From NCBI GenBank assembly GCA_036924835.1, contig JBAGRR010000001.1, positions 930,001 to 994,000 of the forward strand: DNA of 64,000 nucleotides. Direction: 5' to 3'. Source of the DNA: Nitrobacteraceae bacterium AZCC 1564. GTDB lineage: Bacteria; Pseudomonadota; Alphaproteobacteria; Rhizobiales; Xanthobacteraceae. Position 1 is the first letter of the stretch. Every line of letters starts with the position of its first letter. Below, one piece after another: positions 1 to 64,000 of this stretch. The position numbers were made by a program, and so were the translations under genes. The notes under the pieces are model-generated. The model was not told where the DNA came from, did not search any database, and worked only from the letters and a program-made list of their open reading frames with translations.

Positions 1-1826
1 ATCTTGTCTGCACAGAGGACCGCACGGACTTCGTCATCGAGAATTTCGGCCGCCGTGCCCGGCAACGTTCCGAGACCAGCCGCCTTCAGCTCGCGCAGAA
101 ATTCGACGACAGGAATTCCAAGCGTCTGCGCGCCCTGATGAATTTCCAGAGGTGAGAACGCATGCATATGCATTTGCGGCACGGCATCCTTCACGGTGCG
201 GCAAATATCGAGATACTTCTGGCCCGTGTAAGACGGATGAATTCCGCCCTGCATGCAGACCTCGGACGCACCCCGCTCCCATGCTTCGACCACACGGCCA
301 GCGACTTCCTGCATGTCGAGATCGTAGGGCCGTCCACGCAGGTTCTCGCTCATCTTGCCCTTGGAAAATGCGCAGAATTGGCACTTGAAAGAGCAGATGT
401 TCGTATAGTTGATGTTGCGTGTCACGACGTAGCTGACCACGTCGCCGTTCACCTCACGGCGCAGTTCGTCGGCGGCACGGCAGATCGCCGAGAAGCCATC
501 GCCCCGCGCGCGGAACAGGTTGATGATCTCCCCCTCGCCCAGCGCCTCGCCGCGTTGTGCCTTGGCGAGGACACGGCCCAAATTGTCGGACGGCGTGACT
601 GAAGGCGCTCTTGCAATCCAATCCACTTCACGGTTCGGCAGTTCGCCAACATGCCCCGGACACCAGTCGTCGACGCGCGGCATGCCATCGCCGTCGATGT
701 GATTAAGCACTGCGGTACGCAGCCCCTGATCAACCCAGCGATTGGTATCGCGCGCAAGTGCCGGATAGATCGCGAGACGCTCCACCAGATCCATGCCGGC
801 AGCTTTGGTCGCAGCTTCGAGCACGCGCAGGTGCGGCCACGGCGCCTCAGGATTCACGTGGTCCGGAGTCACCGGCGAAACGCCACCCCAGTCGTTAATG
901 CCAGCAGCAACAAGTCTACCGAGCGCCCCGGGGCTGAGATTTGGTGGCGCCTGGATATTCATCTGCGGTTCGAAAATCAGACGCGCGATCGCAATCGTCC
1001 AGAGATGATCCTCTACGTCGGGCGACGCCGCAGCCTCCATCCGCGTACCCGCTTTGGGGCGGAAGTTCTGGACAATGATTTCCTGGATGTGCCCGTACTG
1101 ATCATTGAGGTCGCGCAGCGCGAACAGGGAATCGATACGTTCCTGTCGCGTCTCGCCGATACCGATCAATATGCCCGACGTGAATGGAATCTGCCGTTCA
1201 CCGGCAAGCTTCATGGTTTCAAGTCGCGCAGCCGGCACCTTGTCCGGCGAGCCGTAATGTGCACCGCCCTTTTCACAAAGCCGGTCGGAGACGCTCTCCA
1301 GCATGATGCCCTGAGAGACCGAGACCTTGCGCAGGGCATCCAAGTCCTCGCCAGTCATCAGACCCGGATTGATATGCGGCAAAAGTCCGGTCTCGCGGAA
1401 TACTGCGCCCGCAGCTTCAGCCACATAAGACAGCGTCGTCGCATGTCCGAGACGATCGAGTTCTTCACGCGCGACGCGATAACGCAGCTCCGGCTTGTCA
1501 CCGAGCGTGAACAACGCCTCCTTGCATCCAGCCTTCTTCCCGGCCTCTGCGATCGCAATCATCTGCTCAATCGACAGAAAAGGCTTCTCGCCCGCGCGCG
1601 GAGCATGAGCGAACGTGCAGTAGTGGCAGACGTCGCGGCAAAGCTGCGTCAGCGGAATAAAGACCTTGCGTGAGTAAGAAACCTGCCGGCCATGCGCGGC
1701 ATCGCGCCGTGCAGCAGCGGCATTCAGGAGGTCATCAAGACCTTCGACGTGGACGAGGTGCGCCGCTTCTTCGCGCGTCAGCCTGCGGTCATTCGGGAAA
1801 TTCTGCAAAAGAGAAGTGACGTTCAT
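1..1826 (-). CDS. fbiC: FO synthase, two-domain (CofG+CofH), 3' end beyond window
   Basis: This gene makes the deazaflavin chromophore FO of coenzyme F420 from tyrosine and the ribityl-aminouracil intermediate of riboflavin synthesis, using two radical-SAM active sites. The first 608 residues are visible. The N-terminal CofG-like half carries CRDVCHYC (C64, C68, C71). The C-terminal CofH-like half carries CSFKCQFC (C478, C482, C485). Having both CX3CX2C clusters in one chain is the fused FbiC layout of actinobacteria rather than the split CofG/CofH of archaea. The ATG lies one base beyond the cofC stop codon, so translation is probably coupled. The stop codon is off the left edge, but little can be missing, since FbiC is usually about 800-860 residues. 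Confidence 0.95.
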   Translation of the reverse strand, partial: MNVTSLLQNFPNDRRLTREEAAHLVHVEGLDDLLNAAAARRDAAHGRQVSYSRKVFIPLTQLCRDVCHYCTFAHAPRAGEKPFLSIEQMIAIAEAGKKAGCKEALFTLGDKPELRYRVAREELDRLGHATTLSYVAEAAGAVFRETGLLPHINPGLMTGEDLDALRKVSVSQGIMLESVSDRLCEKGGAHYGSPDKVPAARLETMKLAGERQIPFTSGILIGIGETRQERIDSLFALRDLNDQYGHIQEIIVQNFRPKAGTRMEAAASPDVEDHLWTIAIARLIFEPQMNIQAPPNLSPGALGRLVAAGINDWGGVSPVTPDHVNPEAPWPHLRVLEAATKAAGMDLVERLAIYPALARDTNRWVDQGLRTAVLNHIDGDGMPRVDDWCPGHVGELPNREVDWIARAPSVTPSDNLGRVLAKAQRGEALGEGEIINLFRARGDGFSAICRAADELRREVNGDVVSYVVTRNINYTNICSFKCQFCAFSKGKMSENLRGRPYDLDMQEVAGRVVEAWERGASEVCMQGGIHPSYTGQKYLDICRTVKDAVPQMHMHAFSPLEIHQGAQTLGIPVVEFLRELKAAGLGTLPGTAAEILDDEVRAVLCADK

Positions 1827-1827
1827 G

Positions 1828-2532
1828 TCACACATGCCTCTCGGATGCCGGTAGAGCAGCGGCATGGAGCCGTTCCGCGATATTGAATTCAGCCAGCAGC
1901 GCAGCCGTCAGCGAGAATTTTTTGACGCCTGCCCAAGGAAGCAGATCGTCAGGGCAGTCGATGTCCCGGCCAAGACCTTCATTGCGCACGATGCCACAAT
2001 CGATGCCGCTTGCCTGAGCCAATGCCTGGTGCCGCACGAAGCTGTCGTCACCAAAACTTGGAATGATAAGATCGGGAGAACGCAACGCCAGCGCGTTGGT
2101 GCCTCCGTCGGACAGCGCAGGCGCCAACACGATTGGATGACGATCAAGCTCACCGATGACGTCGCGCAGATCACTGGCCGTGGCGAAAGGCACATCGGCC
2201 GGAACGACCAGCGCAGCGGACGATGCATCGAGCGTCTTCAGCCCCTGCTGGACGGCGGCATTGATGCCCGCCTCTAACACGTCCGTCACCACGCGGGCCT
2301 CGAACAAAGTCGCCAGGTTCGCCACCATCGGATCGCCGGTCACCACGATGGTCCCAGCAATCTCCGGCGTCGCGCACAGTGTGGTCAGAACTTCATGCAG
2401 CATGGTGCGGACGAGTTTCACGCGTTCGTTGCGCGACAAGACATCGGCAAGCCGCTGCTTGGCTCTGCTCAACCGCTTGACGGGAACAATAGCCCAGACA
2501 TGACCGGAGGTTTCTGCAGCGATCTGCATCAC
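1828..2532 (-). CDS. cofC: CofC-type guanylyltransferase of F420 synthesis
   Basis: CofC activates a three-carbon phospho-acid (2-phospholactate, phosphoenolpyruvate or 3-phosphoglycerate, depending on lineage) with GTP, giving the substrate for CofD. The 234-residue length fits the family. The N-terminus has the nucleotidyltransferase pattern WAIVPVKRLSRAKQRL, and VVPADVPFA near the middle resembles the metal/nucleotide loop of MobA-like folds. It overlaps the end of cofD by four bases (ATGA) and is followed after one base by fbiC. Which three-carbon acid is used cannot be read safely from the sequence. Confidence 0.92.
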   Translation of the reverse strand: MMQIAAETSGHVWAIVPVKRLSRAKQRLADVLSRNERVKLVRTMLHEVLTTLCATPEIAGTIVVTGDPMVANLATLFEARVVTDVLEAGINAAVQQGLKTLDASSAALVVPADVPFATASDLRDVIGELDRHPIVLAPALSDGGTNALALRSPDLIIPSFGDDSFVRHQALAQASGIDCGIVRNEGLGRDIDCPDDLLPWAGVKKFSLTAALLAEFNIAERLHAAALPASERHV

Positions 2533-3515
2533 GCGACGCTCTCTCTCTTCTGCGCAGCGGACAGCTCAGCCGCGAACTTCAGGCATTCGGCAGCCAGCCG
2601 ATCCCTATCTTCGAGGCTTCGCATCCAGGTCGAAGTTAAATGCACCGGCATACCGATTTTATCGGACTCGCCCTCGTCGGTCTGATCGATGATCAGCCCG
2701 CTTAGGAACGGATAGTGGCGGGCGATGGTCACCGAGTCCGCTGGCAGACCGAGCTCCGCCATGATCTTTGCCGTCGGTCCCTTGACCGCTTGCCCTCCGA
2801 TCAACGGAGAGACTGCAACGAGCGGAGCTCTCACTGCAGCAAGGGCCTTGCGGATATCCGCGACAGCGAGAATGGGATCGACGCTGAGATATGGATTTGA
2901 AGGGCAGATAATCACAGCAGCGAGATCCGGATTCTGGAGCGCTGACAACACCTGCGGCGTCGCAGCGGCTTTCTCTGCTCCCTTGAATTCGAGTTGTCTG
3001 ACGACCGGTGCGCATTGCAACCCGACAAAGTAGCGCTGGAACGGCAATGGTCCATCCGCAGTGACCACCATCGTCTCGATGCGGTCATCGGACATAGGGA
3101 GAATGGTCGCAGCGATGCCAAGACGACGCGCCATAGCGGTCGTGAATTCCGTCAGTGTGGTTCCACCGCGCAGCGCCTGCGTCCGCTCCACATGCATGGC
3201 GAGATCACGATCGCCCAACCGAAACCAGGTTTCGCCGCCGAGATCACCGAGCGATGCCATGAAGTTCCAGGTTTCATCGGCGCGGCCCCAACCACGCTCG
3301 ACATCACTGAGGCCGCTCAGCGTATAGACGACCGTGTCAATGTCAGGCGATACATGCAGGTCGAGATGTTCGAAGTCGTCGCCGGTATTGACGACGACGG
3401 TCAGGTCCGCACCGATCAGACGATTGAGGCCGAGCGCCAGTTTGGCTCCGCCGACGCCGCCGCACAGCGCCACCACCGGCTTGCCAACCAATGCTTTTGC
3501 GCTTGCGGTGCTCAT
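2529..3515 (-). CDS. cofD: CofD, 2-phospho-L-lactate (or analogue) transferase
   Basis: CofD (FbiA) transfers the phospho-acid part of the GDP-activated intermediate onto FO, giving F420-0 or its dehydro or 3-PG analogue. The protein has 328 residues, normal for the family. It begins with the nucleotide-binding loop ALCGGVGGAK (about residues 16-25), followed by VVVNTGDDFEHLDLHVSPD, a stretch typical of CofD. It overlaps cofE upstream and cofC downstream by four bases each, so the three genes are likely read from one mRNA with coupled translation. Confidence 0.95.
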   Translation of the reverse strand: MSTASAKALVGKPVVALCGGVGGAKLALGLNRLIGADLTVVVNTGDDFEHLDLHVSPDIDTVVYTLSGLSDVERGWGRADETWNFMASLGDLGGETWFRLGDRDLAMHVERTQALRGGTTLTEFTTAMARRLGIAATILPMSDDRIETMVVTADGPLPFQRYFVGLQCAPVVRQLEFKGAEKAAATPQVLSALQNPDLAAVIICPSNPYLSVDPILAVADIRKALAAVRAPLVAVSPLIGGQAVKGPTAKIMAELGLPADSVTIARHYPFLSGLIIDQTDEGESDKIGMPVHLTSTWMRSLEDRDRLAAECLKFAAELSAAQKRESVA

Positions 3516-4279
3516 CGGAACATATCCCGTTCGCGCGGACGGATCAGAGCAGACGCGGGCCGCGATGCTGCAGAAAACGTCAGCCCCCGGACCACAACCA
3601 CCGGCAGCCCTTCCGCTGCCTGCCCCATGAGCAACGACGCTCCAGCGGCAATTTCATCGGCCACAGCGATCTCGGTCACCTGCATCGGCCTGCCGAACAT
3701 GTCCGGCGCGCCGATCATATCCAGCAGCGATGGCAAACCTGCGACGCCAAGCGCAACGCCGACAACGCCGTTGCGCCATGGCCGCCCGAAGCTGTCATTG
3801 ATGATAACGCCGACATCAGCTCCAAAGGCAGCATCAAATTTCGACTTCAGCGTCACAGCAGAACCATCGGGATCCTTCGGCAACAACAAAACGCGTTCTT
3901 CGCCATCGCTGTGCAGGATGTTCGACTGATCAATGCCGGCGTTGGCCATCACGTATCCAAGTCGATGAGCAACGATCATGATGTTCGGCCGATAACGCAC
4001 GACCTCATCCGACTCGGAAAGAACAACCTCGATGAAACGCGCGTCCTTACCTATTTCTTTGGCAAGCGCATGCGCTTTCTCCGAAGGAACGACGCTCTTC
4101 AGCTCGACGTAGCGATCTTCGGATTTCGAAACGATTTTCTGCGCGATGACAACGATGTCGCCCGTCGTCAGTTCAAACTGTGCGGCCTTGAGAGCATCTG
4201 TGATCGCCGTGGCGAGATCGTCACCCGGCTGGATCAACGGAATGCCGGGTACGGCAAAATATGTGACGCTCTTCGCCAT
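3512..4279 (-). CDS. cofE: CofE, coenzyme F420-0:L-glutamate ligase
   Basis: CofE adds L-glutamate residues to F420-0 with GTP, giving the polyglutamylated coenzyme. At 255 residues it is the stand-alone ligase. It lacks the C-terminal FMN-binding nitroreductase-like domain that mycobacterial FbiB uses to reduce dehydro-F420-0. Family-typical stretches include VPGIPLIQPGDDL at the N-terminus, DIVVIAQKIVSKSE, and the metal/GTP region VGVIINDSFGRPWRNG. It starts 12 bases after npdG and overlaps cofD by four bases. Confidence 0.94.
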   Translation of the reverse strand: MAKSVTYFAVPGIPLIQPGDDLATAITDALKAAQFELTTGDIVVIAQKIVSKSEDRYVELKSVVPSEKAHALAKEIGKDARFIEVVLSESDEVVRYRPNIMIVAHRLGYVMANAGIDQSNILHSDGEERVLLLPKDPDGSAVTLKSKFDAAFGADVGVIINDSFGRPWRNGVVGVALGVAGLPSLLDMIGAPDMFGRPMQVTEIAVADEIAAGASLLMGQAAEGLPVVVVRGLTFSAASRPASALIRPRERDMFR

Positions 4280-4291
4280 CGCGAATGCCGG

Positions 4292-4948
4292 TTACGGAGC
4301 AGGCGCGGGAAGTCCGGTGATGCGGATACCCGCGCCCGGCACTTTGTAGCGGCGGTTGATCCCGATCAGAACTGACGTCAGCGCCTCCGCCGCAGCCGAG
4401 TTGGCAAGAACGCCCCCATCAACACCAGAGGTCGCAACTTCGCCGGCCAGCGCGATCACAAGATCACGGGCTTCCTTGTCGTTGCCGAACACCAGCACAT
4501 CGCAGTCCGCACGGCCGCCAGCATGCAGCTTCGTGGCGCCGACATTATGAAACGCAGAGACAACCTTGACGCCGTCGCCAAGCAGCTTCTGCGCGATCTG
4601 AGCGGCAGACCCTTCCGGTGGCAACTGCACGACAGAAACCTTCGGTGGCACCAGTGGCACAGCAGCGTCGACGACGATCTTGCCCTGAACGGCATCCTTC
4701 ACTTCAAGGAGCGTGGCCTCATGGCTGCCGAACGGCACCGCGAGAACCACAATGTCAGCCGACGTCGCAGCACCGACATTGTCATCACCTCGCGCATTGC
4801 CGCCTAGTTCTTTGGCGAACGCCTGCGCCTTCTCAGCAGAGCGGGATCCTATCACGACGGAATAGCCAGCGGCGATCCATCGCTTCGCAAGACCTGAACC
4901 CAGGTCGCCGGTACCTCCCAGAATAGCAATACTTGGCTTTGCGCTCAT
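4292..4948 (-). CDS. npdG: F420-dependent NADP oxidoreductase (NpdG/Fno)
   Basis: NpdG moves hydride between NADPH and F420 and so supplies F420H2. The 218-residue protein has the Rossmann loop ILGGTGDLGSGLA (about residues 9-21) and VIGSRSAEKA after the second strand, which reads NADP(H) through the arginine and serines. The length and the C-terminal GIRITGLP region fit NpdG/Fno and not the longer ProC-like reductases. A GGAAGG ribosome-binding site precedes the ATG. It lies between pxpA (40-nt gap) and cofE (12-nt gap), so the coenzyme and its reductant supply are encoded together. Confidence 0.92.
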   Translation of the reverse strand: MSAKPSIAILGGTGDLGSGLAKRWIAAGYSVVIGSRSAEKAQAFAKELGGNARGDDNVGAATSADIVVLAVPFGSHEATLLEVKDAVQGKIVVDAAVPLVPPKVSVVQLPPEGSAAQIAQKLLGDGVKVVSAFHNVGATKLHAGGRADCDVLVFGNDKEARDLVIALAGEVATSGVDGGVLANSAAAEALTSVLIGINRRYKVPGAGIRITGLPAPAP

Positions 4949-4988
4949 GTGACCGGCCTTCCCTGGATCAGATTTTTTTCGAGTGGTG

Positions 4989-5765
4989 TCAGTCGAGCGA
5001 CATCTCGGTCAGAGGCACCAGCTTGACCCCCGCCTTTTCCAGCCCTTCGCGGACCTTCTTCGCCAAAGCGACTGCGGTCGGCTCGTCGCCGTGGACGCAC
5101 AGCGAGTGCACCTTGCACGGGATCTTCTTGCCGGTGCGCGAGGTGATGGTGTTGTTCACTACCATCTCGACGACCTGCCTCGTCGCAGCTTCCGGGTCGT
5201 GCAGCACGGAACCCGGGATCTTGCGCGACGTCAGGTTGCCGTCGTCCTCATACTGACGATCGCAGAAGCCTTCGAGCGCGACCGGCAATCCGAGTTCGCG
5301 ACCGGCTTTTTCCATTTCGGATCCGGCAAGTGCCATATAGATGATCTTGGGATCGACCGCCTTGATCGCGCGACCAATGGCCATGGCGTATTCCTTATTC
5401 TCCGCGGCCATGTTGTTCAGTGCGCCGTGCGGCTTGAGGTGGGTCACCTTGACATCCGAATAAGCCGCCAGCGCCTGCAAAGCACCGATCTGATAGGCAA
5501 TCATGTATTCGAGATCCTCAGGCTTCATATCGATGCGGCGGCGCCCGAACCCCCAGAGATCGTTGAATCCGGGATGCGCGCCGACGGTGACGCCTTCCCG
5601 CTTCGCATCGGCGATGACCTTGCGCATGGTTAGCGGGTCGCCGGCATGGAAGCCACATGCGATGTTGGCGGAACCGATAATTTTCAGAATGCCGTTGTCG
5701 TCGCCGATCTTATAGGCGCCGAAACCCTCTGCCATATCTGCGTTGAGATTGATCTTGATCGTCAT
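4989..5765 (-). CDS. pxpA: 5-oxoprolinase subunit PxpA (LamB/YcsF family)
   Basis: PxpA works with PxpB and PxpC in ATP-dependent opening of 5-oxoproline. Paralogues may open other lactams. The 258-residue protein shows the family signatures NLNADMAEGFG (about 6-16), ANIACGFHAGDP (about 33-44), VTVGAHPGF and SLCVHGDEP near the C-terminus, with the conserved Asp/His residues present. It is separated from pxpBC by the molybdenum hydroxylase genes and gntR, an unusual split, since the three are normally adjacent. A predicted promoter lies upstream at 5821-5849. It is followed by npdG after 40 nt. The true substrate may not be 5-oxoproline, given the neighbours. Confidence 0.93.
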   Translation of the reverse strand: MTIKINLNADMAEGFGAYKIGDDNGILKIIGSANIACGFHAGDPLTMRKVIADAKREGVTVGAHPGFNDLWGFGRRRIDMKPEDLEYMIAYQIGALQALAAYSDVKVTHLKPHGALNNMAAENKEYAMAIGRAIKAVDPKIIYMALAGSEMEKAGRELGLPVALEGFCDRQYEDDGNLTSRKIPGSVLHDPEAATRQVVEMVVNNTITSRTGKKIPCKVHSLCVHGDEPTAVALAKKVREGLEKAGVKLVPLTEMSLD

Positions 5766-5820
5766 TGCTCGCTCCGGATTACCACGAATGGCAAAAAGTC
5801 ATCTATCACAGGCTCAAATG

Positions 5821-5849
5821 AGGATAAGGTACTATCTTTAGGATGACAA
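5821..5849 (-). promoter_or_regulatory. Predicted pxpA promoter with candidate operator
   Basis: Read on the minus strand, TTGTCA (5849-5844) and TATCCT (5826-5821) are separated by 17 bases, a fair sigma-70-type pair about 56 nt upstream of the pxpA ATG. The spacer contains AAGATAGTA (5838-5830). The same nine bases, in the other orientation, occur in the spacer of the predicted pxpB promoter. The region is also an imperfect palindrome, GGTACTATC-N8-GACAATACC (5828-5853). A role as a GntR operator is inferred. Confidence 0.4.
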
Positions 5850-5871
5850 TACCTTTGCCGCCGCTTGAGTC

Positions 5872-7080
5872 TTATTGTCTGCCGAACAGTCGGTTCAGCA
5901 GATTTTGGAACCTATCTTTTACCACTGAGAATACCAGCGATCCCGCATCAAGACCGACCTCGGCGGATGGCATGTCTCCGCTCGACTTCCCTGCCAGACG
6001 CGCTTCGAGGTTCCTCACGAACATCGCAATCAGGCGCCCGGCAATATCCTGCACGAGACCCGAGCGACTGAACTGCGCGAGCGCTCCGGTCAGCGTGAAG
6101 CCGATATTGACGTCGACACGTGTCTGATCTGGCGTGTCACCCTGCTTGACCGCATAGCCGACCAGTCCCCGCGTTGCAGAGTTGCTGCGCTTGTCTTTGC
6201 CCGAGCCGATGATCGTCCCTGTCCTGGTCGCCTCATCACGCGTGATGTCAGCGACGCCGTGGAATTCCGCCGAGATCGGGCCGACCTTGACCTTCATCTG
6301 GCCTTCGACATGGCCATCCACCGGCTCGCCGGTCAGCGACGCGCCGGGCAGACACGCCGCAACACTCGCCACATCGCCGAAGAAGGTCCAAACCACGTCG
6401 ACTGGGTGGGCGACCACGAAGCTCTGCGTAAACGTTGTCTGCGGCTTCCAGTCTGGATCCATGCGCGCGGCAGAAACAGGGGACACGCGTTTCGCGGTGA
6501 CCTTGGGCGCAGCGGCAATGCGCGGCGCCGATCCGGACGTGACCAGCACTGCGTGTCCCGATCCTGAGGGCCCGAGCCGCGTGCGATTGCCGTTCGGGAT
6601 CGCTGCGATACCACGGCTGCGCCTAGCCTCGACCACACGCTGTACCGCGCGGATGATGCCAACGTAGCCGGTGCAGCGGCAGAGATTTCCACTCATAGCG
6701 ACACGAATGTCATGCTCGCTCGGCGCCTGCAGCCGCAGCACAACATCGCGTGCGGACACGAGCATCCCCGGCGTGCAATATCCGCACTGAAGCGCATGCT
6801 CCTGCGAAAAGGCAGCGCGCAGTTCGGTCGCGATCTCGTCGTTGTCGAGCCCCTCAATGGTTGTGACTTCGGCCTGCTGGCAGGCGACCGCGTAAGTTAT
6901 GCAGGAGCGCGTCGGCACACCATCCACAAGCATCGTACAAGCGCCGCATACGCCGTGCTCGCAACCCAGATGGGTGCCTGTGAGATTCTGGGTTTCGCGT
7001 ACGAAGTCAGCGAGATGGGTGCGCGGCTGGACGCTGGCGCTGACGGATTTTCCGTTAACTGTGAGACTGACGAGATTCAT
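5872..7080 (-). CDS. Molybdenum hydroxylase iron-sulfur subunit fused to a CoxG domain
   Basis: Small [2Fe-2S] subunit of a xanthine dehydrogenase/CO dehydrogenase-family enzyme, passing electrons from the molybdenum site to FAD. The plant-type ferredoxin cluster is C40, C45, C48, C60. The second cluster is C99, C102, C134, C136 (CGYC...CRCTGY). After about residue 160 comes a low-complexity linker. Residues from about 215 to 380 then form a CoxG-like SRPBCC domain with the signature CLPGASL and the pattern VWTFFGDVASV. CoxS and CoxG are normally separate proteins of about 160 and 150-200 residues, so the 402-residue chain is a fusion. It overlaps the FAD subunit gene by four bases. The electron-transfer role is secure by family; the substrate is unknown. 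Confidence 0.92.
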   Translation of the reverse strand: MNLVSLTVNGKSVSASVQPRTHLADFVRETQNLTGTHLGCEHGVCGACTMLVDGVPTRSCITYAVACQQAEVTTIEGLDNDEIATELRAAFSQEHALQCGYCTPGMLVSARDVVLRLQAPSEHDIRVAMSGNLCRCTGYVGIIRAVQRVVEARRSRGIAAIPNGNRTRLGPSGSGHAVLVTSGSAPRIAAAPKVTAKRVSPVSAARMDPDWKPQTTFTQSFVVAHPVDVVWTFFGDVASVAACLPGASLTGEPVDGHVEGQMKVKVGPISAEFHGVADITRDEATRTGTIIGSGKDKRSNSATRGLVGYAVKQGDTPDQTRVDVNIGFTLTGALAQFSRSGLVQDIAGRLIAMFVRNLEARLAGKSSGDMPSAEVGLDAGSLVFSVVKDRFQNLLNRLFGRQ

Positions 7081-7916
7081 GCTGACTGCGCCTGTTCGAT
7101 AGCGCGCCGCAACGCGACAATATGGGTTTGCTTGTCGAGCGGATCGATCATGCCCGCTGCTTCCATCGCATCCGCGACAGCATCGCTGTTGAATACCGTA
7201 TGGAGCTGCTTTGCGCGCCCGTCGCCGAGAATGTTGCCCGCTTCAGTGACGACGATCGGCCGACTCTCGGTAGCGCCAATCACGACGCGGCTGACACCGC
7301 GATCAGGATCCGACAAGAACGAGCCGATGGCGTGCGCGAATTCACCGGTCTTGCGGCAGGTCTTGTAGTAACCCCAGCGCGCTGAACGGCTAAGTTTTGG
7401 CACTCTCACGCCAACGAGCATCTCGCCAGGCTGCAGGTCGGATTCCAGCGCACCGACCATATAGTCTTCGACTGGGATCGTGCGCTCGCCGCTCGGGCCG
7501 CGGAGCACAACCTTCGCGCCCACCGCGGCCATGATCGAGTGCCAGTCGGCCGAAGGATCGGCGTGCGTCAGACTCCCGCCGATGGTTCCGCGATTGCGCA
7601 CCGCCCGATAAGCAATCCCACGTGCAACGTATGGAAGTGCGCCGCTGGTCACATCCGGAACGCGCAAGTCCTCGATATCGGCATGGGTGATGCAAGCGCC
7701 GAGCACGATCTCGTCCGCACGCTGATCGACGCTGCGGAGTTCCTCGATGCCGGTGATGTCCACCAGTAGATCAGGCTGAACCAAACGCATGTTGAGCATC
7801 GGGCCAAGCGACTGGCTGCCGGCCATGATCTTTACCGTCAGGGTATCGTCGGCGATCAGCTTGAGCGCTTCGTTGACGTCGCCGGGACGCGCATAATCGA
7901 AATTGACCGGCTTCAC
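7077..7916 (-). CDS. Molybdenum hydroxylase FAD-binding medium subunit (CoxM-like)
   Basis: This 279-residue subunit binds FAD and takes electrons from the iron-sulfur subunit to the external acceptor. The two FAD-binding motifs of the vanillyl-alcohol-oxidase-type fold are clear: KIMAGSQSLGP (about 29-39) and RGTIGGSLTHADPSAD (about 109-124). The C-terminal CO dehydrogenase flavoprotein domain follows. It overlaps both the large subunit gene and the fused small subunit gene by four bases, so the three subunits are likely made in equal amounts. The L-M-S gene order is one of several found in this family. Confidence 0.94.
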   Translation of the reverse strand: MKPVNFDYARPGDVNEALKLIADDTLTVKIMAGSQSLGPMLNMRLVQPDLLVDITGIEELRSVDQRADEIVLGACITHADIEDLRVPDVTSGALPYVARGIAYRAVRNRGTIGGSLTHADPSADWHSIMAAVGAKVVLRGPSGERTIPVEDYMVGALESDLQPGEMLVGVRVPKLSRSARWGYYKTCRKTGEFAHAIGSFLSDPDRGVSRVVIGATESRPIVVTEAGNILGDGRAKQLHTVFNSDAVADAMEAAGMIDPLDKQTHIVALRRAIEQAQSA

Positions 7917-10276
7917 GCGGAAACTCCTTCATCCGCTTTCGTCCGATTCTTGCCCTTGGCCTGCTGAATTGCTTCCAGCACTCTGCGCGGCGTAATCGGC
8001 GATTGGAGCAATTCCGCGCCGAGCGATTTCAGCGCGTCGTTGACGGCATTGCCGATGGCGGCCGGCGGCGCAATTGCACCACCCTCGCCGAGACCTTTGA
8101 CACCGAACTCAGTGTAGGGTGCCAGCGTTTCCATGTGGCCGAGCTTCGGCGCAGGCACCTCGGTCGGACCCGGCAGAAGATAATCCGCAAAGGTCGACGC
8201 CAAGGGCTGGCCTGACGCATCAAAGTTCATCTCTTCGTAAAGCGCTGTGCCGATGCCCTGCGCGAGGCCGCCGTAGATCTGACCATCGACCACCATCGGG
8301 TTGATCAGCCTACCGCCGTCCTCGACGATGGCGTAATCGAGAATTTCGATGTCGCCTATTTCCGGATCGACCGCGACCACCGCAACGTGCGTTGCATAGC
8401 TGAAGGTCCCGGAGTCGCGCACCGGCTTGTAGCCGACCGTCGCCTCCAGACCTCTGGGATCGACAGATGGCGGCAGATCCTGCGGGCGCCGATACCACGT
8501 GTACGCGATCTCCTGCAGGGTAACGCTGCCGTTCGGGCCAACCACGGCGCCGTCGCTGAGATTAACGTTCTCGATGTCGGTCTGCAGCAAATGCGCGCCG
8601 ATGCCCATCGCAAGCTTGCCAACTTCACGCGAGGCGGTCGCCACCGCGCCACCAGCCATCACTGCACAACGCGAGCCCCAGCTTCCGGTGGAATACGGCG
8701 TATATTCAGTGTCGCCATGCACGAGCTTGATCTTGGCCGTGTCGATGCCGAGGATTTCGTGAGCCACCTGCGGCAGCGTCGTCTCCATGCTTTGGCCATG
8801 GGAGTGGACGCCGACGCGCAGTTCGAGCCCGCCATCCGGGGTCATGCGTGCAGTCGCCTGCTCATGACCAGGGACCATCGGAATGCCCCAACCGGCATAG
8901 ACAGACGTCCCGTGCGCGCCCTGTTCGCAATAGACCGCCAGGCCAACACCGATCAGCCGGCCATCGGGATCCGGCGTCTTCTGCCGCTCACGCAACGCGG
9001 CAAGATCAATCTTTGCGAGCGCTTGCCGCAGCGATTCCGGATAGTCGCCGCTGTCGAAATGCTTCTTGGTGATATTGTCGAACGGCATCTGTTCGGGCCG
9101 AACGAGATTCTTCAGCCGCACCTCATACGGCTCGAGTCCCGCCTCGCGCGCGATCGCATCCATCATCAGCTCAATGGCGAAACAGACGCCCGTGCGCGCC
9201 ACGCCGCGATACGGCAGAATTGGACACTTATTGGTCGCGACCGACCAGGTGCGGCAGCGATAAGACGGAAAATCGTAAGGCCCCGGCAAAATGCTCGCGA
9301 CCTGCGCGGCTTCCAGACACGCGGAGAATGGATATGACGAATAGGCCCCGGAATCGACCGTGGCTTCGCATTCAACACCACGCAGCGTGCCGTCACGGTC
9401 CGCATAAACGGTGATGTTGTAGTGGTGTTCGCGGCAGTTGGCGCCCGCCGTCAGATGCTCACGGCGATCCTCAATCCAGCGTACGGGATGACCACAGCGC
9501 ATTGCGAGCCAGCCAAGGCAGACGTCTTCCGTCAGCACGATGCCCTTGTAGCCGAAGCCGCCGCCGACATCGGGCGACACGATCCGCACGTTAATCTGCT
9601 CGAGCCCGAGACATTCGGACAAACCATTACGTACGATGTGCGGCTGCTGGTTGCCCGTGTACAGCACAAGCTGACCCATTCGCTTGTGCCATAGGGCGAC
9701 CGTGCCCCTTCCCTCCATCGGCGCCATACTCTGGCGCGCGGTTGAAATTTCGCGGGTAATTTTGATCGGCGCATCGTACGCCGCTTCCATGTTCACATCG
9801 ACAAATGTCTCAAGAAAGACGTTGTCGCCCCAATGCTCGTGAAGCAGCGCCGAATCCGGACGCTTCGCCAGCAGCATATCGTAAACGGCGGGTAGCTCCT
9901 CGAACTCGACCTCGACAGCAGCGGCAATATCTTCCGCTTCGGCGCGCGTGTCGGCCACACACATCGCGATCAGCTCGCCGACCTGACGCACCTTCTCGAA
10001 GGCGAGGATCGGCTGTTCGGAAACCTTGAAACCTGGCAGGCCAGATACCGCGCGGATGGGCTTCACGCCCTCAAGGTCCTTTGCCGTGAAAACGCTATCG
10101 CGGAACTGGGGCGGAATCCGAATGTCCTTGATGCGGGCATGTGCCAGCGGACTACGAACAAACGCCACGTCGCGCATACCGGCCAAGCGAATGTCCGCAA
10201 CGAACTCCCCACGCCCGCGCATCAGGCGGTCATCTTCCTTGCGCAGAAGCCGCGCACCCACACCCTGCTTCGTCAT
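7913..10276 (-). CDS. Molybdenum hydroxylase large subunit (xanthine dehydrogenase family)
   Basis: Catalytic subunit holding the molybdopterin cofactor. With the ATG at 10276 it has 787 residues. This start is preferred over the ATG two codons upstream because GAGGG lies eight bases before it. Visible motifs are GGGFGYKG (about 238-245), PYRGVAR (about 355-361) and GLGEGGAIAPP near the C-terminus, with the likely catalytic Glu at about 731. The PYRGVAR loop resembles the AYRGAGR loop of form II or other hydroxylases, not the AYRCSFR loop of true (form I) CO dehydrogenase. CO oxidation is therefore unlikely, and hydroxylation of an N-heterocycle or aldehyde is more probable. Expression is probably controlled by the adjacent GntR regulator. 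Confidence 0.93.
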   Translation of the reverse strand: MTKQGVGARLLRKEDDRLMRGRGEFVADIRLAGMRDVAFVRSPLAHARIKDIRIPPQFRDSVFTAKDLEGVKPIRAVSGLPGFKVSEQPILAFEKVRQVGELIAMCVADTRAEAEDIAAAVEVEFEELPAVYDMLLAKRPDSALLHEHWGDNVFLETFVDVNMEAAYDAPIKITREISTARQSMAPMEGRGTVALWHKRMGQLVLYTGNQQPHIVRNGLSECLGLEQINVRIVSPDVGGGFGYKGIVLTEDVCLGWLAMRCGHPVRWIEDRREHLTAGANCREHHYNITVYADRDGTLRGVECEATVDSGAYSSYPFSACLEAAQVASILPGPYDFPSYRCRTWSVATNKCPILPYRGVARTGVCFAIELMMDAIAREAGLEPYEVRLKNLVRPEQMPFDNITKKHFDSGDYPESLRQALAKIDLAALRERQKTPDPDGRLIGVGLAVYCEQGAHGTSVYAGWGIPMVPGHEQATARMTPDGGLELRVGVHSHGQSMETTLPQVAHEILGIDTAKIKLVHGDTEYTPYSTGSWGSRCAVMAGGAVATASREVGKLAMGIGAHLLQTDIENVNLSDGAVVGPNGSVTLQEIAYTWYRRPQDLPPSVDPRGLEATVGYKPVRDSGTFSYATHVAVVAVDPEIGDIEILDYAIVEDGGRLINPMVVDGQIYGGLAQGIGTALYEEMNFDASGQPLASTFADYLLPGPTEVPAPKLGHMETLAPYTEFGVKGLGEGGAIAPPAAIGNAVNDALKSLGAELLQSPITPRRVLEAIQQAKGKNRTKADEGVSA

Positions 10277-10407
10277 GCACATTCCCTCGAAGGCCCGGTG
10301 ACAACTGCCACGCCAAATTCATCCTATTTTTAGAACGATAGCAAGACCTCGTTCGCAGACTTCAACGATCAAAGAATTTGCAAAAATAGAGGCAGATTGA
10401 CGCGGAT

Positions 10408-11223
10408 TTAGGCTTTGCGAGCTTTGCTGCGCCGCGCCAAATCAACGGCTTTGTAGCCATTGCGCGCTTTTTTTTCCCGAACCGGGTTGGTCGCGAGAAG
10501 ATCCATCTGCAATTTGATGCTCTCACTACGATAAATGATATCGCCGACGTAGATGGCAATCCCGCCATCATTGACGACAACACAGTGGGCTGCGACCGTT
10601 GGCGCCCCGATCGAAATCTTCAGAAGATCGGCAATTTCGGGATCCGCACTGCCGATCGTCAGGGTCTGGTGCGCTTCAAGCAGCGTAATCTCTTCCATGG
10701 AGTCGATTGTGACCAGCGCCGCTGCGTTTTTGAAACGAACCGGATTCAAATCAAAGACTTCGCGCGCCAGAAGAATATTAACGACTGAATATGGATCCTC
10801 ATTGCGGTACTGAACGCTGCGCAATTTCACGTAGCTCGAAGCAAGATCGCCATCGGAATTGCCCAGATTGGGAGGCGGCACGTCTTCGTCGATCGTCAAG
10901 CGCCGAGGCACATTGTCCTTGAGGGAGTCGATCAAAGTATTCCAGCTCGTTGCAAGCTTGACCCAGTGACGGTCCGGAGTCTTTTTTGCAACGAACGTGC
11001 CAAGCCCCTGACGAGCCTGAAGCAATCCCTCTTCACGCAAGATGTCGACAGCCTGCCTGACCGTGACGCGCGCGACCTCGAACTCTCGTTCAAGCTCTTC
11101 AAGAGTGGAAATTTTCTCCCCGGCGCCCCATTGTCCGGACTGTATTCGCGTTCGCAACACCGAGGCCACCTGAATATACAGGGGCACGCGGCTACGATCA
11201 TATGCCTTTAACAGCTTGGACAC
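10408..11223 (-). CDS. GntR-family regulator with UTRA ligand domain
   Basis: HutC-subfamily transcription factor of 271 residues. Residues about 13-80 form the winged helix, including EEREFEVARVTVRQAVD-like recognition-helix features (TVRQAVDILREEGLL) and the wing GLGTFVA. Residues about 100-240 form a UTRA small-molecule sensing domain. It lies upstream of the hydroxylase genes on the same strand and divergent from pxpBC, the usual place for a local regulator of a catabolic operon. A shared TACTATCTT element in the pxpA and pxpBC promoters is a candidate operator. The inducer is probably a substrate or intermediate of the pathway, but is unknown. Confidence 0.9.
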   Translation of the reverse strand: MSKLLKAYDRSRVPLYIQVASVLRTRIQSGQWGAGEKISTLEELEREFEVARVTVRQAVDILREEGLLQARQGLGTFVAKKTPDRHWVKLATSWNTLIDSLKDNVPRRLTIDEDVPPPNLGNSDGDLASSYVKLRSVQYRNEDPYSVVNILLAREVFDLNPVRFKNAAALVTIDSMEEITLLEAHQTLTIGSADPEIADLLKISIGAPTVAAHCVVVNDGGIAIYVGDIIYRSESIKLQMDLLATNPVREKKARNGYKAVDLARRSKARKA

Positions 11224-11380
11224 ATTAGCACTTCTTATTGGAATCCGATGCTTGCGCGAGGATCATAACTAACCATGAAATCAAAGCAATGTGCTAGCAA
11301 CTGTTTAGCGTATGCACCTCACCGCGGGGACTATTCATTGTGACAACACCATTCGGTATGGCGCAGGAATTGCAGAGCAC

Positions 11381-11452
11381 CCTAGTCCGCGGATTTGAAG
11401 TTCTTCCGAGTGAAGCCGCAAGCCTGCGCGAACTTCGGATTCGGGACACCAG
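11381..11452. repeat. Palindromic intergenic repeat, family 1 (degenerate copy)
   Basis: The right arm GAACTTCGGATTCGGGACAC and a diverged left arm (GGATTTGAAGTTC) flank a short centre. The arms match the family-1 element at 14472-14547 (outer arm CTAGTGTCCC). It lies between gntR and the pxpB promoter. It may fold into a hairpin and act as an insulator or terminator for transcripts entering from either side. Confidence 0.6.
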
Positions 11453-11489
11453 GTGAAATGTGCATTTCCAGTCTGTCCCATTGAGGGAT

Positions 11490-11519
11490 TTGACGCAATA
11501 ATACTATCTTCGGTACAAT
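11490..11519 (+). promoter_or_regulatory. Predicted pxpBC promoter with candidate operator
   Basis: TTGACG (11490-11495) and TACAAT (11514-11519) are separated by 18 bases, a good sigma-70-type promoter 26 bases upstream of the pxpB ATG. TACTATCTT (11502-11510) fills the spacer and recurs in the pxpA promoter spacer. A protein bound there would block RNA polymerase, as expected of a GntR repressor. Binding is inferred. Confidence 0.5.
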
Positions 11520-11545
11520 AATATCAATGCGAACGGGTGTCTGTC

Positions 11546-12271
11546 ATGGCTGACTTTAGGATTTTGAAAGCGGCGGACAGCGCGCTCGTGATCGAATTTG
11601 GATCGACGATCGATCGCAAGATCAGCGACCGTGTGCTCGCACTTGCGGAAACCCTTGAGCATGCCAAGCTCCCCGGGGTCACCGAAGTCATCGCAACATT
11701 TCGTTCGCTGAGCATCAACTACGACTCTCTCGTCACAACAGGCAATGAACTCGAACAGGCGGTTCATGCGTTCGTTAATCAGTCCACGCAGGCTTCTGGC
11801 GGCAAGCGGCTTTGGGAGATTCCGGTCTGCTACGAACCGGAATTCGCGCCCGATATCGAGGAAATAGCGAAAGCCGCGAAGCTTTCGGTCGAGGAAGTGA
11901 TCACGCTTCACTCCGGCACCCAATATCATGTCTACATGATCGGGTTCGTTCCCGGCTTTCCTTACATGGGCGACGTCCCGGAAAAACTTCGATTTCCCCG
12001 CCGATCCGATCCACGAACACGCGTGCCTCCCGGTTCGCTCGCCATCGCCACCAGCATGACCGCTGTCTATCCCTATGAAAGTCCAGGCGGCTGGCACCTG
12101 ATCGGAACGTCGCCTGTGCGGTTCTTCGATGCGGCATCGGCGCGAGGCGCTCTGCTCGGCCCCGGCGATGCCGTGAAGTTCAATCCGGTCGCCCCGGCCG
12201 AATTCGAACGCATAAAGCTCGCAGTGCAACGAAACGGCTACGTTCCGGATAGTTCGGAGATTGCAGCGTGA
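11546..12271 (+). CDS. pxpB: 5-oxoprolinase subunit PxpB (KipI family)
   Basis: PxpB pairs with PxpC to form the ATP-using half of the 5-oxoprolinase complex. The 241-residue protein shows GFVPGFPYMGDVPE, RVPPGSLAIA and YPYESPGGWHLIG, the hallmark stretches of the KipI/allophanate-hydrolase subunit 1 family, in the usual order. The ATG at 11546 is chosen. A GTG three codons upstream (11537) is also possible. The last four bases overlap the first codon of pxpC (GTGA). pxpA is encoded on the other side of the hydroxylase genes, on the opposite strand. Confidence 0.93.
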   Translation: MADFRILKAADSALVIEFGSTIDRKISDRVLALAETLEHAKLPGVTEVIATFRSLSINYDSLVTTGNELEQAVHAFVNQSTQASGGKRLWEIPVCYEPEFAPDIEEIAKAAKLSVEEVITLHSGTQYHVYMIGFVPGFPYMGDVPEKLRFPRRSDPRTRVPPGSLAIATSMTAVYPYESPGGWHLIGTSPVRFFDAASARGALLGPGDAVKFNPVAPAEFERIKLAVQRNGYVPDSSEIAA

Positions 12272-13305
12272 CTCCGGTTTTCAAAGTCATTGCCCCCGGC
12301 TTTCTCACCACCGTTCAGGATGAAGGGCGGCGCGGTTTCCAGCACGTTGGAGTGCCGGTTGCCGGCGCACTCGATCGCAACGGCTTCACGCTAGCGAATG
12401 CCTTGGTCGGCAATCCGCAAAGCAGCGCCTGCCTGGAAGTGATGGGATCGGGACCAGAGCTGGAAGTCCTATGTGACTCTGCGAGGATTGCGCTGGTCGG
12501 CAGCGGGGGCGGCCTTGAAATCAAAGGACGCGATCAGCCGCTCGTCCCTTCGGGACAGACCGTGCGCGTCACCAAGGGAGAAATCGTTCGCGTCAAGCTC
12601 GGGGGCGATGCGTTTTGCTCGTATCTCGCGATTGAAGGCGGGTTCGAAGTCCCATTGTGCCTCAACAGCAAGTCCACCTATACACGGGCCGCCTTCGGCG
12701 GCTTTTCTGGACGGCAACTTCAGGCCGGTGACATTCTTGACGGCAACAAGGATGATGTTGCCGCGCGCGAGGAAGTCACTTTAAACGAGCCCCGCGATTT
12801 GCGTTTCGCACAGCCAATACGTGTCGTTCTCGGACCGCAGGACGATTTTTTCACGGAAGCGGCCATTCAAGAGTTTCTCTCCGGCACGTACACCATTACG
12901 CCGGCCTCGGATCGCATGGGCTTCCGGCTGGAAGGACCGCTGCTTGAGCACAAAGGCGGCAACTACAACATTGTCTCGGACGGTATCGTCGCCGGCTCGA
13001 TCCAAGTCCCCGGTTCAAAGTTGCCGATCATCCTGCTGGCCGACGCTCAAACGGCCGGCGGATATCCGAAAATTGCCACTGTCATCTCGGCAGACCTGCC
13101 GCTGCTCGGCGTTCGCGGATCGGGACGAACCATTCGGTTCGAAGCGGTGTCACGCGAGGAAGCCGAGAACATTCGGCGCGCCGAGCACAAGCGAATTCAA
13201 GATGTCATTCAGGCGATCCGCCCCGTGGGCGAAACGCTCGGTATCAACCTCGAAGCGCTGTACAGCCACAACCTGATTGACGGCGTCGTTGACGCATATG
13301 CGTGA
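12268..13305 (+). CDS. pxpC: 5-oxoprolinase subunit PxpC (KipA, biotin-dependent carboxylase-like)
   Basis: PxpC is the partner of PxpB. The 345-residue protein carries the family signature GRRGFQHVGVPVAGALDR near the N-terminus, SACLEV, and in the second half PASDRMGFRLEGP and DGIVAGSIQVPGSKLPIILL. These fit the KipA/allophanate-hydrolase subunit 2 fold. It starts with GTG inside the end of pxpB, so the two are translationally coupled. The last 50 residues form a helical tail. Whether the complex acts on 5-oxoproline or on a lactam made by the neighbouring hydroxylase and F420 steps is open. Confidence 0.92.
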   Translation: MTPVFKVIAPGFLTTVQDEGRRGFQHVGVPVAGALDRNGFTLANALVGNPQSSACLEVMGSGPELEVLCDSARIALVGSGGGLEIKGRDQPLVPSGQTVRVTKGEIVRVKLGGDAFCSYLAIEGGFEVPLCLNSKSTYTRAAFGGFSGRQLQAGDILDGNKDDVAAREEVTLNEPRDLRFAQPIRVVLGPQDDFFTEAAIQEFLSGTYTITPASDRMGFRLEGPLLEHKGGNYNIVSDGIVAGSIQVPGSKLPIILLADAQTAGGYPKIATVISADLPLLGVRGSGRTIRFEAVSREEAENIRRAEHKRIQDVIQAIRPVGETLGINLEALYSHNLIDGVVDAYA

Positions 13306-13343
13306 CAGCGCGGCATCCTTCTCAGGTGCCGGAGAACGAGTCT

Positions 13344-14309
13344 CTAATAACCGCGCTTCAGATCGACGACATTGTCGAGCGGGCGACCAGCCTCGAATTG
13401 CTCGATCTGCCTGGCGACGTACGCCGAGATTTCGGTCGGGTCTGTGTCCGCCGCATTGTGCGGCGAGAGAATAACTTTCGGGTGCGACCAGAACGGGCTT
13501 TGCGCTGGAAGAGGCTCTGTCTCAAACACGTCAAGCGAGACGGCCCCTAACGTGCCGTCATCCAGGCAAGCGAGAATATCAGCTTCGTTCTGTAACCCGC
13601 CCCGCCCGGCGTTGATCAGCACCGGAGCACCCAGCGGACTATTGCGATCGAGTTGTGAGAAGACGCTTCGATTAAGGATATAACGCGTATCCGGGGTTAG
13701 CGGCAGGAGACATACAAGAATATTAGTGCGCGCCAGAAACTCCTTCAGTCCGGCTTGCCCCGAGTAGCACTCAATGCCTGGCAAGCTCTTCGGGCTCGCA
13801 CTCCAACCGACCACACGAAAACCGAGACGCTTCAAGACATCTGCTGCATCGCGGCCTAACGTGCCGAGCCCCATCACGCCGACGGAGATCTCGCTCGCCG
13901 CCGATTGATGCTTGGGTGCCCAGACCTTGTTCTGCTGACTTTGGGACAGGTACGGCTGCTGGCGGTGATGCATCAGCACATGCATCACGACGTATTCCGT
14001 CATGCGTCCCGTCAGATCGCCGATGGCAACACGAACGATCGGCACGTTCGGTAACGTGGAGTCTGCGATTAGTGCATCGACACCGGCGCCAAGATTGAAA
14101 ACGGCCTTCAGATTTGGAAACCCTGCGAGCGCGCCCGGTGTCGGCTTCCAGACCGCAGCGTATCCGACATCTTCGAGCCGACATGCGTCGCCAGGCAGCA
14201 ACGCGACTTGCCTGTCCTTGCAGACAGCGTTGAAACGTTGCCTCCAACGTTCCGGCGACCAGTTATCCGTACCGCCATTGATCAATACCGCGAGCGCTGC
14301 CTTACCCAT
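13344..14309 (-). CDS. ghrA: D-2-hydroxyacid dehydrogenase, glyoxylate/hydroxypyruvate reductase A type
   Basis: NAD(P)H-dependent reductase of 2-oxo acids such as glyoxylate and hydroxypyruvate. The 321-residue form starts at ATG 14309. The frame stays open upstream to 14381, but that part overlaps a repeat and looks non-coding. The Rossmann loop is VGVMGLGTLGRDAA. The catalytic trio is seen as Arg in NAGRGG, Glu in DVFETEPLP and His in LSPHNAAD. The short NAD-domain style and missing C-terminal extension fit GhrA rather than SerA. It is convergent with pxpC (38-nt gap), so it may or may not belong to the same pathway. Confidence 0.88.
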   Translation of the reverse strand: MGKAALAVLINGGTDNWSPERWRQRFNAVCKDRQVALLPGDACRLEDVGYAAVWKPTPGALAGFPNLKAVFNLGAGVDALIADSTLPNVPIVRVAIGDLTGRMTEYVVMHVLMHHRQQPYLSQSQQNKVWAPKHQSAASEISVGVMGLGTLGRDAADVLKRLGFRVVGWSASPKSLPGIECYSGQAGLKEFLARTNILVCLLPLTPDTRYILNRSVFSQLDRNSPLGAPVLINAGRGGLQNEADILACLDDGTLGAVSLDVFETEPLPAQSPFWSHPKVILSPHNAADTDPTEISAYVARQIEQFEAGRPLDNVVDLKRGY

Positions 14310-14382
14310 CCGATTCATCCTGCGTGAGCCGCACACACCAAAAGCACGCCTTGTTTCCCACGAGACGCACTCGGTTCGCAAC

Positions 14383-14458
14383 CTAGTGTGGTGGTTCAGA
14401 AGTTCGCCCGATTTCCTGCGCGTCCTTCAAGCGAACTTCTGAACCTGAACCACACTAG
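14383..14458. repeat. Palindromic intergenic repeat, family 2
   Basis: The left arm reads CTAGTGTGGTGGTTCAGAAG, continuing TTCGC, and the right arm is GCGAACTTCTGAACCTGAAC followed by CACACTAG, forming a long imperfect hairpin of 76 bases. A second copy with the same arms is at 42166-42241. It sits 14 bases from a family-1 element, giving a double hairpin between two genes that diverge from it. Confidence 0.8.
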
Positions 14459-14471
14459 AATCATAGATTTA

Positions 14472-14547
14472 CTAGTGTCCTCTCGAATCCAAAGTCCGCT
14501 ACAGAGCGCGCTGCACGATGAGGCGGACTTTGGATTCGGGACACTAG
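14472..14547. repeat. Palindromic intergenic repeat, family 1 (best copy)
   Basis: CTAGTGTCCTCTCGAATCC continues AAAGTCCGC. It is mirrored by GCGGACTTTGGATTCGGGAC followed by ACTAG, across a centre containing GCTGCACGATGAGGC. The same centre, reversed (GCCTCATCGTGCAGC), appears in the half copy at 49973-50010. This is the reference copy in this window for family 1. Confidence 0.8.
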
Positions 14548-14559
14548 GGCAGGACAGAC

Positions 14560-15945
14560 TTATTTGGCGCGCGGAGTTGCAACCAGACGCAGGAAGCTCA
14601 TTACGGCTCCGAACGCGGCAAACCCCGCACCAAGTGCCAGAGCGAGGGTCGCACCTTGCCGATCAGCCAGACCAAAACAAAGTGCAGCAAGGGCCGCGCC
14701 CGTGGTCTGGCCAGTCAGCCGAGCGGTGGCAACAAGACCGCTGGCCCCACCACTTCGACCCGGCGGTGCGCTGGACATGATCGCTTTCATGTTCGGAGAT
14801 TGGAAAAAACCAAAGCCACATCCGCAAACCATCATGCGCCAGACGATGTCTGCAATGCTTGGTTCAGCCGGGAGCATCGCCAGCAGCGCCATGCCGATGC
14901 CGAGCATGACAAGGCCCATTCCTCCGAGGAGCCCGGCGGGATGACGGTCTGACAAACGCCCGGCAATTGGCGCCATGATCCCCACGACGAGGGACCAGGG
15001 CGTCATAAAGAACCCCGTCTCAACCTGCGTCCGGTGCAGAACATCTTCGAAGTAAAATGGCAGCGACACGAATGCGAGCCCCTGCACCGCAAATGAGCAA
15101 ACTGCAGTCGCGACTGACAGGGAGAAAATCGGCCGGCGGAACAGGTCGATCGGCAACATCGGAGCCGGATGGTCGGCCTGCCTGCGGATCAGAAGCGCAC
15201 CGAAGACGACGGCACCGATCACTTCCACAATGACAAGCCAAGCTGACGTATTGTGAGCCGCACTGCCGATGCCGAGGATAAATAGACAAAGGCAAACCGA
15301 TGTCAGCAAAGCGCCAGGATAATCGAACGCATGGGTAGCGCGTGGGGTTTGTGGCAACGTCTTCAGGCCGATGAGTATCGCGGCCACGCCAAACGGAATG
15401 TTAATCGCAAAGAGCCAGGTCCAAGGGCCAACAGAAAGAATGCCCGAGGCGATGGTCGGACCAAGAGTGAACGCAGTTGCTACGACCAGCGCGTTGTTGC
15501 CGAAGCCCCGTCCGTGCATGCGTTCGGGATAGATAAAGCGAACCAGCGCCGTGTTCACGCTCATGACGCCAGCCGCGCCCAAGCCTTGCAGAACACGGGC
15601 GACCAACAGGCTAGGCAAGGACCAGGCGCACGCACATGCCAGGGATGCCAGCGTGAACAGCAGCAAACCCCAAAGATAAATGCGCTGGTGCCCGACGATT
15701 TCGCCCAGAGCCGCGAACGGCAGCAGCGTCGCCACCATCGCAATCTGGTAGACATTCACAACCCAGATCACATCGGCCGGGCTGACACGAAGGTCCGCGG
15801 CGATGGCCGGCAACGCGATGTTGGCGATAGCGGTATCAAGCGCCGCCATCGACAGCGCAGTGAAAACCGCCAGCAACGCCCAGCGCCGTCGCTCCGGAGG
15901 AAGGCCATCGGTCACAGGAGGAAACTTCCCCGAAATTGCATCCAT
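14560..15945 (-). CDS. MFS transporter, DHA2 (EmrB/QacA-like) type
   Basis: Proton-driven exporter of the inner membrane with 461 residues and about 12-14 hydrophobic segments. After a charged N-terminus (PPERRRWALLAV), the first helix carries ALDTAIANIALPAI, the motif D1-like sequence of the DHA2 family. VLQGLGAAGVMSVNTALVR matches antiporter motif C territory. Drug or metabolite export is likely; the substrate cannot be told. It stands alone on the minus strand next to two palindromic repeats. Confidence 0.88.
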   Translation of the reverse strand: MDAISGKFPPVTDGLPPERRRWALLAVFTALSMAALDTAIANIALPAIAADLRVSPADVIWVVNVYQIAMVATLLPFAALGEIVGHQRIYLWGLLLFTLASLACACAWSLPSLLVARVLQGLGAAGVMSVNTALVRFIYPERMHGRGFGNNALVVATAFTLGPTIASGILSVGPWTWLFAINIPFGVAAILIGLKTLPQTPRATHAFDYPGALLTSVCLCLFILGIGSAAHNTSAWLVIVEVIGAVVFGALLIRRQADHPAPMLPIDLFRRPIFSLSVATAVCSFAVQGLAFVSLPFYFEDVLHRTQVETGFFMTPWSLVVGIMAPIAGRLSDRHPAGLLGGMGLVMLGIGMALLAMLPAEPSIADIVWRMMVCGCGFGFFQSPNMKAIMSSAPPGRSGGASGLVATARLTGQTTGAALAALCFGLADRQGATLALALGAGFAAFGAVMSFLRLVATPRAK

Positions 15946-16102
15946 CCTGCGGGCTTTCCGAGTCAGATTTTCAATGTGGTTGGATTAAGCGCTTATCTAG
16001 TCGGGATAGGTGACGGTCGGCAGTAGCAGGTGTGCATGCGGCATATGCGCCAGAGCCTTACAATGGTCGCGCTGAATTTGGCCGAAAACGACCGCCTGCG
16101 GA

Positions 16103-18118
16103 TTAAGCCTTTTGGATCCAAAACTGATACATCCCGATAAAGATTTCGGGATTCTCCGTCTCGAACACATGCCAATTGTCGAGATTGACTGCAGCCGTGT
16201 CTTCCGGAAAACGCTTCAGATAACGTCTTCGGTGCGGAGTCTCAAATCCCAAAAATTTGAAGCCAGCTTCCGTCAGGAAAGCAGCTATGTGCGGGATCGA
16301 AAACTGGTGCTCCTGAACGTGAAAGAGCAAATCCCTGCATTCGCTGGCGCTGAAGAAATCGCTAAACTCCGTAATGTTTTTGAACTTGGGGTCTTGTTGC
16401 AAACCCGCGACCTGAGCCCGCAATCTTCTGACCTCCGCGACGGAATAATCTCGCCCCTCACTGGTCAGAAAATCGCGGGCGAGGTTAATGTTCTTCCGTG
16501 CAATCGCGCTATAGAGCCCGATGTGCATCAGGCCGCCGGGCCGCAGTAAGCTTGCCAGATTTCTCCATCCCTCGAGCGGATCTCCGAGGTGGTGAAGCAC
16601 ACCCGATGAATCGATAACATCGAACATCGTATTCGGCTTAAATGCCAGAATATCCGCTTGCCCATAACGGATGTTTTTTAACCCCAGTTCCTGGGTTTTT
16701 CTGACTGCATAGCTAAGGCTACTCAAGCTCAGATCGATCGCAAGAACGTCAGCGTTCCTGAATTGCTGTGCGCGGTGAATCGCGTGCATGCCCGTTCCAC
16801 ACCCCGCAATCAGAACACTGATCGGACGATCGCCAATGGCCTGATATGCGACGCCCGGCAAGTGCGCGCGCAGGTATTGATCGATCGGCATTGCTTCCTT
16901 ATCCGCTGGAATCCTTGTCCAGCGCGGATAAGGGTTTTCCTCGTACTGGTCCCTCACCTTCTCCGAAACGATATCTTCAACTGCAGTCAGCTTTTCGATC
17001 TGCCCTCGAATTCCCTGCTCTTCGACCCATTCCGAAATTTGCTGCTTGATAACGGACTGAAGGTCATCGGGCCAAGCCGCTTGCAAAAGGCGGTCTGCGC
17101 CCGAGAGGGAATGGAGAGGCATGTAGCTTGCGAGAGCAGCTATTTGAATTGGCGCGACAACTTTGTCGGCGTCCAATGCATCAACGATCGCGTCGCGAAG
17201 ATTCACAATCTGGGATTCTTCACGATCACTGACGTCGAACACATATTCATTGATGTAGCACTGTTGAGCGATAGCAGCACTTAACGGCAGCCACTCATCA
17301 AAAGCTTCTAGTTTTCCGTTGGAAACTTCGTCCAAAAGTGCGGCGCGGGTCTTCGTCAAAACCCGTTCGAGCGCAATATTGGTAACCGGACATGCGACCA
17401 AAAGGGCTTGCAACAATCCGTCAACCGCAATTGACGCAAGTTCATCAGTGTTGAACAGATCATTCAGGTGAGAAGGCGTCGATGTCAGCGAGCGCTCAAG
17501 GCTTCGCCCGAATGCGGGCATCCGGACAAGAAGCGCACACACGACTCCGGAAACATCCCTTGGCCGGCACCAGGATTCGATGAGTGCGCGGGATAGAAGC
17601 TGGACCATGTTGCGGTCAAACTTGATGCTCGAGGGATCCAGAGGTCGCAGCACCATCACAAAAGTGGACTTCAAAGCTGGCGTTACGCCCAGTTGCAATC
17701 CTTGCACGACGATTTTCAGAGCTTCGGTCACGTGTCCCTGCAGCAACAACAATGCAGCGAGATTGTTGTGCGCGCCGGGATAGTCAGGCTGCAACTCCAA
17801 TGCTTTCCGGTTGTGGCGAATGGATTCTTGATCATGCCCACAATCAGCCAGCACACACGCTAAATTATAGTGCAATTCCGCGTTACGCTTGTCCGACGCA
17901 ACAGCCTTCTTGAGCAGATCAATGCCATCGGCACTGTGGCCTGACTGATGAGCCAGAATACCGAGGCATCCGAGTGCGCCGGGGTGCCGAGAATTAGCGG
18001 CCAACACCTGTCGATAACCTGCTTCGGCATCTCTCAGTTGCCCGGCCCGGTGATACGCAAAGGCCTGCGCAAACAGTGCATCTTCGAATTGCTTTGATTG
18101 CAGTTTTTTACTGTTCAT
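16103..18118 (-). CDS. TPR protein fused to a SAM-dependent methyltransferase
   Basis: A 671-residue cytosolic protein. The first 170 residues or so are tetratricopeptide repeats (AFAYHRAGQLRDAEAGYRQV, AELHYNLACVLADCGHDQES). A middle region of about 200 residues has no recognised domain. From about residue 420 there is a class I methyltransferase with the SAM loop VLIAGCGTGMHAIH, the acidic residue after strand 2 (VLAIDLS) and FDVIDSSGVLHHLGDP. Such TPR-methyltransferases are seen in rhizobia, with unknown acceptors. The TPRs suggest a protein partner or protein substrate. No operon partner is close. Confidence 0.85.
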   Translation of the reverse strand: MNSKKLQSKQFEDALFAQAFAYHRAGQLRDAEAGYRQVLAANSRHPGALGCLGILAHQSGHSADGIDLLKKAVASDKRNAELHYNLACVLADCGHDQESIRHNRKALELQPDYPGAHNNLAALLLLQGHVTEALKIVVQGLQLGVTPALKSTFVMVLRPLDPSSIKFDRNMVQLLSRALIESWCRPRDVSGVVCALLVRMPAFGRSLERSLTSTPSHLNDLFNTDELASIAVDGLLQALLVACPVTNIALERVLTKTRAALLDEVSNGKLEAFDEWLPLSAAIAQQCYINEYVFDVSDREESQIVNLRDAIVDALDADKVVAPIQIAALASYMPLHSLSGADRLLQAAWPDDLQSVIKQQISEWVEEQGIRGQIEKLTAVEDIVSEKVRDQYEENPYPRWTRIPADKEAMPIDQYLRAHLPGVAYQAIGDRPISVLIAGCGTGMHAIHRAQQFRNADVLAIDLSLSSLSYAVRKTQELGLKNIRYGQADILAFKPNTMFDVIDSSGVLHHLGDPLEGWRNLASLLRPGGLMHIGLYSAIARKNINLARDFLTSEGRDYSVAEVRRLRAQVAGLQQDPKFKNITEFSDFFSASECRDLLFHVQEHQFSIPHIAAFLTEAGFKFLGFETPHRRRYLKRFPEDTAAVNLDNWHVFETENPEIFIGMYQFWIQKA

Positions 18119-18313
18119 GAGTTCTTCATTATTTTCCGACCATTCGAGCGATGGGTTCGCAATGTCACAGCATTACCGGAGCGAAGTGCATTGATCCGCG
18201 CGCTGAAGGCTGGACACTATCTACTGCACAATCTCGTGATTAAATAGACCTTGCTAGGCGACCCCATTCTACTTAAAAGCGGCTGTTTCCTCTTGGATCA
18301 AGGGAGAAACATC

Positions 18314-18619
18314 TTGGGTGAACTTACCACGTGGCTTTCAAGCCAACATCCCGGTCTTCATACCTACCGGGCCTTTCGCAACAAAACCCTCCAGCTTTCA
18401 GCGACGGACACTGAACACCGCGCGCTCTATGCCCTGCTCGCTGCGATGGCCGGTCGATATATCGAATCCTTCGATGAAGAGCCGCTTCCTGTCGAAACAG
18501 CCGATCGCGCTTACAAAAACCTTCTCAAGATCGTCTCGGAAGCGGAAGGATCAACCTCGGCCCCTGCGTCACAGCAGATTCAGGTCCTAAATCGGGTGGC
18601 GTCGACCGAACTCATTTGA
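18314..18619 (+). CDS. Small conserved-looking hypothetical protein
   Basis: The frame is open from an ATG at 18251. However, a TTG at 18314 has an AGGGAGA ribosome-binding site six bases upstream (18301-18307), so a 101-residue product starting GELTTWLSSQH is preferred. It is mostly helical and acidic near the C-terminus (ESFDEEPLPVETADRAYKN), with no membrane segment or known motif. It faces the DUF1537 kinase convergently. I do not recognise a family. The ribosome-binding site and amino-acid composition suggest a real gene. Confidence 0.55.
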   Translation: MGELTTWLSSQHPGLHTYRAFRNKTLQLSATDTEHRALYALLAAMAGRYIESFDEEPLPVETADRAYKNLLKIVSEAEGSTSAPASQQIQVLNRVASTELI

Positions 18620-18730
18620 TCCCGGCACTACCCGCTTGAGAGCGCGGAAGTAAATTCGCTGCGCGGCGCTCAGCGTACTCGCGGGTTTATTGAGGCTGCG
18701 ATATTGACGCCGCAAGATGCGGCCCATCAT
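18587..18730 (-). CDS. Possible 47-residue basic protein coupled to the kinase gene
   Basis: ATG at 18730 overlaps the kinase stop codon in an ATGA, with GGAGAGGA about nine bases upstream. The product starts MMGRILRRQYRSLNKPAS, is rich in Arg/Lys and ends at 18587, where it overlaps the 3' end of the convergent small gene by 33 bases. Coupling and ribosome-binding site argue for it. The short length and overlap argue against it. Confidence 0.3.
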   Translation of the reverse strand: MMGRILRRQYRSLNKPASTLSAAQRIYFRALKRVVPGSNEFGRRHPI

Positions 18731-19839
18731 GTCCCGGTCCTCTCCGGAACAAGATGATTGTCGCGGAACAGATCGCGCCACAGATTTGCGGTACCGAACG
18801 ATCCTGATTTGGAAATAACTTCGACGCCCGACCAGCGCCCGCCTTGTATCACCGATCGCGGCAGACCAGGCATGATCTGGCCCGTCAACTTCAACGATCG
18901 TGCGCCAAGGCAGATGCAAAGTGCCTTGAGCGTTTCCCCACCGGCAACAATAAGTGTGCCCGGCGGTTGGAGCCGAGAGGTCATGGCCGCGAGTTCTCGC
19001 GCAATGCGCCGGGCAGCATCAGTCCTGGAAAGTCCGGAGGACAGGCCAAACTGCACCATGGCAACGCCATCCGTTGCTAAACGCTGCTCGACATCGCGTG
19101 CGTTGTCCGGCGCCCCTTCGCTAAGCGTGATCGCCTGCGGTCCGCATGCTGCAAGCTGCGCTGCTGTTGCGGGCTGATCAGAGCCAAACAATCCAAGCAC
19201 AGATGGCCGCAGCCTTGATGAGGCACTCACTTCATTGCCGCGTGCGAGCGCACGCGCGAGGCCAGCGCTTCCAACCCATAGCACAGAGCCTGTCGCGCGG
19301 CGCCCCATCGCAACCACGCGGTCCATGTCATCATCGCTGTCGGCATCGAAGACGCTGACGCCTAGCGGCAACTCGCTCGAGAGCCGTCCTTGACGCGCTT
19401 CAATTCCTTCCGCCGCGAGTTGCGTTAGAATGTTGCCGCCGACGGGCGACCAACTGCCGTTCTGTGTCCGCGCAAACTGCTGACTTCCGCGCGTTCGCCG
19501 GCCCTGATACGCAAACGCCGGCGCAACGATGCAGGATGACCACCTGCCCGATCGCAGGCAGGCCGCGAGTTCAGCGGCCCACTCTCCGCGCATCAAGCTG
19601 TCGACTTTCTTGAAAGCAATGGTCGCACCGTACAGCGCGGGCACCATCCGCTCCATGATTGGCAGCACCTCGGCCCTGCCAAGTTCGCGCGTACCGCTAT
19701 CGAGGACCAAGCTTCCCGAGTGGGTTGGCTGCAGGGTCTCTGTCAAGGAGACCTCCAACGGACCGCATAATCCGACGAATTCGACCGCGGTGTCGAGCGC
19801 ACCGGTCAGATCGTCAGCGAGGAGCCGAAGCAGCGCCAT
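18727..19839 (-). CDS. Four-carbon acid sugar kinase family protein (DUF1537)
   Basis: Kinases of this family (OtnK, DtnK, PdxA2-linked types) phosphorylate four-carbon sugar acids such as erythronate or threonate. The 370-residue protein starts with LLADDLTGALDTAVEF, the N-terminal family signature with the substrate-binding DD. It has KKVDSLMRGEWAAEL and a C-terminal nucleotide-binding region with LIVAGGETLKALC. Family members are usually 400-430 residues, so this is a short version. No PdxA2, aldolase or dehydrogenase partner lies beside it, so the substrate is undetermined. Confidence 0.87.
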   Translation of the reverse strand: MALLRLLADDLTGALDTAVEFVGLCGPLEVSLTETLQPTHSGSLVLDSGTRELGRAEVLPIMERMVPALYGATIAFKKVDSLMRGEWAAELAACLRSGRWSSCIVAPAFAYQGRRTRGSQQFARTQNGSWSPVGGNILTQLAAEGIEARQGRLSSELPLGVSVFDADSDDDMDRVVAMGRRATGSVLWVGSAGLARALARGNEVSASSRLRPSVLGLFGSDQPATAAQLAACGPQAITLSEGAPDNARDVEQRLATDGVAMVQFGLSSGLSRTDAARRIARELAAMTSRLQPPGTLIVAGGETLKALCICLGARSLKLTGQIMPGLPRSVIQGGRWSGVEVISKSGSFGTANLWRDLFRDNHLVPERTGT

Positions 19840-19944
19840 CGGGTTTCTTTTCTAAAAGCAATGTCACGCAATCGTGGGTTTGCGCGGTCCTGGGATTTGC
19901 GTCAAGACTAACGCGATCATCTGCAAGAAACGTCAGGAACGCCC

Positions 19945-20913
19945 ATGAAAGCTTATGTCTATGGCACCAATGGCGCCGCCATCATCGATACGCCGAAGCC
20001 CGCCCCCAAGGGATCGCAGATCCTGGTCAAGGTCCACGCCTGCGGCATGAACCGCGCAGACCTCGGCATGATCAAGGGCCACGTGCACGGCTCAGCCGGT
20101 GGCGTGGGCACAGTCCTTGGTATGGAATGGGCCGGCGAGATTGTGGAGCTGGGACCGGAGGCAAAGGGCTGGAAAGTCGGCGACCGTGTCATGGGCTCCG
20201 GCGCCGGGGGGTATGCCGAATACACCGTAACAGATTACGGCCGCGGCCTTCCTATTCCATCGGGGATGAGCTTCGAACAAGCCGCATCGCTGACACTGGC
20301 ATTGACCACGATGCACAACGCCGTTGTCACCATCGGTGGACTTCAACCGGGCCAGAGCATCCTGATCCAGGGCGCCAGCTCAGGCGTCGGGCTGATGGCA
20401 CAGCAAATTGCCAAGCTAAAAGGTGCAAAACTCGTCATCGGTTCATCGACCGATGCAGCGAGACGGGCAAGGCTTAAAGAATGCGGAGCGGATCTGGCGA
20501 TCGATTCCAACGATCCGAAATGGGTCGATCAGGTGCTCGAAGCCACGGGTGGCGCCGGCGTCGACGTCATCATTGACCAGGTGTCAGGCAAGCTCGCCAA
20601 CCAAAATCTGGCCGCGACCAAGGTCCTCGGCCGTATCGTCAATGTCGGCCGCCTCGGCGGTACACACGGCGACTTCGACTTCGATCTCCACGCCGCACGG
20701 CGCATCAGTTACATTGGCGTGACATTCCGCACGCGCTCGCTCGAAGAGATCCGGGAAATCTTCAGCCAGGTCAGGCAGGATATCTGGTCGGCTGTCGAAA
20801 GTGGTCAGTTGAAGCTGCCGATCGACCGCGTGTTCCCGTTCGACGACATCGCACAAGCCGTCGACCATATGTCCGCCAACAAGCACTTCGGTAAGATTGT
20901 CCTTAAACTCTGA
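19945..20913 (+). CDS. MDR-family NAD(P)H:quinone oxidoreductase-like protein
   Basis: Zinc-independent medium-chain reductase of 322 residues. The N-terminal GroES-like domain has HACGMNRADLGMIKG and GMEWAGEIVELGPE. The Rossmann domain has the nucleotide loop IQGASSGVGLMAQQIAKLKG (about 142-161). The zinc ligands of alcohol dehydrogenases are absent, which places it with quinone oxidoreductases and enoyl reductases. It stands alone between the divergent DUF1537 kinase and the CDF transporter. The substrate is unknown. Confidence 0.9.
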   Translation: MKAYVYGTNGAAIIDTPKPAPKGSQILVKVHACGMNRADLGMIKGHVHGSAGGVGTVLGMEWAGEIVELGPEAKGWKVGDRVMGSGAGGYAEYTVTDYGRGLPIPSGMSFEQAASLTLALTTMHNAVVTIGGLQPGQSILIQGASSGVGLMAQQIAKLKGAKLVIGSSTDAARRARLKECGADLAIDSNDPKWVDQVLEATGGAGVDVIIDQVSGKLANQNLAATKVLGRIVNVGRLGGTHGDFDFDLHAARRISYIGVTFRTRSLEEIREIFSQVRQDIWSAVESGQLKLPIDRVFPFDDIAQAVDHMSANKHFGKIVLKL

Positions 20914-21007
20914 AGCCTGCTGCGAATGAAACTCATTTCAACAAGCAACTAGCGTTGTTGACGCTCGCCGCAGGATCGTGACAAGTCCCCTTCAGCGAGA
21001 GGGGCCG

Positions 21008-22375
21008 ATGAGCGCAGTCAAACAACAAGTTGCAGCAATCTCGATCGCGGCCAGCGCCAGCATGGCCGCGGTCAAGCTCGTCGTCGGCGTCGCAATCGGC
21101 AGTATCGCGCTCATCTCCGAAGCATTGCACAGCTCGGTCGATCTTATCGCCACGATCATCACCTGGATCGTGGTCCGCATCTCAGACAAGCCCGCCGACG
21201 CCGAACATCACTACGGCCACGGCAAGATCGAGAGCCTATCAGCGCTGGGCGTCATCGCCATGCTCTACATCCTGGCTGGCGGCATCGTGGTCGAGGCGTT
21301 CGGGCGATTGCGTGAAGGCGCTCCTCCACCAACCCTCTCAGCACTGCCCTTCGTCGTTCTGGTCATCGACATCGCGGTGAACTTCTGGCGCGCGCATGCC
21401 CTGCATCGCACGGCGATGGATACAAAAAGCCAGGCCCTCGAAGCCGACGCTCTTCATTTCGCCTCGGACGTCCTGGGCTCGACCGCCGTGATCATCGGTC
21501 TCGGCCTTTCTGCGTTCGGCTATGAATGGGGCGATTCCGCTGCGGCGATCGCTGTTGCGATCCTCATCTCGCTGTTGGGATTGAGGCTCGGACGCTCAAC
21601 GATCGAAACCCTGCTCGACCGAGCCCCCGAGGGCGCAACTGAGGCCGCCGAGAACGCCATCCGGGCGATCCCTGGTGTCATCGATGTCGAGCGGCTGCGC
21701 GTTCGAATGGTTGGCGCCCGGCACTTTATTGACGCAACAGTGCAAGTGCCCCGCACCTACCCCATCGACCGCATCGACGCCATCAAGAACAAAGCCCAGG
21801 ACGCCGTCACTCTCGCACTCCACGATGCAGATTTGACGTTCACTGCGGTACCCGTTGCACGTGACAACGAGACTGTTCGCGAACGGATCATGGTAATCGC
21901 GCGTAATTCGGGCCTCGCCATCCACCACGTCACCGTACACGACCTTGTCGAGAAGTTAACGGTCGGCATTGACCTGGAAGTCGATAGCGACATGCCTCTT
22001 GATCGCGCCCACGGCATCGCACACGACCTCGAACATGCGATCCGCGAAGAATTCGGCTCGGACGTCGAGGTCGACACACATATCGAACCGCTGCAACCGG
22101 AACTGCCGGTCGGCACCGATGCCGGACCTGAACGGGTTGCTGCTATTCAGCAGACGCTTGCTCATCTCGCGGCTGAAGGTGGAGCCATACATGACGTGCA
22201 TAATGTGCGCGTCCGCAACACTGATGCGGGCGAAATCGTAAACTTTCACTGCCGTGCGACGCCATCAATGACTGTCATCGAAGTTCACGAACATGTCGAT
22301 GCAATCGAGCGTGGACTGCGCCGCGCCTATCCCTCGGTCAAGCGCGTCATTAGTCACGCCGAACCGGCTCACTAA
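21008..22375 (+). CDS. Cation diffusion facilitator family metal exporter
   Basis: Inner-membrane divalent cation/proton antiporter (zinc, cobalt, iron or manganese). The ATG at 21008 follows AGCGAGAGGGGCC and gives 455 residues. An upstream ATG at 20978 is possible. Helix 2 carries SEALHSSVDLIAT with the metal-binding His and Asp. The loop after it has HHYGHGKIESL, and helix 5 carries ALEADALHFASDVLGS, supplying further His/Asp ligands. The C-terminus holds a cytoplasmic dimerisation domain (about 215-290) followed by a second copy-like extension of about 150 residues. The chain is therefore longer than the usual 300-330 residues. The metal cannot be told for certain. Confidence 0.9.
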   Translation: MSAVKQQVAAISIAASASMAAVKLVVGVAIGSIALISEALHSSVDLIATIITWIVVRISDKPADAEHHYGHGKIESLSALGVIAMLYILAGGIVVEAFGRLREGAPPPTLSALPFVVLVIDIAVNFWRAHALHRTAMDTKSQALEADALHFASDVLGSTAVIIGLGLSAFGYEWGDSAAAIAVAILISLLGLRLGRSTIETLLDRAPEGATEAAENAIRAIPGVIDVERLRVRMVGARHFIDATVQVPRTYPIDRIDAIKNKAQDAVTLALHDADLTFTAVPVARDNETVRERIMVIARNSGLAIHHVTVHDLVEKLTVGIDLEVDSDMPLDRAHGIAHDLEHAIREEFGSDVEVDTHIEPLQPELPVGTDAGPERVAAIQQTLAHLAAEGGAIHDVHNVRVRNTDAGEIVNFHCRATPSMTVIEVHEHVDAIERGLRRAYPSVKRVISHAEPAH

Positions 22376-22596
22376 TTCCAAGCTTTCCCTTCCCATTGGG
22401 CGGTGCGTTCTCGTTTCGGACTCACTTTGCACGCACCAAATCGTCCAAATCTTCTTTGGATAAGATTTATTTCGCTTTAAGGATTCGTTGACTCTCGACA
22501 GCACCGAAAAAGTGGATTCAAATCGACCTATGATTCGAGAGGTCGGGGAAAACCTTTCGGGCGGGGTGGCAGACAGAAATTCGAGGGGCCGAAGGC

Positions 22597-25026
22597 ATGG
22601 CGCGCTCGCACGCAGCGACGACGTGTGTCCAATCCGATTCCATCAAGGGGATGGCACAATCGATTGCGAAACCGGCCTATCACCGGTGGCTCATGGCAGA
22701 GCCCGCGCTGCGACGTGCCGTTCCGATTCTCATCATCGCCTTCCTGATCACCATCTGCATTGGCGCCTTTGTTCAGGTGATGGACCAAAACAGACAGCAA
22801 CGCTTCGCGACGAAGCGCGAGCTGTCGGCATTGGCCGACCTGCTCACCGAACGCCTCGACCACGTAGTCTTCACCCGGCAGGAGCGGATTGCGCCGGCCG
22901 AGCGACTTCAGAATCTGTTGCCAAGTCTGCTGCCGCCGTGGGGTGTCGTCGCTGGCCGCCATTTCATCATTACCAATGCGGAGCAGCGCGTCGTGGCACG
23001 CATGTCCGCAGAAGGCTTTGCGGAAGATAGCGATCGTATCCGCGATATTCTGAACGCAACGCAGCTACTCACATTGCAAGGTGCGAATTCGGATGTGGTA
23101 GACGTGAATCTCCCTGATGGCGCCCCCGCCTCGGCGACACAGCGTGCCATCAAGTCCCTCCCCGGCTTTATCACAGTCATTCAGGAACCGGTCGAATCCC
23201 TGTGGCGCTCCGATGCCGCGCTTCAAATCACGCTATCGGCCACGACCGGCTTCGTGGTGCTTATTCTCGGCTTTGCGTTCCACTGGCAATCAACGCGCGC
23301 CCGCGAAGGAGATCTGATCAACGACGCCGTGCGCGCACGAATCGATACGGCCCTTAACCGGGGACGCTGCGGATTGTGGGATTGGGACCTGTCGCGCGGA
23401 CGCATCTTCTGGTCGCAGTCCATGTTCACACTGTTGGGACTTGAAAGCCGCAGCGACCTCCTGACGTTCGGCGAAGTCAACGCGCTGGTGAAATCCGACG
23501 ACATTGATCTGTTCGAAACCGCAAACCAGCTCATGTCCGGTCATATCGACCACATCGATCAGAGCTTCCGCATGCGTCACGCCAGCGGCCACTGGATCTG
23601 GTTGCGGGTTCGCTGTGAGTTGAGCCAGGGTCAGGGCGACAACGGCTGTCATCTGATCGGCATCGCTGTCGACATTACCGAACAAAAGAACCTTGCCGAA
23701 AAGACCATCGAGGCAGATCTGCGGCTGCGCGACGCCATCGAAACCGTCCCCGAGGCCTTTGTCCTGTGGGACGCCGAAAATCGGCTGGTGCTTTGCAACT
23801 CCCATTTCAAGCGCCTGCACAAGCTCCCGGACTCTGCGGTGAAACCGGGCACGCCTTTTGAAACGGTCGCCCAAGCGGGCGGCATGCCGTCAATGCGCTC
23901 CCGAGTGCCGAACTCGGTCGAACCCGGCGCGCGCACTTTCGAGGCACAACTCGAAGACGGGACTTGGCTGCACATCAGCGAGCGCCGCACCAAGAACGGC
24001 GGTTATGTTTCGGTTGGCACCGACATCACCCAAATCAAGCTCCACGAGCAGAAGCTGATTGAAAACGATCTTCGCCTCACGGCCAACGTGATCGATCTCA
24101 AACGCTCGCAGACTGAACTAGAACGACAGGCTCAGGAGCTCGCCGATCTGGCGCAGAAATATTCGGAAGAGAAAAATCGCGCCGAAGAAGCCAACCAGAC
24201 CAAGTCGAAATTCCTGGCCAATATGAGCCATGAATTGCGCACCCCACTCAACGCCATCATCGGCTTCTCGGAAGTGATGGGCAGCGGCATGTTTGGTGCA
24301 CTGGGCTCAGAAAAGTATCAGGAATACTGTCACGACATTCTAACCAGCGGAAACTACCTGCTTGAGGTCATCAACGACATTCTCGACATGTCGAAGATCG
24401 AAGCTGGTCGCATGAAGCTCGACTATGAGCAGCTCGATCTCGCACAAACCCTGACGGAATCGCTCCGCGTGGTGTCAGGGCGCGCTGAGAACAAGAAGCT
24501 TACCGTGACGGCGGATATTGAAGGCGCGATCCCAATTGTCGCTGACCGCCGGGCCATGAAGCAAATCGTCGTCAACCTGCTGTCCAACGCCGTCAAGTTC
24601 ACCCCGGACAATGGACGCGTGACGGTTCGCGGGCGCATGCGCGGAAAGTGCGTGATCCTAACCATTGCCGATTCCGGCATCGGCATCGCTCCGCAATCCC
24701 TGGCAAAACTTGGACGTCCGTTCGAGCAAGTCGAAAGCCAGCTCACCAAGAGTTACCATGGTTCCGGGTTAGGCTTGGCAATTGCTAAATCGCTCGCCAG
24801 CCTGCATGGGGGCTCGATGAAACTTCGTTCCAAACTCGGCAACGGAACGATTGTTTGCGTCAAATTTCCGTTGGCTGCCTTGAAGGAGGAGCCGCAAGTT
24901 ATTCAACTTGAGTCTATCAGCCCGCCGCTTCAACCAGCTTCAAGAAAACCTCGCGCACGGAAGTCTGCGTCTCTCGCACATGCGCCTCGAGTGCGGAAAA
25001 ATCCGGTGCATCACCAGCCCGCGTAA
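22597..25026 (+). CDS. PAS sensor histidine kinase, PleC-type
   Basis: Membrane kinase of 809 residues. One TM helix is near 43-62 and a second near 208-226, bounding a periplasmic sensor domain of about 145 residues. PAS-like segments follow at about 240-365 and 375-490, then a coiled coil, and a HisKA domain with SHELRTPLNAIIGF (H545). The HATPase domain has NLLSNAVKFT, DSGIGIA, the LGRPFEQVES stretch typical of PleC-like kinases, and GSGLGLAIAKS. PleC in Caulobacter controls DivK and the CtrA pathway; that role here is inferred. The last 110 bases run antisense into the 3' end of glnE, adding a basic tail of about 35 residues. A good site (GAGGGGCC) precedes the ATG. Confidence 0.85.
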   Translation: MARSHAATTCVQSDSIKGMAQSIAKPAYHRWLMAEPALRRAVPILIIAFLITICIGAFVQVMDQNRQQRFATKRELSALADLLTERLDHVVFTRQERIAPAERLQNLLPSLLPPWGVVAGRHFIITNAEQRVVARMSAEGFAEDSDRIRDILNATQLLTLQGANSDVVDVNLPDGAPASATQRAIKSLPGFITVIQEPVESLWRSDAALQITLSATTGFVVLILGFAFHWQSTRAREGDLINDAVRARIDTALNRGRCGLWDWDLSRGRIFWSQSMFTLLGLESRSDLLTFGEVNALVKSDDIDLFETANQLMSGHIDHIDQSFRMRHASGHWIWLRVRCELSQGQGDNGCHLIGIAVDITEQKNLAEKTIEADLRLRDAIETVPEAFVLWDAENRLVLCNSHFKRLHKLPDSAVKPGTPFETVAQAGGMPSMRSRVPNSVEPGARTFEAQLEDGTWLHISERRTKNGGYVSVGTDITQIKLHEQKLIENDLRLTANVIDLKRSQTELERQAQELADLAQKYSEEKNRAEEANQTKSKFLANMSHELRTPLNAIIGFSEVMGSGMFGALGSEKYQEYCHDILTSGNYLLEVINDILDMSKIEAGRMKLDYEQLDLAQTLTESLRVVSGRAENKKLTVTADIEGAIPIVADRRAMKQIVVNLLSNAVKFTPDNGRVTVRGRMRGKCVILTIADSGIGIAPQSLAKLGRPFEQVESQLTKSYHGSGLGLAIAKSLASLHGGSMKLRSKLGNGTIVCVKFPLAALKEEPQVIQLESISPPLQPASRKPRARKSASLAHAPRVRKNPVHHQPA

Positions 25027-27881
25027 GCACGCGCAACAAGTCCTCCCCCGCCGTCTCCGGATTGAATTTCGCGCTGACACACAGTCGAAGGATCTGCGTC
25101 AGATCGTGATACAGCCGTGCGGCTGCGCGCAGCGTATCGGCGTCGGACTGTGACAGAACCCCGAGCGTCGCTGCGTTGGCGAGAACCTGCACGGTGCTGA
25201 CATTGAGGATGCCGGGCTGATCCGCTGCGTGTATCAACTGAAGATACTGCGCGATGAACTCGATATCGATCATGCCGCCAGCGGCATACTTCAGGTCCCA
25301 AACATCACTCTCGCCTTTTTCCTCGGCGATAGCGCGGCGCATCTCAAGCACGTCGTTGGCGATAATGCGCGTGTCGCGGCGGCGTGTCAGCACGTCGCGG
25401 ATCACCTGCTCTATCTTTGCCTTGAATTCAAGCGAAGAAGAAATCACCCTGGCTCGCGTCAGCGCCATGTGCTCCCACGTCCACGCTTCGTGCTGCTGAT
25501 ATTCAGCAAACGCGTCGATGCGCGACGCGAGCGGCCCGGCACGACCCGATGGCCGCAACCGCATATCGATCTCGTACAGTACGCCGTAGTTGGTACGTGT
25601 CGTGAACGCACTGATGAGACGCTGGGTGAGCCGCGCAAAATACTGCGAGCCGTGCAACGACTTGGCACCATTCGAATCCGGATTCTCATGATCGAAGTCA
25701 TAGATCAGGATCAGGTCCAGATCGGAGGACGCCGTCATCTCGCGGCTGCCGAGCTTACCCATCGCCACGATCGCCGTTTCCTGCTCAGGAATCCGGCCAT
25801 GCTGCTCGGCAAACTGATCCATGACGAGGCCATGGACCGTGTGAGCAATCCCTTCCGCAACATCGGCGAACGCAATGCCGGCTTCCCGCGCAGATACGGT
25901 ACCGGAAAGAATGCGCGTGCCGATCAGGAACAGGCTTTCCTGCCCAAACAATCGTAAGCGGTCGAGAAACTCTTCGTAAGAGTTTGCGTCCGCCAACGTC
26001 GCAGCAAGGCGTGCCGACAGCTCATTTTGATCCGGCATAGCTCCGAAGAAGCGTGGATCAATCAACCCATCCACGATCTGCGGCTGCCGTGCCAGCATGT
26101 CGCCTAAACGCGGCGCAGCGCCAAGAACGAGCGCGACCAGCGCCACCAGTTCCTTGTTCTGACTCAGTAAAGAGATCAACCGTCCACCGCGCTGCAACGC
26201 CTGCAGGAAACGATCGAACGCCATCACCGCGTTGTCTGGCTCTTCTGCACGGGACAGCCCACGGATGAGGTCTGGGACGAACTCCTGAAAGGCCTGGCGG
26301 GTCGCGTCGACCTTGAACACGCGGTACTCTCCGACGACCCAGCGCTGAACGGTCTCGGCCGCCAATCTCGGCTTCTCGAACCCCAGATTGAGAAGATGAT
26401 CCACGAGCCGCGGGTCCTCGGGGCCCGCGCCGTAGTTGATGTCCGGCGACGTTTCGGCGCTGGAATCCCCCTCGAAGAGCCGGCCATAGTGGCTCTGCAC
26501 GCAGTTCAGGTGAGCCAGCAGATCCTTCGCAAAATCATCGCGGTTCTTGTATCCGAAGAACCGGGCAAACCGCTCGACAGCCTCTGCATCGGCGGGGAGC
26601 GAATGCGTTTGTTCGTCAGCGACCATTTGCAGACGATGCTCGACGCGGCGCAGGAACGTGTAGGCGGACGTCAACTCGTCACGCGCCTCGAATGTGATCC
26701 AGTTGCCTGCGGCCAGAACTTCCAAGGTTTCCAGCGTCGGGCGCGTTCGCAGCTCGGGATGCCGGCCGCCCGCGATCAGTTGTTGCGTCTGCGCGAAAAA
26801 TTCAATCTCTCGAATGCCGCCGCGGCCGACCTTGACGTTATGCCCTTCGACAGAAATCTCGCTCTGACCACGATACGTCTGCATCTGACGCTTCATGTCA
26901 TGAATGTCGGTCAGCGCTGCGAAGTCGAGATGCTTGCGCCAGACGAAGGGCGCGATGTCCGTCAGCAACGCGTTGCCTGCCTTGAGCATCACCCGCACAA
27001 GGCAATGCCTTGATCATGGCAGCGCGTTCCCAGGTCCGCCCCTCCCGCTCGTAGTAGTGCAACGCCGCCGCCGTTGAGACAGCGACGGGGGTCGATGCGG
27101 GATCAGGCCGCAGCCGCAGGTCTACACGGAAGACATATCCATCGCCAGTACGCTGCTGCAGAATTCGCGGCAATCCTTGCGCGATCTTGACAAAGAACGG
27201 CGAAGGATCGAGCCCTTCGGCCAGTACCGGCGTTTCGAGATCGTAAAACACGATCAAGTCGATATCGCTCGAGTAGTTCAGCTCGCCGGCTCCCATCTTG
27301 CCCATGGCGAGCACGATAAGACCTGTTCCGTCTTCAGGATGATCGGCATCAGGTGGTAACAGCCGGCCGCGCGCGGCCTCCTGCATCAGCAGGAAACGGA
27401 TGGCACATTGGACCGACGTGACGGCAATGTCGGTGAGCGCCTTGGTCACATGCATCACGGGCCACACTCCACCGATGTCGCACAAGGCAATCATCAGCGC
27501 GGCCTCGGACTTCATACGGCGCAAAGCGGATATGACGTCGGCTTCGGTTGACGCCGCTGCGACCTCAGCGACCGCATTGTCGATCAGTGCAGCCACATGA
27601 TTGTCCGGGTCGCATTGAAGCAACCGCAGCGTCCGCCCCGCGTCGAATCTGATCAGATCGAACAGGTAAGGAGAAGCCTCGGCAATTCCCGCGAGGATCG
27701 ATTTCGCATGAGGGAAACGAGCGCTGATCTCTTCAAGCGCACGCGCATGCTCGGGCGAGATTTCGCCAAACCAGTCCGCGAGACGCCGTTCCGCCTCTTC
27801 AGGCTCAGACAAGTGGGGCCCGGTTACAAGACGCGCAGCCAGATACGGCCGATCCGCGTCGCCCGTCGCGGTAGACATCAT
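24917..27881 (-). pseudogene. glnE: glnE, glutamine synthetase adenylyltransferase/deadenylase, frameshifted
   Basis: GlnE adds AMP to and removes it from glutamine synthetase in response to nitrogen status. The gene is split into two overlapping frames. An N-terminal part (27881 down to about 26985) ends in frame-shifted sequence after PCAGDA. A C-terminal part (from about 26983 to 24917, openly readable from a GTG at 26998) starts LKAGNALLTDIAPFVW. Dropping one base near 26984 (minus strand GCTCAAGG to GCTAAGG) restores a single chain of about 987 residues, the normal length. Both nucleotidyltransferase halves keep their catalytic patterns: SSDIDLIVFYD in the first and SSDLDLILIYD in the second. 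The gene is therefore either a recent mutant, two cooperating pieces, or a sequencing error. It follows the histidine kinase gene with a four-base overlap. Confidence 0.85.
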
Positions 27882-29317
27882 ACGTTCTTTTGTTCCACGC
27901 CCCGGCTCGGGATCACAAGCGTCACGCGCAGCCCCGGCTGGCTATCCGCGAGTCGCAGGTCGCCACCATGCAACGTCGCGACGGCCGAGGCCAGACTTAA
28001 CCCGAGCCCCGACCCCGGTTGTGTGCGGCTGGCTTCAAGCCGGACAAATCGCTCGACCGCGCGCTGGCGGTCGGCCTCGGGAACTCCCGGACCGTGGTCT
28101 GTGACACTGAGGTGAACATTGTCGCCTTCCCGCCGGGCTTCGATCAGAATATCAGGGGCTTTGTCGACGGCATTCTTGTCGAGTGAACAAGATTCTGCAG
28201 CAGATGCAATCGGTTGGCCGTATTTGATGGCATTTTCGACGAGATTGGCGAGTGCCTGGCTGATCAACTCACGATTGCCGTGGATCGTTGCGCCTTCCGT
28301 CTTCACCGCGAGTGATAGACCCTTATCCTCCGCGAGGGGCTCATAGAGCTCCTGAATACCCTCCGCCACCTCGGCGGCATTAAAATCGATCATGTTATCG
28401 CGGGCCTGTCCCGACTCGGCGCGCGCAATCATCAACAGTGCGTTGAAAGTCCGGATGAGACCATCCGACTCGTCGATCGTCCGTTCCAGAGCGGCGCGGT
28501 ACTCGCTTTCATTGTCCGCCTTAGCCAGCGCCTCCTCGGCACGGTTTCGGAGCCGCGTCAGCGGGGTCTTGAGGTCGTGCGCGATGTTGTCGGAGACTTC
28601 TTTGAGCCCCGCCATCAGCGCCTCGATGCGCTCCAGCATCGCGTTGAGATTTTCGGCAAGACGATCAAGTTCGTCGCCGCTGCGCCCAACGGGTAACCGC
28701 TCGCTCAGGTCACCCGCCATAATGCGCTGGGTCGTGCCGGTCATCGCATCAATCCTGTGCAGCACGCGACGCGCAACGAAAATGCCGCCGCCGAGTCCAA
28801 GCACTATGACGATGAGCAGCGACCACTGCGCCGCCTTTGCCACAATACCGAACAGCCTGCGTCGCTCTTCAAGATCACGGCCGATTAGCAGGCGAAACCC
28901 ACCGGGAAGCTGCGAGACACGTACAAGCGCATAGTGACTCCTGGTGTCGGTTTCATCGAGCCGCGTGTAGAACGTCTCCGCCCAGCCTGGATGATCCATG
29001 ACGCCGGGTGCAAGCGAGGCAATATTGCCAGCAACACCCTGCCCTTGTGATGTTGTGATCAGATAAAGATTAGCACCGGGCCGCAGCGCGCGCGCCTCAA
29101 TTGCCGACACAAGCCCCCGAAGCCCTGCCCGCGAATACTGATCCGTGAGCTCGCTGAGTTCGGAGTTGACGGTCTCGGTAATCTGTTCGGTGATCATGCG
29201 GCGGGTGTTCCAGGCGAAATAGCCCAACAGCGACGCCGCAAATAGTGCAAAAAGAAACAAATAGACCAGCGTCAATCGAAACGCTGTGGTCCGGATCAGT
29301 TTACCGAATGCCGTCAC
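27878..29317 (-). CDS. Sensor histidine kinase of the degP-linked two-component system
   Basis: Membrane histidine kinase with two N-terminal TM helices: one at about 13-35 (LVYLFLFALFAASLLGYF) and the second near 160-180. A periplasmic sensor lies between them, followed by a HAMP domain with ATQRIMAGDLSERLP-like features. The HisKA H-box is NIAHDLKTPLTRL (H247). The ATPase motifs are NLVENAIKYG, DHGPGVPE and GSGLGLSLA. The GTG at 29317 gives 479 residues and overlaps the response regulator stop by 17 bases. The longer open frame to 29410 lies inside the regulator gene and is not preferred. By its position after degP it may respond to envelope stress. Confidence 0.88.
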   Translation of the reverse strand: MTAFGKLIRTTAFRLTLVYLFLFALFAASLLGYFAWNTRRMITEQITETVNSELSELTDQYSRAGLRGLVSAIEARALRPGANLYLITTSQGQGVAGNIASLAPGVMDHPGWAETFYTRLDETDTRSHYALVRVSQLPGGFRLLIGRDLEERRRLFGIVAKAAQWSLLIVIVLGLGGGIFVARRVLHRIDAMTGTTQRIMAGDLSERLPVGRSGDELDRLAENLNAMLERIEALMAGLKEVSDNIAHDLKTPLTRLRNRAEEALAKADNESEYRAALERTIDESDGLIRTFNALLMIARAESGQARDNMIDFNAAEVAEGIQELYEPLAEDKGLSLAVKTEGATIHGNRELISQALANLVENAIKYGQPIASAAESCSLDKNAVDKAPDILIEARREGDNVHLSVTDHGPGVPEADRQRAVERFVRLEASRTQPGSGLGLSLASAVATLHGGDLRLADSQPGLRVTLVIPSRGVEQKNV

Positions 29318-29981
29318 GTACCATATATCCCGCACCACGAATGGTGTGCAGCAGGGGGCGATCGTAGCCCTTGTCGATTTTCGAGCGCAGCCGCGAGATA
29401 TGAACGTCAATTACGTTTGTCTGCGGATCAAAATGATAATCCCAAACATTCTCAAGCAGCATGGTGCGCGTGACCACTTGCCCTGCATGCTTCATCAGAT
29501 ATTCCAGCAGTCGAAATTCGCGCGGCTGCAGCGTGATCTCGGACGTCCCGCGCACCACGCGATGCGACAGCCGGTCCAATTCGAGATCGCCGACGCGATA
29601 AATGGTGTCTTCGGATGGCCCTCCCTTGCGGCGTGAGAGCACTTCAACGCGCGCCAGCAGTTCAGCGAATGAATAAGGCTTTGGCAGGTAATCGTCGCCG
29701 CCGGAACGAAGTCCCTTGATGCGATCGTCGACCTGCCCGAGTGCCGAGAGAATAAGCGCCGGAGTATGATTGCCTTTGCCGCGTAGGGTGCCAATGATCG
29801 AAAGCCCGTCGCGCTTCGGAAGCATCCGGTCGATCACCAAAACGTCGTACTCGCCAGTCTCGGCCAGTGCGAGGCCTTCCTCGCCGTCTGCAGCAAGATC
29901 GGCGATATGCCCCACCTCGCGAAACGCTTTAACGAGGTAGTCCGCCGACTCGCGGTCGTCTTCAACGATGAGCAGTCGCAT
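29301..29981 (-). CDS. OmpR-family response regulator
   Basis: DNA-binding regulator partnered with the kinase encoded just downstream. From ATG 29981 it has 226 residues. The frame is open further upstream, but that part covers hairpin-rich non-coding DNA. The receiver domain has VEDD at 6-9, the phosphorylated Asp at 51 (VLVIDRMLP) and the conserved Lys in LPKPYS. The C-terminal winged helix (about 130-222) has LQPREFRLLEYLM and TNVIDVHISRLRSKID, the recognition helix of the OmpR/PhoB class. Likely targets include degP and envelope genes, by inference from position. Confidence 0.92.
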   Translation of the reverse strand: MRLLIVEDDRESADYLVKAFREVGHIADLAADGEEGLALAETGEYDVLVIDRMLPKRDGLSIIGTLRGKGNHTPALILSALGQVDDRIKGLRSGGDDYLPKPYSFAELLARVEVLSRRKGGPSEDTIYRVGDLELDRLSHRVVRGTSEITLQPREFRLLEYLMKHAGQVVTRTMLLENVWDYHFDPQTNVIDVHISRLRSKIDKGYDRPLLHTIRGAGYMVRDGIR

Positions 29982-30302
29982 TTTTGATTCGGTCTGAGGC
30001 CAAACAGCTGTGCTTTGTATCACCATGGCGCGATGCAAGTCCTCATGCAAGCCGCGGGGCGGTCCCAGGCTCCATAAAGGGAAACGGGCGGCGAAGCTGG
30101 GGAGACTCCGCCGCCCGCCGCACGACCGACTGGAGTGCGATCGCGCTTTCTTTCGACGAAGGGGGGCGTATTCCGTCGAAAGTGGGGAACGAGGGATGGG
30201 CTTTTGACCCATCCCCGGGAAGGAGCCGTCGGCGGGGGCGAAAATGCCGGCGACAACTCCCCATTTGATGCTCCGCGCCTTACGGAACGGAGCAATCCAT
30301 CA
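29982..30302 (-). other. Hairpin-rich non-coding stretch between degP and its downstream regulator
   Basis: No gene is seen in these 321 bases. Three good inverted repeats follow one another: GGGATGGG/CCCATCCC (30193-30215, 7-base loop), CTTTCGACG/CGTCGAAAG (30150-30182, 15-base loop) and GGGCGGCG/CGCCGCCC (30086-30116, 15-base loop). On the minus strand the last is followed by GTTTCCCTTT, and the loops of the last two are C-rich. This may be the degP 3' UTR with a terminator, a small RNA, or the leader of the regulator gene. Confidence 0.5.
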
Positions 30303-31868
30303 TCAGCCCTTGGACACCGGCAGCGCGACGAAGCGCGAGGAGTCACCCGAGCGAACACGTACCAGCACGCTGTTCTTGTTCTCGGCGCGCGCGGTGGTCA
30401 GCGCTTCGCGAACCTCGCCCGGCGAGGCGACCAGCTTGCCGCCAACTTCAAGGATGACATCGCCTTCCTTGAAGCCACGTTCGGCTGACGGGCTGTTCGG
30501 GTCGACGTCGGTCACGACGACCCCGTCCTTGCCCGCACCCGCGACACTGTTTGCCGGAGCCAAGGTCAGACCGAGATTCGGCACTGTTGTCCCGCGATCC
30601 GGGCGACCACGGTCGTTCTGGTCGGTATCGGCCTTCGCGGCTTTCGCGTTCGGCAGTTCACCCAGCGTCATACTGAGGGTCTTGTCCTGTCCCTTGTGGA
30701 GCACGGTGAGCTTGATCGTGGTTCCGGGCGCCATGCCGCCGATGGTGCGAGCAAGCTCACGCGCATCCTTGACCGGCTGATCATTTACCCGCGTGATGAT
30801 GTCACCGGATTCGATGCCTGCCTTCGCCGCCGGACCACCTGCCTGCGGTTCAGCCACCAGGGCACCTTCGGTCTTCTTCAGACCGAGGCTGTCCGCGATC
30901 TCGGGCGTCACTTGCTGGATCTGAACGCCGATCCAGCCGCGGCTGACCGAGCCCTTGTCCTGCAACTGCTTAACGACGCTCTTCACCGTCGCCGCCGGAA
31001 TCGCGAAGGCAATGCCAACGCTGCCGCCGGACGGCGAATAAATCGCGGTGTTCACGCCCACAACGTCGCCCTCGGTATTGAAGGTCGGGCCACCGGAGTT
31101 CCCTTTGTTAACCGGCGCGTCGATCTGGATGAAATCGTCGTACGGACCGCTGCCGATGTCACGACCGCGCGCCGAAACGATACCCGCCGTCACGGTGCCG
31201 CCGAGGCCGAACGGGTTGCCGACTGCGAGCACCCAATCGCCAATACGAGGTTGACCGTCGGCAAGCTTCGCGAACGGGAAGTTGCTGATGCCATCCACCT
31301 TGATGAGAGCAAGGTCTGTACGCGAATCCGTGCCAATCACTTTCGCGGTGTGAATCTTGCCGTCGTCGGTGGTCACCTCGACCTTCTCGGCGCCGTCAAC
31401 GACGTGATTGTTGGTCACGGCATAGCCGTCAGCCGAGATGAAGAAACCCGAGCCCTGACCGGTCACCATCTGACCACGGTTACGGCCGCCGCGTCCGCCC
31501 GGGAAGCCATCCGGACCACCAAAGCGACGGAAGAAACGTTCCATCGGAGATCCCGGAGGGAACGGAGAATCTTCAAGAGCACTCTCCGGCGTCTTCTCGT
31601 TGATCTTCACGCGAACCGAGATAACGGACGGTTTCACGCGCTCAACGATATCGGCAAAGCCGATCGGCTGTTGAACCTGGCGAACTTCTTTATTGACCTG
31701 CGCATACGCCGAAGAGGTCAGCACATCGACATTGTTCAGCGCCGGGCTAAAGCCATACGCAGCAACACCGAGACCAGCGACCACCGACGCCATCAGCGCA
31801 AACTTGCGCGCAGACAACAGCGTGCGACGTGGAGCAGAGTCCGAAGGAAGATTAGAATGGTTAGGCAT
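30303..31868 (-). CDS. degP: DegP/HtrA-type periplasmic serine protease
   Basis: Do-family chaperone-protease of the envelope that removes misfolded proteins. The ATG at 31868 has GGAGA seven bases upstream and gives 521 residues. A long signal anchor is at about 22-41. The catalytic triad is H155 (NNHVVDG), D185 (DSRTDLALIK) and S258 (KGNSGGPTF). A Gly/Arg-rich loop (about 117-134) is the LA-loop region. Two PDZ domains follow, at about 290-380 and 420-505. It lies between the ccm genes and the two-component pair, as in related rhizobia. Confidence 0.95.
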   Translation of the reverse strand: MPNHSNLPSDSAPRRTLLSARKFALMASVVAGLGVAAYGFSPALNNVDVLTSSAYAQVNKEVRQVQQPIGFADIVERVKPSVISVRVKINEKTPESALEDSPFPPGSPMERFFRRFGGPDGFPGGRGGRNRGQMVTGQGSGFFISADGYAVTNNHVVDGAEKVEVTTDDGKIHTAKVIGTDSRTDLALIKVDGISNFPFAKLADGQPRIGDWVLAVGNPFGLGGTVTAGIVSARGRDIGSGPYDDFIQIDAPVNKGNSGGPTFNTEGDVVGVNTAIYSPSGGSVGIAFAIPAATVKSVVKQLQDKGSVSRGWIGVQIQQVTPEIADSLGLKKTEGALVAEPQAGGPAAKAGIESGDIITRVNDQPVKDARELARTIGGMAPGTTIKLTVLHKGQDKTLSMTLGELPNAKAAKADTDQNDRGRPDRGTTVPNLGLTLAPANSVAGAGKDGVVVTDVDPNSPSAERGFKEGDVILEVGGKLVASPGEVREALTTARAENKNSVLVRVRSGDSSRFVALPVSKG

Positions 31869-31999
31869 GAATGATCTCCAGGGGGCAAAACTCGTGGTGC
31901 AGCTGTGCACCTGTCCTCTGGAAGATGGACTTCGCGGCCTTACCGCGCACTGACAGGGGAATTAATGTTTTGTAATAAAGATGGCGCCGGAAAAGCCCA

Positions 32000-32500
32000 T
32001 CAGACCGGCTTGTTCATTGATTCTTCATCGGCAATGAGCTTCTCGAGCCGAGCCGCTTCATCAGGGCTGAGTTGGAATGTCGCACCTTCCTCATCCTCAG
32101 CCACGCGGTTGCGGCGGCGGTTGTAGAACCACAAAGCTACACCACCACCGATCAAGGCGAGAGGCGGGATCAACCACAGCACGAGCGTGTGCCCTTCGAG
32201 GCGTGGTTTCAGCAGAACGAATTCACCGTAGCGCGACACCAGGAAATCCATGACCTGCGCATCGGTATAGCCAGCAGCGATGCGCTCGCGCACCAGCAGG
32301 CGCAAGTCTCGCGCCAGCGGCGCATCGGAATCGTCGATCGATTGGTTCTGGCAGACCATGCAGCGCAGTTCGCGCGACAGCGCCCGTGCCCGCGCTTCCT
32401 GCTCGGGATTCGCCATGACCTCGTCAGGCTGAACGGCATGAACCAGTGACGGAGCCAACAGCAATGCCGCCAACAAGACAGGGATGATGCGTTTCATCAT
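32000..32500 (-). CDS. ccmH: Cytochrome c maturation protein CcmH (CycL)
   Basis: Periplasmic thiol-redox protein that keeps apocytochrome c cysteines reduced for haem attachment. From ATG 32500 it has 166 residues. The signal peptide MMKRIIPVLLAALLLAPS is followed by LRCMVCQNQS with the redox pair C47 and C50. A single C-terminal TM helix (about 105-125) and an acidic tail end the chain. It begins five bases after the ccmF stop codon, so it is part of the ccmI-E-F-H operon. Confidence 0.95.
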   Translation of the reverse strand: MMKRIIPVLLAALLLAPSLVHAVQPDEVMANPEQEARARALSRELRCMVCQNQSIDDSDAPLARDLRLLVRERIAAGYTDAQVMDFLVSRYGEFVLLKPRLEGHTLVLWLIPPLALIGGGVALWFYNRRRNRVAEDEEGATFQLSPDEAARLEKLIADEESMNKPV

Positions 32501-32504
32501 GGCC

Positions 32505-34487
32505 CTACTCCGCAGGCTGCAACGCGCGCGACGCCTTCGCAGGCTTTGGCGCTCCGACACGCAGCCGCCGGTCGGACAACGACAGCAGGCCGCCAAACGC
32601 CATCAACACAGGTCCGAACCAGATCAGCAGCACCATCGGCTTATAATAGGCACGAACGGCTATCGAACCGTCGGTATGCTCGTCACCCAACGAGACGTAA
32701 AGTTGGCTTACGCCGCGCGTGAGCAGTGCAGCCTCGGTTGTCGACATGCCGCGCGTGGCGAAGTTGCGCTTTGACGGCGTCATCACCCCGATGGGCTTGC
32801 CATCACGGGTCACAGTGAACTGCGAAACTTGTGCACGAAAGTTCGGCCCCTGCTGCTGGGTGATGCTATCGAGCTTGACCTCGTACCCGCCGACCTGCGC
32901 GACATCCCCCGGCTTCATGGACGCGATGCGTTCGCTGTTCCAGGTCGTCTCGCAGACGATTCCGATGAGCGCAATGCCGAGACCGGCATGGGCAAAGGCG
33001 GCTCCCCAAGCCGAACGCGGCAGCCCACGAGCGCGGCGCAGCGACGTCACGAACGGCACGCGAAATAGCTGCGCGCGCTCAACGATATCACTCAGTGCGC
33101 CCGCGATGACGAAGACAGCAACACCGATCATCAATGGCGCAAACGCCCCGCCGCCGCGTGTCCATGCCCAGACCACCGCGATGGTGACCAGCGCGACAAT
33201 ACCGGCAGCCGTCAGCCGCTGCGCAGCACCGAGAAGATCGCCGCGCTTCCAGGCAAGGAGCGGCCCGAACGGCACAGCCAATAACAGCGGCAGGAACAAC
33301 GGCGCAAACGTCAAATTGAAGAACGGCGCGCCAACGGAAATCTTGTCGCCGGTCAGGACCTCAAGCGCCAGGGGATACAGCGTTCCGATGAACACCGTGG
33401 CACAGGCCGTGGTCAACAGCAGGTTGTTCAGCACCAATGCGCCCTCGCGCGAGATCGGTGCGAATAGTCCCCCTTGCTTCAGGGCCGACGCACGCCAAGC
33501 GTAAAGGCTAAGGCTGCCGCCAATGAAGAGGCAGAGGATCATCAGGATGAACACGCCGCGAGCCGGGTCGCTGGCGAAGGTGTGAACCGAGGTCAGCACG
33601 CCGGAGCGCACGAGGAATGTGCCCAGCAGCGACAGCGAGAATGTGAGAATGGCGAGCAGAATCGTCCAAACCTTGAGTGCGTCGCGCTTTTCCATCACCA
33701 CAGCGGAGTGCAGTAGCGCCGTCCCCGCGAGCCATGGCATCAGCGAGGCGTTCTCGACCGGATCCCAGAACCACCAGCCGCCCCAACCGAGCTCGTAATA
33801 GGCCCAATACGACCCCATCGCGATGCCGAGCGTCAGGAATATCCATGCCATCAGCGTCCATGGCCGTACCCACCGCGCCCATGCCGCATCGATGCGGCCC
33901 TCGATCAGCGCGGCCACGGCGAACGAGAACGAGATCGAGAACCCGACGTAGCCGAGATAAAGCATCGGTGGATGCACAGCGAGGCCAATGTCCTGCAGGA
34001 CCGGATTGAGATCGCGTCCTTCGATCGGCGGGTTGGCGATCCGCAGGAACGGGTTCGATGTCAGCAGAATGAAAAGATAGAACGCGGTGCCGACCCACGC
34101 TTGCGCCGCCAGCACATGAGCACGCAGCGACAATGGCAGATTGTTTCCAAACGCCGCGACAAGGCCGCCGAACAGCGAAAGGATGAGCACCCACAGCAGC
34201 ATGGACCCTTCGTGGTTCCCCCACACGCCAGTGATTTTGTAGATCAGCGGCTTCAGCGAATGCGAGTTCTCATACACATTCGCCACGGAGAAATCCGAGG
34301 TGACATGGAGGTATGTCAGAGCTGCAAATGACGCCGCTGCGAACATGAACTGCGTGAGCGCAGTGGAACGCGCGACGTTCATCAGCGCCGGATCACGCAG
34401 GCGCGCACCAACGACGGGTACCACCGCCTGGATCAACGCCAGTGCCAATGCCAGGACCAGTGCGTAATGTCCCGCCTCCGCAATCAT
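32505..34487 (-). CDS. ccmF: Cytochrome c haem lyase subunit CcmF (CycK)
   Basis: Multi-span inner-membrane protein that takes haem from CcmE and joins it to apocytochrome c with CcmH and CcmI. It has 660 residues and about 15 TM helices. The tryptophan-rich haem-handling WWD motif is seen as [19 protein letters not shown] near residue 240, with the flanking conserved His residues in the helices around it. It overlaps ccmE by four bases. Confidence 0.96.
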
Positions 34488-34957
34488 TTCGCGGCTCCCT
34501 GCACATCGGATGTCTTCTTCTCGTAGTTGTCCTTCCAGTGGCCTTCTTTCTTGAGTTCATCGGCCACGGCCTTGGGCATGTACGTTTCGTCGTGTTTGGC
34601 CAGCACGGTATCGGCTTTGAACACGCCGCTTGCGTCGAGTGAACCTTCGGAGATCACGCCCTGCCCTTCACGAAACAGATCCGGCAGGATTCCCTGAAAG
34701 GTCACCGGCACCGAAGCTTTGCCGTCCGTCACCTGAAATTTCACCTTGAGATTCTCGCCACGGACCAGCGATCCGTTTTCGACTAAGCCACCCAATCGAA
34801 ACCGCTGGCCGGGCGCGATGTGCTTTTCGGCAATACTTCCAGGCGTTGTGAAAAACACAATGGAATCACGCAGGGCGTTGAGGACCAGTGCAGCAGCAAT
34901 CGCGAGCACCGCCAGTGCTCCGCCAATCAAAGTCAGTCGCCGTTGCTTACGCGTCAT
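34484..34957 (-). CDS. ccmE: Cytochrome c maturation haem chaperone CcmE (CycJ)
   Basis: CcmE is a membrane-anchored periplasmic haem chaperone that binds haem covalently. It has 157 residues: a basic N-terminus, one TM helix (about 8-28), an OB-fold beta-barrel with [12 protein letters not shown], and the haem-binding segment [10 protein letters not shown] with H122 and Y126. It overlaps ccmF by four bases. A half copy of a palindromic repeat separates it from ccmI. Confidence 0.96.
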
Positions 34958-34960
34958 GCT

Positions 34961-34993
34961 CTAGTGTCCCGGTTCTAACGTTCGCATCACTAG
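34961..34993. repeat. Palindromic intergenic repeat, family 1 (half copy)
   Basis: CTAGTGTCCCGGTTCTAACG continues TTCGCATCACTAG. It keeps the outer arm CTAGTGTCCC of family 1 and a closing CACTAG, but lacks the long centre. It lies inside the ccm operon between ccmI and ccmE and overlaps the last codons of ccmI. Confidence 0.55.
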
Positions 34994-36093
34994 CCATCCA
35001 GTCCGAGATTCTTCAGGCCGTCGTTCAACTGCTGTAACCGTGTCGCGTCTTTGCCTACGGCCCGCCGCGCCTCACCGAGTGCCGCCTGCGCCTTGTCGTG
35101 TTCGCCGAGCACTGTGTAGGCGCGCACAAGACGAAGCCATCCTTCAACGTCATCACCGTTGTCTTTCAGGCGCGTGGCGAGACGCTCCACCATGCCGCGG
35201 ATCATCGTATTGCGGTCGCCTTCGCTCATGCTCTTGGCCGCCGCCATGTCCTGATCGGACAGTTTGGGCACGACGACACCGACACGCTGCAGCGAGCTTT
35301 GCACCAATGGTCGCCAGGGCGCATCAGCCGGAGCATCCGCCAGCATTGCCCGCCAGATGTTTGCGGCATCGGTGTTCCGGCCATCCTGCTCAGCCGCAAG
35401 ACCAATGAAATAGCGGGCCTTGACCTCCTTTGGGTCGAGCGTGACAGCGCGTTCGAATTCCGACTTCGCCTCTGCCGTCACGATGCCGTTGGCGGCGCCC
35501 GCGATGGCTTCTCCGAGATCGGCCCGGCGGGCTGCGGTGTCGCCGTTGTATGTGATCGAATTGCGGAAGGCGCGCACGGCATCGTCATAACGGCCGAGCT
35601 TTACCAGCACTGGTGCCAGCACCTCCCAGCCGCGCCCGTCCGCGGGGTTGGCCTCGAGATGGGTCTCGACCTGCGCAACAAGCTTATCCATGGACGCCGA
35701 GGCAATCGGCGCACGTGCCCGCTCCGCGAGCGGAAAATCACCCAGCAGCGGCGACCCAAGCCGGGCATAAAGCAGGACCGCAACCAAGGGCACGCCGACG
35801 AGCGCCACCACCGCGACACTGCGACGGAACGGCATGTTAATGGATGTCGCGATGCCCTTTTCGGCATCTGACGCAGCGAGCAGACGGCGGCCAATTTCGA
35901 CGCGGGCCGCCTCGGCTTCAGCCGGCCCGATCAGACCCGTCGACGAATCGCGGTGAATTTCAGCGAGCTGGTCCTTGTAGACCAGCGTCTCACGGCCCTC
36001 GCGCTCATCAGGCTTGGCCCCGCGCCCCAATGGCCACAGCACGGCGAAAACAGCTGCGGCAGTCATTAGCGCGAACACAAACCAAAGCGTCAT
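34990..36093 (-). CDS. ccmI: Cytochrome c maturation protein CcmI (CycH)
   Basis: CcmI is the apocytochrome c chaperone. It has 367 residues: an N-terminal TM helix (about 3-21), a cytoplasmic loop with a leucine-zipper-like helix (YKDQLAEIHRDSSTGLI), a second TM helix near 93-112, and a periplasmic domain of TPR repeats (about 140-360) that grips the C-terminus of apocytochromes. It is the first gene of the ccmI-E-F-H set on this strand. Its C-terminus, NDGLKNLGLDG, partly overlaps the half repeat. Confidence 0.93.
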   Translation of the reverse strand: MTLWFVFALMTAAAVFAVLWPLGRGAKPDEREGRETLVYKDQLAEIHRDSSTGLIGPAEAEAARVEIGRRLLAASDAEKGIATSINMPFRRSVAVVALVGVPLVAVLLYARLGSPLLGDFPLAERARAPIASASMDKLVAQVETHLEANPADGRGWEVLAPVLVKLGRYDDAVRAFRNSITYNGDTAARRADLGEAIAGAANGIVTAEAKSEFERAVTLDPKEVKARYFIGLAAEQDGRNTDAANIWRAMLADAPADAPWRPLVQSSLQRVGVVVPKLSDQDMAAAKSMSEGDRNTMIRGMVERLATRLKDNGDDVEGWLRLVRAYTVLGEHDKAQAALGEARRAVGKDATRLQQLNDGLKNLGLDG

Positions 36094-36301
36094 TCATCAA
36101 GGTTCCAGTGGGCGGCGGAATCCAAGGATCGAACCTTGAATCTGTCGGCATGGGCCGGGTTACACCATGACTGGCCAAGGTGTGCAATTGACATTTCCGG
36201 CACAGAACGGTGCGGTTCTGCAGCAAAAACAACGCGATTGACGCCGACATGAAGCCGGAACGTGCAGGTCCCAGCGGACGAACGGTCATTGCCGCGCCGG
36301 A

Positions 36302-37690
36302 TCAGCTGGCCTTCGCTTCCTTGCGTTCAACCGGCTTGACCATTTCAGCAGCCCTGCGCATCAGGGAGGCATAATCAGGGCCGAACATCACCTCGCAAAA
36401 CCGGATCGCCGCCTGCATTTGCATCATGCGGTAAGCCCGAATCTTGGGATCTGGCGCACGCAACGATTCCATCAGGGTTTGAGTGGCGCTCTCAACGTAT
36501 TGCTGCAGTTCCGAGTAGGAGCGCAGGCTCGCCTCATTGATCGCAAGCTCGCCGGCATAGTTGCGGCAAATCGCGACGAAATCGATCAGCGCGGCGGCTT
36601 CTTCGACATCGACGGGATCGACCTTGCTATTTGCAGTGACTTCCTTATCCGGTCCCTGCCGCAATAGGCGCCGCACCTTTCCGGGAACGCTGTCGATTTC
36701 TGAGTGCAGCGCATTTGAAATTTCGGACCGGATTGCGGTCAACTGGCGGCCCCAGGCGGAATCCGTGCGAATGTCGAGCTCGGTGCGCAGGCCGCGCATG
36801 CCATCATGAAGCGCCTTGAGATGGTTCGACAGATCCTTGAAGTGGCCACGCTTGAGGTCCGAGCGCAGAGCTGCCACCAATTGCGACATGTCATGAATTG
36901 CCATGGTGACCGTGACACCGAACGGTGTGCCGGCAACCCGGAGCTCATCGTCTGACGCCGCGACCGAGATGCCAAGCCGGATAATCTGCCACGGGGCCGG
37001 AAGACGCGGCATGACCAGCGACAGGGCAAACGGCAAAGTCTGAGGTGTTTGAACTGCCGGAACGTTCATGGATCCCATGACCGACCTGATCTGGGATTCG
37101 GCAAATGTCCGCATGTGCCCCGGCAATTTCGAATTCAGTGTATCCAGCGCATCAGCGACGCCGAGCACCGCACCGATGGACACGATATCCTCTGACACGC
37201 TCTGAGAGCCTATGCGGGCCATCGGCCGCTGGCGTGCGCTTCCATCTGAGGGGCCCGACCCAGTCGCTTGCGCGATTGCCTCGGCGGCCGCCATCTGCAC
37301 CTCGCGGACTGCGCGCTCGCGGTCATTCGCGTCGCTCGGAGTTTTCAAGAAGGCCTCGAAGGCGCGTAGCTTGTCGGGGATGCCCTCGTTGCCCAGCCAG
37401 ACCCAGACCGGTCCAAGCGACGAGCGCCGGATCTGCCCGGGCCTGATCGACGGCACATTGTCCACAAGAAACCGATCAAGGGGGCGAAAGACCAGCCGCA
37501 TCGGATCATCCGTGCGGGCAGTCAAATCTTCACTTGGTGCCCGAACGATCTTGCGCAGTTCAGAAAGTACGAAATTCGCCACGGTGGCGTCGTCACCGCG
37601 CTCGATGGAACGTTCAAACTCCCGCATGAGCAGCGCCTGCGCGCTCGGTGGAAGTGCCCCGAGATACTCTCTCAACCGTTCGATCGACAT
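36302..37690 (-). CDS. Unknown 462-residue helical protein
   Basis: A long, well-formed gene whose family I do not recognise. It starts MSIERLREYLGALPPSAQAL and is almost wholly helical and charged, without a signal peptide, TM segment or cysteine pattern. The regions at about 1-55 and 260-340 look coiled-coil-like. It stands alone between ccmI (208-nt gap) and feuQ (183-nt gap), all on the minus strand. The codon use and lack of competing frames argue for a real gene. Confidence 0.75.
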   Translation of the reverse strand: MSIERLREYLGALPPSAQALLMREFERSIERGDDATVANFVLSELRKIVRAPSEDLTARTDDPMRLVFRPLDRFLVDNVPSIRPGQIRRSSLGPVWVWLGNEGIPDKLRAFEAFLKTPSDANDRERAVREVQMAAAEAIAQATGSGPSDGSARQRPMARIGSQSVSEDIVSIGAVLGVADALDTLNSKLPGHMRTFAESQIRSVMGSMNVPAVQTPQTLPFALSLVMPRLPAPWQIIRLGISVAASDDELRVAGTPFGVTVTMAIHDMSQLVAALRSDLKRGHFKDLSNHLKALHDGMRGLRTELDIRTDSAWGRQLTAIRSEISNALHSEIDSVPGKVRRLLRQGPDKEVTANSKVDPVDVEEAAALIDFVAICRNYAGELAINEASLRSYSELQQYVESATQTLMESLRAPDPKIRAYRMMQMQAAIRFCEVMFGPDYASLMRRAAEMVKPVERKEAKAS

Positions 37691-37873
37691 AGGCTGGCGC
37701 CCACCGCTTCACCTTCGCAGGGGCCCGACGCGGTCCCCTCCTCGGCAGTCTTAGCCGAGACGCCGTTAATATCGCGTTGAAGCCGAAGGGCTTAGGCTCA
37801 CCCTGGGAGATTCGGCGCGAATTTAGCAAATGCCGCTAACGCCCTGCTCTGAGAGGAGAATCTGAACCGTACG

Positions 37874-39265
37874 TCAGATCCCCGGCAAAATCAGCTCTGC
37901 CCGCAGTCCCCCGATCGGGGCCGAACCTAATTGTAGATTGCCACCGTAAAGCTGGGCCAGATCCGTCACGATCGACAGACCGAGGCCGGAGCCGGGTTTG
38001 GTTTCATCCAGTCGCTGACCGCGACGCGCCACCTGGGCACGTTCGGCCGGCGACAATCCAGGACCATCATCATCGACGACGATGCGTAGCGTGGGCTCGA
38101 TCGCACCCGGAGCACGTTGTGCAAGCACTTCAATCAGCACTCGGTGGTGCGCCCACTTACAGGCATTATCAACCAGATTGCCCGCCATTTCCTCGAGATC
38201 CTGACGCTCGCCTCGAAATCTCGCCCCGGCGGAAACCTCGGTGTCGATTTGCATATCGCGATCGCGGTGAATTTTCTCCATTGTCCGGCGTAGCGCCTCG
38301 ATGACCGGGCCAACTTCTGTCACCGTCCCGATTGTCGTCACGCGCGCGGCGATGCGTGCCCGCTCCAGATGGTGAGCCACCTGCTCGCGCATGATGTCGG
38401 CCTGTTCGAGGACCTTTGCAGCAAATGGATCTCCACGATTTACCGTGGCTTCGTTGACGATCACCGACAGCGGCGTCTTGATAGCGTGGGCAAGATTTCC
38501 GACATGAGTGCGCGAACGCTCGACAATCGCACGATTGGCGTCAAGCAGCGCATTGGTCTCGCGTGCAAGTGGCGCGATCTCCAGGGGAAATTTCCCTTCA
38601 AGTCGTTCGGCATTGCCCGAGCGAATGGCTGCGAGTGAATTTGAGATACGCTTGAGCGGCGCAAGGCCGAACCGAACCTGAAAGATGGTGGTCAACACAA
38701 GGCCGATGCTGAGCGCGGCGAACGTCACCGCAAGATAGAGATCGAACGTCTGGGTCTCTTCATCAATCTCGGTGGCATCCCCTGCCACCGTCGCGAGGTA
38801 TTTTCCCTCGCTCCCGAGATCAACCGGCCGTTCCACCATGCGCAGACGTTGGTTTTCCGGTCCATTCACATAGGCAAGACGTACGCCTGATTGATTCAGC
38901 TCAATGCCCATGTCCTCGAGCTTGGGAAGCGTCGCATCCCACAGAGAGCGTGACGCCCGCACCTCGGGCTTGTCGCCATCCACACGAGCCATGCGCCAAT
39001 ACCAGCCCGAGAGAGGCAGCTCGAATAGTGGCTCACCGAGGGATTGGACCGACCGATCCGATTTATCGCTCTTATCTGAAGAATCATCGGGCTGCACCGC
39101 TTCGGCGATCAGGGTGCGGAGATAGAAATTAAGCCGACGGTCGAACGCACGCTCGACCGAGCGGTTGTAGAGTGATGAGAGCGCGATGCCTGTGATAACA
39201 AGGATCAATACAACCCAGGCCGTCGCCGAGACGAACAGCCGTGTCGCAAGGGAACTAGCGCGCAT
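37874..39265 (-). CDS. feuQ: Sensor histidine kinase, FeuQ/PhoQ-type
   Basis: Inner-membrane kinase of 463 residues with TM helices at about 13-33 and 172-192 enclosing a periplasmic sensor. An unusual acidic/Ser repeat (SSDKSDKSDRS, about 61-71) sits in the sensor domain. The H-box is NLAHAIKTPLSVIVNEA (H260), the variant with Ile in place of Leu seen in FeuQ-like kinases. The ATPase motifs are NLVDNACKWA, DDDGPGLS and GSGLGLSIV. It overlaps the feuP gene by 11 bases. In Sinorhizobium the FeuPQ pair controls cyclic beta-glucan export and envelope functions; the same role here is only likely. Confidence 0.85.
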   Translation of the reverse strand: MRASSLATRLFVSATAWVVLILVITGIALSSLYNRSVERAFDRRLNFYLRTLIAEAVQPDDSSDKSDKSDRSVQSLGEPLFELPLSGWYWRMARVDGDKPEVRASRSLWDATLPKLEDMGIELNQSGVRLAYVNGPENQRLRMVERPVDLGSEGKYLATVAGDATEIDEETQTFDLYLAVTFAALSIGLVLTTIFQVRFGLAPLKRISNSLAAIRSGNAERLEGKFPLEIAPLARETNALLDANRAIVERSRTHVGNLAHAIKTPLSVIVNEATVNRGDPFAAKVLEQADIMREQVAHHLERARIAARVTTIGTVTEVGPVIEALRRTMEKIHRDRDMQIDTEVSAGARFRGERQDLEEMAGNLVDNACKWAHHRVLIEVLAQRAPGAIEPTLRIVVDDDGPGLSPAERAQVARRGQRLDETKPGSGLGLSIVTDLAQLYGGNLQLGSAPIGGLRAELILPGI

Positions 39266-39932
39266 TGGGCGTGGATGGCGGCGTCAGCAGATATCCAAGA
39301 CCCCGCACCGTCTGAATGATATCGACATCGAGCTTTTTACGAATACGGCCGACAAACACTTCAATCGTATTCGAATCCCGGTCGAAATCCTGATCGTAGA
39401 GATGTTCGACCAGTTCAGTGCGCGACACCACACGTCCGGAATGATGCATGAGGTAGGCCAGAAGCCGATACTCATGCGATGTCATCTTGATCGGATTGCC
39501 GTCCACACTGACGCGGTTGGTACGGGTATCCAACATCACCGGCCCACACGTCAGTTCGCTCTGAGCATGGCCGGTGCTACGGCGCAGCAACGCGCGAATT
39601 CTCGCCAGAACTTCCTCGAGATGGAAAGGCTTGGCGACATAGTCATCAGCCCCGGCGTCAAAGCCCTGCACCTTGTCGCTCCAGCGATCGCGAGCTGTCA
39701 AAATTAAAACGGGCATGGTGCGATTGTTCCGCCGCCAGGCCTCCAACACGGAAATGCCGTCCATCTTGGGCAAGCCGATATCGAGCACAACTGCGTCATA
39801 GGGCTCGCTATCCCCAAGGAAGTGTCCCTCTTCACCATCGAATGCCCGGTCAACGACATATCCCGCATCCGACAGCGCTGTCGTCAGTTGGCGGTTCAAA
39901 TCAGGATCGTCTTCGACAACGAGAAGGCGCAA
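39255..39932 (-). CDS. feuP: Response regulator, FeuP/PhoP-type
   Basis: OmpR-family regulator of 225 residues. The receiver has VEDD (6-9), phospho-acceptor D51 (AVVLDIGLP) and the Lys in YVAKPFH. The stretch AFDGEEGHFLGDSEPYDAVV and the winged-helix segments MTSHEYRLLAYLMHHSGRVV and DRDSNTIEVFVGRIRKKLD are characteristic of the FeuP/PhoP branch of rhizobia. Its last 11 bases overlap the kinase gene, so the pair is co-expressed. Nothing clearly regulated by it is visible nearby. Confidence 0.9.
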   Translation of the reverse strand: MRLLVVEDDPDLNRQLTTALSDAGYVVDRAFDGEEGHFLGDSEPYDAVVLDIGLPKMDGISVLEAWRRNNRTMPVLILTARDRWSDKVQGFDAGADDYVAKPFHLEEVLARIRALLRRSTGHAQSELTCGPVMLDTRTNRVSVDGNPIKMTSHEYRLLAYLMHHSGRVVSRTELVEHLYDQDFDRDSNTIEVFVGRIRKKLDVDIIQTVRGLGYLLTPPSTPNAR

Positions 39933-40235
39933 GGTAGTCTCCGCAAGTTTGCTAGCCCGCTTATGGCAAGCCGTTACCTATAACATGAACGCCTCGGCGG
40001 TGAATGGCACATGAACACCGCAGCCAACGATATTACTTTTTTACATCGGCGTGAGGTCGCCCGGATTGGCGGCCCCGTTCCAGCAACCCATCCTTAGATC
40101 TCAAACAGCGTGGTGCGACAGCACTCGTTCGGATATACGTTCCTCGCTATCGGCGAGCAGAAGCTTTCTCGCTGCCGCGCGGAAAAACCAGGCGCTCCTC
40201 TCAGCCGCCGACACGGAAATTGGAAAGTTCAGGAA
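39933..40235. other. Intergenic region feuP / protease
   Basis: Divergent upstream region of about 300 bases. I see no gene, repeat or strong promoter. The frame of the protease is open through the second half, so part of it could be coding if the protease starts further upstream at 40110. Confidence 0.4.
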
Positions 40236-41000
40236 GTGCTTCGCCTCCCCACCGCGATCGCCGGAATCACGCTTGTCTTCATTCATCCCTCGTTTGCCAT
40301 GACCGGCGGTGCACCAATTTCGAGCGCGAATATCAGCCGCTCAGTCGTGACCGTGGTCGGTTCGCGCGGCAATGTGTGCACCGGTTCATTGATCGCACCG
40401 AACATCGTACTAACAGCCGGTCACTGCATCGCACCGAAGACATCCTATCGTGTGATCGACAGCACAACGCAGCCGCCGCGCCTGATCACCGTCAGCAAGG
40501 TCGCGACACATCCTCAGTTCAATCTGCAGACGATGCTTGCACATCGCGCCACTGCCGACGTTGCACTCCTGTTGCTGCCTGCGCCGGCGCCTAAAAAGGA
40601 ACCCGCTCAATTCGGCGCACCACGCGCCCCCATCGCTTTGGGCTCGCGCTTCACCGTGGCCGGCATTGGCGTGACGACGGCAGGTAGCGATGCCGGGATC
40701 GGCACCGCTCGGACAGCCGCCCTCTCTGTCACGGGACATCCCGGCACATTGCAGATGCGTCTGGTCGATCCCTCCACCGACAACAAGCGGGGCGGCATGG
40801 GTGCCTGCACCGGGGATTCCGGCGCGCCAGTGTTTGAGGATCAGGACGGGCGGGCAGTGATCGTCGGCGTGGTGAGCTGGTCGACGGGTCCAGGTAACTC
40901 TGACGGTTGCGGTGGTCTGACCGGCGTGACGCCGTTGACGCTCTACAAGGACTGGATTGTGAAGACCGTGCAAAGCTGGGGGGCAAGTTTAGCTGACTAA
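40236..41000 (+). CDS. Secreted trypsin-like (S1 family) serine protease
   Basis: Exported chymotrypsin-fold protease. The triad is His in LTAGHCIAP, Asp in TADVALLLL and Ser in CTGDSGAPVF, with the supporting cysteines in VCTGSLIAP and AGHC. The GTG start at 40236 gives a signal peptide, LRLPTAIAGITLVFIHPSFA, directly before the mature domain. The longer frame to ATG 40110 would bury this hydrophobic segment after a basic leader and is less likely. The mature part is about 235 residues, the usual size. Trypsin-like proteases of this kind are sporadic in alphaproteobacteria. The target is unknown. Confidence 0.8.
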   Translation: MLRLPTAIAGITLVFIHPSFAMTGGAPISSANISRSVVTVVGSRGNVCTGSLIAPNIVLTAGHCIAPKTSYRVIDSTTQPPRLITVSKVATHPQFNLQTMLAHRATADVALLLLPAPAPKKEPAQFGAPRAPIALGSRFTVAGIGVTTAGSDAGIGTARTAALSVTGHPGTLQMRLVDPSTDNKRGGMGACTGDSGAPVFEDQDGRAVIVGVVSWSTGPGNSDGCGGLTGVTPLTLYKDWIVKTVQSWGASLAD

Positions 41001-41145
41001 ACTTGAATCTGTTCGCATATGCTTCTTAGTTAGCTGCTTTACGATTGTATCGTGGGAACAGCAGTTGTCAGCGAGCAGCGTAAATTCTCCACTAATTCCC
41101 GCCGAATAAGGAACGCCACCAGGCCTCCTCTCAAGAAGCGTCTGC

Positions 41146-41310
41146 TCAAGTTCGAAAAAATACGAACCAGACGATCGCAAGCACGAACACGGCCGCAATC
41201 GTGCTGACTGTGAGCAGAGCCAATACCGAAGGTCCTCGTTCGCCCTGCCTAGCCTCAGTCGGGGTTTCCACCACCCGATGATGTTCTTCAACACGTTCTA
41301 CCTTAGGCAT
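41146..41310 (-). CDS. 54-residue single-span membrane protein
   Basis: A small gene starting MPKVERVEEHHRVVETP and ending in one TM helix (about residues 29-51) and FFRT. An AGGG ribosome-binding site lies five bases before the ATG. The charged cytoplasmic N-terminus followed by a C-terminal helix is a typical tail-anchored layout. I do not know a family. The clean composition (charged half, then hydrophobic half) and the ribosome-binding site support it. The longer overlapping frame at 40989-41294 has an implausible composition. Confidence 0.6.
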   Translation of the reverse strand: MPKVERVEEHHRVVETPTEARQGERGPSVLALLTVSTIAAVFVLAIVWFVFFRT

Positions 41311-41420
41311 CGCGCCCTCATTGCTTCTGCGGGTGTTTCGAAGGCAACGCTTCGTGTTCGGTGATGTTCCGGGTCGTTCTCCGCAGGACCTCCTGACGAT
41401 GCAGATCTACATCCACGGTC

Positions 41421-41789
41421 CTAGTGCCGTGTCCTTGACCATTCAGCTTGACGCAACAGTTCGAGTGGCAACCAAGGCTTCGGCATAAACAAGGTATTTT
41501 CTGGAATGTGGTCGACACCATGTGCCGACGTGATGATGACATCGATTTCGGGAAAACGCCGCTTGGCAAGTTCGGCCAATTCCACGCCTGACATTTTTCC
41601 CGCGAGCTCGACATCGGTGAACATCACGGTCAGATTTCGTCCCGCTTTTTCCAGGATCACCGCTGCCGCTTCCGCGCTCTCGCATTGAATGACATTCATT
41701 TCGCTTTCTTCAAAAATCAGGCTCACGAGTTCCCGTTGAAACTCATCGCCTTCAACAACCAAAGCGGTATGTTTGAGAGCGCGTCCCAT
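41421..41789 (-). CDS. Single-domain response regulator
   Basis: CheY-like receiver protein without an output domain. The ATG at 41789 has a perfect GGAGG five bases upstream and gives 122 residues. The frame extends to 41966 but without a ribosome-binding site. The phospho-acceptor D59 (MFTDVEL), the Ser/Thr switch (IITSAHG) and the Lys (FMPKPW) are present. The acidic pocket reads VEGDE where VEDD is usual, so metal binding may be altered. Such single-domain receivers are common in rhizobia and act in phosphorelays or on kinases elsewhere. Confidence 0.82.
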   Translation of the reverse strand: MGRALKHTALVVEGDEFQRELVSLIFEESEMNVIQCESAEAAAVILEKAGRNLTVMFTDVELAGKMSGVELAELAKRRFPEIDVIITSAHGVDHIPENTLFMPKPWLPLELLRQAEWSRTRH

Positions 41790-41952
41790 CGTCACCTCCG
41801 TGTGATGCCAAAAAAGCAATGCATCAGCCGCGCCGAAGTTCAAAAATACGGATGCATGCGATTTTCGCATTCGAGCCAGACGGGCGCGGACCTCCTGTGA
41901 CCGGAACCGGAACTCTCGAACTCGCGTTGGCGTCTCGGAAGCGAGGTGCCTG

Positions 41953-42156
41953 ATGAAAGAAATCATTGAGCGAGTTGTGAATGCGCTTTCGCAGAAATCT
42001 CCTGAGGTGGCGTCCGAGCAGGAGCGAAACGTGCACGACGAGATTTCTGATTTCGTCGCGGAGCTGCTTTCGAAGCGCGCCGATCAACTGACCAGATTTG
42101 GTCGCACAAAATCGCGTGCTTCAAATTTCGGATCGAATTCTCGCTCCCAACGGTAA
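41953..42156 (+). CDS. Small hypothetical protein (67 residues)
   Basis: ATG with GAGGTG five bases upstream. The first 45 residues form a charged amphipathic helical stretch (MKEIIERVVNALSQKSPEVA, continuing into DEISDFVAELLSKRADQ). The tail is basic and Ser/Asn-rich. It diverges from the single-domain regulator and ends next to a palindromic repeat. I recognise no family. The strong ribosome-binding site and helix pattern favour a real gene. Confidence 0.5.
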   Translation: MKEIIERVVNALSQKSPEVASEQERNVHDEISDFVAELLSKRADQLTRFGRTKSRASNFGSNSRSQR

Positions 42157-42165
42157 CAAGTTGGT

Positions 42166-42241
42166 CTGGTGCGGTGGTTCAGAAGTCCGCCGATTTTCCT
42201 GCGAGTCCTTCCAGCGAAATTCTGAACCTGAACCACACTAG
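42166..42241. repeat. Palindromic intergenic repeat, family 2 (second copy)
   Basis: CTGGTGCGGTGGTTCAGAAG is mirrored by ATTCTGAACCTGAACCACAC ending CTAG. It aligns with the copy at 14383-14458 over its whole length, with a few changes (for example GAAGTCCGCCG for GAAGTTCGCCCG). It lies between two small genes. Confidence 0.75.
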
Positions 42242-42324
42242 AATTATTGCCTGTCTCGTCGATGAGATCCACGTCGCCGAGCTTGCCTGAATGCGCTTGC
42301 AATTGGTCTCAACGCGGCATGACG

Positions 42325-42516
42325 TTAGTTGGCAATGAGCTCGAGCCCCAGCGCGCGTTCCACAGCTTCCAGAAGCATCTCCGTCCCTTCAAGTGCAGCT
42401 TCAGTCTGCTCTGCAACAAAATCGCTGCAAGGTTTGGACAGAATGTCGTTAAGGCGGTCGAGGTCGGCAAGCAGCCTGGCCTTGGTCTGCAAAAGGGTCG
42501 TCCGATTGTCACTCAT
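42325..42516 (-). CDS. Small hypothetical helical protein (63 residues)
   Basis: From ATG 42516 (a GTG nine bases earlier is also possible) it encodes a nearly all-helical, acidic protein with regular Leu spacing (LLQTKARLLADLDRLNDIL), suggesting a short coiled coil. No TM segment or cysteine pattern is seen, apart from one Cys. No family is recognised. The ribosome-binding site is weak. The amphipathic pattern is the main support. Confidence 0.45.
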   Translation of the reverse strand: MSDNRTTLLQTKARLLADLDRLNDILSKPCSDFVAEQTEAALEGTEMLLEAVERALGLELIAN

Positions 42517-42667
42517 GGAAACCACTCAACACAAACTCAAATAATATACTTAATTTATCGAACGCTCATCAGGCGCTCAATATGCTTTCTCTGGCAATAA
42601 CTTGGATGTGAAAGATATTGTTAACGATTGGCAAGAGGATTTTAATCGGCACTCGATTCGTTCTTTG

Positions 42668-42693
42668 CGAACAAAATGGAATCGTTCCATGAA
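42668..42693 (-). terminator. Terminator of the RES toxin-antitoxin operon
   Basis: On the minus strand ATGGAA-CGA-TTCCAT forms a short perfect hairpin (42690-42676) followed directly by TTTGTT, about 35 bases after the toxin stop codon. The stem is short (6 bp), so strength is uncertain. Confidence 0.5.
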
Positions 42694-42723
42694 CCAAAGG
42701 AGCCAGGGTGCCGGTGTGAGCAG

Positions 42724-43449
42724 TTAACTGGCATCGGCCGAAATCCACGTCTCCAAACTGTAATCGAAATAGCGCGAGAAGCGCTTCCCATCCCATTCGT
42801 ACTGCAGGTGACGCTCCTGTATTGGGATACCGATGACGTCGGGCCAGAACGCTGCAACACAGGTACCCCCGTTGTCGCGCACGCTCGGATAAATCAGCCC
42901 ATTGCTGCCCGCCTCTCGCAACTCGAATGCAAACGACCGGCTGTACGAATAAGAGGCTGGGTCCAATAGCCGTTTCCGTGTCGTCTCCTCCACCGAAGCC
43001 ACATCATGCAAATCTCTATTGATCGTCCCCAGCAGAACGCGCATGTCTTCACGGCGCGGTGGGTCCTGAGCGTCCGCCGCAAAGCGCGCGAAGTGATAGC
43101 CGGTCTCAAAGATAGCGGTCCGCAGGGTGTTCGCGGCGTAGTAAACGCCGTAGCTTCCGTCCGAAAAACGGGACCCCTGCCGGTTCACATGGGTGAATGG
43201 CGCCATCACCCAGGATGCACCGGAGCCTGCGATTCTGCGGTCCGCCGGCACCAGAACGATCTCTCCGGTCTCGTCGCGCACGCGCGGATTGGTCGCCTGC
43301 TCAAGTTCGATCAGCACATCCCATACCGCGGGGTTGTCCGAAACACGCTCAAACAAGGCGATTGGCGGATAGCGTGACGCGATGATGCGCCATGCCTGCG
43401 GCCACCGGACACGCAAGATCTTTACGTCACGGGTCGGTGTCACGACCAC
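42724..43449 (-). CDS. RES-domain toxin
   Basis: RES-family toxins (ParT, MbcT, Res) degrade or modify NAD+. The 241-residue protein has the RES core: WRIIASRYPPIALFERVSD at the start, HVNRQGSRFSDGSYGVYYAA with the conserved Arg and Tyr, and AIFETGYHFARF with the conserved Glu. The family name comes from such conserved R, E and S residues. It starts with GTG and overlaps the antitoxin gene by 10 bases, so the toxin is made only with its partner. It is slightly longer than the usual 150-220 residues. Confidence 0.88.
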   Translation of the reverse strand: MVVTPTRDVKILRVRWPQAWRIIASRYPPIALFERVSDNPAVWDVLIELEQATNPRVRDETGEIVLVPADRRIAGSGASWVMAPFTHVNRQGSRFSDGSYGVYYAANTLRTAIFETGYHFARFAADAQDPPRREDMRVLLGTINRDLHDVASVEETTRKRLLDPASYSYSRSFAFELREAGSNGLIYPSVRDNGGTCVAAFWPDVIGIPIQERHLQYEWDGKRFSRYFDYSLETWISADAS

Positions 43450-43838
43450 GGTGCGCGGGCCGCGTCGACATATGTCCTGACCGCAGCAAGGTCAGTGACA
43501 TCCCCCGCCACCATGCGGGCGAGCGGTGTCTGTCCGCCAAAGGCTTTGTTCGGGCGGGAAATCCAGGTGTCCGCAAGCGCAGCGTCCGAATAAACAATCT
43601 GCAGGGCCTTCCAGATGCCCGCGACGTAGCCGATCCGGCGGAGCGTATCGTCCGGCACTCGGGTAGCCTTACCGCTCTTCCATTGAAAGAACGTGCGTTC
43701 GGCAGGATTGCCTAAGATGCGGCGCGCGTCGCTGTTGCCGACATGCCAACGCGCCATGATCTGGAAAAATCCCTCCAGCGCGAGAGCTTGGCGGTCAGCA
43801 GGAACCGATTCCAAAATCCTCTGCGGAATTGCAGTCAT
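43440..43838 (-). CDS. Xre/MbcA/ParS-type antitoxin
   Basis: Antitoxin partner of the RES toxin. The ATG at 43838 has GGAGA seven bases upstream and gives 132 residues. The N-terminal half is a helix-turn-helix-like domain (WHVGNSDARRILGNPAERTF), and the C-terminal half (about 75-130) has the DUF2384/MbcA toxin-binding pattern ADTWISRPNKAFGGQTPLAR with the conserved NxxFGG-P-L and a small tail. The operon probably represses itself. It is the first gene of the pair and stands apart from other genes. Confidence 0.87.
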   Translation of the reverse strand: MTAIPQRILESVPADRQALALEGFFQIMARWHVGNSDARRILGNPAERTFFQWKSGKATRVPDDTLRRIGYVAGIWKALQIVYSDAALADTWISRPNKAFGGQTPLARMVAGDVTDLAAVRTYVDAARAPWS

Positions 43839-43945
43839 ATAGCAATCTCCTGCATCTTTGCAGAAGATATGGTGTGCCGGCATGCTTCGTCAACGCGGCA
43901 ATCCAAGGACTATATTCCCTAAAACGCCCTCCGCCCGATGACCAA

Positions 43946-45532
43946 TTATTCGGCCATCGCCGATGCAGCGCTAGCCTTTCCAGGACCGGCCAGCGGACGT
44001 TCTTCCATCAGCACAATCAGTACGGCAGCCGCGCCAAGCAGCACCGCGGCTGCGCCAAACACGTAGCGGAACGCTGCGGTCATATCGGCGGCAGCGATAC
44101 CTTGCGTCCCTCCCACCTGATGTTCGGCACCGATCGACAGATGAGAACCAAGCACCGTCAGCAGGATCGCGGTGAACACCGCCACCGTGAAAGACGCCAT
44201 CAGCGAACGGAAGAAGTTCATCGCGCCGGTCGCGGTACCAACCTGGTTACGCGGGACCGCGTTCTGGATCGACACCACGCTGACCGGAAACACTGTGCCG
44301 AGGCCAACAGCAAACAGTGAAAGAAGTGCCAGCAGCTCCCACAGCGGCAGCGGAGTCGCGAGCGCCATTGTGATCGCGGCGCAGGCCGAGATCGATGCGC
44401 CGCCAATTGCCGCACGCTTGTAGTGCTTCGTCATCGTCATGGCGCGCCCAGCGGCCCACGCCCCCAGCACGGAGACCGCGACCAACGGGATGAGCGCCAC
44501 GCCCGCTTCACTCGCCGACAAGCCGTACACGACCTCGTAGTAGAGCGGCATATGAACCGTAAGACCGATCATCGCGCCGATGCAGCATCCTCCGGCGACC
44601 ATCGCAAATGGCACCACCGTTCCGGACAGCAACGGAATCGGCAGGAACGGCTCGCTGGTTCGCAGCGCGTGGACAACAAAAGCAGCCCCGAGACACACCG
44701 CTGATCCAATCATCGCCAAGATGGCCGGCGACGCCCAGGCGAACTTGTTGCCGCCCCATGTCAGGACCAACATGATGATGACGGCAGACGCCATCAACAG
44801 CAGGCCACCGATCCAATCGACTTTGCGTTTTCTATGGAAGACTGGGATCTTCCCCATTTTGGGCAGCAATAGCGCAAGCGACAGCACACCAAGCGGCAGG
44901 TTGATCCAGAAGATCACTGACCAATGCAGATGCTCCGCAAACAAACCGCCCAGAACCGGTCCCCCGATCCCGGCCGCGACCCACACCGAGCTGAAGTAAG
45001 CTTGGTACTGGCCCCGCTCACGCGGTGAGACCACATCGGAAATAACCGTCTGCACCAAAGGCAGAATGCCGCCGCCGCCGATACCCTGTAGCGCCCGAGC
45101 GAGAATGAGCGTGAGCAGGTTTGGCGCGATAGCACACAACACCGAACCGACAAGAAAAAGCGCCAGCGACAGGATGATCATCGCGCGCCGGCCGTAAATG
45201 TCGCTGAGAGTGCCATAGACCGGCGCAACAGCCGTCGACGACAGCAAATACGCAGTAATGACCCAGGAGAGATTGGTCACGTCCTCAAACTGCCGTCCGA
45301 TGGTCGGCAGCGCGGTGGCGACAATAGTCTGATCCAGCGCCGTCAGAAACATCGTGAGCATTAAGCTCAGCAAGATGGTTCTTACCTCGCCTTTCGTCAG
45401 TGCCGGCGCTGGCGAAATCGGCGGCGCTTCATTGATCTCCACGACTTCGGCCGGGAGGTTTGAAACGTCGTCTGCCGCTCCGGTGTCCTGCGTCTGATCC
45501 GCGTCAAAACGCTGTCGATGAGTCTCGGTCAT
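43946..45532 (-). CDS. MFS drug exporter, DHA2 family (14 TM)
   Basis: Proton-coupled exporter of the EmrB/QacA type. The ATG at 45532 gives 528 residues. The frame is open 21 codons further but without a site. A hydrophilic N-terminus of about 45 residues precedes 14 TM helices. Motif D1 appears as LTALDQTIVATALPTIG, motif A as GTLSDIYGRRAMI, and motif C-type GIGGPVLGGLFAEH after helix 5. Substrates of relatives are drugs and hydrophobic toxins. No regulator or adaptor (EmrA) gene is adjacent. Confidence 0.9.
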   Translation of the reverse strand: MTETHRQRFDADQTQDTGAADDVSNLPAEVVEINEAPPISPAPALTKGEVRTILLSLMLTMFLTALDQTIVATALPTIGRQFEDVTNLSWVITAYLLSSTAVAPVYGTLSDIYGRRAMIILSLALFLVGSVLCAIAPNLLTLILARALQGIGGGGILPLVQTVISDVVSPRERGQYQAYFSSVWVAAGIGGPVLGGLFAEHLHWSVIFWINLPLGVLSLALLLPKMGKIPVFHRKRKVDWIGGLLLMASAVIIMLVLTWGGNKFAWASPAILAMIGSAVCLGAAFVVHALRTSEPFLPIPLLSGTVVPFAMVAGGCCIGAMIGLTVHMPLYYEVVYGLSASEAGVALIPLVAVSVLGAWAAGRAMTMTKHYKRAAIGGASISACAAITMALATPLPLWELLALLSLFAVGLGTVFPVSVVSIQNAVPRNQVGTATGAMNFFRSLMASFTVAVFTAILLTVLGSHLSIGAEHQVGGTQGIAAADMTAAFRYVFGAAAVLLGAAAVLIVLMEERPLAGPGKASAASAMAE

Positions 45533-45719
45533 GAGTCTGGTTGGGAGAGGCCTAGAAGAATACAAATCTGAAGAATGGCTCGCGCGTAGCGGCAACGAAC
45601 TGAAATCATCAGGGATGAGGATGATTTATCTCGTTCGGGAGGTCTTCATAAGGCACGCGAGCGCATGGGTGCACCGCGCTGGCGGCCCATCACATTCTTG
45701 GGACAGCTCAGCAGTCGAT

Positions 45720-46238
45720 TCAGCGGGATATCGGGCGCTTTTTTAGGCGTGCGCGCTTCGGCAGCGAGGCCGGCCACTGCACGATGTGATCCTCGAGATC
45801 GGCCTCCTCCACTTCGTCCTCAGTTCCCCAGACCCTGCCCTGGACTGAAACGCCTGCCTCGTGAACCGTGTTCGGATCGCCGGAGATCAGCGGATGCCAC
45901 CAATACAGATCCCGCCCCTCGGCCACGAGCTTGTAGCCACAGCTCGGCGGCAGCCAGTTCAAGGTTCGGACATTCTCCGGCGTCAACCGCACACAGTCAG
46001 ACACCTTGTCTGACCTGTTAGGATAGTCTTTGCAGGCGCATAGTCCTGCGTCGAGAAGCGCGCAGGAAATGTGGGTAAAGTAGATTTGTCCGGTGTCCTC
46101 GTCCTCAAGCTTCTCCAGGCAGCACCGCGCGCAACCATCGCACAGGCTTTCCCACTCGCTGTCGGACATCTCCTCCAACGTCTTGGTTTTCCAGAAAAAT
46201 TCGCTTTGCGTTGATGGCGGCCGCGGCCGGGTTGTCAT
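45720..46238 (-). CDS. YcgN/UPF0260 cysteine-cluster protein
   Basis: Conserved small protein that binds a metal or iron-sulfur centre through clustered cysteines. From ATG 46238 it has 172 residues. The cysteines sit in [37 protein letters not shown] and PPSCGY, the pattern of the YkgJ/YcgN family. [20 protein letters not shown] at the start is typical of UPF0260. The molecular function is unknown for the family. It is convergent with nothing nearby and follows the MFS gene start by about 190 bases. Confidence 0.88.
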
Positions 46239-46543
46239 AGCCTGAAACTCATCGTGCCCATAGGGGCGTTGGTCTTTGAAGTGCTTTATGGGGCTTGTTA
46301 GCGGATACGCAAGCCGCCAGACGCGAGATGCATCGGTTCCGCCTGCAAGAAAGGATGGGACAGCATTCTTGCTTACGATCAAAAAACCAACGGCACCATT
46401 GGTTTATGACCGATGGTCGGCTAGAAGATGGCGGATTCCCAAAGGCCGAAATCGCCTTGGGGATGCCGCAAATGGACGAGCATCGTTCTCGCCAAACGCA
46501 TTTTAGTCGGCGACTATTCGCCGCGTCATGATCAAGGGTTCCG
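46239..46543. other. Intergenic region upstream of PBP1A
   Basis: About 300 bases between two divergent genes. Small open frames here have no ribosome-binding site and an unlikely composition. No repeat or clear promoter was identified. Confidence 0.4.
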
Positions 46544-48808
46544 GTGAGCCAGATCGAACCAGGTGGATGGAAACGAAGACTCCGGCATTTCCTGCTGGAT
46601 CTCGACGCGCGCATCGATTCGACGCTGTTTTCGTCGGCCGTTGGTCTGCGCGAACTGTTCGAGCGCTACACGACCTTCATGGACAGGTTCTATGTCGGCC
46701 GGTGGAAGCGTTGGGTTTTCGTCGAGCCGCTTTCGGAGGCTGCAACCATCGGCCTTGGCGGTCTGATCCTGATGCTGGCACTGGCGTTGCCGGCGTTCCG
46801 CGAAACCTCTGACGATGATTGGCTGAAGAAATCCGACCTCGCCGTCACGTTCCTGGACCGCTACGGGAATCCGATCGGCAGCCGCGGCATCAAGCATAAC
46901 GACTCGATCCCGCTCGAGGAATTCCCCGACCATCTGATCAAGGCCACGCTCGCCACGGAAGACCGCCGCTTCTACGACCATTTCGGAATCGATATCGCCG
47001 GAACTGCGCGCGCATTGATGACCAATGCCCAGGCCGGCGGCGTGCGGCAGGGCGGCTCCTCCATCACCCAGCAGCTCGCCAAGAACCTGTTTCTGAGCAA
47101 CGAGCGCACGATCGAGCGCAAGGTCAAAGAAGCCTTCCTCGCCATCTGGCTGGAAACGCGGCTAACCAAGAACGAGATCCTGAAGCTCTATCTCGACCGC
47201 GCCTATATGGGCGGCGGCACCTTCGGCGTGGACGGCGCGGCTCATTTCTACTTCAACAAATCTGCACGCGATGTGAACCTCGCAGAAGCCGCGATGCTGG
47301 CCGGCCTGTTCAAGGCGCCAACGAAATACGCCCCACACATCAACCTGCCCGCGGCCCGCGCCCGCGCCAACGTCGTGCTCGACAATCTGGTGGACGCCGG
47401 CTTCATGACCGAAGGTCAGGTGTTCGGTGCCCGCCGCAATCCAGCCACCGCGGTCGATCGCCGCGACGAAAATTCTCCGAACTACTATCTCGACTGGGCC
47501 TTCGACGAGATGAAGAAGCTCGTCGAGACGTTCCCGAAATCCTACACCGAGCGCGTCTTCGTCGTACGAACAGCCATCGACATGAATGTGCAGCGCGCGG
47601 CGGAAGCCACGGTTGAAAACCAGTTGCGTCAATTCGGCCGCGACTATCACGCTACTCAGGCGGCTGTCGTCCTTGCCGATCTCGATGGCGGCGTTCGTGC
47701 GATGGTCGGCGGGAGGGACTACGGCGCCAGCCAGTTCAACCGCGCTACCGATGCGATGCGCCAGCCAGGCTCATCGTTTAAGCCCTATGTCTACGCAACA
47801 GCGCTGATGAATGGCTACACGCCCAAGTCCATCGTGGTGGACGGACCGGTCTGTATCGGCAACTGGTGTCCGCAAAACTATGGCAGGTCCTATTCGGGTT
47901 CAGTCACGCTGACGCAAGCCATTACGCGGTCGATCAACGTCGTTCCCGTGAAGCTGTCCATCGCGATGGGCGGCAAGGGTGGCCCGAAGGCCGGCCGCGC
48001 CAAGATCGTCGAAACTGCGCGCAGGTTTGGCATCAAGGCGCCGCTGCCGGATACGCCCTCGCTGCCGATCGGCGCCGACGAAGTCAATGTGCTTGAGCAT
48101 GCTGTGGCCTATGCCACCTTCCCCAACAAGGGTAAGGCAGTCACCCCGCATGCCATCCTTGAAGTGCGCACCGGGGCCGGCGATCTCGTCTGGCGTTTCG
48201 ATCGTGATGGCAAGAAGCCGACACAGGCGATCCCCGCGTCGGTTGCAGCCGACATGGCGGAAATGATGAGCCACGTCGTTGATGAAGGCACGGCGCGCCG
48301 CGCCCGTCTCGACGGCATTCCCGCTGCCGGCAAAACGGGGACGACCAATGCGTTCCGGGACGCTTGGTTCGTCGGCTACACCGGCAACTTCACCATGGCG
48401 GTCTGGTACGGCAACGACGATTACTCGTCCACGAACCGCATGACTGGCGGCTCCCTGCCCGCCCAAACATGGCACGACATCATGGTCGTCGCGCACCAGG
48501 GCGTCGAGATCAAGGACCTGCCGGGCGTTGGTGCAGGCAAGAAGCTGCCCGAGTCCGAGGTCACAGCATCCGCAAATGCGAAAGCTCCCGAGGTCGCCCC
48601 CGGCCCGCCGCCAGTCCTGACCCGTCGCGGCGCGAATATCCTGGTAAAAGTCGAAAAAATGTTCGACGACGCCGCAAAGACCGTAGGCGTGCCCGGCAAA
48701 ACGTCGTTAAACGATGCTGATAAGAAGGCGTCGTCTGACCGGGCTTTCCCCGATAGCGTTGCGTCATCGGATCTGCCCACGGGTTCGGCGCCATCTCGAA
48801 AGAACTGA
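46544..48808 (+). CDS. mrcA: Class A penicillin-binding protein 1A
   Basis: Bifunctional peptidoglycan synthase of the inner membrane with 754 residues and a GTG start. A cytoplasmic basic N-terminus leads to one TM helix (about 66-84). The GT51 glycosyltransferase domain has E139 (ATEDRRFYDHFG) and QGGSSITQQLAKNLFLS. The transpeptidase domain has the SxxK nucleophile S410 (GSSFKPYVY), SRSxN-type RSINVVPVK and KTGTTNAF. The C-terminus is a Pro/Ala/Lys-rich tail. The first 60 residues are longer than in enteric PBP1A. Confidence 0.94.
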   Translation: MSQIEPGGWKRRLRHFLLDLDARIDSTLFSSAVGLRELFERYTTFMDRFYVGRWKRWVFVEPLSEAATIGLGGLILMLALALPAFRETSDDDWLKKSDLAVTFLDRYGNPIGSRGIKHNDSIPLEEFPDHLIKATLATEDRRFYDHFGIDIAGTARALMTNAQAGGVRQGGSSITQQLAKNLFLSNERTIERKVKEAFLAIWLETRLTKNEILKLYLDRAYMGGGTFGVDGAAHFYFNKSARDVNLAEAAMLAGLFKAPTKYAPHINLPAARARANVVLDNLVDAGFMTEGQVFGARRNPATAVDRRDENSPNYYLDWAFDEMKKLVETFPKSYTERVFVVRTAIDMNVQRAAEATVENQLRQFGRDYHATQAAVVLADLDGGVRAMVGGRDYGASQFNRATDAMRQPGSSFKPYVYATALMNGYTPKSIVVDGPVCIGNWCPQNYGRSYSGSVTLTQAITRSINVVPVKLSIAMGGKGGPKAGRAKIVETARRFGIKAPLPDTPSLPIGADEVNVLEHAVAYATFPNKGKAVTPHAILEVRTGAGDLVWRFDRDGKKPTQAIPASVAADMAEMMSHVVDEGTARRARLDGIPAAGKTGTTNAFRDAWFVGYTGNFTMAVWYGNDDYSSTNRMTGGSLPAQTWHDIMVVAHQGVEIKDLPGVGAGKKLPESEVTASANAKAPEVAPGPPPVLTRRGANILVKVEKMFDDAAKTVGVPGKTSLNDADKKASSDRAFPDSVASSDLPTGSAPSRKN

Positions 48809-48833
48809 TCGCCCTCATGACCGCGCCCCGATC

Positions 48834-49412
48834 GTGCGACTGATTTTTATCACCCTTTTGTCTTTGGTGATTGCGACCGTCGTCGGCCTTGGCGCGACGT
48901 GGGTGACGTCGACGCGTGGCGTCAACGTTGGCACGATCACAATTGGCGCATGGACGGCGCGGCCAAAAACCGGCACCAGCGACATTGATCCCTACTCGCG
49001 CGCATCGATCGCGCGCAGCGGTGAGCTCCCGGTCGGCACCGGCGATGGCATCACCTTCAGCACGACCAAGGATGACGCACAACGACGGCTCGATGGGCGA
49101 TGTGATGTCGTCGTCAAAGGCGTAACGCCGCCAGCCCGCTTCTGGACCCTGACTTTGTACGACATGAAGGGTCAGCTCGTGGCCAACGCGCTGCAGCGCT
49201 ACGGCTTCACCAGCCAGGAAATCGTCCGCGAATCGAATGGCTCATTCGAAATACGGATATCGTCGCGGTCGCGCGCAGGAAACTGGCTGCCAACGGCTGG
49301 CGTCGGCCATTACTTCCTCGTCCTGCGGCTTTACGATACGCCAGTGGGTGTTGGCACGCGAACGCAGAAAGATGCACCAATGCCTTCGGTGACCACGGTG
49401 GGCTGCTCATGA
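48834..49412 (+). CDS. DUF1214-domain protein with N-terminal membrane anchor
   Basis: From GTG 48834 it has 192 residues. A hydrophobic segment (LIFITLLSLVIATVVGLGA) acts as a signal anchor, followed by a periplasmic beta-rich domain with PPARFWTLTLYDMKGQL, SRAGNWLPTAG and FLVLRLYDTP, the core stretches of DUF1214. The upstream part of the open frame overlaps the end of the PBP gene and is not coding. The stop codon overlaps the next gene's ATG (ATGA). DUF1214 and DUF1254 proteins often occur as a pair; their function is unknown. Confidence 0.85.
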   Translation: MRLIFITLLSLVIATVVGLGATWVTSTRGVNVGTITIGAWTARPKTGTSDIDPYSRASIARSGELPVGTGDGITFSTTKDDAQRRLDGRCDVVVKGVTPPARFWTLTLYDMKGQLVANALQRYGFTSQEIVRESNGSFEIRISSRSRAGNWLPTAGVGHYFLVLRLYDTPVGVGTRTQKDAPMPSVTTVGCS

Positions 49413-49972
49413 TCCGCTGGCTGTTCGCAATTGTCGGCGGCCTCCTGCTCGGCGGGATCGTGCACCTCGTGAGCGTGCTGGTGCTACCGCGCGTCGCGAC
49501 ATTGGACGCCTATTCTCGGCTCGCGCCGATTACGCAGCTCAACGCCGTTACGGCCCTTCCGGCCGCCGCACCGACCGGTGCGCCGATGCCTTTCATGGAT
49601 CCTGCTTTTGCGACGGCCGCCTGCCGTTATGATCTTTCAGACGGCCCGATCAAGCTGAGCGTGCCGGTCAGTCAGGCATATACATCTGTGTCGTTTTATA
49701 CTCGAAGCGATGTCGCCTACTACGCCATCAACGATCGTTCAGCCGGGCGGCGCGTGATCGAACTCGACCTCATGACTGAAGCGCAGCACGCCGACTTGCC
49801 GGAAGACGAAGAAGTCACCGCTGCCGACAGGCTCATTATCGATTCCCCAACCACAACGGGCATCATCATCTTGAAGGCCCTGGCACCAGAGCCGGGCTTG
49901 ATGCCGCAGGCGCAGGCCTCTCTCGCCGCATCCACCTGCCGCGTACAAACCGAACCGGCGCAGGCGAAATAG
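49409..49972 (+). CDS. DUF1254-domain membrane-anchored protein
   Basis: A 187-residue protein with a hydrophobic signal anchor (WLFAIVGGLLLGGIVHLVSV) and a periplasmic domain with DAYSRLAPITQLN, MPFMDPAFATAACRYDLSDG and SVSFYTRSDVAYYAIND. It is the DUF1254 partner of the DUF1214 gene just upstream, with which it shares an ATGA overlap. Full-length DUF1254-DUF1214 fusions exist elsewhere; here the two halves are separate. The function is not known. Confidence 0.84.
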   Translation: MIRWLFAIVGGLLLGGIVHLVSVLVLPRVATLDAYSRLAPITQLNAVTALPAAAPTGAPMPFMDPAFATAACRYDLSDGPIKLSVPVSQAYTSVSFYTRSDVAYYAINDRSAGRRVIELDLMTEAQHADLPEDEEVTAADRLIIDSPTTTGIIILKALAPEPGLMPQAQASLAASTCRVQTEPAQAK

Positions 49973-50010
49973 CTAGTGCCCCGAATCCAATGTTCGCCTC
50001 ATCGTGCAGC
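49973..50010. repeat. Palindromic intergenic repeat, family 1 (half copy)
   Basis: CTAGTGCCCCGAATCCAATG, then TTCGCCTCATCGTGCAGC. It matches the reverse complement of the right half of the copy at 14472-14547, including the centre, but lacks the mirror arm. It begins directly at the stop codon of the DUF1254 gene. Confidence 0.65.
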
Positions 50011-50047
50011 ACGCACACGTGGCTTGGATTGGTGTTGTTTGCCTATC

Positions 50048-50081
50048 GCGGGACGCTCTTTGTGAAGCAAGAGCGTCCCGC
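50048..50081. terminator. Perfect 13-bp inverted repeat between convergent genes
   Basis: GCGGGACGCTCTT (50048-50060) and AAGAGCGTCCCGC (50069-50081) flank an eight-base loop. It lies between the converging DUF1254 and TerC genes and could end transcription in both directions, although no T-run follows on either side. Confidence 0.5.
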
Positions 50082-50094
50082 ACTCTCACGCAGC

Positions 50095-50733
50095 TTATGA
50101 AGCAACGCGCGGATAGATTTCGAGTGTTCCGCGATAAATCATGTCACCCGCGACATAGAGAATGACAGCAAGGCCGACATAGGCAATCCAGCGATGGTTC
50201 TGCAACAGCCGCGCGATAAAGGAAGCAGCAATGCCCATCATCGCAATCGACAGTGCCAAACCAAAGACCAGCACCCACGGGTGTTCACGCGCGGCACCAG
50301 CAACAGCCAACACATTATCGAGGGACATCGACACGTCAGCCACGATGATCTGCCAAGTTGCCTGAGCGAGCGTCTTACGGGGCATGTCACCAGTTTCTGC
50401 CGTTATCGGCACTCCATCGGCAACCACCATCTCCGAATGCGAAGCCGGCGCCCGCAGTTCTCGCCACATCTTCCAGCAGACCCACAACAGCAAAATCCCG
50501 CCTGCGAGAAGCAAGCCGACAATTTGTAAAAGCTGAGTGGTCACACCAGCGAACAGAATTCGCAGCAATGTCGCCGCGCCGATGCCGATAAGGATCGCTT
50601 TGGTGCGCTGCCCCTGCGGTAGACCTGCAGCCGCAAGACCGATGACAATGGCGTTGTCACCCGCGAGAACAAGATCAATGAGAATGACCTGAAAAAGTGC
50701 CGTCAGGACGTCAGCGCTGAGAAAATCAAACAT
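50095..50733 (-). CDS. TerC/YjbE-family integral membrane protein
   Basis: Inner-membrane protein of 212 residues with about seven TM helices. The TerC signature with membrane-embedded acidic residues is seen in LIDLVLAGDNAIVIGLAA near residue 20 and ADVSMSLDNVLAVAGAA near 130. Small TerC proteins of the YjbE/YkoY type are linked to manganese export and to loading exoenzymes with metal; here that is a family-level inference. No regulator or riboswitch was recognised upstream. Confidence 0.9.
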   Translation of the reverse strand: MFDFLSADVLTALFQVILIDLVLAGDNAIVIGLAAAGLPQGQRTKAILIGIGAATLLRILFAGVTTQLLQIVGLLLAGGILLLWVCWKMWRELRAPASHSEMVVADGVPITAETGDMPRKTLAQATWQIIVADVSMSLDNVLAVAGAAREHPWVLVFGLALSIAMMGIAASFIARLLQNHRWIAYVGLAVILYVAGDMIYRGTLEIYPRVAS

Positions 50734-50958
50734 GAGCCGGGCTTCCCTTGTCTAAGGAAGAGCGGCCTCCTATCGCAGGCTTGTATATGCAGCATCACAA
50801 TTACGTCCGCGATGCCGGCAATCAGCCGAGCAACGCTTCACGTGCAACACGCTTGTGCCGCATATCAGAAAGGGGCCACTCCAACTGAATTCCAGTCCGA
50901 CATCGCAGCCTGCTGGCTGCCAGAGGGGCCCGGCCTGGTAGGTGTTTAGTATCTCCTG

Positions 50959-51354
50959 CTATTGCGTGTTGGGTCGATGTTCGAACAGATGCTCGAACAA
51001 TTGTGTGACTTGATCGGGCTCGCCGAGCACGGATGCCGCGCAGCCGGTCAGGACAAGCCCACCGGCGACATCCCATAGCGTCAGATTTTCAGGATTAGTT
51101 TCGGTCCGCACCGAGCAAGCCAGAACAACTGCAACTGCGGCACCTGAAAACAAAAGAACGCTAAATGCCGGTAGAATGAGTTCCACCTCAAGCGAATACA
51201 CGATCAGGGCAGCAGGAACCGCGAGCGCGACACTCACGAGTGCCAGCAGCCTAGATGACTCGGTCGGATGCGGAATCCAGTTCATCCGATGCTTGATGGA
51301 ACCACTCACGTCATACCTCTTCGAGCAATTCACATCATCAACCTTGACGCGCAT
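50959..51354 (-). CDS. Hypothetical membrane protein (131 residues)
   Basis: It starts MRVKVDDVNCSKRYDVSGS and has three hydrophobic segments: about 36-55 (LLALVSVALAVPAALIVYSL), about 59-81 and, more weakly, 94-110. The C-terminus EHLFEHRPNTQ is soluble. No conserved motif is recognised and no gene on either side suggests a role. The start could be the ATG 23 codons downstream (MNWIPHPTESSR). Confidence 0.6.
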   Translation of the reverse strand: MRVKVDDVNCSKRYDVSGSIKHRMNWIPHPTESSRLLALVSVALAVPAALIVYSLEVELILPAFSVLLFSGAAVAVVLACSVRTETNPENLTLWDVAGGLVLTGCAASVLGEPDQVTQLFEHLFEHRPNTQ

Positions 51355-51467
51355 CGCTACGCGTTTCTCAAAATCCTATGACCTTAGTGTGGAGAGAACA
51401 TCCGATTGCGCGTTGAAACAACGCGACTTTCAGCCGCACAATTCGCGGTAACGCGTTGCTGATTTGA

Positions 51468-52196
51468 TCAGCCGCCCACGCGAAGGACACGGCCGACGAC
51501 GGCTGGTGCACTTGTCCATGCTGCCGACGCACGATCCGACAATTGCGCGATGAGACGATCCGCATCTACTGCCATGGCATCAGGTGCATGAATCACCAGG
51601 CGCTCGAGCGCCCAGCGGTAAGATGAAACGCGCTGCTGCAAGCATTGCTGCGCCCACTGCACCACCAGCACGTTCTCGCGCATACGCGCCTGAGCATCAT
51701 CACGCTCGCGCGGAGACAACTCAGAGACGTAGCTCAACGCCTTGTTGCGCTTGATGTCCAGATCGTTGACGCGTTCTGCAACCGGAAGCAATTGATCCAG
51801 CATGTAGCCGTCGTTGCGGACATCCTCGATCAGACCGGCATAGGCCGCAGCCTGAGAACGATGAGGCTCATCGATCATGCGGCGGCCGTAAAGCGTGCGA
51901 TCGAAAACGACCTTTTGCCGCCACGGCGCCGGGAATGGTTTGTAGTCACCGAACACAGCCTTCCACGCCGGGCGCGAGTGCGGCGGTTCGATAAAATAAT
52001 AGGCGTAATCGCGCAGCGACCGCTCGTAATCGGTCAACTGGAATTGCGAGGGCCGCCCGCCGAGACTGGTCGTCGCCTCGATACCAACCCAGCTGTGCAT
52101 GTCCTCATGGTAGAAGGTCGGCCCTGTGCGGCCGAAATCGCCCCCAGGACAGGCGAGGCTCGCAACAAACGGCAGAAGATACATTGGGTTGCACAT
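51468..52196 (-). CDS. Unknown 242-residue protein with lipobox-like N-terminus
   Basis: The protein starts MCNPMYLLPFVASLACPGGD. The short hydrophobic segment ending LAC resembles a lipoprotein signal, but lacks the usual basic residues. The rest is helical and soluble, with YHEDMHSWVGIEATTSLGG and a Tyr/Arg-rich middle. I do not recognise a family. The gene is well formed, and its codon pattern matches its neighbours. Confidence 0.65.
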   Translation of the reverse strand: MCNPMYLLPFVASLACPGGDFGRTGPTFYHEDMHSWVGIEATTSLGGRPSQFQLTDYERSLRDYAYYFIEPPHSRPAWKAVFGDYKPFPAPWRQKVVFDRTLYGRRMIDEPHRSQAAAYAGLIEDVRNDGYMLDQLLPVAERVNDLDIKRNKALSYVSELSPRERDDAQARMRENVLVVQWAQQCLQQRVSSYRWALERLVIHAPDAMAVDADRLIAQLSDRASAAWTSAPAVVGRVLRVGG

Positions 52197-52255
52197 TGTA
52201 GCCCGGTGCTAGGTGTTGAACATCCGGTGACACGCCCGAATCAATCTGGTTGCTT

Positions 52256-52459
52256 TTACGAACGAGCCCTGCGCTTACGTCGGCGTCCCGTCGTCCCTTC
52301 CTTCGGACCACTGTCGCCACGCGTTTCCTCCGCGTAGCGCTCGATTCTTATGACGGGAAGAATCACAACTGTTGCACTTCCCTCACGCGGTACTCGATAC
52401 GCGCTCTCTCCCTCGCGGCGCGCAGCAGCGCCCACTGGGAATTCAACGACAGTGCCCAT
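52256..52459 (-). CDS. Small basic hypothetical protein (67 residues)
   Basis: It starts MGTVVEFPVGAAARREGESA, with a hydrophobic middle (ATVVILPVIRIERY) and a very basic C-terminus (GRRRKRRARS). It diverges from the DUF2336 gene and shares the intergenic region with the CtrA-type box. No family is named with certainty. Confidence 0.55.
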   Translation of the reverse strand: MGTVVEFPVGAAARREGESAYRVPREGSATVVILPVIRIERYAEETRGDSGPKEGTTGRRRKRRARS

Positions 52460-52533
52460 CTCACCACTCTCTGCTGGCCGCCCCCTAAACCTCGCAAGGC
52501 CCTGCGGCGCACGGTCATTAAGGACAAACGTGG

Positions 52534-52548
52534 TTAACGGCTCATTAA
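52534..52548. promoter_or_regulatory. CtrA-type box TTAA-N7-TTAA
   Basis: TTAACGGCTCATTAA is an exact match to the CtrA core TTAA-N7-TTAA. It lies 50 bases upstream of the DUF2336 gene and 75 bases upstream of the divergent small gene. Binding is inferred from the motif alone. Confidence 0.5.
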
Positions 52549-52597
52549 TGGGCAGGCGATAACGTCGGGTTAAGATTTAACTCCGGCTGCGCACGGC

Positions 52598-53617
52598 ATG
52601 ACGGCACCTGCAATCCCCAATGGCCTCGACGGCCTTTTCAATTTATCTCAGCGAGAGGGGGTCGACATCCGCCCGACGCTCCTGCGCGTGCTGACTGATC
52701 TCTATGTTCAGACGCGCAATCACACGCGCGATGAGGAACGGCAATATGTCGAGCTCGCGTCAAGATTGATCGACGAGGTTGACGATGCGACGCGCGCGGC
52801 CATCCGGGCCCGCTTGTCGATCTATCCCGAAACGCCGACACCGCTGGTCTGGAAATTAAGGCTGAGCACTCCAGCCGACCCGCACACGGGTCAACCCGGC
52901 CGGACACAAAGTTATGCCGCGAGCCAGCAGCAGCAGGACATCTTCGAGATCGACGTAGAACCCGATCTGGAGGACCTAGAAATCGTGTCCGAGCCGGAAG
53001 TCCAGACTGCACCGACACTGTCCATGCAGCCCGAGGACGCGTCGAAGTTGATCGATGTGTTCCTTGCGGCAGGGCGGAGCGAGCGCACGAGAATGCTCTA
53101 TAGCCTGACGGATGCGCCGCTCAAGCCATCTCCTCGCATTGACCCGCGGCGTGCACGGCGTGCGATCGCTCTGCTCGAACAGGCTGCAATGGCCGCGGAT
53201 GCACCAAAGTTCACCGCAGAACTCGCCGACTCGTTGATTGTCACAGCGCGAGTCGCGCTGCAGATCGTTGAAGACGCCGGAGGCGAGCCTCTCGCCTGTG
53301 CCGCCAAGGCCCTTGGGATGCCGTCCGATGTGTTTCAGCGCGTGCTGCTGTTTCTCAATCCAAAGCTCGGAGCATCGGTCACCGACGTGTACCGGCTTGC
53401 CCGCCTCTACGATACGATTAGCGAGCGTGCGGCCCTGATCATGCTGACCGCATGGCGCGGCGCAACCGTTGCTGCAACTCGGGCTAAATACCGCCCTGCC
53501 CTTTACGACGACGAACGGCAGCGTGCCCGGTCAACTCCGTCGGAAACCCGCTCGACACTTCAGCCAGGCGGAGCAACGGAGGTCCGCAACCTTTCCGTTG
53601 GGCCATCGAGACGCTAG
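52598..53617 (+). CDS. DUF2336-domain protein
   Basis: A 339-residue alphaproteobacterial protein made mostly of helical repeats. The N-terminal part, with LLRVLTDLYVQTRNHTRDEERQYVELASRL, and the regular helices that follow fit DUF2336. A Pro/Gln/Glu-rich stretch (about 95-145) splits the two helical parts. There is no TM segment. Some members are linked to cell-cycle control; the CtrA-type box just upstream agrees with that but does not prove it. Confidence 0.82.
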   Translation: MTAPAIPNGLDGLFNLSQREGVDIRPTLLRVLTDLYVQTRNHTRDEERQYVELASRLIDEVDDATRAAIRARLSIYPETPTPLVWKLRLSTPADPHTGQPGRTQSYAASQQQQDIFEIDVEPDLEDLEIVSEPEVQTAPTLSMQPEDASKLIDVFLAAGRSERTRMLYSLTDAPLKPSPRIDPRRARRAIALLEQAAMAADAPKFTAELADSLIVTARVALQIVEDAGGEPLACAAKALGMPSDVFQRVLLFLNPKLGASVTDVYRLARLYDTISERAALIMLTAWRGATVAATRAKYRPALYDDERQRARSTPSETRSTLQPGGATEVRNLSVGPSRR

Positions 53618-53629
53618 TCAGATCTTGAG

Positions 53630-53977
53630 TCAGGCCCTGGCCAGATCGAGGAAATGCCGTCCCGCCTTGTCCTCGATCTCGACGATCCAGATGTCCGGAT
53701 CAAAGCTGACCTCCTTCGCCAGCCGAGCTTCGATCACCTGTTCTTCAACAGGCTGAGGAGGTGACGGCGTAAAGACCCGCTCGACCGGCCGGCTATCGTC
53801 ATAAGCCGTTTGTGGCGCCGGCACGTAGAGCCACGCGGTCCCATCCAAGAGAGCGAGCTTGACAAAAACAGCGCCAGCCTCCTCGGCGCCACGCCTTCGA
53901 ATTGCGCCGAAGACCCCTTCACTCTGACATCGCCGCAGATATCCAGCGACCCAGATAGATGATTTCAGACGGGACAT
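53630..53977 (-). CDS. DUF1491 family protein
   Basis: A 115-residue protein that begins MSRLKSSIWVAGYLRRCQSE and contains GAVFVKLALLDGTAWLYVPA and a final KEVSFDPDIWIVEIEDKAGR, the stretches typical of DUF1491 in alphaproteobacteria. No function is known. It follows the peptidoglycan-binding gene and may share its transcript. It is convergent with the DUF2336 gene (12-nt gap). Confidence 0.87.
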   Translation of the reverse strand: MSRLKSSIWVAGYLRRCQSEGVFGAIRRRGAEEAGAVFVKLALLDGTAWLYVPAPQTAYDDSRPVERVFTPSPPQPVEEQVIEARLAKEVSFDPDIWIVEIEDKAGRHFLDLARA

Positions 53978-54078
53978 AAGGTGAGCCAGTTGACGATGTG
54001 AAGCGGCGACGCACGCAACATATCAGCGGATGTCGTGACGTTGGCAGCTTTTTTCCGAACGAATCGAACTGGCGGCGA

Positions 54079-54696
54079 CTACTCGATCGGCCGCCCCGTC
54101 AACACGACAAGATCCTTGATCAGACGATCTGAAAGCTGGCCGGTGACCGGCAACTTGCGATCCCGCTCAAACTTCTGAATCGCCGCCTGCGTGTCTGTTC
54201 CAATTACCCCCGTCGGCTTGAGCTGGCCATAGCCATATTCCGTCAGTGCGCGCTGAACAGCCGCGATACGGCGTGTGGAATTGATCAGGTCGCCAACCGG
54301 GTCCGCCCGGTGTGCAGCAGCCGCGGGCGTTCGTGTCGTGTTGGAAGGTGAAGGCGCAACCTTTACCGGCGCCGACGCTTCAACCGGCGTGGGTTCGGAC
54401 GGGCGAGGATCGGCCTCGGCAGGACGAACCCGCGGAAGCGGCGCTGAGATTGGCGCGGGAGATATAAACGCCGTGCCGAACATGGGCGACGGATGCCGGC
54501 CAGCCTGCAGGAACAGCGCATTGGTCATGATGGCGATAACAGCAGCCAACGCAGCGGCAGCCGCAACGGTGTCCTTCGGGCTATGAAGCAGCACGCGCAT
54601 GATCAGCCCACGCTCGCGCTCGGGCTCAATCGCGACGGCTGCAGCGGCGCGACGACGGCGCGGTTTCTCTTCATCGGCTGAAACACGTTTAGGCAC
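54079..54696 (-). CDS. Peptidoglycan-binding-domain membrane protein
   Basis: The 205-residue protein has a basic cytoplasmic N-terminus (EKPRRRRAAAAVAIEPERER), one TM helix (about 42-62), a Pro-rich linker and, from about 135, a PGRP-1-like peptidoglycan-binding domain with VQRALTEYGYGQLKPTGVIG and TQAAIQKFERDRKLPVTGQL. It probably sits in the inner membrane and touches the cell wall. It overlaps the end of the kinase gene upstream by eight bases. Confidence 0.87.
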   Translation of the reverse strand: MPKRVSADEEKPRRRRAAAAVAIEPERERGLIMRVLLHSPKDTVAAAAALAAVIAIMTNALFLQAGRHPSPMFGTAFISPAPISAPLPRVRPAEADPRPSEPTPVEASAPVKVAPSPSNTTRTPAAAAHRADPVGDLINSTRRIAAVQRALTEYGYGQLKPTGVIGTDTQAAIQKFERDRKLPVTGQLSDRLIKDLVVLTGRPIE

Positions 54697-56509
54697 TTTT
54701 CTTCACCTGATAGTCTTGTTTCTGGACGCGCTGCGTTGGCGCGAGAGTTGCGACATTGTTCGTATTGCTGAGCGCGAGCGGCGTATAAACCAGCGGCAAT
54801 GCGACGGTCACCGTGGTGCCTTCGTCGATTTTGCTCTCGACAGTCATGTCCCCGCCGTGCAGTCCTACCAGACTTTTGACGATGGAAAGACCAAGCCCCG
54901 TTCCCTCGTGGCGACGCTGATAGGTCTTGCCCGCCTGAAAGAATGGGTCGCCGAGCCGCTTGAGATCTTCTGCTTCGATGCCGACGCCAGTATCCATAAC
55001 ACGCACTATAAGGCGCGGCCCCTCGACCAAGGCAGTGACGGATACCGTGCCCCCGCGTTCTGAGAACTTGATCGCGTTGGACAGCAAATTCAGGAGGATT
55101 TGCTTGAACGCTCGCGGATCGCCATTGATCTGCGGCAAATCCATCGGCGCACGGGTGACGAGATCGATGCCGCCTTCACGCGCCTTGAGCACCATCAGGT
55201 TGCAGCAACTGACGAGCGATTCTCGCGGCGAGAACAGCTCCGGCACAATTTCAAAATTACCGCTCTCCATCTTCGACATGTCGAGAATGCCATTCACGAC
55301 AGAAAGCAGGTGTAGTCCGGATTCGTTGATGAGCTTGGCATATTCCTTACGCCGTGCGGCGTCGATCATCATCTCGTCTTCGTGGACGATCATCTCGGAG
55401 AAGCCGATGATGGCGTTGAGCGGGGTGCGCAGTTCATGACTCATAGTGGCGAGGAAGCGCGACTTCGTTTCCCCTGCCCGCTCAGCCTCATTTCGAGCAG
55501 TCTCAAGAGCCTGCTCCTGAAGTTTGCGTTCTGTCACATCGCGCATCACTGCGACGACTTCAGCACCAGGCTCCGCATGCGGTCCGGAAATAATATCAAT
55601 CGGCCGGCAGCGCATTTCGATCCAGATGAATTCAGTTGCCGAAGTACGCGAGGACGCGTCGCGTTTGACACGAAACTCAACGCTGCGTTCGCTTCCGCTG
55701 CGCGCGGCTTCCGAGAGTGCCGTGAGATACGATGGACGGTCAGCGACGTGAACCCGATCGAACAATCCATGCTGCAGCAAACGCGCTGCAGGCGCACCTA
55801 GCAGCGTCTCCGCCGCCGGAGAGATGAACTGGATCGCGCCGTTGCGGCTGTGCCGGGAAATGACGTCGCTGATGTTGCGGGCCAAAAGACGATACCGCTC
55901 CTCCTCGTCGCTCAGCAATTTCCTGCTGGTGCGAGCCAGAGCTTCAGCGCTGAACGCAAGAGCCGCAGCATACATCGTCGCAGTCGCGATGCCGATCGTA
56001 GCGAAGAATGAATTGAAATGCGGCGGCACTTTCGACGCAGGCAGCACCCCGAGCGACTCCATGGCGACCAGAGCCAGCGCGCAACCAAGCGCCAGCACCA
56101 CGGCGGTAGCCACGATCCGACGCGACGCCGACAGCGCTGCTTCAAGCGGAACGGCGATGAGCCAGACGGCGGCGAACGACGAAATGCCACCTGTATGGAT
56201 GCACAGAATCAGAACAACCGCGGCAAGCGACGTTGATGAAAAGATATGGGCGCTTTCGTAGTGGCCGGTCCGCGACAGATAGTACGATACCAGGATTGGC
56301 ACGATGAGCCATGCGAAGGCCATCACCTCGATCACAGTCGGCGCGCCACGAACCGCGAGATAAAGTGGAAGCGAAGCAAGCGCTACGAGACTTCCCAGCA
56401 ACCGAGGAGCAATAAAGGCGCGATGCCGTGCGCTGGTCATCGCATCCCGCCGTGCTGACGGATGCAGCAAGGTGTCCAGGTGGTCCCGTATGATCGCAAA
56501 CACTGTCAC
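54689..56509 (-). CDS. PAS sensor histidine kinase, DivJ/PleC-type
   Basis: Membrane kinase of 606 residues. Its N-terminal ~190 residues hold about six TM helices and no large periplasmic domain. A PAS domain follows (about 205-325), then HisKA with MSHELRTPLNAIIGFSEMI (H358), and HATPase with NLLSNAIKFSE, DTGVGIEAEDL and GTGLGLSIVKSL. The layout of a multi-span anchor plus one PAS resembles DivJ of Caulobacter and the rhizobia. This identity is likely, not proven. It is followed by the peptidoglycan-binding gene with an eight-base overlap. A near-match to a CtrA half-site lies 87 bases upstream. Confidence 0.85.
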   Translation of the reverse strand: MTVFAIIRDHLDTLLHPSARRDAMTSARHRAFIAPRLLGSLVALASLPLYLAVRGAPTVIEVMAFAWLIVPILVSYYLSRTGHYESAHIFSSTSLAAVVLILCIHTGGISSFAAVWLIAVPLEAALSASRRIVATAVVLALGCALALVAMESLGVLPASKVPPHFNSFFATIGIATATMYAAALAFSAEALARTSRKLLSDEEERYRLLARNISDVISRHSRNGAIQFISPAAETLLGAPAARLLQHGLFDRVHVADRPSYLTALSEAARSGSERSVEFRVKRDASSRTSATEFIWIEMRCRPIDIISGPHAEPGAEVVAVMRDVTERKLQEQALETARNEAERAGETKSRFLATMSHELRTPLNAIIGFSEMIVHEDEMMIDAARRKEYAKLINESGLHLLSVVNGILDMSKMESGNFEIVPELFSPRESLVSCCNLMVLKAREGGIDLVTRAPMDLPQINGDPRAFKQILLNLLSNAIKFSERGGTVSVTALVEGPRLIVRVMDTGVGIEAEDLKRLGDPFFQAGKTYQRRHEGTGLGLSIVKSLVGLHGGDMTVESKIDEGTTVTVALPLVYTPLALSNTNNVATLAPTQRVQKQDYQVKKSA

Positions 56510-56979
56510 GCTTTAATACTCACGTTCGGCTCTCACGTCAGCGACGCATGCCGGAACGCCCCCTTTATTCGTTGCCGGATGCTGTCAGAGCGAACTTAAG
56601 CGAACACTAAGGCACGCGGGCAATCGCGGCTTGCGGTCGCCGAACATGCGGTTTTACCGATAATCCGCGTTGCATTCGACGGGAATGGTGAACGCGAAGT
56701 TTCCATTGGGGAGCCGGTATGGTTTCGAAATGGTGGACGAAGCGTTCGCAACGATCATATCGACGTCTCAGAGACACTTAACGAAGTGAGCATCGGTCAA
56801 TTGAAAATTTACGCCAAATGAAACGATTCGAATTTTAGGCAAATTGGATTTGGTCAAAACACCGGGGATTTAACCGGCCCTGCTAAAGAACAGGCGCGTT
56901 TGGAGGCGACCTGCAACAACGTGAACGCTTCAAGGTGAATGAAGCGCGTCATTGGGGACAGAGATCGACGGGGTTTGAG
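56510..56979. other. 470-base intergenic region DivJ-type kinase / DUF5330
   Basis: The region is divergent upstream of the two genes and contains no gene. TTAAGCGAACACTAA at 56596-56610 is one base short of the CtrA box TTAA-N7-TTAA. The rest shows no repeat or clear promoter. Confidence 0.4.
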
Positions 56980-57426
56980 ATGTTCTTTCTGCTTCGCATG
57001 GCATTCTGGCTCGGCCTCGTACTCGTGCTGCTGCCGACAGACAAGACGCCGGATACAGACAAGACAACGCCGGAATTGGCGACGTCCGATGCCATTTCCG
57101 CTGCCACTGCCGCGGTCTCCGACATGAGCCAGTTCTGCACGCGTCAGCCGACGGCTTGCGCCGTGGGCGGTCAGGCCGCGACAGTCATTGGCGCGCGCGC
57201 TCAGAACGGCGCCAGGAAGGTCTATCACTTCATCACCGACAAGGCCGAGAACAAGACTCTGATCGGCCCTGAGAAGCCGGAGAAGAAATCTCCGGATCAT
57301 ACGGGATCCATTGCGTCACTGGACGACGATGCTGACACCAGCGGCATCACGCACCAGACGCTTACCCAAGAAGACTTGCAGATGGAATGGCAGCCTCCCA
57401 CCGCCGAACCCGTTCCGGCTCCGTAA
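56980..57426 (+). CDS. DUF5330-type small membrane protein
   Basis: The ATG at 56980 has GGGG nearby and gives 148 residues. It begins with MFFLLRMAFWLGLVLVLLP, a hydrophobic anchor typical of DUF5330 of the Hyphomicrobiales. A conserved region follows with DMSQFCTRQPTACAVGGQAA, and then a charged low-complexity tail. The function is unknown. It lies beside sufE on the same strand. Confidence 0.85.
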   Translation: MFFLLRMAFWLGLVLVLLPTDKTPDTDKTTPELATSDAISAATAAVSDMSQFCTRQPTACAVGGQAATVIGARAQNGARKVYHFITDKAENKTLIGPEKPEKKSPDHTGSIASLDDDADTSGITHQTLTQEDLQMEWQPPTAEPVPAP

Positions 57427-57500
57427 AATCATCATTGCGATATAGCTATCGAAGGTTTTCGATCTCATATAAAGGTTCTGCCCATGAGATCGGAACTGTC

Positions 57501-57923
57501 ATGACCATTGATGAAATCAGGGACAACTTCGCGCTGCTGGAGGAGTGGGACGATCGCTACCGCTACGTGATCGAACTCGGCCGGACACTGGATCCGATGA
57601 CCGAAGATGAGCACTCCGCTGCCAACAAGGTTCAGGGCTGCGCCAGCCAGGTCTGGTTGTCTCGTGATATTAATCGCCAAAACGGCGAGCCCGTGCTCAG
57701 TTTCAAGGGCGACAGCGACGCACATATCGTCCGGGGCCTTATCGCGATCCTGCTGGCTCTCCAGTCGGGAAAGACCGCGCGCGAGATTCTCGGCGCTGAT
57801 CCTATCGCCGTCTTCGATGAACTAGGTTTCCGCGAGCATCTGACGCCGCAACGATCGAATGGTCTGCGAGCGATGGTCGAGCGCATTAAGAGCGATGCGC
57901 GCGAAACACTCGCGGAGGCCTGA
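57501..57923 (+). CDS. sufE: SufE sulfur acceptor protein
   Basis: SufE accepts persulfide sulfur from the desulfurase SufS for iron-sulfur cluster assembly. The ATG at 57501 gives 140 residues. The acceptor Cys is C47 in NKVQGCASQVWLS. The surrounding VIELGRTLDPM and SDAHIVRGLIAILLALQSGK stretches match the family. The longer open frame from 57387 overlaps DUF5330 and is not used. No other suf genes are in the window. Confidence 0.94.
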   Translation: MTIDEIRDNFALLEEWDDRYRYVIELGRTLDPMTEDEHSAANKVQGCASQVWLSRDINRQNGEPVLSFKGDSDAHIVRGLIAILLALQSGKTAREILGADPIAVFDELGFREHLTPQRSNGLRAMVERIKSDARETLAEA

Positions 57924-58016
57924 TTCCCAGCCGGGAGCCGTCCCTGAGCGCACCCGATTACTTTGGGTTCAGAGGGTCTGTTTCAGCCAAGTGCGGAAAT
58001 TATTCCCAATTCTAAA

Positions 58017-58433
58017 CTACCGGCCACGCCGGCGGCGCTGCTGTCCGAGCCCCATCTTCTTGGCAAGATTTGACCGGGCAACGGCGTAATTCGGCGCGAC
58101 CATGGGATAGTCCGCGGGCAGCCCCCATTTCTCCCGGTATTGCTCAGGAGTCATGTTGTACTGTGTCCGTAAATGCCGCTTGAGAGACTTGAAGCGCTTG
58201 CCATCCTCAAGACAAACCAAATAGTCCGGCGTCATCGATTTCTTGACCGAAATCGCCGGCTTAACCGGCTCCAGCGCAGCTTCGATGCCGCCGGTGGACA
58301 CCCGTAACAGCGCTGCGTGAATTTGGCTGATCAGCGCCGGGATCTCTGCAGCGGTCGTCGTATTGTTGCTGACATAGGCCGACACGATTGACGCGGTCAG
58401 GTCGACAAAACTCTTCGCGGACGTCTCGCTCAT
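58017..58433 (-). CDS. MucR/Ros-family transcriptional regulator lacking full zinc ligands
   Basis: MucR-like H-NS-type regulator of 138 residues. The N-terminal helical part (about 8-45) mediates oligomer formation. The DNA-binding domain at about 70-120 has YLVCLEDGKRFKSLKRHLRT followed by QYNMTPEQYREKWGLP. The zinc-binding set C-x2-C-x9-H-x3/4-H is incomplete: C74 and H87 remain, but the second Cys is D77 and the distal His is replaced by Q91-Y92. This type of fold without zinc is known in some rhizobial MucR homologues. It likely binds AT-rich DNA and affects many genes. Confidence 0.92.
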   Translation of the reverse strand: MSETSAKSFVDLTASIVSAYVSNNTTTAAEIPALISQIHAALLRVSTGGIEAALEPVKPAISVKKSMTPDYLVCLEDGKRFKSLKRHLRTQYNMTPEQYREKWGLPADYPMVAPNYAVARSNLAKKMGLGQQRRRRGR

Positions 58434-58586
58434 CTTAATTCTTTCGGGCGTTCAAATCTGACGGGCCGAACAACTCCCGCCGATCGACGATTTGTTACCG
58501 ATTATACTTTGCAATTATGGGGAATGTTGCAAATCAGACAAGTAAAACGCCGTCATACCGATGTTTATTTTTGGCGGAGTGCGAGC

Positions 58587-59573
58587 TTAGCCGCGTTGAT
58601 CGAGATGCGCACGCAATTCCTCGATGGATGCGAAGCGGACCATGCCCTCAGGCATCTGCGCCTCGATCGAGCCATCAGAGTAGAGCGAATAGGCCATCGA
58701 ATCGACCACACCGGACTTCACGATCGTGACCGACTCCGTCTCGGCCCGCTTCGGAGGCTGATAGCGCTCACGTGGCGCCTCGGGCTCACTGCCTTCAGAA
58801 GTCGGCGCGCGAGAGGGACGACTGCTTCGCAGTGGGGTCGGATCACGCCGCGGTCGTTCACGCTGCGGCCAGGCTGTTTCAAAGAGACGTCCAGGCTCAG
58901 GGTTGGACCGATGCTGTCCAGACTCCTCTCCCGACAAATCCTCGGTAGATTGCTGATGGGCTGGGGTTTGTTCGGTGAACGATTCATCTCGAACCTCCAC
59001 CTCGCGTGGGGTCTGTTCCCGCCGCCTGGACGAAAACAAAAGATTGCGGCGCTGCCGTTGCGCAGACGAGGAAGCCGCGTCAGATGCGTCCGTCCCTGAA
59101 TTGCGAGCGTGATCATCCTCCCACGGCGCCGGTGCTTCGGCTGGCGGCACCGATGCTGCTGGGCGCGGCGCATGCAACGCCTCCTGAGATGAGCGGTCTG
59201 CAAAGTCCTCGGCCGCTCGAGGCCGATCCCTGGGAAACAGCGTGTCCTCCCGACTTGATCGTCCGACCGGCAGAGGCGGCATTGGATCCGGAGGGTTTTT
59301 GGAAGACCGGATAACGTCCACCAGGTCGGTCGCCTCACGGCTTCCGGCAAAAGGCGGAACCGACGGGATGCCAGTCTCAAGCCGGCGGGCCAGAGCCTTC
59401 AATTCCCGGCCCACAAAATAGAGCCCGATCAGGAGGAGACCTGTGCAAGACACAACTGTTCCGGCAACGATCATGGTGTTGCCGAAGCTGAATTCCTTGA
59501 TCGGAACTCCAAAGAGGACCGTCAGAAGGCCAATACAGAGGACGACCGTTCCGCCGATCAACAGCGCAATCAT
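58587..59573 (-). CDS. Two-TM membrane protein with long disordered region
   Basis: From ATG 59573 (GGGAG six bases before) it has 328 residues. Two TM helices are near 4-23 (ALLIGGTVVLCIGLLTVLFG) and 33-54. A disordered Pro/Arg/Ser/Glu-rich stretch of about 200 residues follows, then an ordered C-terminus of about 50 residues (VKSGVVDSMAYSLYSDGSIE). The conserved tail may be the functional part. No known family is recognised. The open frame on the other strand here is a product of the skewed composition. Confidence 0.7.
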   Translation of the reverse strand: MIALLIGGTVVLCIGLLTVLFGVPIKEFSFGNTMIVAGTVVSCTGLLLIGLYFVGRELKALARRLETGIPSVPPFAGSREATDLVDVIRSSKNPPDPMPPLPVGRSSREDTLFPRDRPRAAEDFADRSSQEALHAPRPAASVPPAEAPAPWEDDHARNSGTDASDAASSSAQRQRRNLLFSSRRREQTPREVEVRDESFTEQTPAHQQSTEDLSGEESGQHRSNPEPGRLFETAWPQRERPRRDPTPLRSSRPSRAPTSEGSEPEAPRERYQPPKRAETESVTIVKSGVVDSMAYSLYSDGSIEAQMPEGMVRFASIEELRAHLDQRG

Positions 59574-59896
59574 TACAGACTCCCAAAGCTGCAGCCGGGA
59601 ACTCGCGCCGCAGTGCATTATAATACTTTCATATTATTCCCATTACTAATTGGTAACTTTGCGCGCGCCCGCGCATATTTCTCACAGGCGCATCAAGAGG
59701 GTCCAGCAACCATCTGGATCAACAGGATAATCTATAGGTCTCGGAAAAAAATTTTACCTTGCCGCAAATGCTGCACTGCACCGGGAAAAATGCGCCATAA
59801 TTGGCAATTACTTCAACATATAACTGAGATACATTGTTCCCGGGGAATGGCCTTCGACGCAATGAAGGCACGGGACACCGGGTTTATTGACTGATC
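59574..59896. other. AT-rich intergenic region upstream of the GT-C protein
   Basis: About 320 bases, richer in A+T than the rest of the window. The open frame within it (59613-59894) has no ribosome-binding site. No clear promoter pair was picked out, though several A/T-rich hexamers are present. Confidence 0.4.
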
Positions 59897-61546
59897 ATGT
59901 CAGCCATCACGACATCAGCCCTCGACACGCCTGCGCGGCGCTCGGTCGAACAGGTATGTGACGATCTCGCCATTGCCGTTTTGGCCGTGGTTAGCATTAT
60001 CGCAGGTCTGACGTTCCGTGACTACGGCCTCGGCTGGGACGATTATACGCACGCAGAATACGCCGATCTGCTGCTGAAGATGTTCAGCAGCGGCTTTACG
60101 GATACCAGCGCGTTGTCGTTCGCCAACCTGTACATGTATGGCGGCGGCTTCGACATGGTCGCGGCGCTGCTGCATAAGATCATCCCACTCGAACTATTCG
60201 AAACGCGACGGCTCCTCGGCGCGATCGTGGGCGTCATAGGTCTTGGCGTCACATGGCGATTGGCACGGCGGATCAGCGGCCCAATTGCAGGTCTTACGGC
60301 GTTGGTTCTGCTGGCACTGTGCCCAATCTTTTACGGGCACATGTTCATGAATCCGAAGGATGCGCCATTCGCCGTCGCGATGGTGATCCTAATGCTCGGG
60401 CTTGTCAGGCTGGCACAGGAATATCCGGCACCGTCGCCACATACGACCGTAATCATCGGACTGGGCGCCGGACTCTCCATCGGTTCACGCATCCTGGGTG
60501 GCCTCGCCTTGGTTTATGCAGTTGCGGGATTCCTGCCGATCTGGATTTCCGATATTCGTGAACAGGGCCTGCGTGAAACGGTCCATAGGCTTGGACGCGT
60601 TTTGTACGTGCTGCTTCCAGCCGTCCTGCTTGGCTATCTGATCATGGGCCTGACGTGGCCGTGGTCGATCATCGAACCTGCCAATCCATTTCGCGCGCTG
60701 ACTTATTTTTCCCACTTCTTCGAAAAACCGTGGAAGGAATTGTTCGACGGCGCGATTGTCTCCGTGCCGGACATGCCTTGGTCGTATCTGCCGACGTTGT
60801 TCGCGCTGCAGCTTCCAGAGGTCATGCTTGCACTGCTTGGTGCCGGAGTGATTGGCACGCTCGTGTCGCTGACACGCGGTAATGTCGACGCCAAGCGCAA
60901 GACCATCCTTTCGATGCTGACGCTCGCCGCGATGCTTCCTCTGATCATCGCTATGGTGAAGCGCCCTGCCCTTTACAACGGCATTCGTCACTTCATTTTC
61001 GTCATTCCGCCAATGGCGGTGCTGGGTGGCGTCGCGTTTGCCGCCATCTTCGACCGGTTGCGAGAGCGCGGCTGGAAAGTCCAAGCTGCTTTCGTCACGG
61101 TGTTTATTTTCGGTCTGGTGCTGCCGCTCAATGAGATGATCCGCCTGCACCCCTATCAGTACACCCACTTCAACCAGATCGCCGGAACGGTTCGAGAAGC
61201 AGACAACCGATATATGCTCGACTACTGGGGACTTGCGCTCAAACAGGCGTCGGAAGGCTTGCGACAGGAGATCATCCAACGGCACGAAGTTCCGCCGCGT
61301 AACCGCAAATGGCGGGTTGCTGTCTGTGGACCTCAGCGTCCTGCTCAGGTGGCGCTCGGCCCCGAGTTTACCATCGGGTGGGATAGCCATGCAGCCGATT
61401 TCGCAATGACACTCGGGGAATTCTACTGCAAAGGATTGAATGCCCCCGTGGTCGTTGAGATCAAGCGCGACGATGTGGTCTTCGCCCGTGTCTACGACAT
61501 TCGCGGCAAGAGCATCGCGAGCTTGTTGGCCATTCCCGCTCCATAG
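59897..61546 (+). CDS. GT-C (GT39/ArnT-like) membrane glycosyltransferase
   Basis: Integral membrane protein of 549 residues with about 11-12 TM helices. It has the acidic first-loop signature of the GT-C fold, LGWDDYTHAEY with D48 and D49, after the first helix, and a second conserved acidic turn in GHMFMNPKDAPFA. It probably transfers a sugar from polyprenyl-phosphate to a periplasmic acceptor (lipid A, protein or polysaccharide). The donor and acceptor are unknown. No biosynthetic partners are close. Confidence 0.83.
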   Translation: MSAITTSALDTPARRSVEQVCDDLAIAVLAVVSIIAGLTFRDYGLGWDDYTHAEYADLLLKMFSSGFTDTSALSFANLYMYGGGFDMVAALLHKIIPLELFETRRLLGAIVGVIGLGVTWRLARRISGPIAGLTALVLLALCPIFYGHMFMNPKDAPFAVAMVILMLGLVRLAQEYPAPSPHTTVIIGLGAGLSIGSRILGGLALVYAVAGFLPIWISDIREQGLRETVHRLGRVLYVLLPAVLLGYLIMGLTWPWSIIEPANPFRALTYFSHFFEKPWKELFDGAIVSVPDMPWSYLPTLFALQLPEVMLALLGAGVIGTLVSLTRGNVDAKRKTILSMLTLAAMLPLIIAMVKRPALYNGIRHFIFVIPPMAVLGGVAFAAIFDRLRERGWKVQAAFVTVFIFGLVLPLNEMIRLHPYQYTHFNQIAGTVREADNRYMLDYWGLALKQASEGLRQEIIQRHEVPPRNRKWRVAVCGPQRPAQVALGPEFTIGWDSHAADFAMTLGEFYCKGLNAPVVVEIKRDDVVFARVYDIRGKSIASLLAIPAP

Positions 61547-61640
61547 AGCGTTTTCGAGCGAAGTGGGCTAGCTACCGGTTCGCGTGAAGAAAACGCGTCA
61601 AAGCAAGAATTGAGAGCTTCGGTTCTGCTTGAAGCTCTAG
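61545..61640. repeat. Rhizobial-type dispersed repeat (AGAGCGTTTTCGAGCGAAG type)
   Basis: AGAGCGTTTTCGAGCGAAGT, then ACCGGTTCGCGTGAAGAAAA and CGCGTCAAAGCAAGAATTGA, ending in an inverted AGAGCTTC...GAAGCTCTAG. It overlaps the stop codon of the upstream gene. Sequences of this form (AGAGC, AAGTGG, TACCGGTT, CGCGTCAAA) are, from general knowledge, widespread between genes in Bradyrhizobium relatives; a search would confirm it. Confidence 0.6.
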
Positions 61641-61727
61641 CCACCACAACCCAGCCACGACATAGCCGCCGTGCAACGCGCGCGTGTTGCTGCGCTGATC
61701 TCCCGGCGCTAGCTTTGATGAAAGCCT

Positions 61728-62546
61728 ATGACAATGTGGGCCAAACTGCGGGAGAAACGTTCCATGTCACCAGCCGAAACTGCTCGCCTGAAAGAAGTCC
61801 AGTCAACGATGTCTGAGGCCGAATGGTCCCAGCGAGTCAACCTCGCCGCGGCCTATCGGCTGGTCGCTCTCTATGGCTGGGACGATCTGGTCGACACCCA
61901 TATCTCGGCACGCGTCCCCGGCCCCGAGCATCATTTCTTGATCAACCCATACGGCCTGATGTTTGACGAGATCACTGCGTCAAGCCTCGTGAAGGTCGAC
62001 CTCGACGGCAACCAGCTGACGCCGAGCGAGTACAAGATCAATCCCGCAGGCTTTACGATTCACTCCGCCATTCATGAGGTGCGAGAGGACGCGGGCTGCG
62101 TGATGCATCTGCACACCCCGGACGGCACTGCTGTTGCGAGCTGTATGGAAGGCCTGCTTCCACTCAACCAGACTGCGCAGCTCGTCACTGGCGACCTCGC
62201 CTACCACGACTATGAAGGCATCGCGCTCGACCATGATGAACGCCCGCGCATCCAACGGGACCTCGGCCAAAAGAATCATCTGCTGCTGCGCAATCACGGC
62301 ACACTGACCGTCGGTCGTTCGGTCGCGTCGGCATTCGAGCGTATGTATCATCTGGAGCGGGCATGCACGATGCAGGTGCGCACCCGCATGTTGGGACCGA
62401 CGGCCTACCCGGTCGACAAGTTGGTGATCGAAAAGAACGAGAAACTGGTGAGCGATCCGGATCGCTCCGATCTGCGTTCGACAAAGCTCGTCTGGCCGCC
62501 GCTGCTGCGTAAGCTTGACAGGATCGATCCCAGCTACAAGAATTAA
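61728..62546 (+). CDS. Class II aldolase/adducin-family protein
   Basis: Zinc-dependent fold of the L-fuculose-phosphate aldolase/adducin family with 272 residues. The zinc-binding site is shown by VMHLHTPDG and NHGTLTVG. The overall layout WDDLVDTHISARVPG then INPYGLMFDEI is typical of the non-aldolase members that act as decarboxylases or epimerases or are of unknown use. The start could be one of two in-frame ATGs (61728 or the ATG 12 codons later). A strong terminator follows at 62577. Confidence 0.86.
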   Translation: MTMWAKLREKRSMSPAETARLKEVQSTMSEAEWSQRVNLAAAYRLVALYGWDDLVDTHISARVPGPEHHFLINPYGLMFDEITASSLVKVDLDGNQLTPSEYKINPAGFTIHSAIHEVREDAGCVMHLHTPDGTAVASCMEGLLPLNQTAQLVTGDLAYHDYEGIALDHDERPRIQRDLGQKNHLLLRNHGTLTVGRSVASAFERMYHLERACTMQVRTRMLGPTAYPVDKLVIEKNEKLVSDPDRSDLRSTKLVWPPLLRKLDRIDPSYKN

Positions 62547-62576
62547 CTCGTCAGCCTCTACACTGACCGGACTACA

Positions 62577-62610
62577 AACGCCGCCCAATTCCGGGCGGCG
62601 TTTTTACTTT
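62577..62610 (+). terminator. Rho-independent terminator after the class II aldolase gene
   Basis: AACGCCGCCC-AATTCC-GGGCGGCGTT is a 10-bp GC-rich stem with a 6-base loop, followed by TTTACTTTT. It lies 30 bases after the stop codon and also serves the converging peptidase gene, since its mirror side is A-rich. Confidence 0.85.
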
Positions 62611-62623
62611 TGAAGGCAGAATA

Positions 62624-63997
62624 TCAGCTACGAGCGTCTGCGAAGGCGGCCAGAATGCGCGCCCAGGAACGGATGCCCTTGTGGAAGCTCTGGAGGTCGT
62701 ACTTCTCATTCGGCGAATGGATATTGTCATCCTCAAGCCCAAATCCGATCAGCACGGTGTCGAGGCCGAGCGTGCGCTTGAAGTCAGCGACGATTGGAAT
62801 CGACGCGCCGGAGCCGATCAGCAGCGCCTCCTTGCCCCACTCGTCGGTCAAAGCGCGCTTTGCCGCTGCAAGCGGCTTCATTCCCCAATCGAGAGCAATG
62901 GCCGGCGCGCCCGCATGATCGGTGAACTCGGCGGAGCAATCTTTCGGCAAGCGGGCCGCGACGAAATCGCGGAAGGCCTTGCGGATCTTCTCGGGGTCCT
63001 GGCCCTCCACCAGACGGAACGAGACCTTTGCTGAGGCTTCGGCCGGAATGACGGTCTTTGACCCTTCACCCGTATAACCACCCACGATACCGTTGATGTC
63101 ACAGGTCGGGCGCGACGATATCTGTTCGATCAGAAGGCGATCCTTCTCACCGGCTGGGACGGAAAGACCGATCGGCTTGAGGAATGTTTCAGGTGTGAGA
63201 TTCAATCCCTTCCACTGTTCCAGAATGTCCGACGGCAAATCCTTCACGCCGTCATAAAAGCCCGGGATCGTGATGTGTCCGTTCTCGTCGAACAGACCGC
63301 CGAGTATCCGCGTCAGCACACGGATCGGATTCTGCGCCCCGCCGCCAAAAATGCCGGAATGCAAATCGCGGTTTGCCGCTTTGATCTTGACCTCATCGTA
63401 CACGAGCCCGCGCAGCGACGTCGTGATCGCCGGCGTATTTGGATCCCACATGCCGGTGTCACAAACCAGCACGAAGTCCGCAGCAAAGTCCTTCTTATGT
63501 TTTTCGAGAAAAGGTCCGAAGTTCTTCGATCCGATTTCCTCCTCGCCCTCGATTAGGATCGTCACGTTCAGCGGCAACGAGCCGGTGACATTCTTCCAGG
63601 CTCGGCAAGCTTCGACAAACGTCATGAGCTGGCCTTTGTCATCCTCAGCGCCTCGCGCCACGATGATCTTGCGCCCATCCGCGTGATTGGTGACGACCGG
63701 CTCAAACGGGGGGCGGTGCCAGAGATCCAGTGGATCAACCGGCTGTACATCGTAGTGTCCATAGAACAGAACGTGGGCACCACCGGTGCCATTGCTTTTC
63801 CCCACAATCGCCGGGTGCCCTGCGGTTTGGCGAACCTCAGTCGCAAAACCGATGCTGGCAATGTCAGCCGCAAGATGATCGGCCGCGTTGCGGCAATCTT
63901 CAGCGAAGGCAGGATCAGCCGATATCGACTTGATCCGTAACAGCGCGAACAAACGCTCAAGACTCTTGTCGAAATCAGCATCGATGCGCGCAAGCAC
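62624..63997 (-). CDS. M20-family metallo-dipeptidase
   Basis: Di-zinc exopeptidase of 457 residues (if the GTG at 63997 is the start; an ATG overlaps at 63999, and the true start may lie beyond the window). Ligands and catalytic residues are visible: His-Asp in LFYGHYDVQPVDP, the bridging Asp in RGAEDDKGQL, and the base pair of Glu in LIEGEEEIGS. A dimerisation (lid) domain lies between about 200 and 330. The family includes carnosinases and DapE-like deacylases; the layout fits the dipeptidases. Confidence 0.88.
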   Translation of the reverse strand: MLARIDADFDKSLERLFALLRIKSISADPAFAEDCRNAADHLAADIASIGFATEVRQTAGHPAIVGKSNGTGGAHVLFYGHYDVQPVDPLDLWHRPPFEPVVTNHADGRKIIVARGAEDDKGQLMTFVEACRAWKNVTGSLPLNVTILIEGEEEIGSKNFGPFLEKHKKDFAADFVLVCDTGMWDPNTPAITTSLRGLVYDEVKIKAANRDLHSGIFGGGAQNPIRVLTRILGGLFDENGHITIPGFYDGVKDLPSDILEQWKGLNLTPETFLKPIGLSVPAGEKDRLLIEQISSRPTCDINGIVGGYTGEGSKTVIPAEASAKVSFRLVEGQDPEKIRKAFRDFVAARLPKDCSAEFTDHAGAPAIALDWGMKPLAAAKRALTDEWGKEALLIGSGASIPIVADFKRTLGLDTVLIGFGLEDDNIHSPNEKYDLQSFHKGIRSWARILAAFADARS

Positions 63998-64000
63998 ATC

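Follow-up and report, generated by a model that had tools for sequence, protein, structure and literature searches.

The coenzyme F420 synthesis genes of Nitrobacteraceae bacterium AZCC 1564 probably form part of a single inducible catabolic regulon for an N-heterocyclic compound. Gene content, a repeated site, conservation in relatives and a descent of cofD that goes by type of island, all read from the DNA, point in this direction. We tie the F420 genes to their catabolic neighbours because they have an upstream site of about 22 bp in common and because the cofD tree follows island type.

Gene content and extent of the island

The window, a 64-kb stretch of contig JBAGRR010000001.1 (positions 930,001 to 994,000), carries gntR, a three-subunit Mo hydroxylase, pxpA, npdG, the cof genes and fbiC, with pxpBC divergent, and every gene named in the initial annotation lies where it had been placed (Table 1). 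The coupled overlaps described there were confirmed at moL/moM, moM/moS, cofE/cofD, cofD/cofC and pxpB/pxpC (4 nt each) and at cofC/fbiC (38 nt), but npdG, cofE and pxpA are set off by gaps of 12–106 nt. The block extends beyond the window: same-strand genes continue left of position 1, and the island spans about 918,856–943,305 in genome coordinates. The parts beyond the left edge (L002:8856-19324) comprise livKHMGF, two operator-like sites and the gene run PLP505-ctA-ctB-LLM-sda, which stands away from the hydroxylase genes. PLP505 is a fold-II PLP enzyme, LLM a luciferase-like protein, sda an L-serine dehydratase and livKHMGF a five-gene ABC transporter; all these genes, with ctA and ctB, are on the same strand as the block. 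None of the PLP enzyme, CoA transferase, serine dehydratase and transporter had a role in the scheme of the initial annotation, being outside its view.

Table 1. Features of the island in and at the left edge of the window
Feature	Position	Strand	Evidence
fbiC (fused CofG/CofH, FO synthase)	1865 to -603 (604 bases past left edge)	-	NF006687 1162 bits, cut-off 1018
cofC	1828..2532	-	TIGR03552 148 bits, cut-off 105
cofD	2529..3515	-	TIGR01819 279.7 bits, cut-off 257; sole cofD match in genome
cofE	3512..4279	-	TIGR01916 279 bits, cut-off 181
npdG/fno, NADPH:F420 oxidoreductase	4292..4948	-	TIGR01915 188.2 bits, cut-off 149.8
pxpA (LamB/YcsF family)	4989..5765	-	NF003814 subfamily 355 bits, cut-off 226; PF03746
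Operator-like site 3, upstream of pxpA-npdG-cofE-cofD-cofC-fbiC	5830..5853	+	PWM score 34.2
moS, [2Fe-2S] subunit with fused C-terminal CoxG domain	5872..7080	-	Pfam Fer2_2, COXG
moM, FAD subunit of Mo hydroxylase	7077..7916	-	Pfam FAD_binding_5
moL, Mo-binding large subunit	7913..10282	-	Best PDB match 1t3q_B
Operator-like site 4, upstream of moL-moM-moS	10322..10345	+	PWM score 31.0
gntR, GntR/UTRA regulator	10408..11223	-	Pfam GntR, UTRA
Operator-like site 5, upstream of pxpB-pxpC	11502..11525	+	PWM score 26.8
pxpB	11537..12271	+	TIGR00370 188.8 bits, cut-off 145.6
pxpC	12268..13305	+	TIGR00724 271.8 bits, cut-off 230

CofGH, CofC, CofD and CofE, i.e. all four F420 biosynthesis enzymes, exceeded the curated NCBIfam equivalog cut-offs, as did NpdG. 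The closest solved relatives of ctA and ctB are 1poi_A and 1poi_B, and FEGG of ctB aligns with VESG of 1poi_B, the Glu of which we take to be the catalytic Glu of the CoA transferase beta subunit. With these relatives and this residue, ctA/ctB qualifies as a glutaconate-type CoA transferase.

Mo hydroxylase and putative lactam-opening enzymes

The three subunits of the Mo hydroxylase contain all the expected [2Fe-2S], FAD and Mo domains (Pfam). The best PDB match of moL was quinoline 2-oxidoreductase (1t3q_B, 460.8 bits, against 412.4 for CoxL), likewise a three-subunit N-heterocycle hydroxylase, from which the enzyme of the block differs by the extra CoxG domain of moS. GLGEGG of moL aligns with GMGESA of 1t3q, which presumably holds the catalytic Glu near the C-terminus. 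These features mark MoSML as a putative N-heterocycle Mo hydroxylase of the xanthine dehydrogenase family. Mo hydroxylases are common in this genome (32 PF20256 matches, some genes being counted twice), so that a single adjoining one is weak evidence alone. An assignment to aerobic CO dehydrogenase was rejected: moL reads YRGVAR where 1ffu has YRCSFR, which we take to be the Cys-containing active-site loop of that enzyme, and the CODH family cut-offs were also missed. CO is thus unlikely as a substrate, as had been proposed, because moL is nearest to quinoline 2-oxidoreductase and lacks the Cys loop.

PxpA, PxpB and PxpC belong to the same families as the 5-oxoprolinase PxpABC, and pxpA is single-copy, the only PF03746 match in the genome. 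The set as a whole did not qualify as 5-oxoprolinase at the equivalog level: PxpB exceeded its NCBIfam cut-off, but PxpA exceeded two subfamily models and no equivalog, and PxpC exceeded the broad TIGR00724 only, missing the PxpC equivalog NF045499 (223.8 versus 500). By this shortfall of PxpC and by the upstream site common to the hydroxylase, the block differs from known ATP-dependent lactam hydrolases. One of these is the caprolactamase CapAB (PMC8453981), and the HyuAB type was found in a relative of the block, L128, beside LLM, PLP505, M20 and gntR. Judging from gene content, HyuAB replaces Pxp there at the putative ring-opening slot. Among the 29 type A loci (those with a similar gene set, own included), pxpA was found in 18 and pxpB in 10. 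An M20 hydrolase perhaps fills the slot in further relatives, as L047, L061, L120, L122, L124 and L148 have M20 but no Pxp in the DNA examined. M20 is, however, no simple substitute for Pxp, because the two co-occur in L074, L077, L083 and L111. Neither M20 nor Pxp nor a hydroxylase was found in 19 kb of L064.

Recurrence in relatives and descent of cofD

cofD was matched in 97 of 391 genomes, most being without it. Out of 107 non-own cofD matches, we fetched 80 loci from other genomes of the family; 13 of them had a type A block, a recurrence beyond what chance would give, with moL in 10/13 and a Pxp gene in 10/13 within about 10 kb on either side. The gene set is conserved, in reshuffled order, across several families, and LLM and the cof genes remain together in their type A islands. 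In L133, LLM-ctB-ctA-PLP505 and a partial hydroxylase were found, but the site was absent, as were cof genes over 16.4 kb.

The cofD tree sorts by island type, not by genome (10 changes for 9 groups, as compared with a mean of 24.2 after shuffling), and 0 of 200 shuffles had as few changes as observed. Some genomes contain two or three F420 gene sets, each in a different island: the three cofD of G262 fall into three clades of the tree, and G106 and G197 have two each. It had been stated in the initial annotation that F420 genes occurring without the hydroxylase and pxp genes, together with independent transcription, would speak against the association. Many such loci do occur (45 of the 80 fetched were outside every named type, 41 of these 45 having no moL match in the DNA examined), but they fall outside the type A groups in the cofD tree. 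The common site, as a sequence feature, speaks against independent transcription of the F420 genes and their neighbours. Together with the cofD tree and the recurring association, it upholds the view that the F420 genes belong with the other genes of the block. Other F420 loci bear distant Mo hydroxylases, LLMs and HyuA.

A repeated site and its candidate regulator

The site is present upstream of livK, the PLP unit, pxpA-npdG-cofEDC-fbiC, moLMS and pxpBC. A matrix (PWM) trained on the sites of relatives only and scanned over the own 84 kb gave five sites of 26.8–34.2 bits (against 7.3 for the runner-up and a maximum of 11.4 in 20 Markov sequences), a test that is not fully independent because the motif seed had been chosen by visual inspection of this very sequence prior to training. 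The independent part consists of the 16 type A loci outside training: 15 of them had a site of at least 16 bits, and 13 had one at PLP505. Such a site was found in 27/28 non-own type A loci versus 3/67 cofD loci of other types. Counting the own locus, which brings the type A loci to 29, it was upstream of PLP505 in 22/29, livK in 13/15, pxpA in 16/18, moL in 11/14, pxpB in 8/10 and npdG in 8/22; none of the latter eight has pxpA ahead of npdG.

With at most one mismatch, the own 6-Mb genome contained the five island sites and one weaker match elsewhere, and none for the reversed control pattern. All pattern matches were inside the island in G197, G065 and G270 (5 each) and in G106 and G262 (4 each), and 1 of 5 in G349; the reversed control had two matches in G349 and two in G065. 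The combination of GntR and UTRA domains with a site recurring ahead of the island's transcription units is that of a local regulator of the HutC type, and we infer that the GntR/UTRA protein binds the five sites.

LLM and alternative readings of the island

An F420-dependent reductase had been predicted to lie left of position 1, and LLM was found there with a score above the cut-off of the F420 subfamily TIGR03619 (199.9 versus 166.9 bits), which predicts F420 use. In a structure search (Foldseek), bacterial FMN luciferases came first, with the F420 enzymes 5lxe, 8qpl and 1z69 close behind; since these luciferases outrank Fgd and Mer, the search cannot tell F420 use from FMN use. The F420 user could also be another protein, because the genome has 12 PF00296 matches besides LLM.

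LLM might be an FMN-dependent monooxygenase that opens the ring by oxidation, in the manner of RutA on uracil, in which case F420 would serve another enzyme of the cell and its genes would be in the regulon for some different reason. RutA (5wan) is indeed among its structural matches with other FMN luciferases and monooxygenases, and PF00296 matches number 13 in this genome, but LLM scored 55.6 with the RutA model, far below 498, while passing TIGR03619, and its link to the cof genes in several families, under one repeated site, makes this decidedly unlikely. Alcohols are oxidised by F420 enzymes of the LLM class (Fgd and Adf, for instance), the structure search matched LLM to Fgd chains among others, and the LLM gene lies in a run away from the hydroxylase genes. 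The protein could then work in reverse, moving electrons from an alcohol or hydroxy acid onto F420 in the lower pathway with no ring reduction, NpdG making NADPH from F420H2. We find this quite unlikely, as F420 has a low potential suited to reductions (PMC8498797) and the repeated presence of lactam-opening enzymes in F420 loci elsewhere, with different partners, fits a ring-reducing role better.

Distant PLP505 homologues (Chloroflexi, Actinobacteria, others) adjoin SsnA and Mo hydroxylases, joined in L166 and L177 by LLM genes and genes resembling 8-oxoguanine deaminase. Of the type A loci, three encode diaminopropionate ammonia-lyase (L115, L118, L124) and others M20, and Chloroflexota uric acid clusters with a putative F420 luciferase-family reductase have been described (PMC12507026). 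All this would suit a modified reductive purine (uric acid) pathway acting on a purine- or hydantoin-type substrate, with an XdhD-like hydroxylase, an F420 reductase for YgfK, M20 for YgeY and the ammonia-lyase as YgeX. It is nevertheless unlikely: the annotated ORFs of the island include no homologue of SsnA, YgeW or dihydropyrimidinase-type HyuA, the glutaconate-type CoA transferase and PxpABC fit nowhere in that pathway, and the solved structure closest to moL is quinoline 2-oxidoreductase. Lastly, the single copy of pxpA and the abundance of F420 loci without hydroxylase would be compatible with household genes for F420 and PxpABC lying by chance beside a Mo hydroxylase. This is scarcely credible given a site confined to the island save for one weaker match, a gene set kept though reshuffled in several families, and a cofD that descends by island type and is absent from most genomes.

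Proposed working and comparison with known systems

If the island is one catabolic regulon, the GntR/UTRA protein would repress the five promoters until the compound, presumably an N-heterocycle, or its product arrives, and LivKHMGF would import it. In the order that we propose, MoSML would oxidise the carbon adjoining the ring nitrogen to give a lactam, its electrons presumably going to the respiratory chain; NpdG would convert F420 to F420H2 with NADPH; and LLM would pass a hydride from F420H2 to the ring, which would lose its aromaticity. PxpABC would open the lactam at the expense of ATP and the PLP enzyme cleave the resulting amino acid, the C3 part being converted to pyruvate by serine dehydratase (by diaminopropionate ammonia-lyase in some relatives) and the remaining acid activated by the CoA transferase.

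Anaerobic indoleacetate degradation similarly comprises hydroxylation beside N by a Mo hydroxylase (to oxindoleacetate), ATP-driven lactam opening by an oxoprolinase-type hydrolase, and CoA ester formation by a CoA transferase; it differs in having no known F420 step or PLP enzyme, and a hydrolase of the HyuAB rather than PxpABC type. In picrate degradation by Rhodococcus, we know of no Mo hydroxylase or lactamase, and Actinobacteria make F420 widely anyway. That system resembles the island in that F420H2 supplies an LLM-class enzyme, the LLHT picrate reductase, for hydride transfer onto an aromatic ring, its substrate being a nitroaromatic carbocycle (PMC8498797). The reductive uric acid cluster, given as XdhD, YgfK, SsnA, HyuA, YgeW, YgeY and YgeX, shares with the island a Mo hydroxylase-family enzyme, reductive dearomatisation, hydrolytic ring opening and a fold-II PLP lyase (PMC12507026, as listed there). 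SsnA, termed in that text one of the most identifiable enzymes of the pathway, was not found among the island ORFs, nor were HyuA and YgeW; Pxp or oxoprolinase-type HyuAB would open the ring instead, and compared with the cluster as listed the island adds a CoA transferase and F420 synthesis genes behind its own repeated site. The substrate of the island is probably other than uric acid.

Significance

A 2021 review (PMC8498797) lists the reason for F420 in Proteobacteria as unanswered, states that F420-dependent enzymes from bacteria other than Actinobacteria had at that time not been studied experimentally, and reports F420 in traces only for the two Alphaproteobacteria that it names (section 23). 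F420 genes, transporter and hydroxylase behind one site could explain both the purpose of F420 and its trace levels, if F420 synthesis is confined to conditions under which a given nitrogen-ring compound is supplied. We tentatively suggest that alphaproteobacterial F420 is often a travelling accessory and not a household cofactor, its synthesis genes being carried (and here switched on) in separate catabolic islands, each equipped with hydroxylases, luciferase-like reductases and amide hydrolases of its own, which would allow two or three F420 gene sets per genome; the present island may then represent an undescribed aerobic reductive dearomatisation of N-heterocycles. The island appears to be self-contained and jointly controlled, with uptake and breakdown of a nitrogen-ring compound and its own supply of the rare cofactor F420 that the breakdown would require. 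It would offer one concrete answer as to the purpose of F420, a question that could be put to the test in cultured relatives, for example Kaistia granuli or Ancylobacter species.

Extent and gene order of the island

All the genes named in the initial annotation, namely gntR, the molybdenum (Mo) hydroxylase genes moS, moM and moL, pxpA, npdG, cofE, cofD, cofC, fbiC, pxpB and pxpC, were found where it had placed them, with most of the overlaps that it described. The F420-linked block that it proposed is real and was understated, as the block runs on to the left of the window on the same strand. We inspected the 20 kb on this side (locus L002, bases 910,001–930,000 of the organism's own contig of 5,994,409 bases; the window corresponds to bases 930,001–994,000 and its position 1 follows L002:20000). 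The F420-dependent reductase guessed to lie to the left of position 1 is present, at the level of sequence family, as a luciferase-like (LLM-class) protein. The intergenic gaps from gntR to sda are all of at most 125 bases, and the one between sda and livK is of 180 bases.

Features found to the left of the window (negative coordinates count from window position 1)
Feature	Window coordinates	L002 coordinates	Strand	Score
PLP505 (fold-II PLP enzyme)	-2193 to -676	17807-19324	same as block	Pfam PALP 52.9 bits, cut-off 35
ctA (CoA transferase subunit)	-3161 to -2190	16839-17810	same as block	
ctB (CoA transferase subunit)	-3924 to -3154	16076-16846	same as block	
LLM-class protein	-4899 to -3943	15101-16057	same as block	TIGR03619, over cut-off
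sda (one-chain L-serine dehydratase)	-6299 to -4932	13701-15068	same as block	TIGR00720 667 bits, cut-off 345
livK, livH, livM, livG, livF (ABC transporter)	-6480 to -11144	8856-13520	same as block	
Operator-like site upstream of livK	-6354 to -6331			31.1 bits
Operator-like site upstream of PLP505	-644 to -621			30.1 bits

To the right of the block (window 13344–19839), we found genes for a GhrA-like 2-hydroxyacid dehydrogenase, an EmrB-type MFS protein and a D-threonate-kinase-like protein, none of which reached an equivalog cut-off. An ORF judged by eye to be TPR/methyltransferase-like was also seen. A matrix scan found no high-scoring operator-like site at these genes. Two overlapping ORFs in different frames (window 24917–27881) possibly stem from the splitting of a gene or from a frame error; they resemble what we take to be the two halves of the glutamine synthetase adenylyltransferase GlnE.

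A site shared by the transcription units of the island

Five non-coding stretches of the island have in common a site about 22 bases long, TMCTAWYWTYRGNAHNWYADNA, which by eye reads roughly ACTATC-N8-GATAGT. This site was first spotted in the organism's own intergenic DNA, and its best matches were then collected upstream of the genes of relatives. A matrix trained on the relatives alone found exactly five high-scoring sites (26.8–34.2 bits) in the 84 kb of own DNA scanned, the sixth reaching 7.3 bits and the best of 20 Markov sequences 11.4 bits, in a test that is partly circular because the seed came from the own DNA. The five sites stand upstream of livK, PLP505, pxpA (which heads npdG-cofE-cofD-cofC-fbiC), moL and pxpB. 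Thus, one and the same site precedes the F420 genes and those of the transporter, the hydroxylase and the lactamase. The GntR/UTRA protein of the island would, from its position and family, be the one that binds it. A search with a simple TGT-ACA operator pattern yielded nothing useful.

We also searched whole genomes with the pattern, allowing at most one mismatch. The own genome (G000) contained the five island sites and one other. All matches were inside the island in G065, G197 and G270 (five each) and in G106 and G262 (four each), while G040 had five on the contig of the island and G349 had five, one of them in the island. The reversed pattern, used as a control, matched twice each in G065 and G349 and had no match in the remaining six genomes.

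The presence of the site was then determined in 29 loci with an island of this kind (type A), omitting duplicates (L115, L116, L119) and short contigs (L117, L123, L137, L146) that carry parts of the type A set. A site of at least 16 bits was found upstream of PLP505 in 22/29 loci (13/16 outside the training set), livK in 13/15, pxpA in 16/18, moL in 11/14 and pxpB in 8/10. It preceded npdG in 8 of 22, all eight being loci where npdG is not preceded by pxpA, and fbiC in none of 26. Anywhere in the locus, such a site was found in 27 of the 28 type A loci from other genomes (15 of the 16 untrained ones), as compared to 3 of the 67 cofD loci that are not of type A (L037, L046, L099); at 20 bits or more, the figures were 26/28 and 1/67.

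Conservation of the island in other genomes

cofD showed a patchy distribution: of 391 genomes sampled from the family, 97 carried it, as did 10 of the 29 genomes listed for the genus, own included. Among 107 cofD matches in other genomes, we examined by tblastn the neighbourhoods (up to 20 kb each) of 80, the other 27 being passed over irrespective of their content. Thirteen of the 80 loci were of type A, and ten of these kept LLM, ctA, ctB and PLP505 with the cof genes; in the DNA examined, moL was present in eight of the ten and a Pxp gene in seven. The other three (L077, L083, L111) contained PLP505, pxpA and hydroxylase genes, and at two of them LLM, ctB, ctA and a gene for an M20 hydrolase were found farther out, beyond the hydroxylase (L197, L198).

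Named genomes were scanned with an alignment of PLP505 sequences, the best 80 of 589 relatives being considered. Among these, the LLM-ctB-ctA-PLP505 core was accompanied by F420 genes, frequently in a different order, in Kaistia and Ancylobacter, in one MAG each of Rhizobium and Kiloniellaceae, and in other alphaproteobacteria. In Ancylobacter dichloromethanicus (L163; G258), the hydroxylase, gntR, pxpCB, pxpA, fbiC, LLM, ctB, ctA, PLP505 and liv genes are together, and cofE, cofD and cofC are separated from moL by about 11 kb and from PLP505 by 26 kb (L060, L194, L195). That the genes keep company while their order is reshuffled speaks for a functional role. L133 had LLM, ctB, ctA, PLP505 and part of a hydroxylase, with no cof genes within 16.4 kb and without the site.

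Some loci departed from this arrangement. L114, a close type A island, retained fbiC, npdG and pxpA, and cofC, cofD and cofE were not found within 19.7 kb. In the DNA examined, two Aminobacter strains (L131, L135) and a Hyphomicrobiales MAG (L156) had PLP505 and Mo hydroxylase genes with no F420 gene match; an M20 gene was seen in L131 and L156, and a diaminopropionate ammonia-lyase gene in L131 and L135. In L076 and L085, the hydroxylase genes resembled those of the window (5872–10282; moS 62%, moM 59%, moL 79–80%) far less than the neighbouring genes did (pxpA 86%, gntR 89–90%, LLM 92–93%), a pattern that would be expected if one hydroxylase module had replaced another in situ.

A same-strand moL match was found in 27 of the 80 cofD loci (26 without the weak match of L055) versus about 3% expected. 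Counted by lineage (6/26), this gave p = 1.2e-4, a value for which we counted the lineages on the tree by eye, took some moL queries from the same loci and used a rough background rate. Because of these limits, our case rests instead on the site and on the cofD tree. Mo hydroxylases are abundant in such genomes (32 PF20256 matches in the own genome, 155 in ten others), so that an adjoining hydroxylase alone is weak evidence.

Descent of cofD

A tree of cofD (88 rows, quick method with SH-aLRT; duplicates L115, L116 and L119 and rows of less than 70% of the query length omitted) grouped the sequences by island type, with ten changes for nine groups, 24 of its 84 inner branches being weak and some long branches unsure. 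Shuffling gave a mean of 24.2 changes, and none of 200 shufflings was as low as ten. Type A1 did not form one clade (four changes). G262 contains three cofD genes, from three clades, in three islands (L058, L100, L103), and two cofD genes each are found in G106 (L051, L110) and G197 (L076, L090). Two or three cofD genes were also found in each of G063, G023 and G380; across such genomes, most loci are in different islands and cofD clades. This grouping by island type suggests that the F420 genes travel with catabolic islands.

Enzyme families and other F420 islands

The LLM protein scored 199.9 bits with TIGR03619, an F420 family (cut-off 166.9), versus 55.6 bits with the RutA model (cut-off 498). 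Structure comparison did not discriminate between the two cofactors, as FMN luciferases ranked first and F420 enzymes (5lxe, 8qpl, 1z69) followed closely; its sequence family and gene company suggest the use of F420. A search for other F420H2-dependent reductases with PF04075 gave no match in the own genome and, likewise, none in control genomes, so that this negative carries little weight.

Among solved structures, moL was nearest to quinoline 2-oxidoreductase (460.8 bits), followed by CO dehydrogenases (at most 412.4 bits). A CO dehydrogenase identity of moLMS was rejected because the CO dehydrogenase cut-offs were not reached and because of the active-site loop, which reads YRGVAR where the CO dehydrogenase 1ffu has YRCSFR. 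The [2Fe-2S] subunit moS (window 5872–7080) carries a fused CoxG domain, through which the hydroxylase may be connected with the membrane or with quinones. The small subunit measured 399–457 residues in 11 of 13 ORFs tabulated, the others having 200 (L073) and 611 (L074). In type B islands, by contrast, CoxG is encoded by a separate gene adjoining the hydroxylase.

CtA and CtB were nearest to glutaconate CoA-transferase (1POI), which scored clearly higher than an IpdAB-type ring hydrolase, and the latter candidate was dropped. PLP505 has the fold of O-acetylserine sulfhydrylase/beta-cyanoalanine synthase (model of the L114 relative, pLDDT 91.7), which gave no finer function. PxpA was the sole LamB/YcsF match in the own genome. 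PxpC did not reach the equivalog cut-off for 5-oxoprolinase, so that 5-oxoproline is not necessarily the true substrate. The best matches of livK were binding proteins for branched-chain and other amino acids, with no clear hint as to the ligand.

PxpABC and HyuAB both hydrolyse cyclic amides at the expense of ATP and are not related to each other. In the DNA examined of the 29 type A loci, pxpA was found in 18 and pxpB in 10. A Rhodospirillales MAG (L128) had matches to HyuA and HyuB (30–32% identity, by tblastn alone) beside LLM, PLP505, M20 and gntR, without Pxp. M20 occurred without Pxp in L047, L061, L120, L122, L124 and L148, and with Pxp in L074, L077, L083 and L111; L064 had neither, nor a hydroxylase, within 19 kb. 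Other F420 loci combined distant Mo hydroxylases with LLM and HyuA (L094, L102, L105), a related hydroxylase with HyuAB, no LLM being matched there (L046), or had HyuAB without hydroxylase (L069–L071, L109). The swap of PxpABC and HyuAB supports the opening of a lactam or cyclic imide as a step of the pathway.

L094, L102 and L105 represent another F420 island, with fbiC-cofC-cofD-cofE-npdG, a different Mo hydroxylase, LLM, a hydantoinase/oxoprolinase A protein, DUF1028 and a GntR/FCD regulator. Nine loci (L075, L079, L089, L090, L092, L097, L101, L104, L106) had an F420 island in which two LLMs accompany a distant Mo hydroxylase that has CoxG; in the DNA examined, TctA was present in 8/9, and a threonine-synthase-like PALP protein with M24 in 3/9. 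In L046, gntR and moL were 61% and 63% identical to those of the window, with one 19-bit site and different remaining genes. In L198 (G040), a type A part (M20, LLM, ctB, ctA) preceded another island-like group of genes (fbiC, cofC, LLM, two moS-like genes, moM, moL, livF).

Proposed pathway and significance

The N-heterocycle pathway proposed in the initial annotation appears right in outline. The enzyme families are established by sequence, and the individual steps are putative. LivKHMGF would import the substrate, and MoSML would hydroxylate the carbon next to the ring nitrogen. NpdG would supply F420H2, the hydride of which the LLM protein would transfer, and PxpABC would then open the ring at the expense of ATP. 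PLP505 would cleave the product, the serine dehydratase (or a diaminopropionate ammonia-lyase, found in L115, L118 and L124) would lead to pyruvate, and CtAB would activate the remainder as a CoA ester.

A precedent for the transfer of F420 hydride to rings is the reduction of picrate by LLHT enzymes (PMC8498797). A second one comes from uric acid clusters of Chloroflexota, for which a luciferase-family protein is described as a putative F420-dependent yanthine reductase (PMC12507026). In our searches, genes for SsnA and Mo hydroxylases adjoined distant homologues of PLP505 in Chloroflexi, Actinobacteria and other groups; in L166 and L177, these homologues were also beside 8-oxoguanine deaminase-like and LLM genes. 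This company hints at a kinship of the island with reductive purine degradation, although the own island lacks SsnA, which marks that pathway.

In a literature search of partial coverage, which may have missed an earlier mention, we found no publication that connects F420 synthesis to Mo hydroxylase islands in Proteobacteria. The component parts are known; what appears new is their combination in a proposed catabolic regulon that includes the synthesis of its cofactor. With this island, the question of why Proteobacteria produce F420 can be put to the test.
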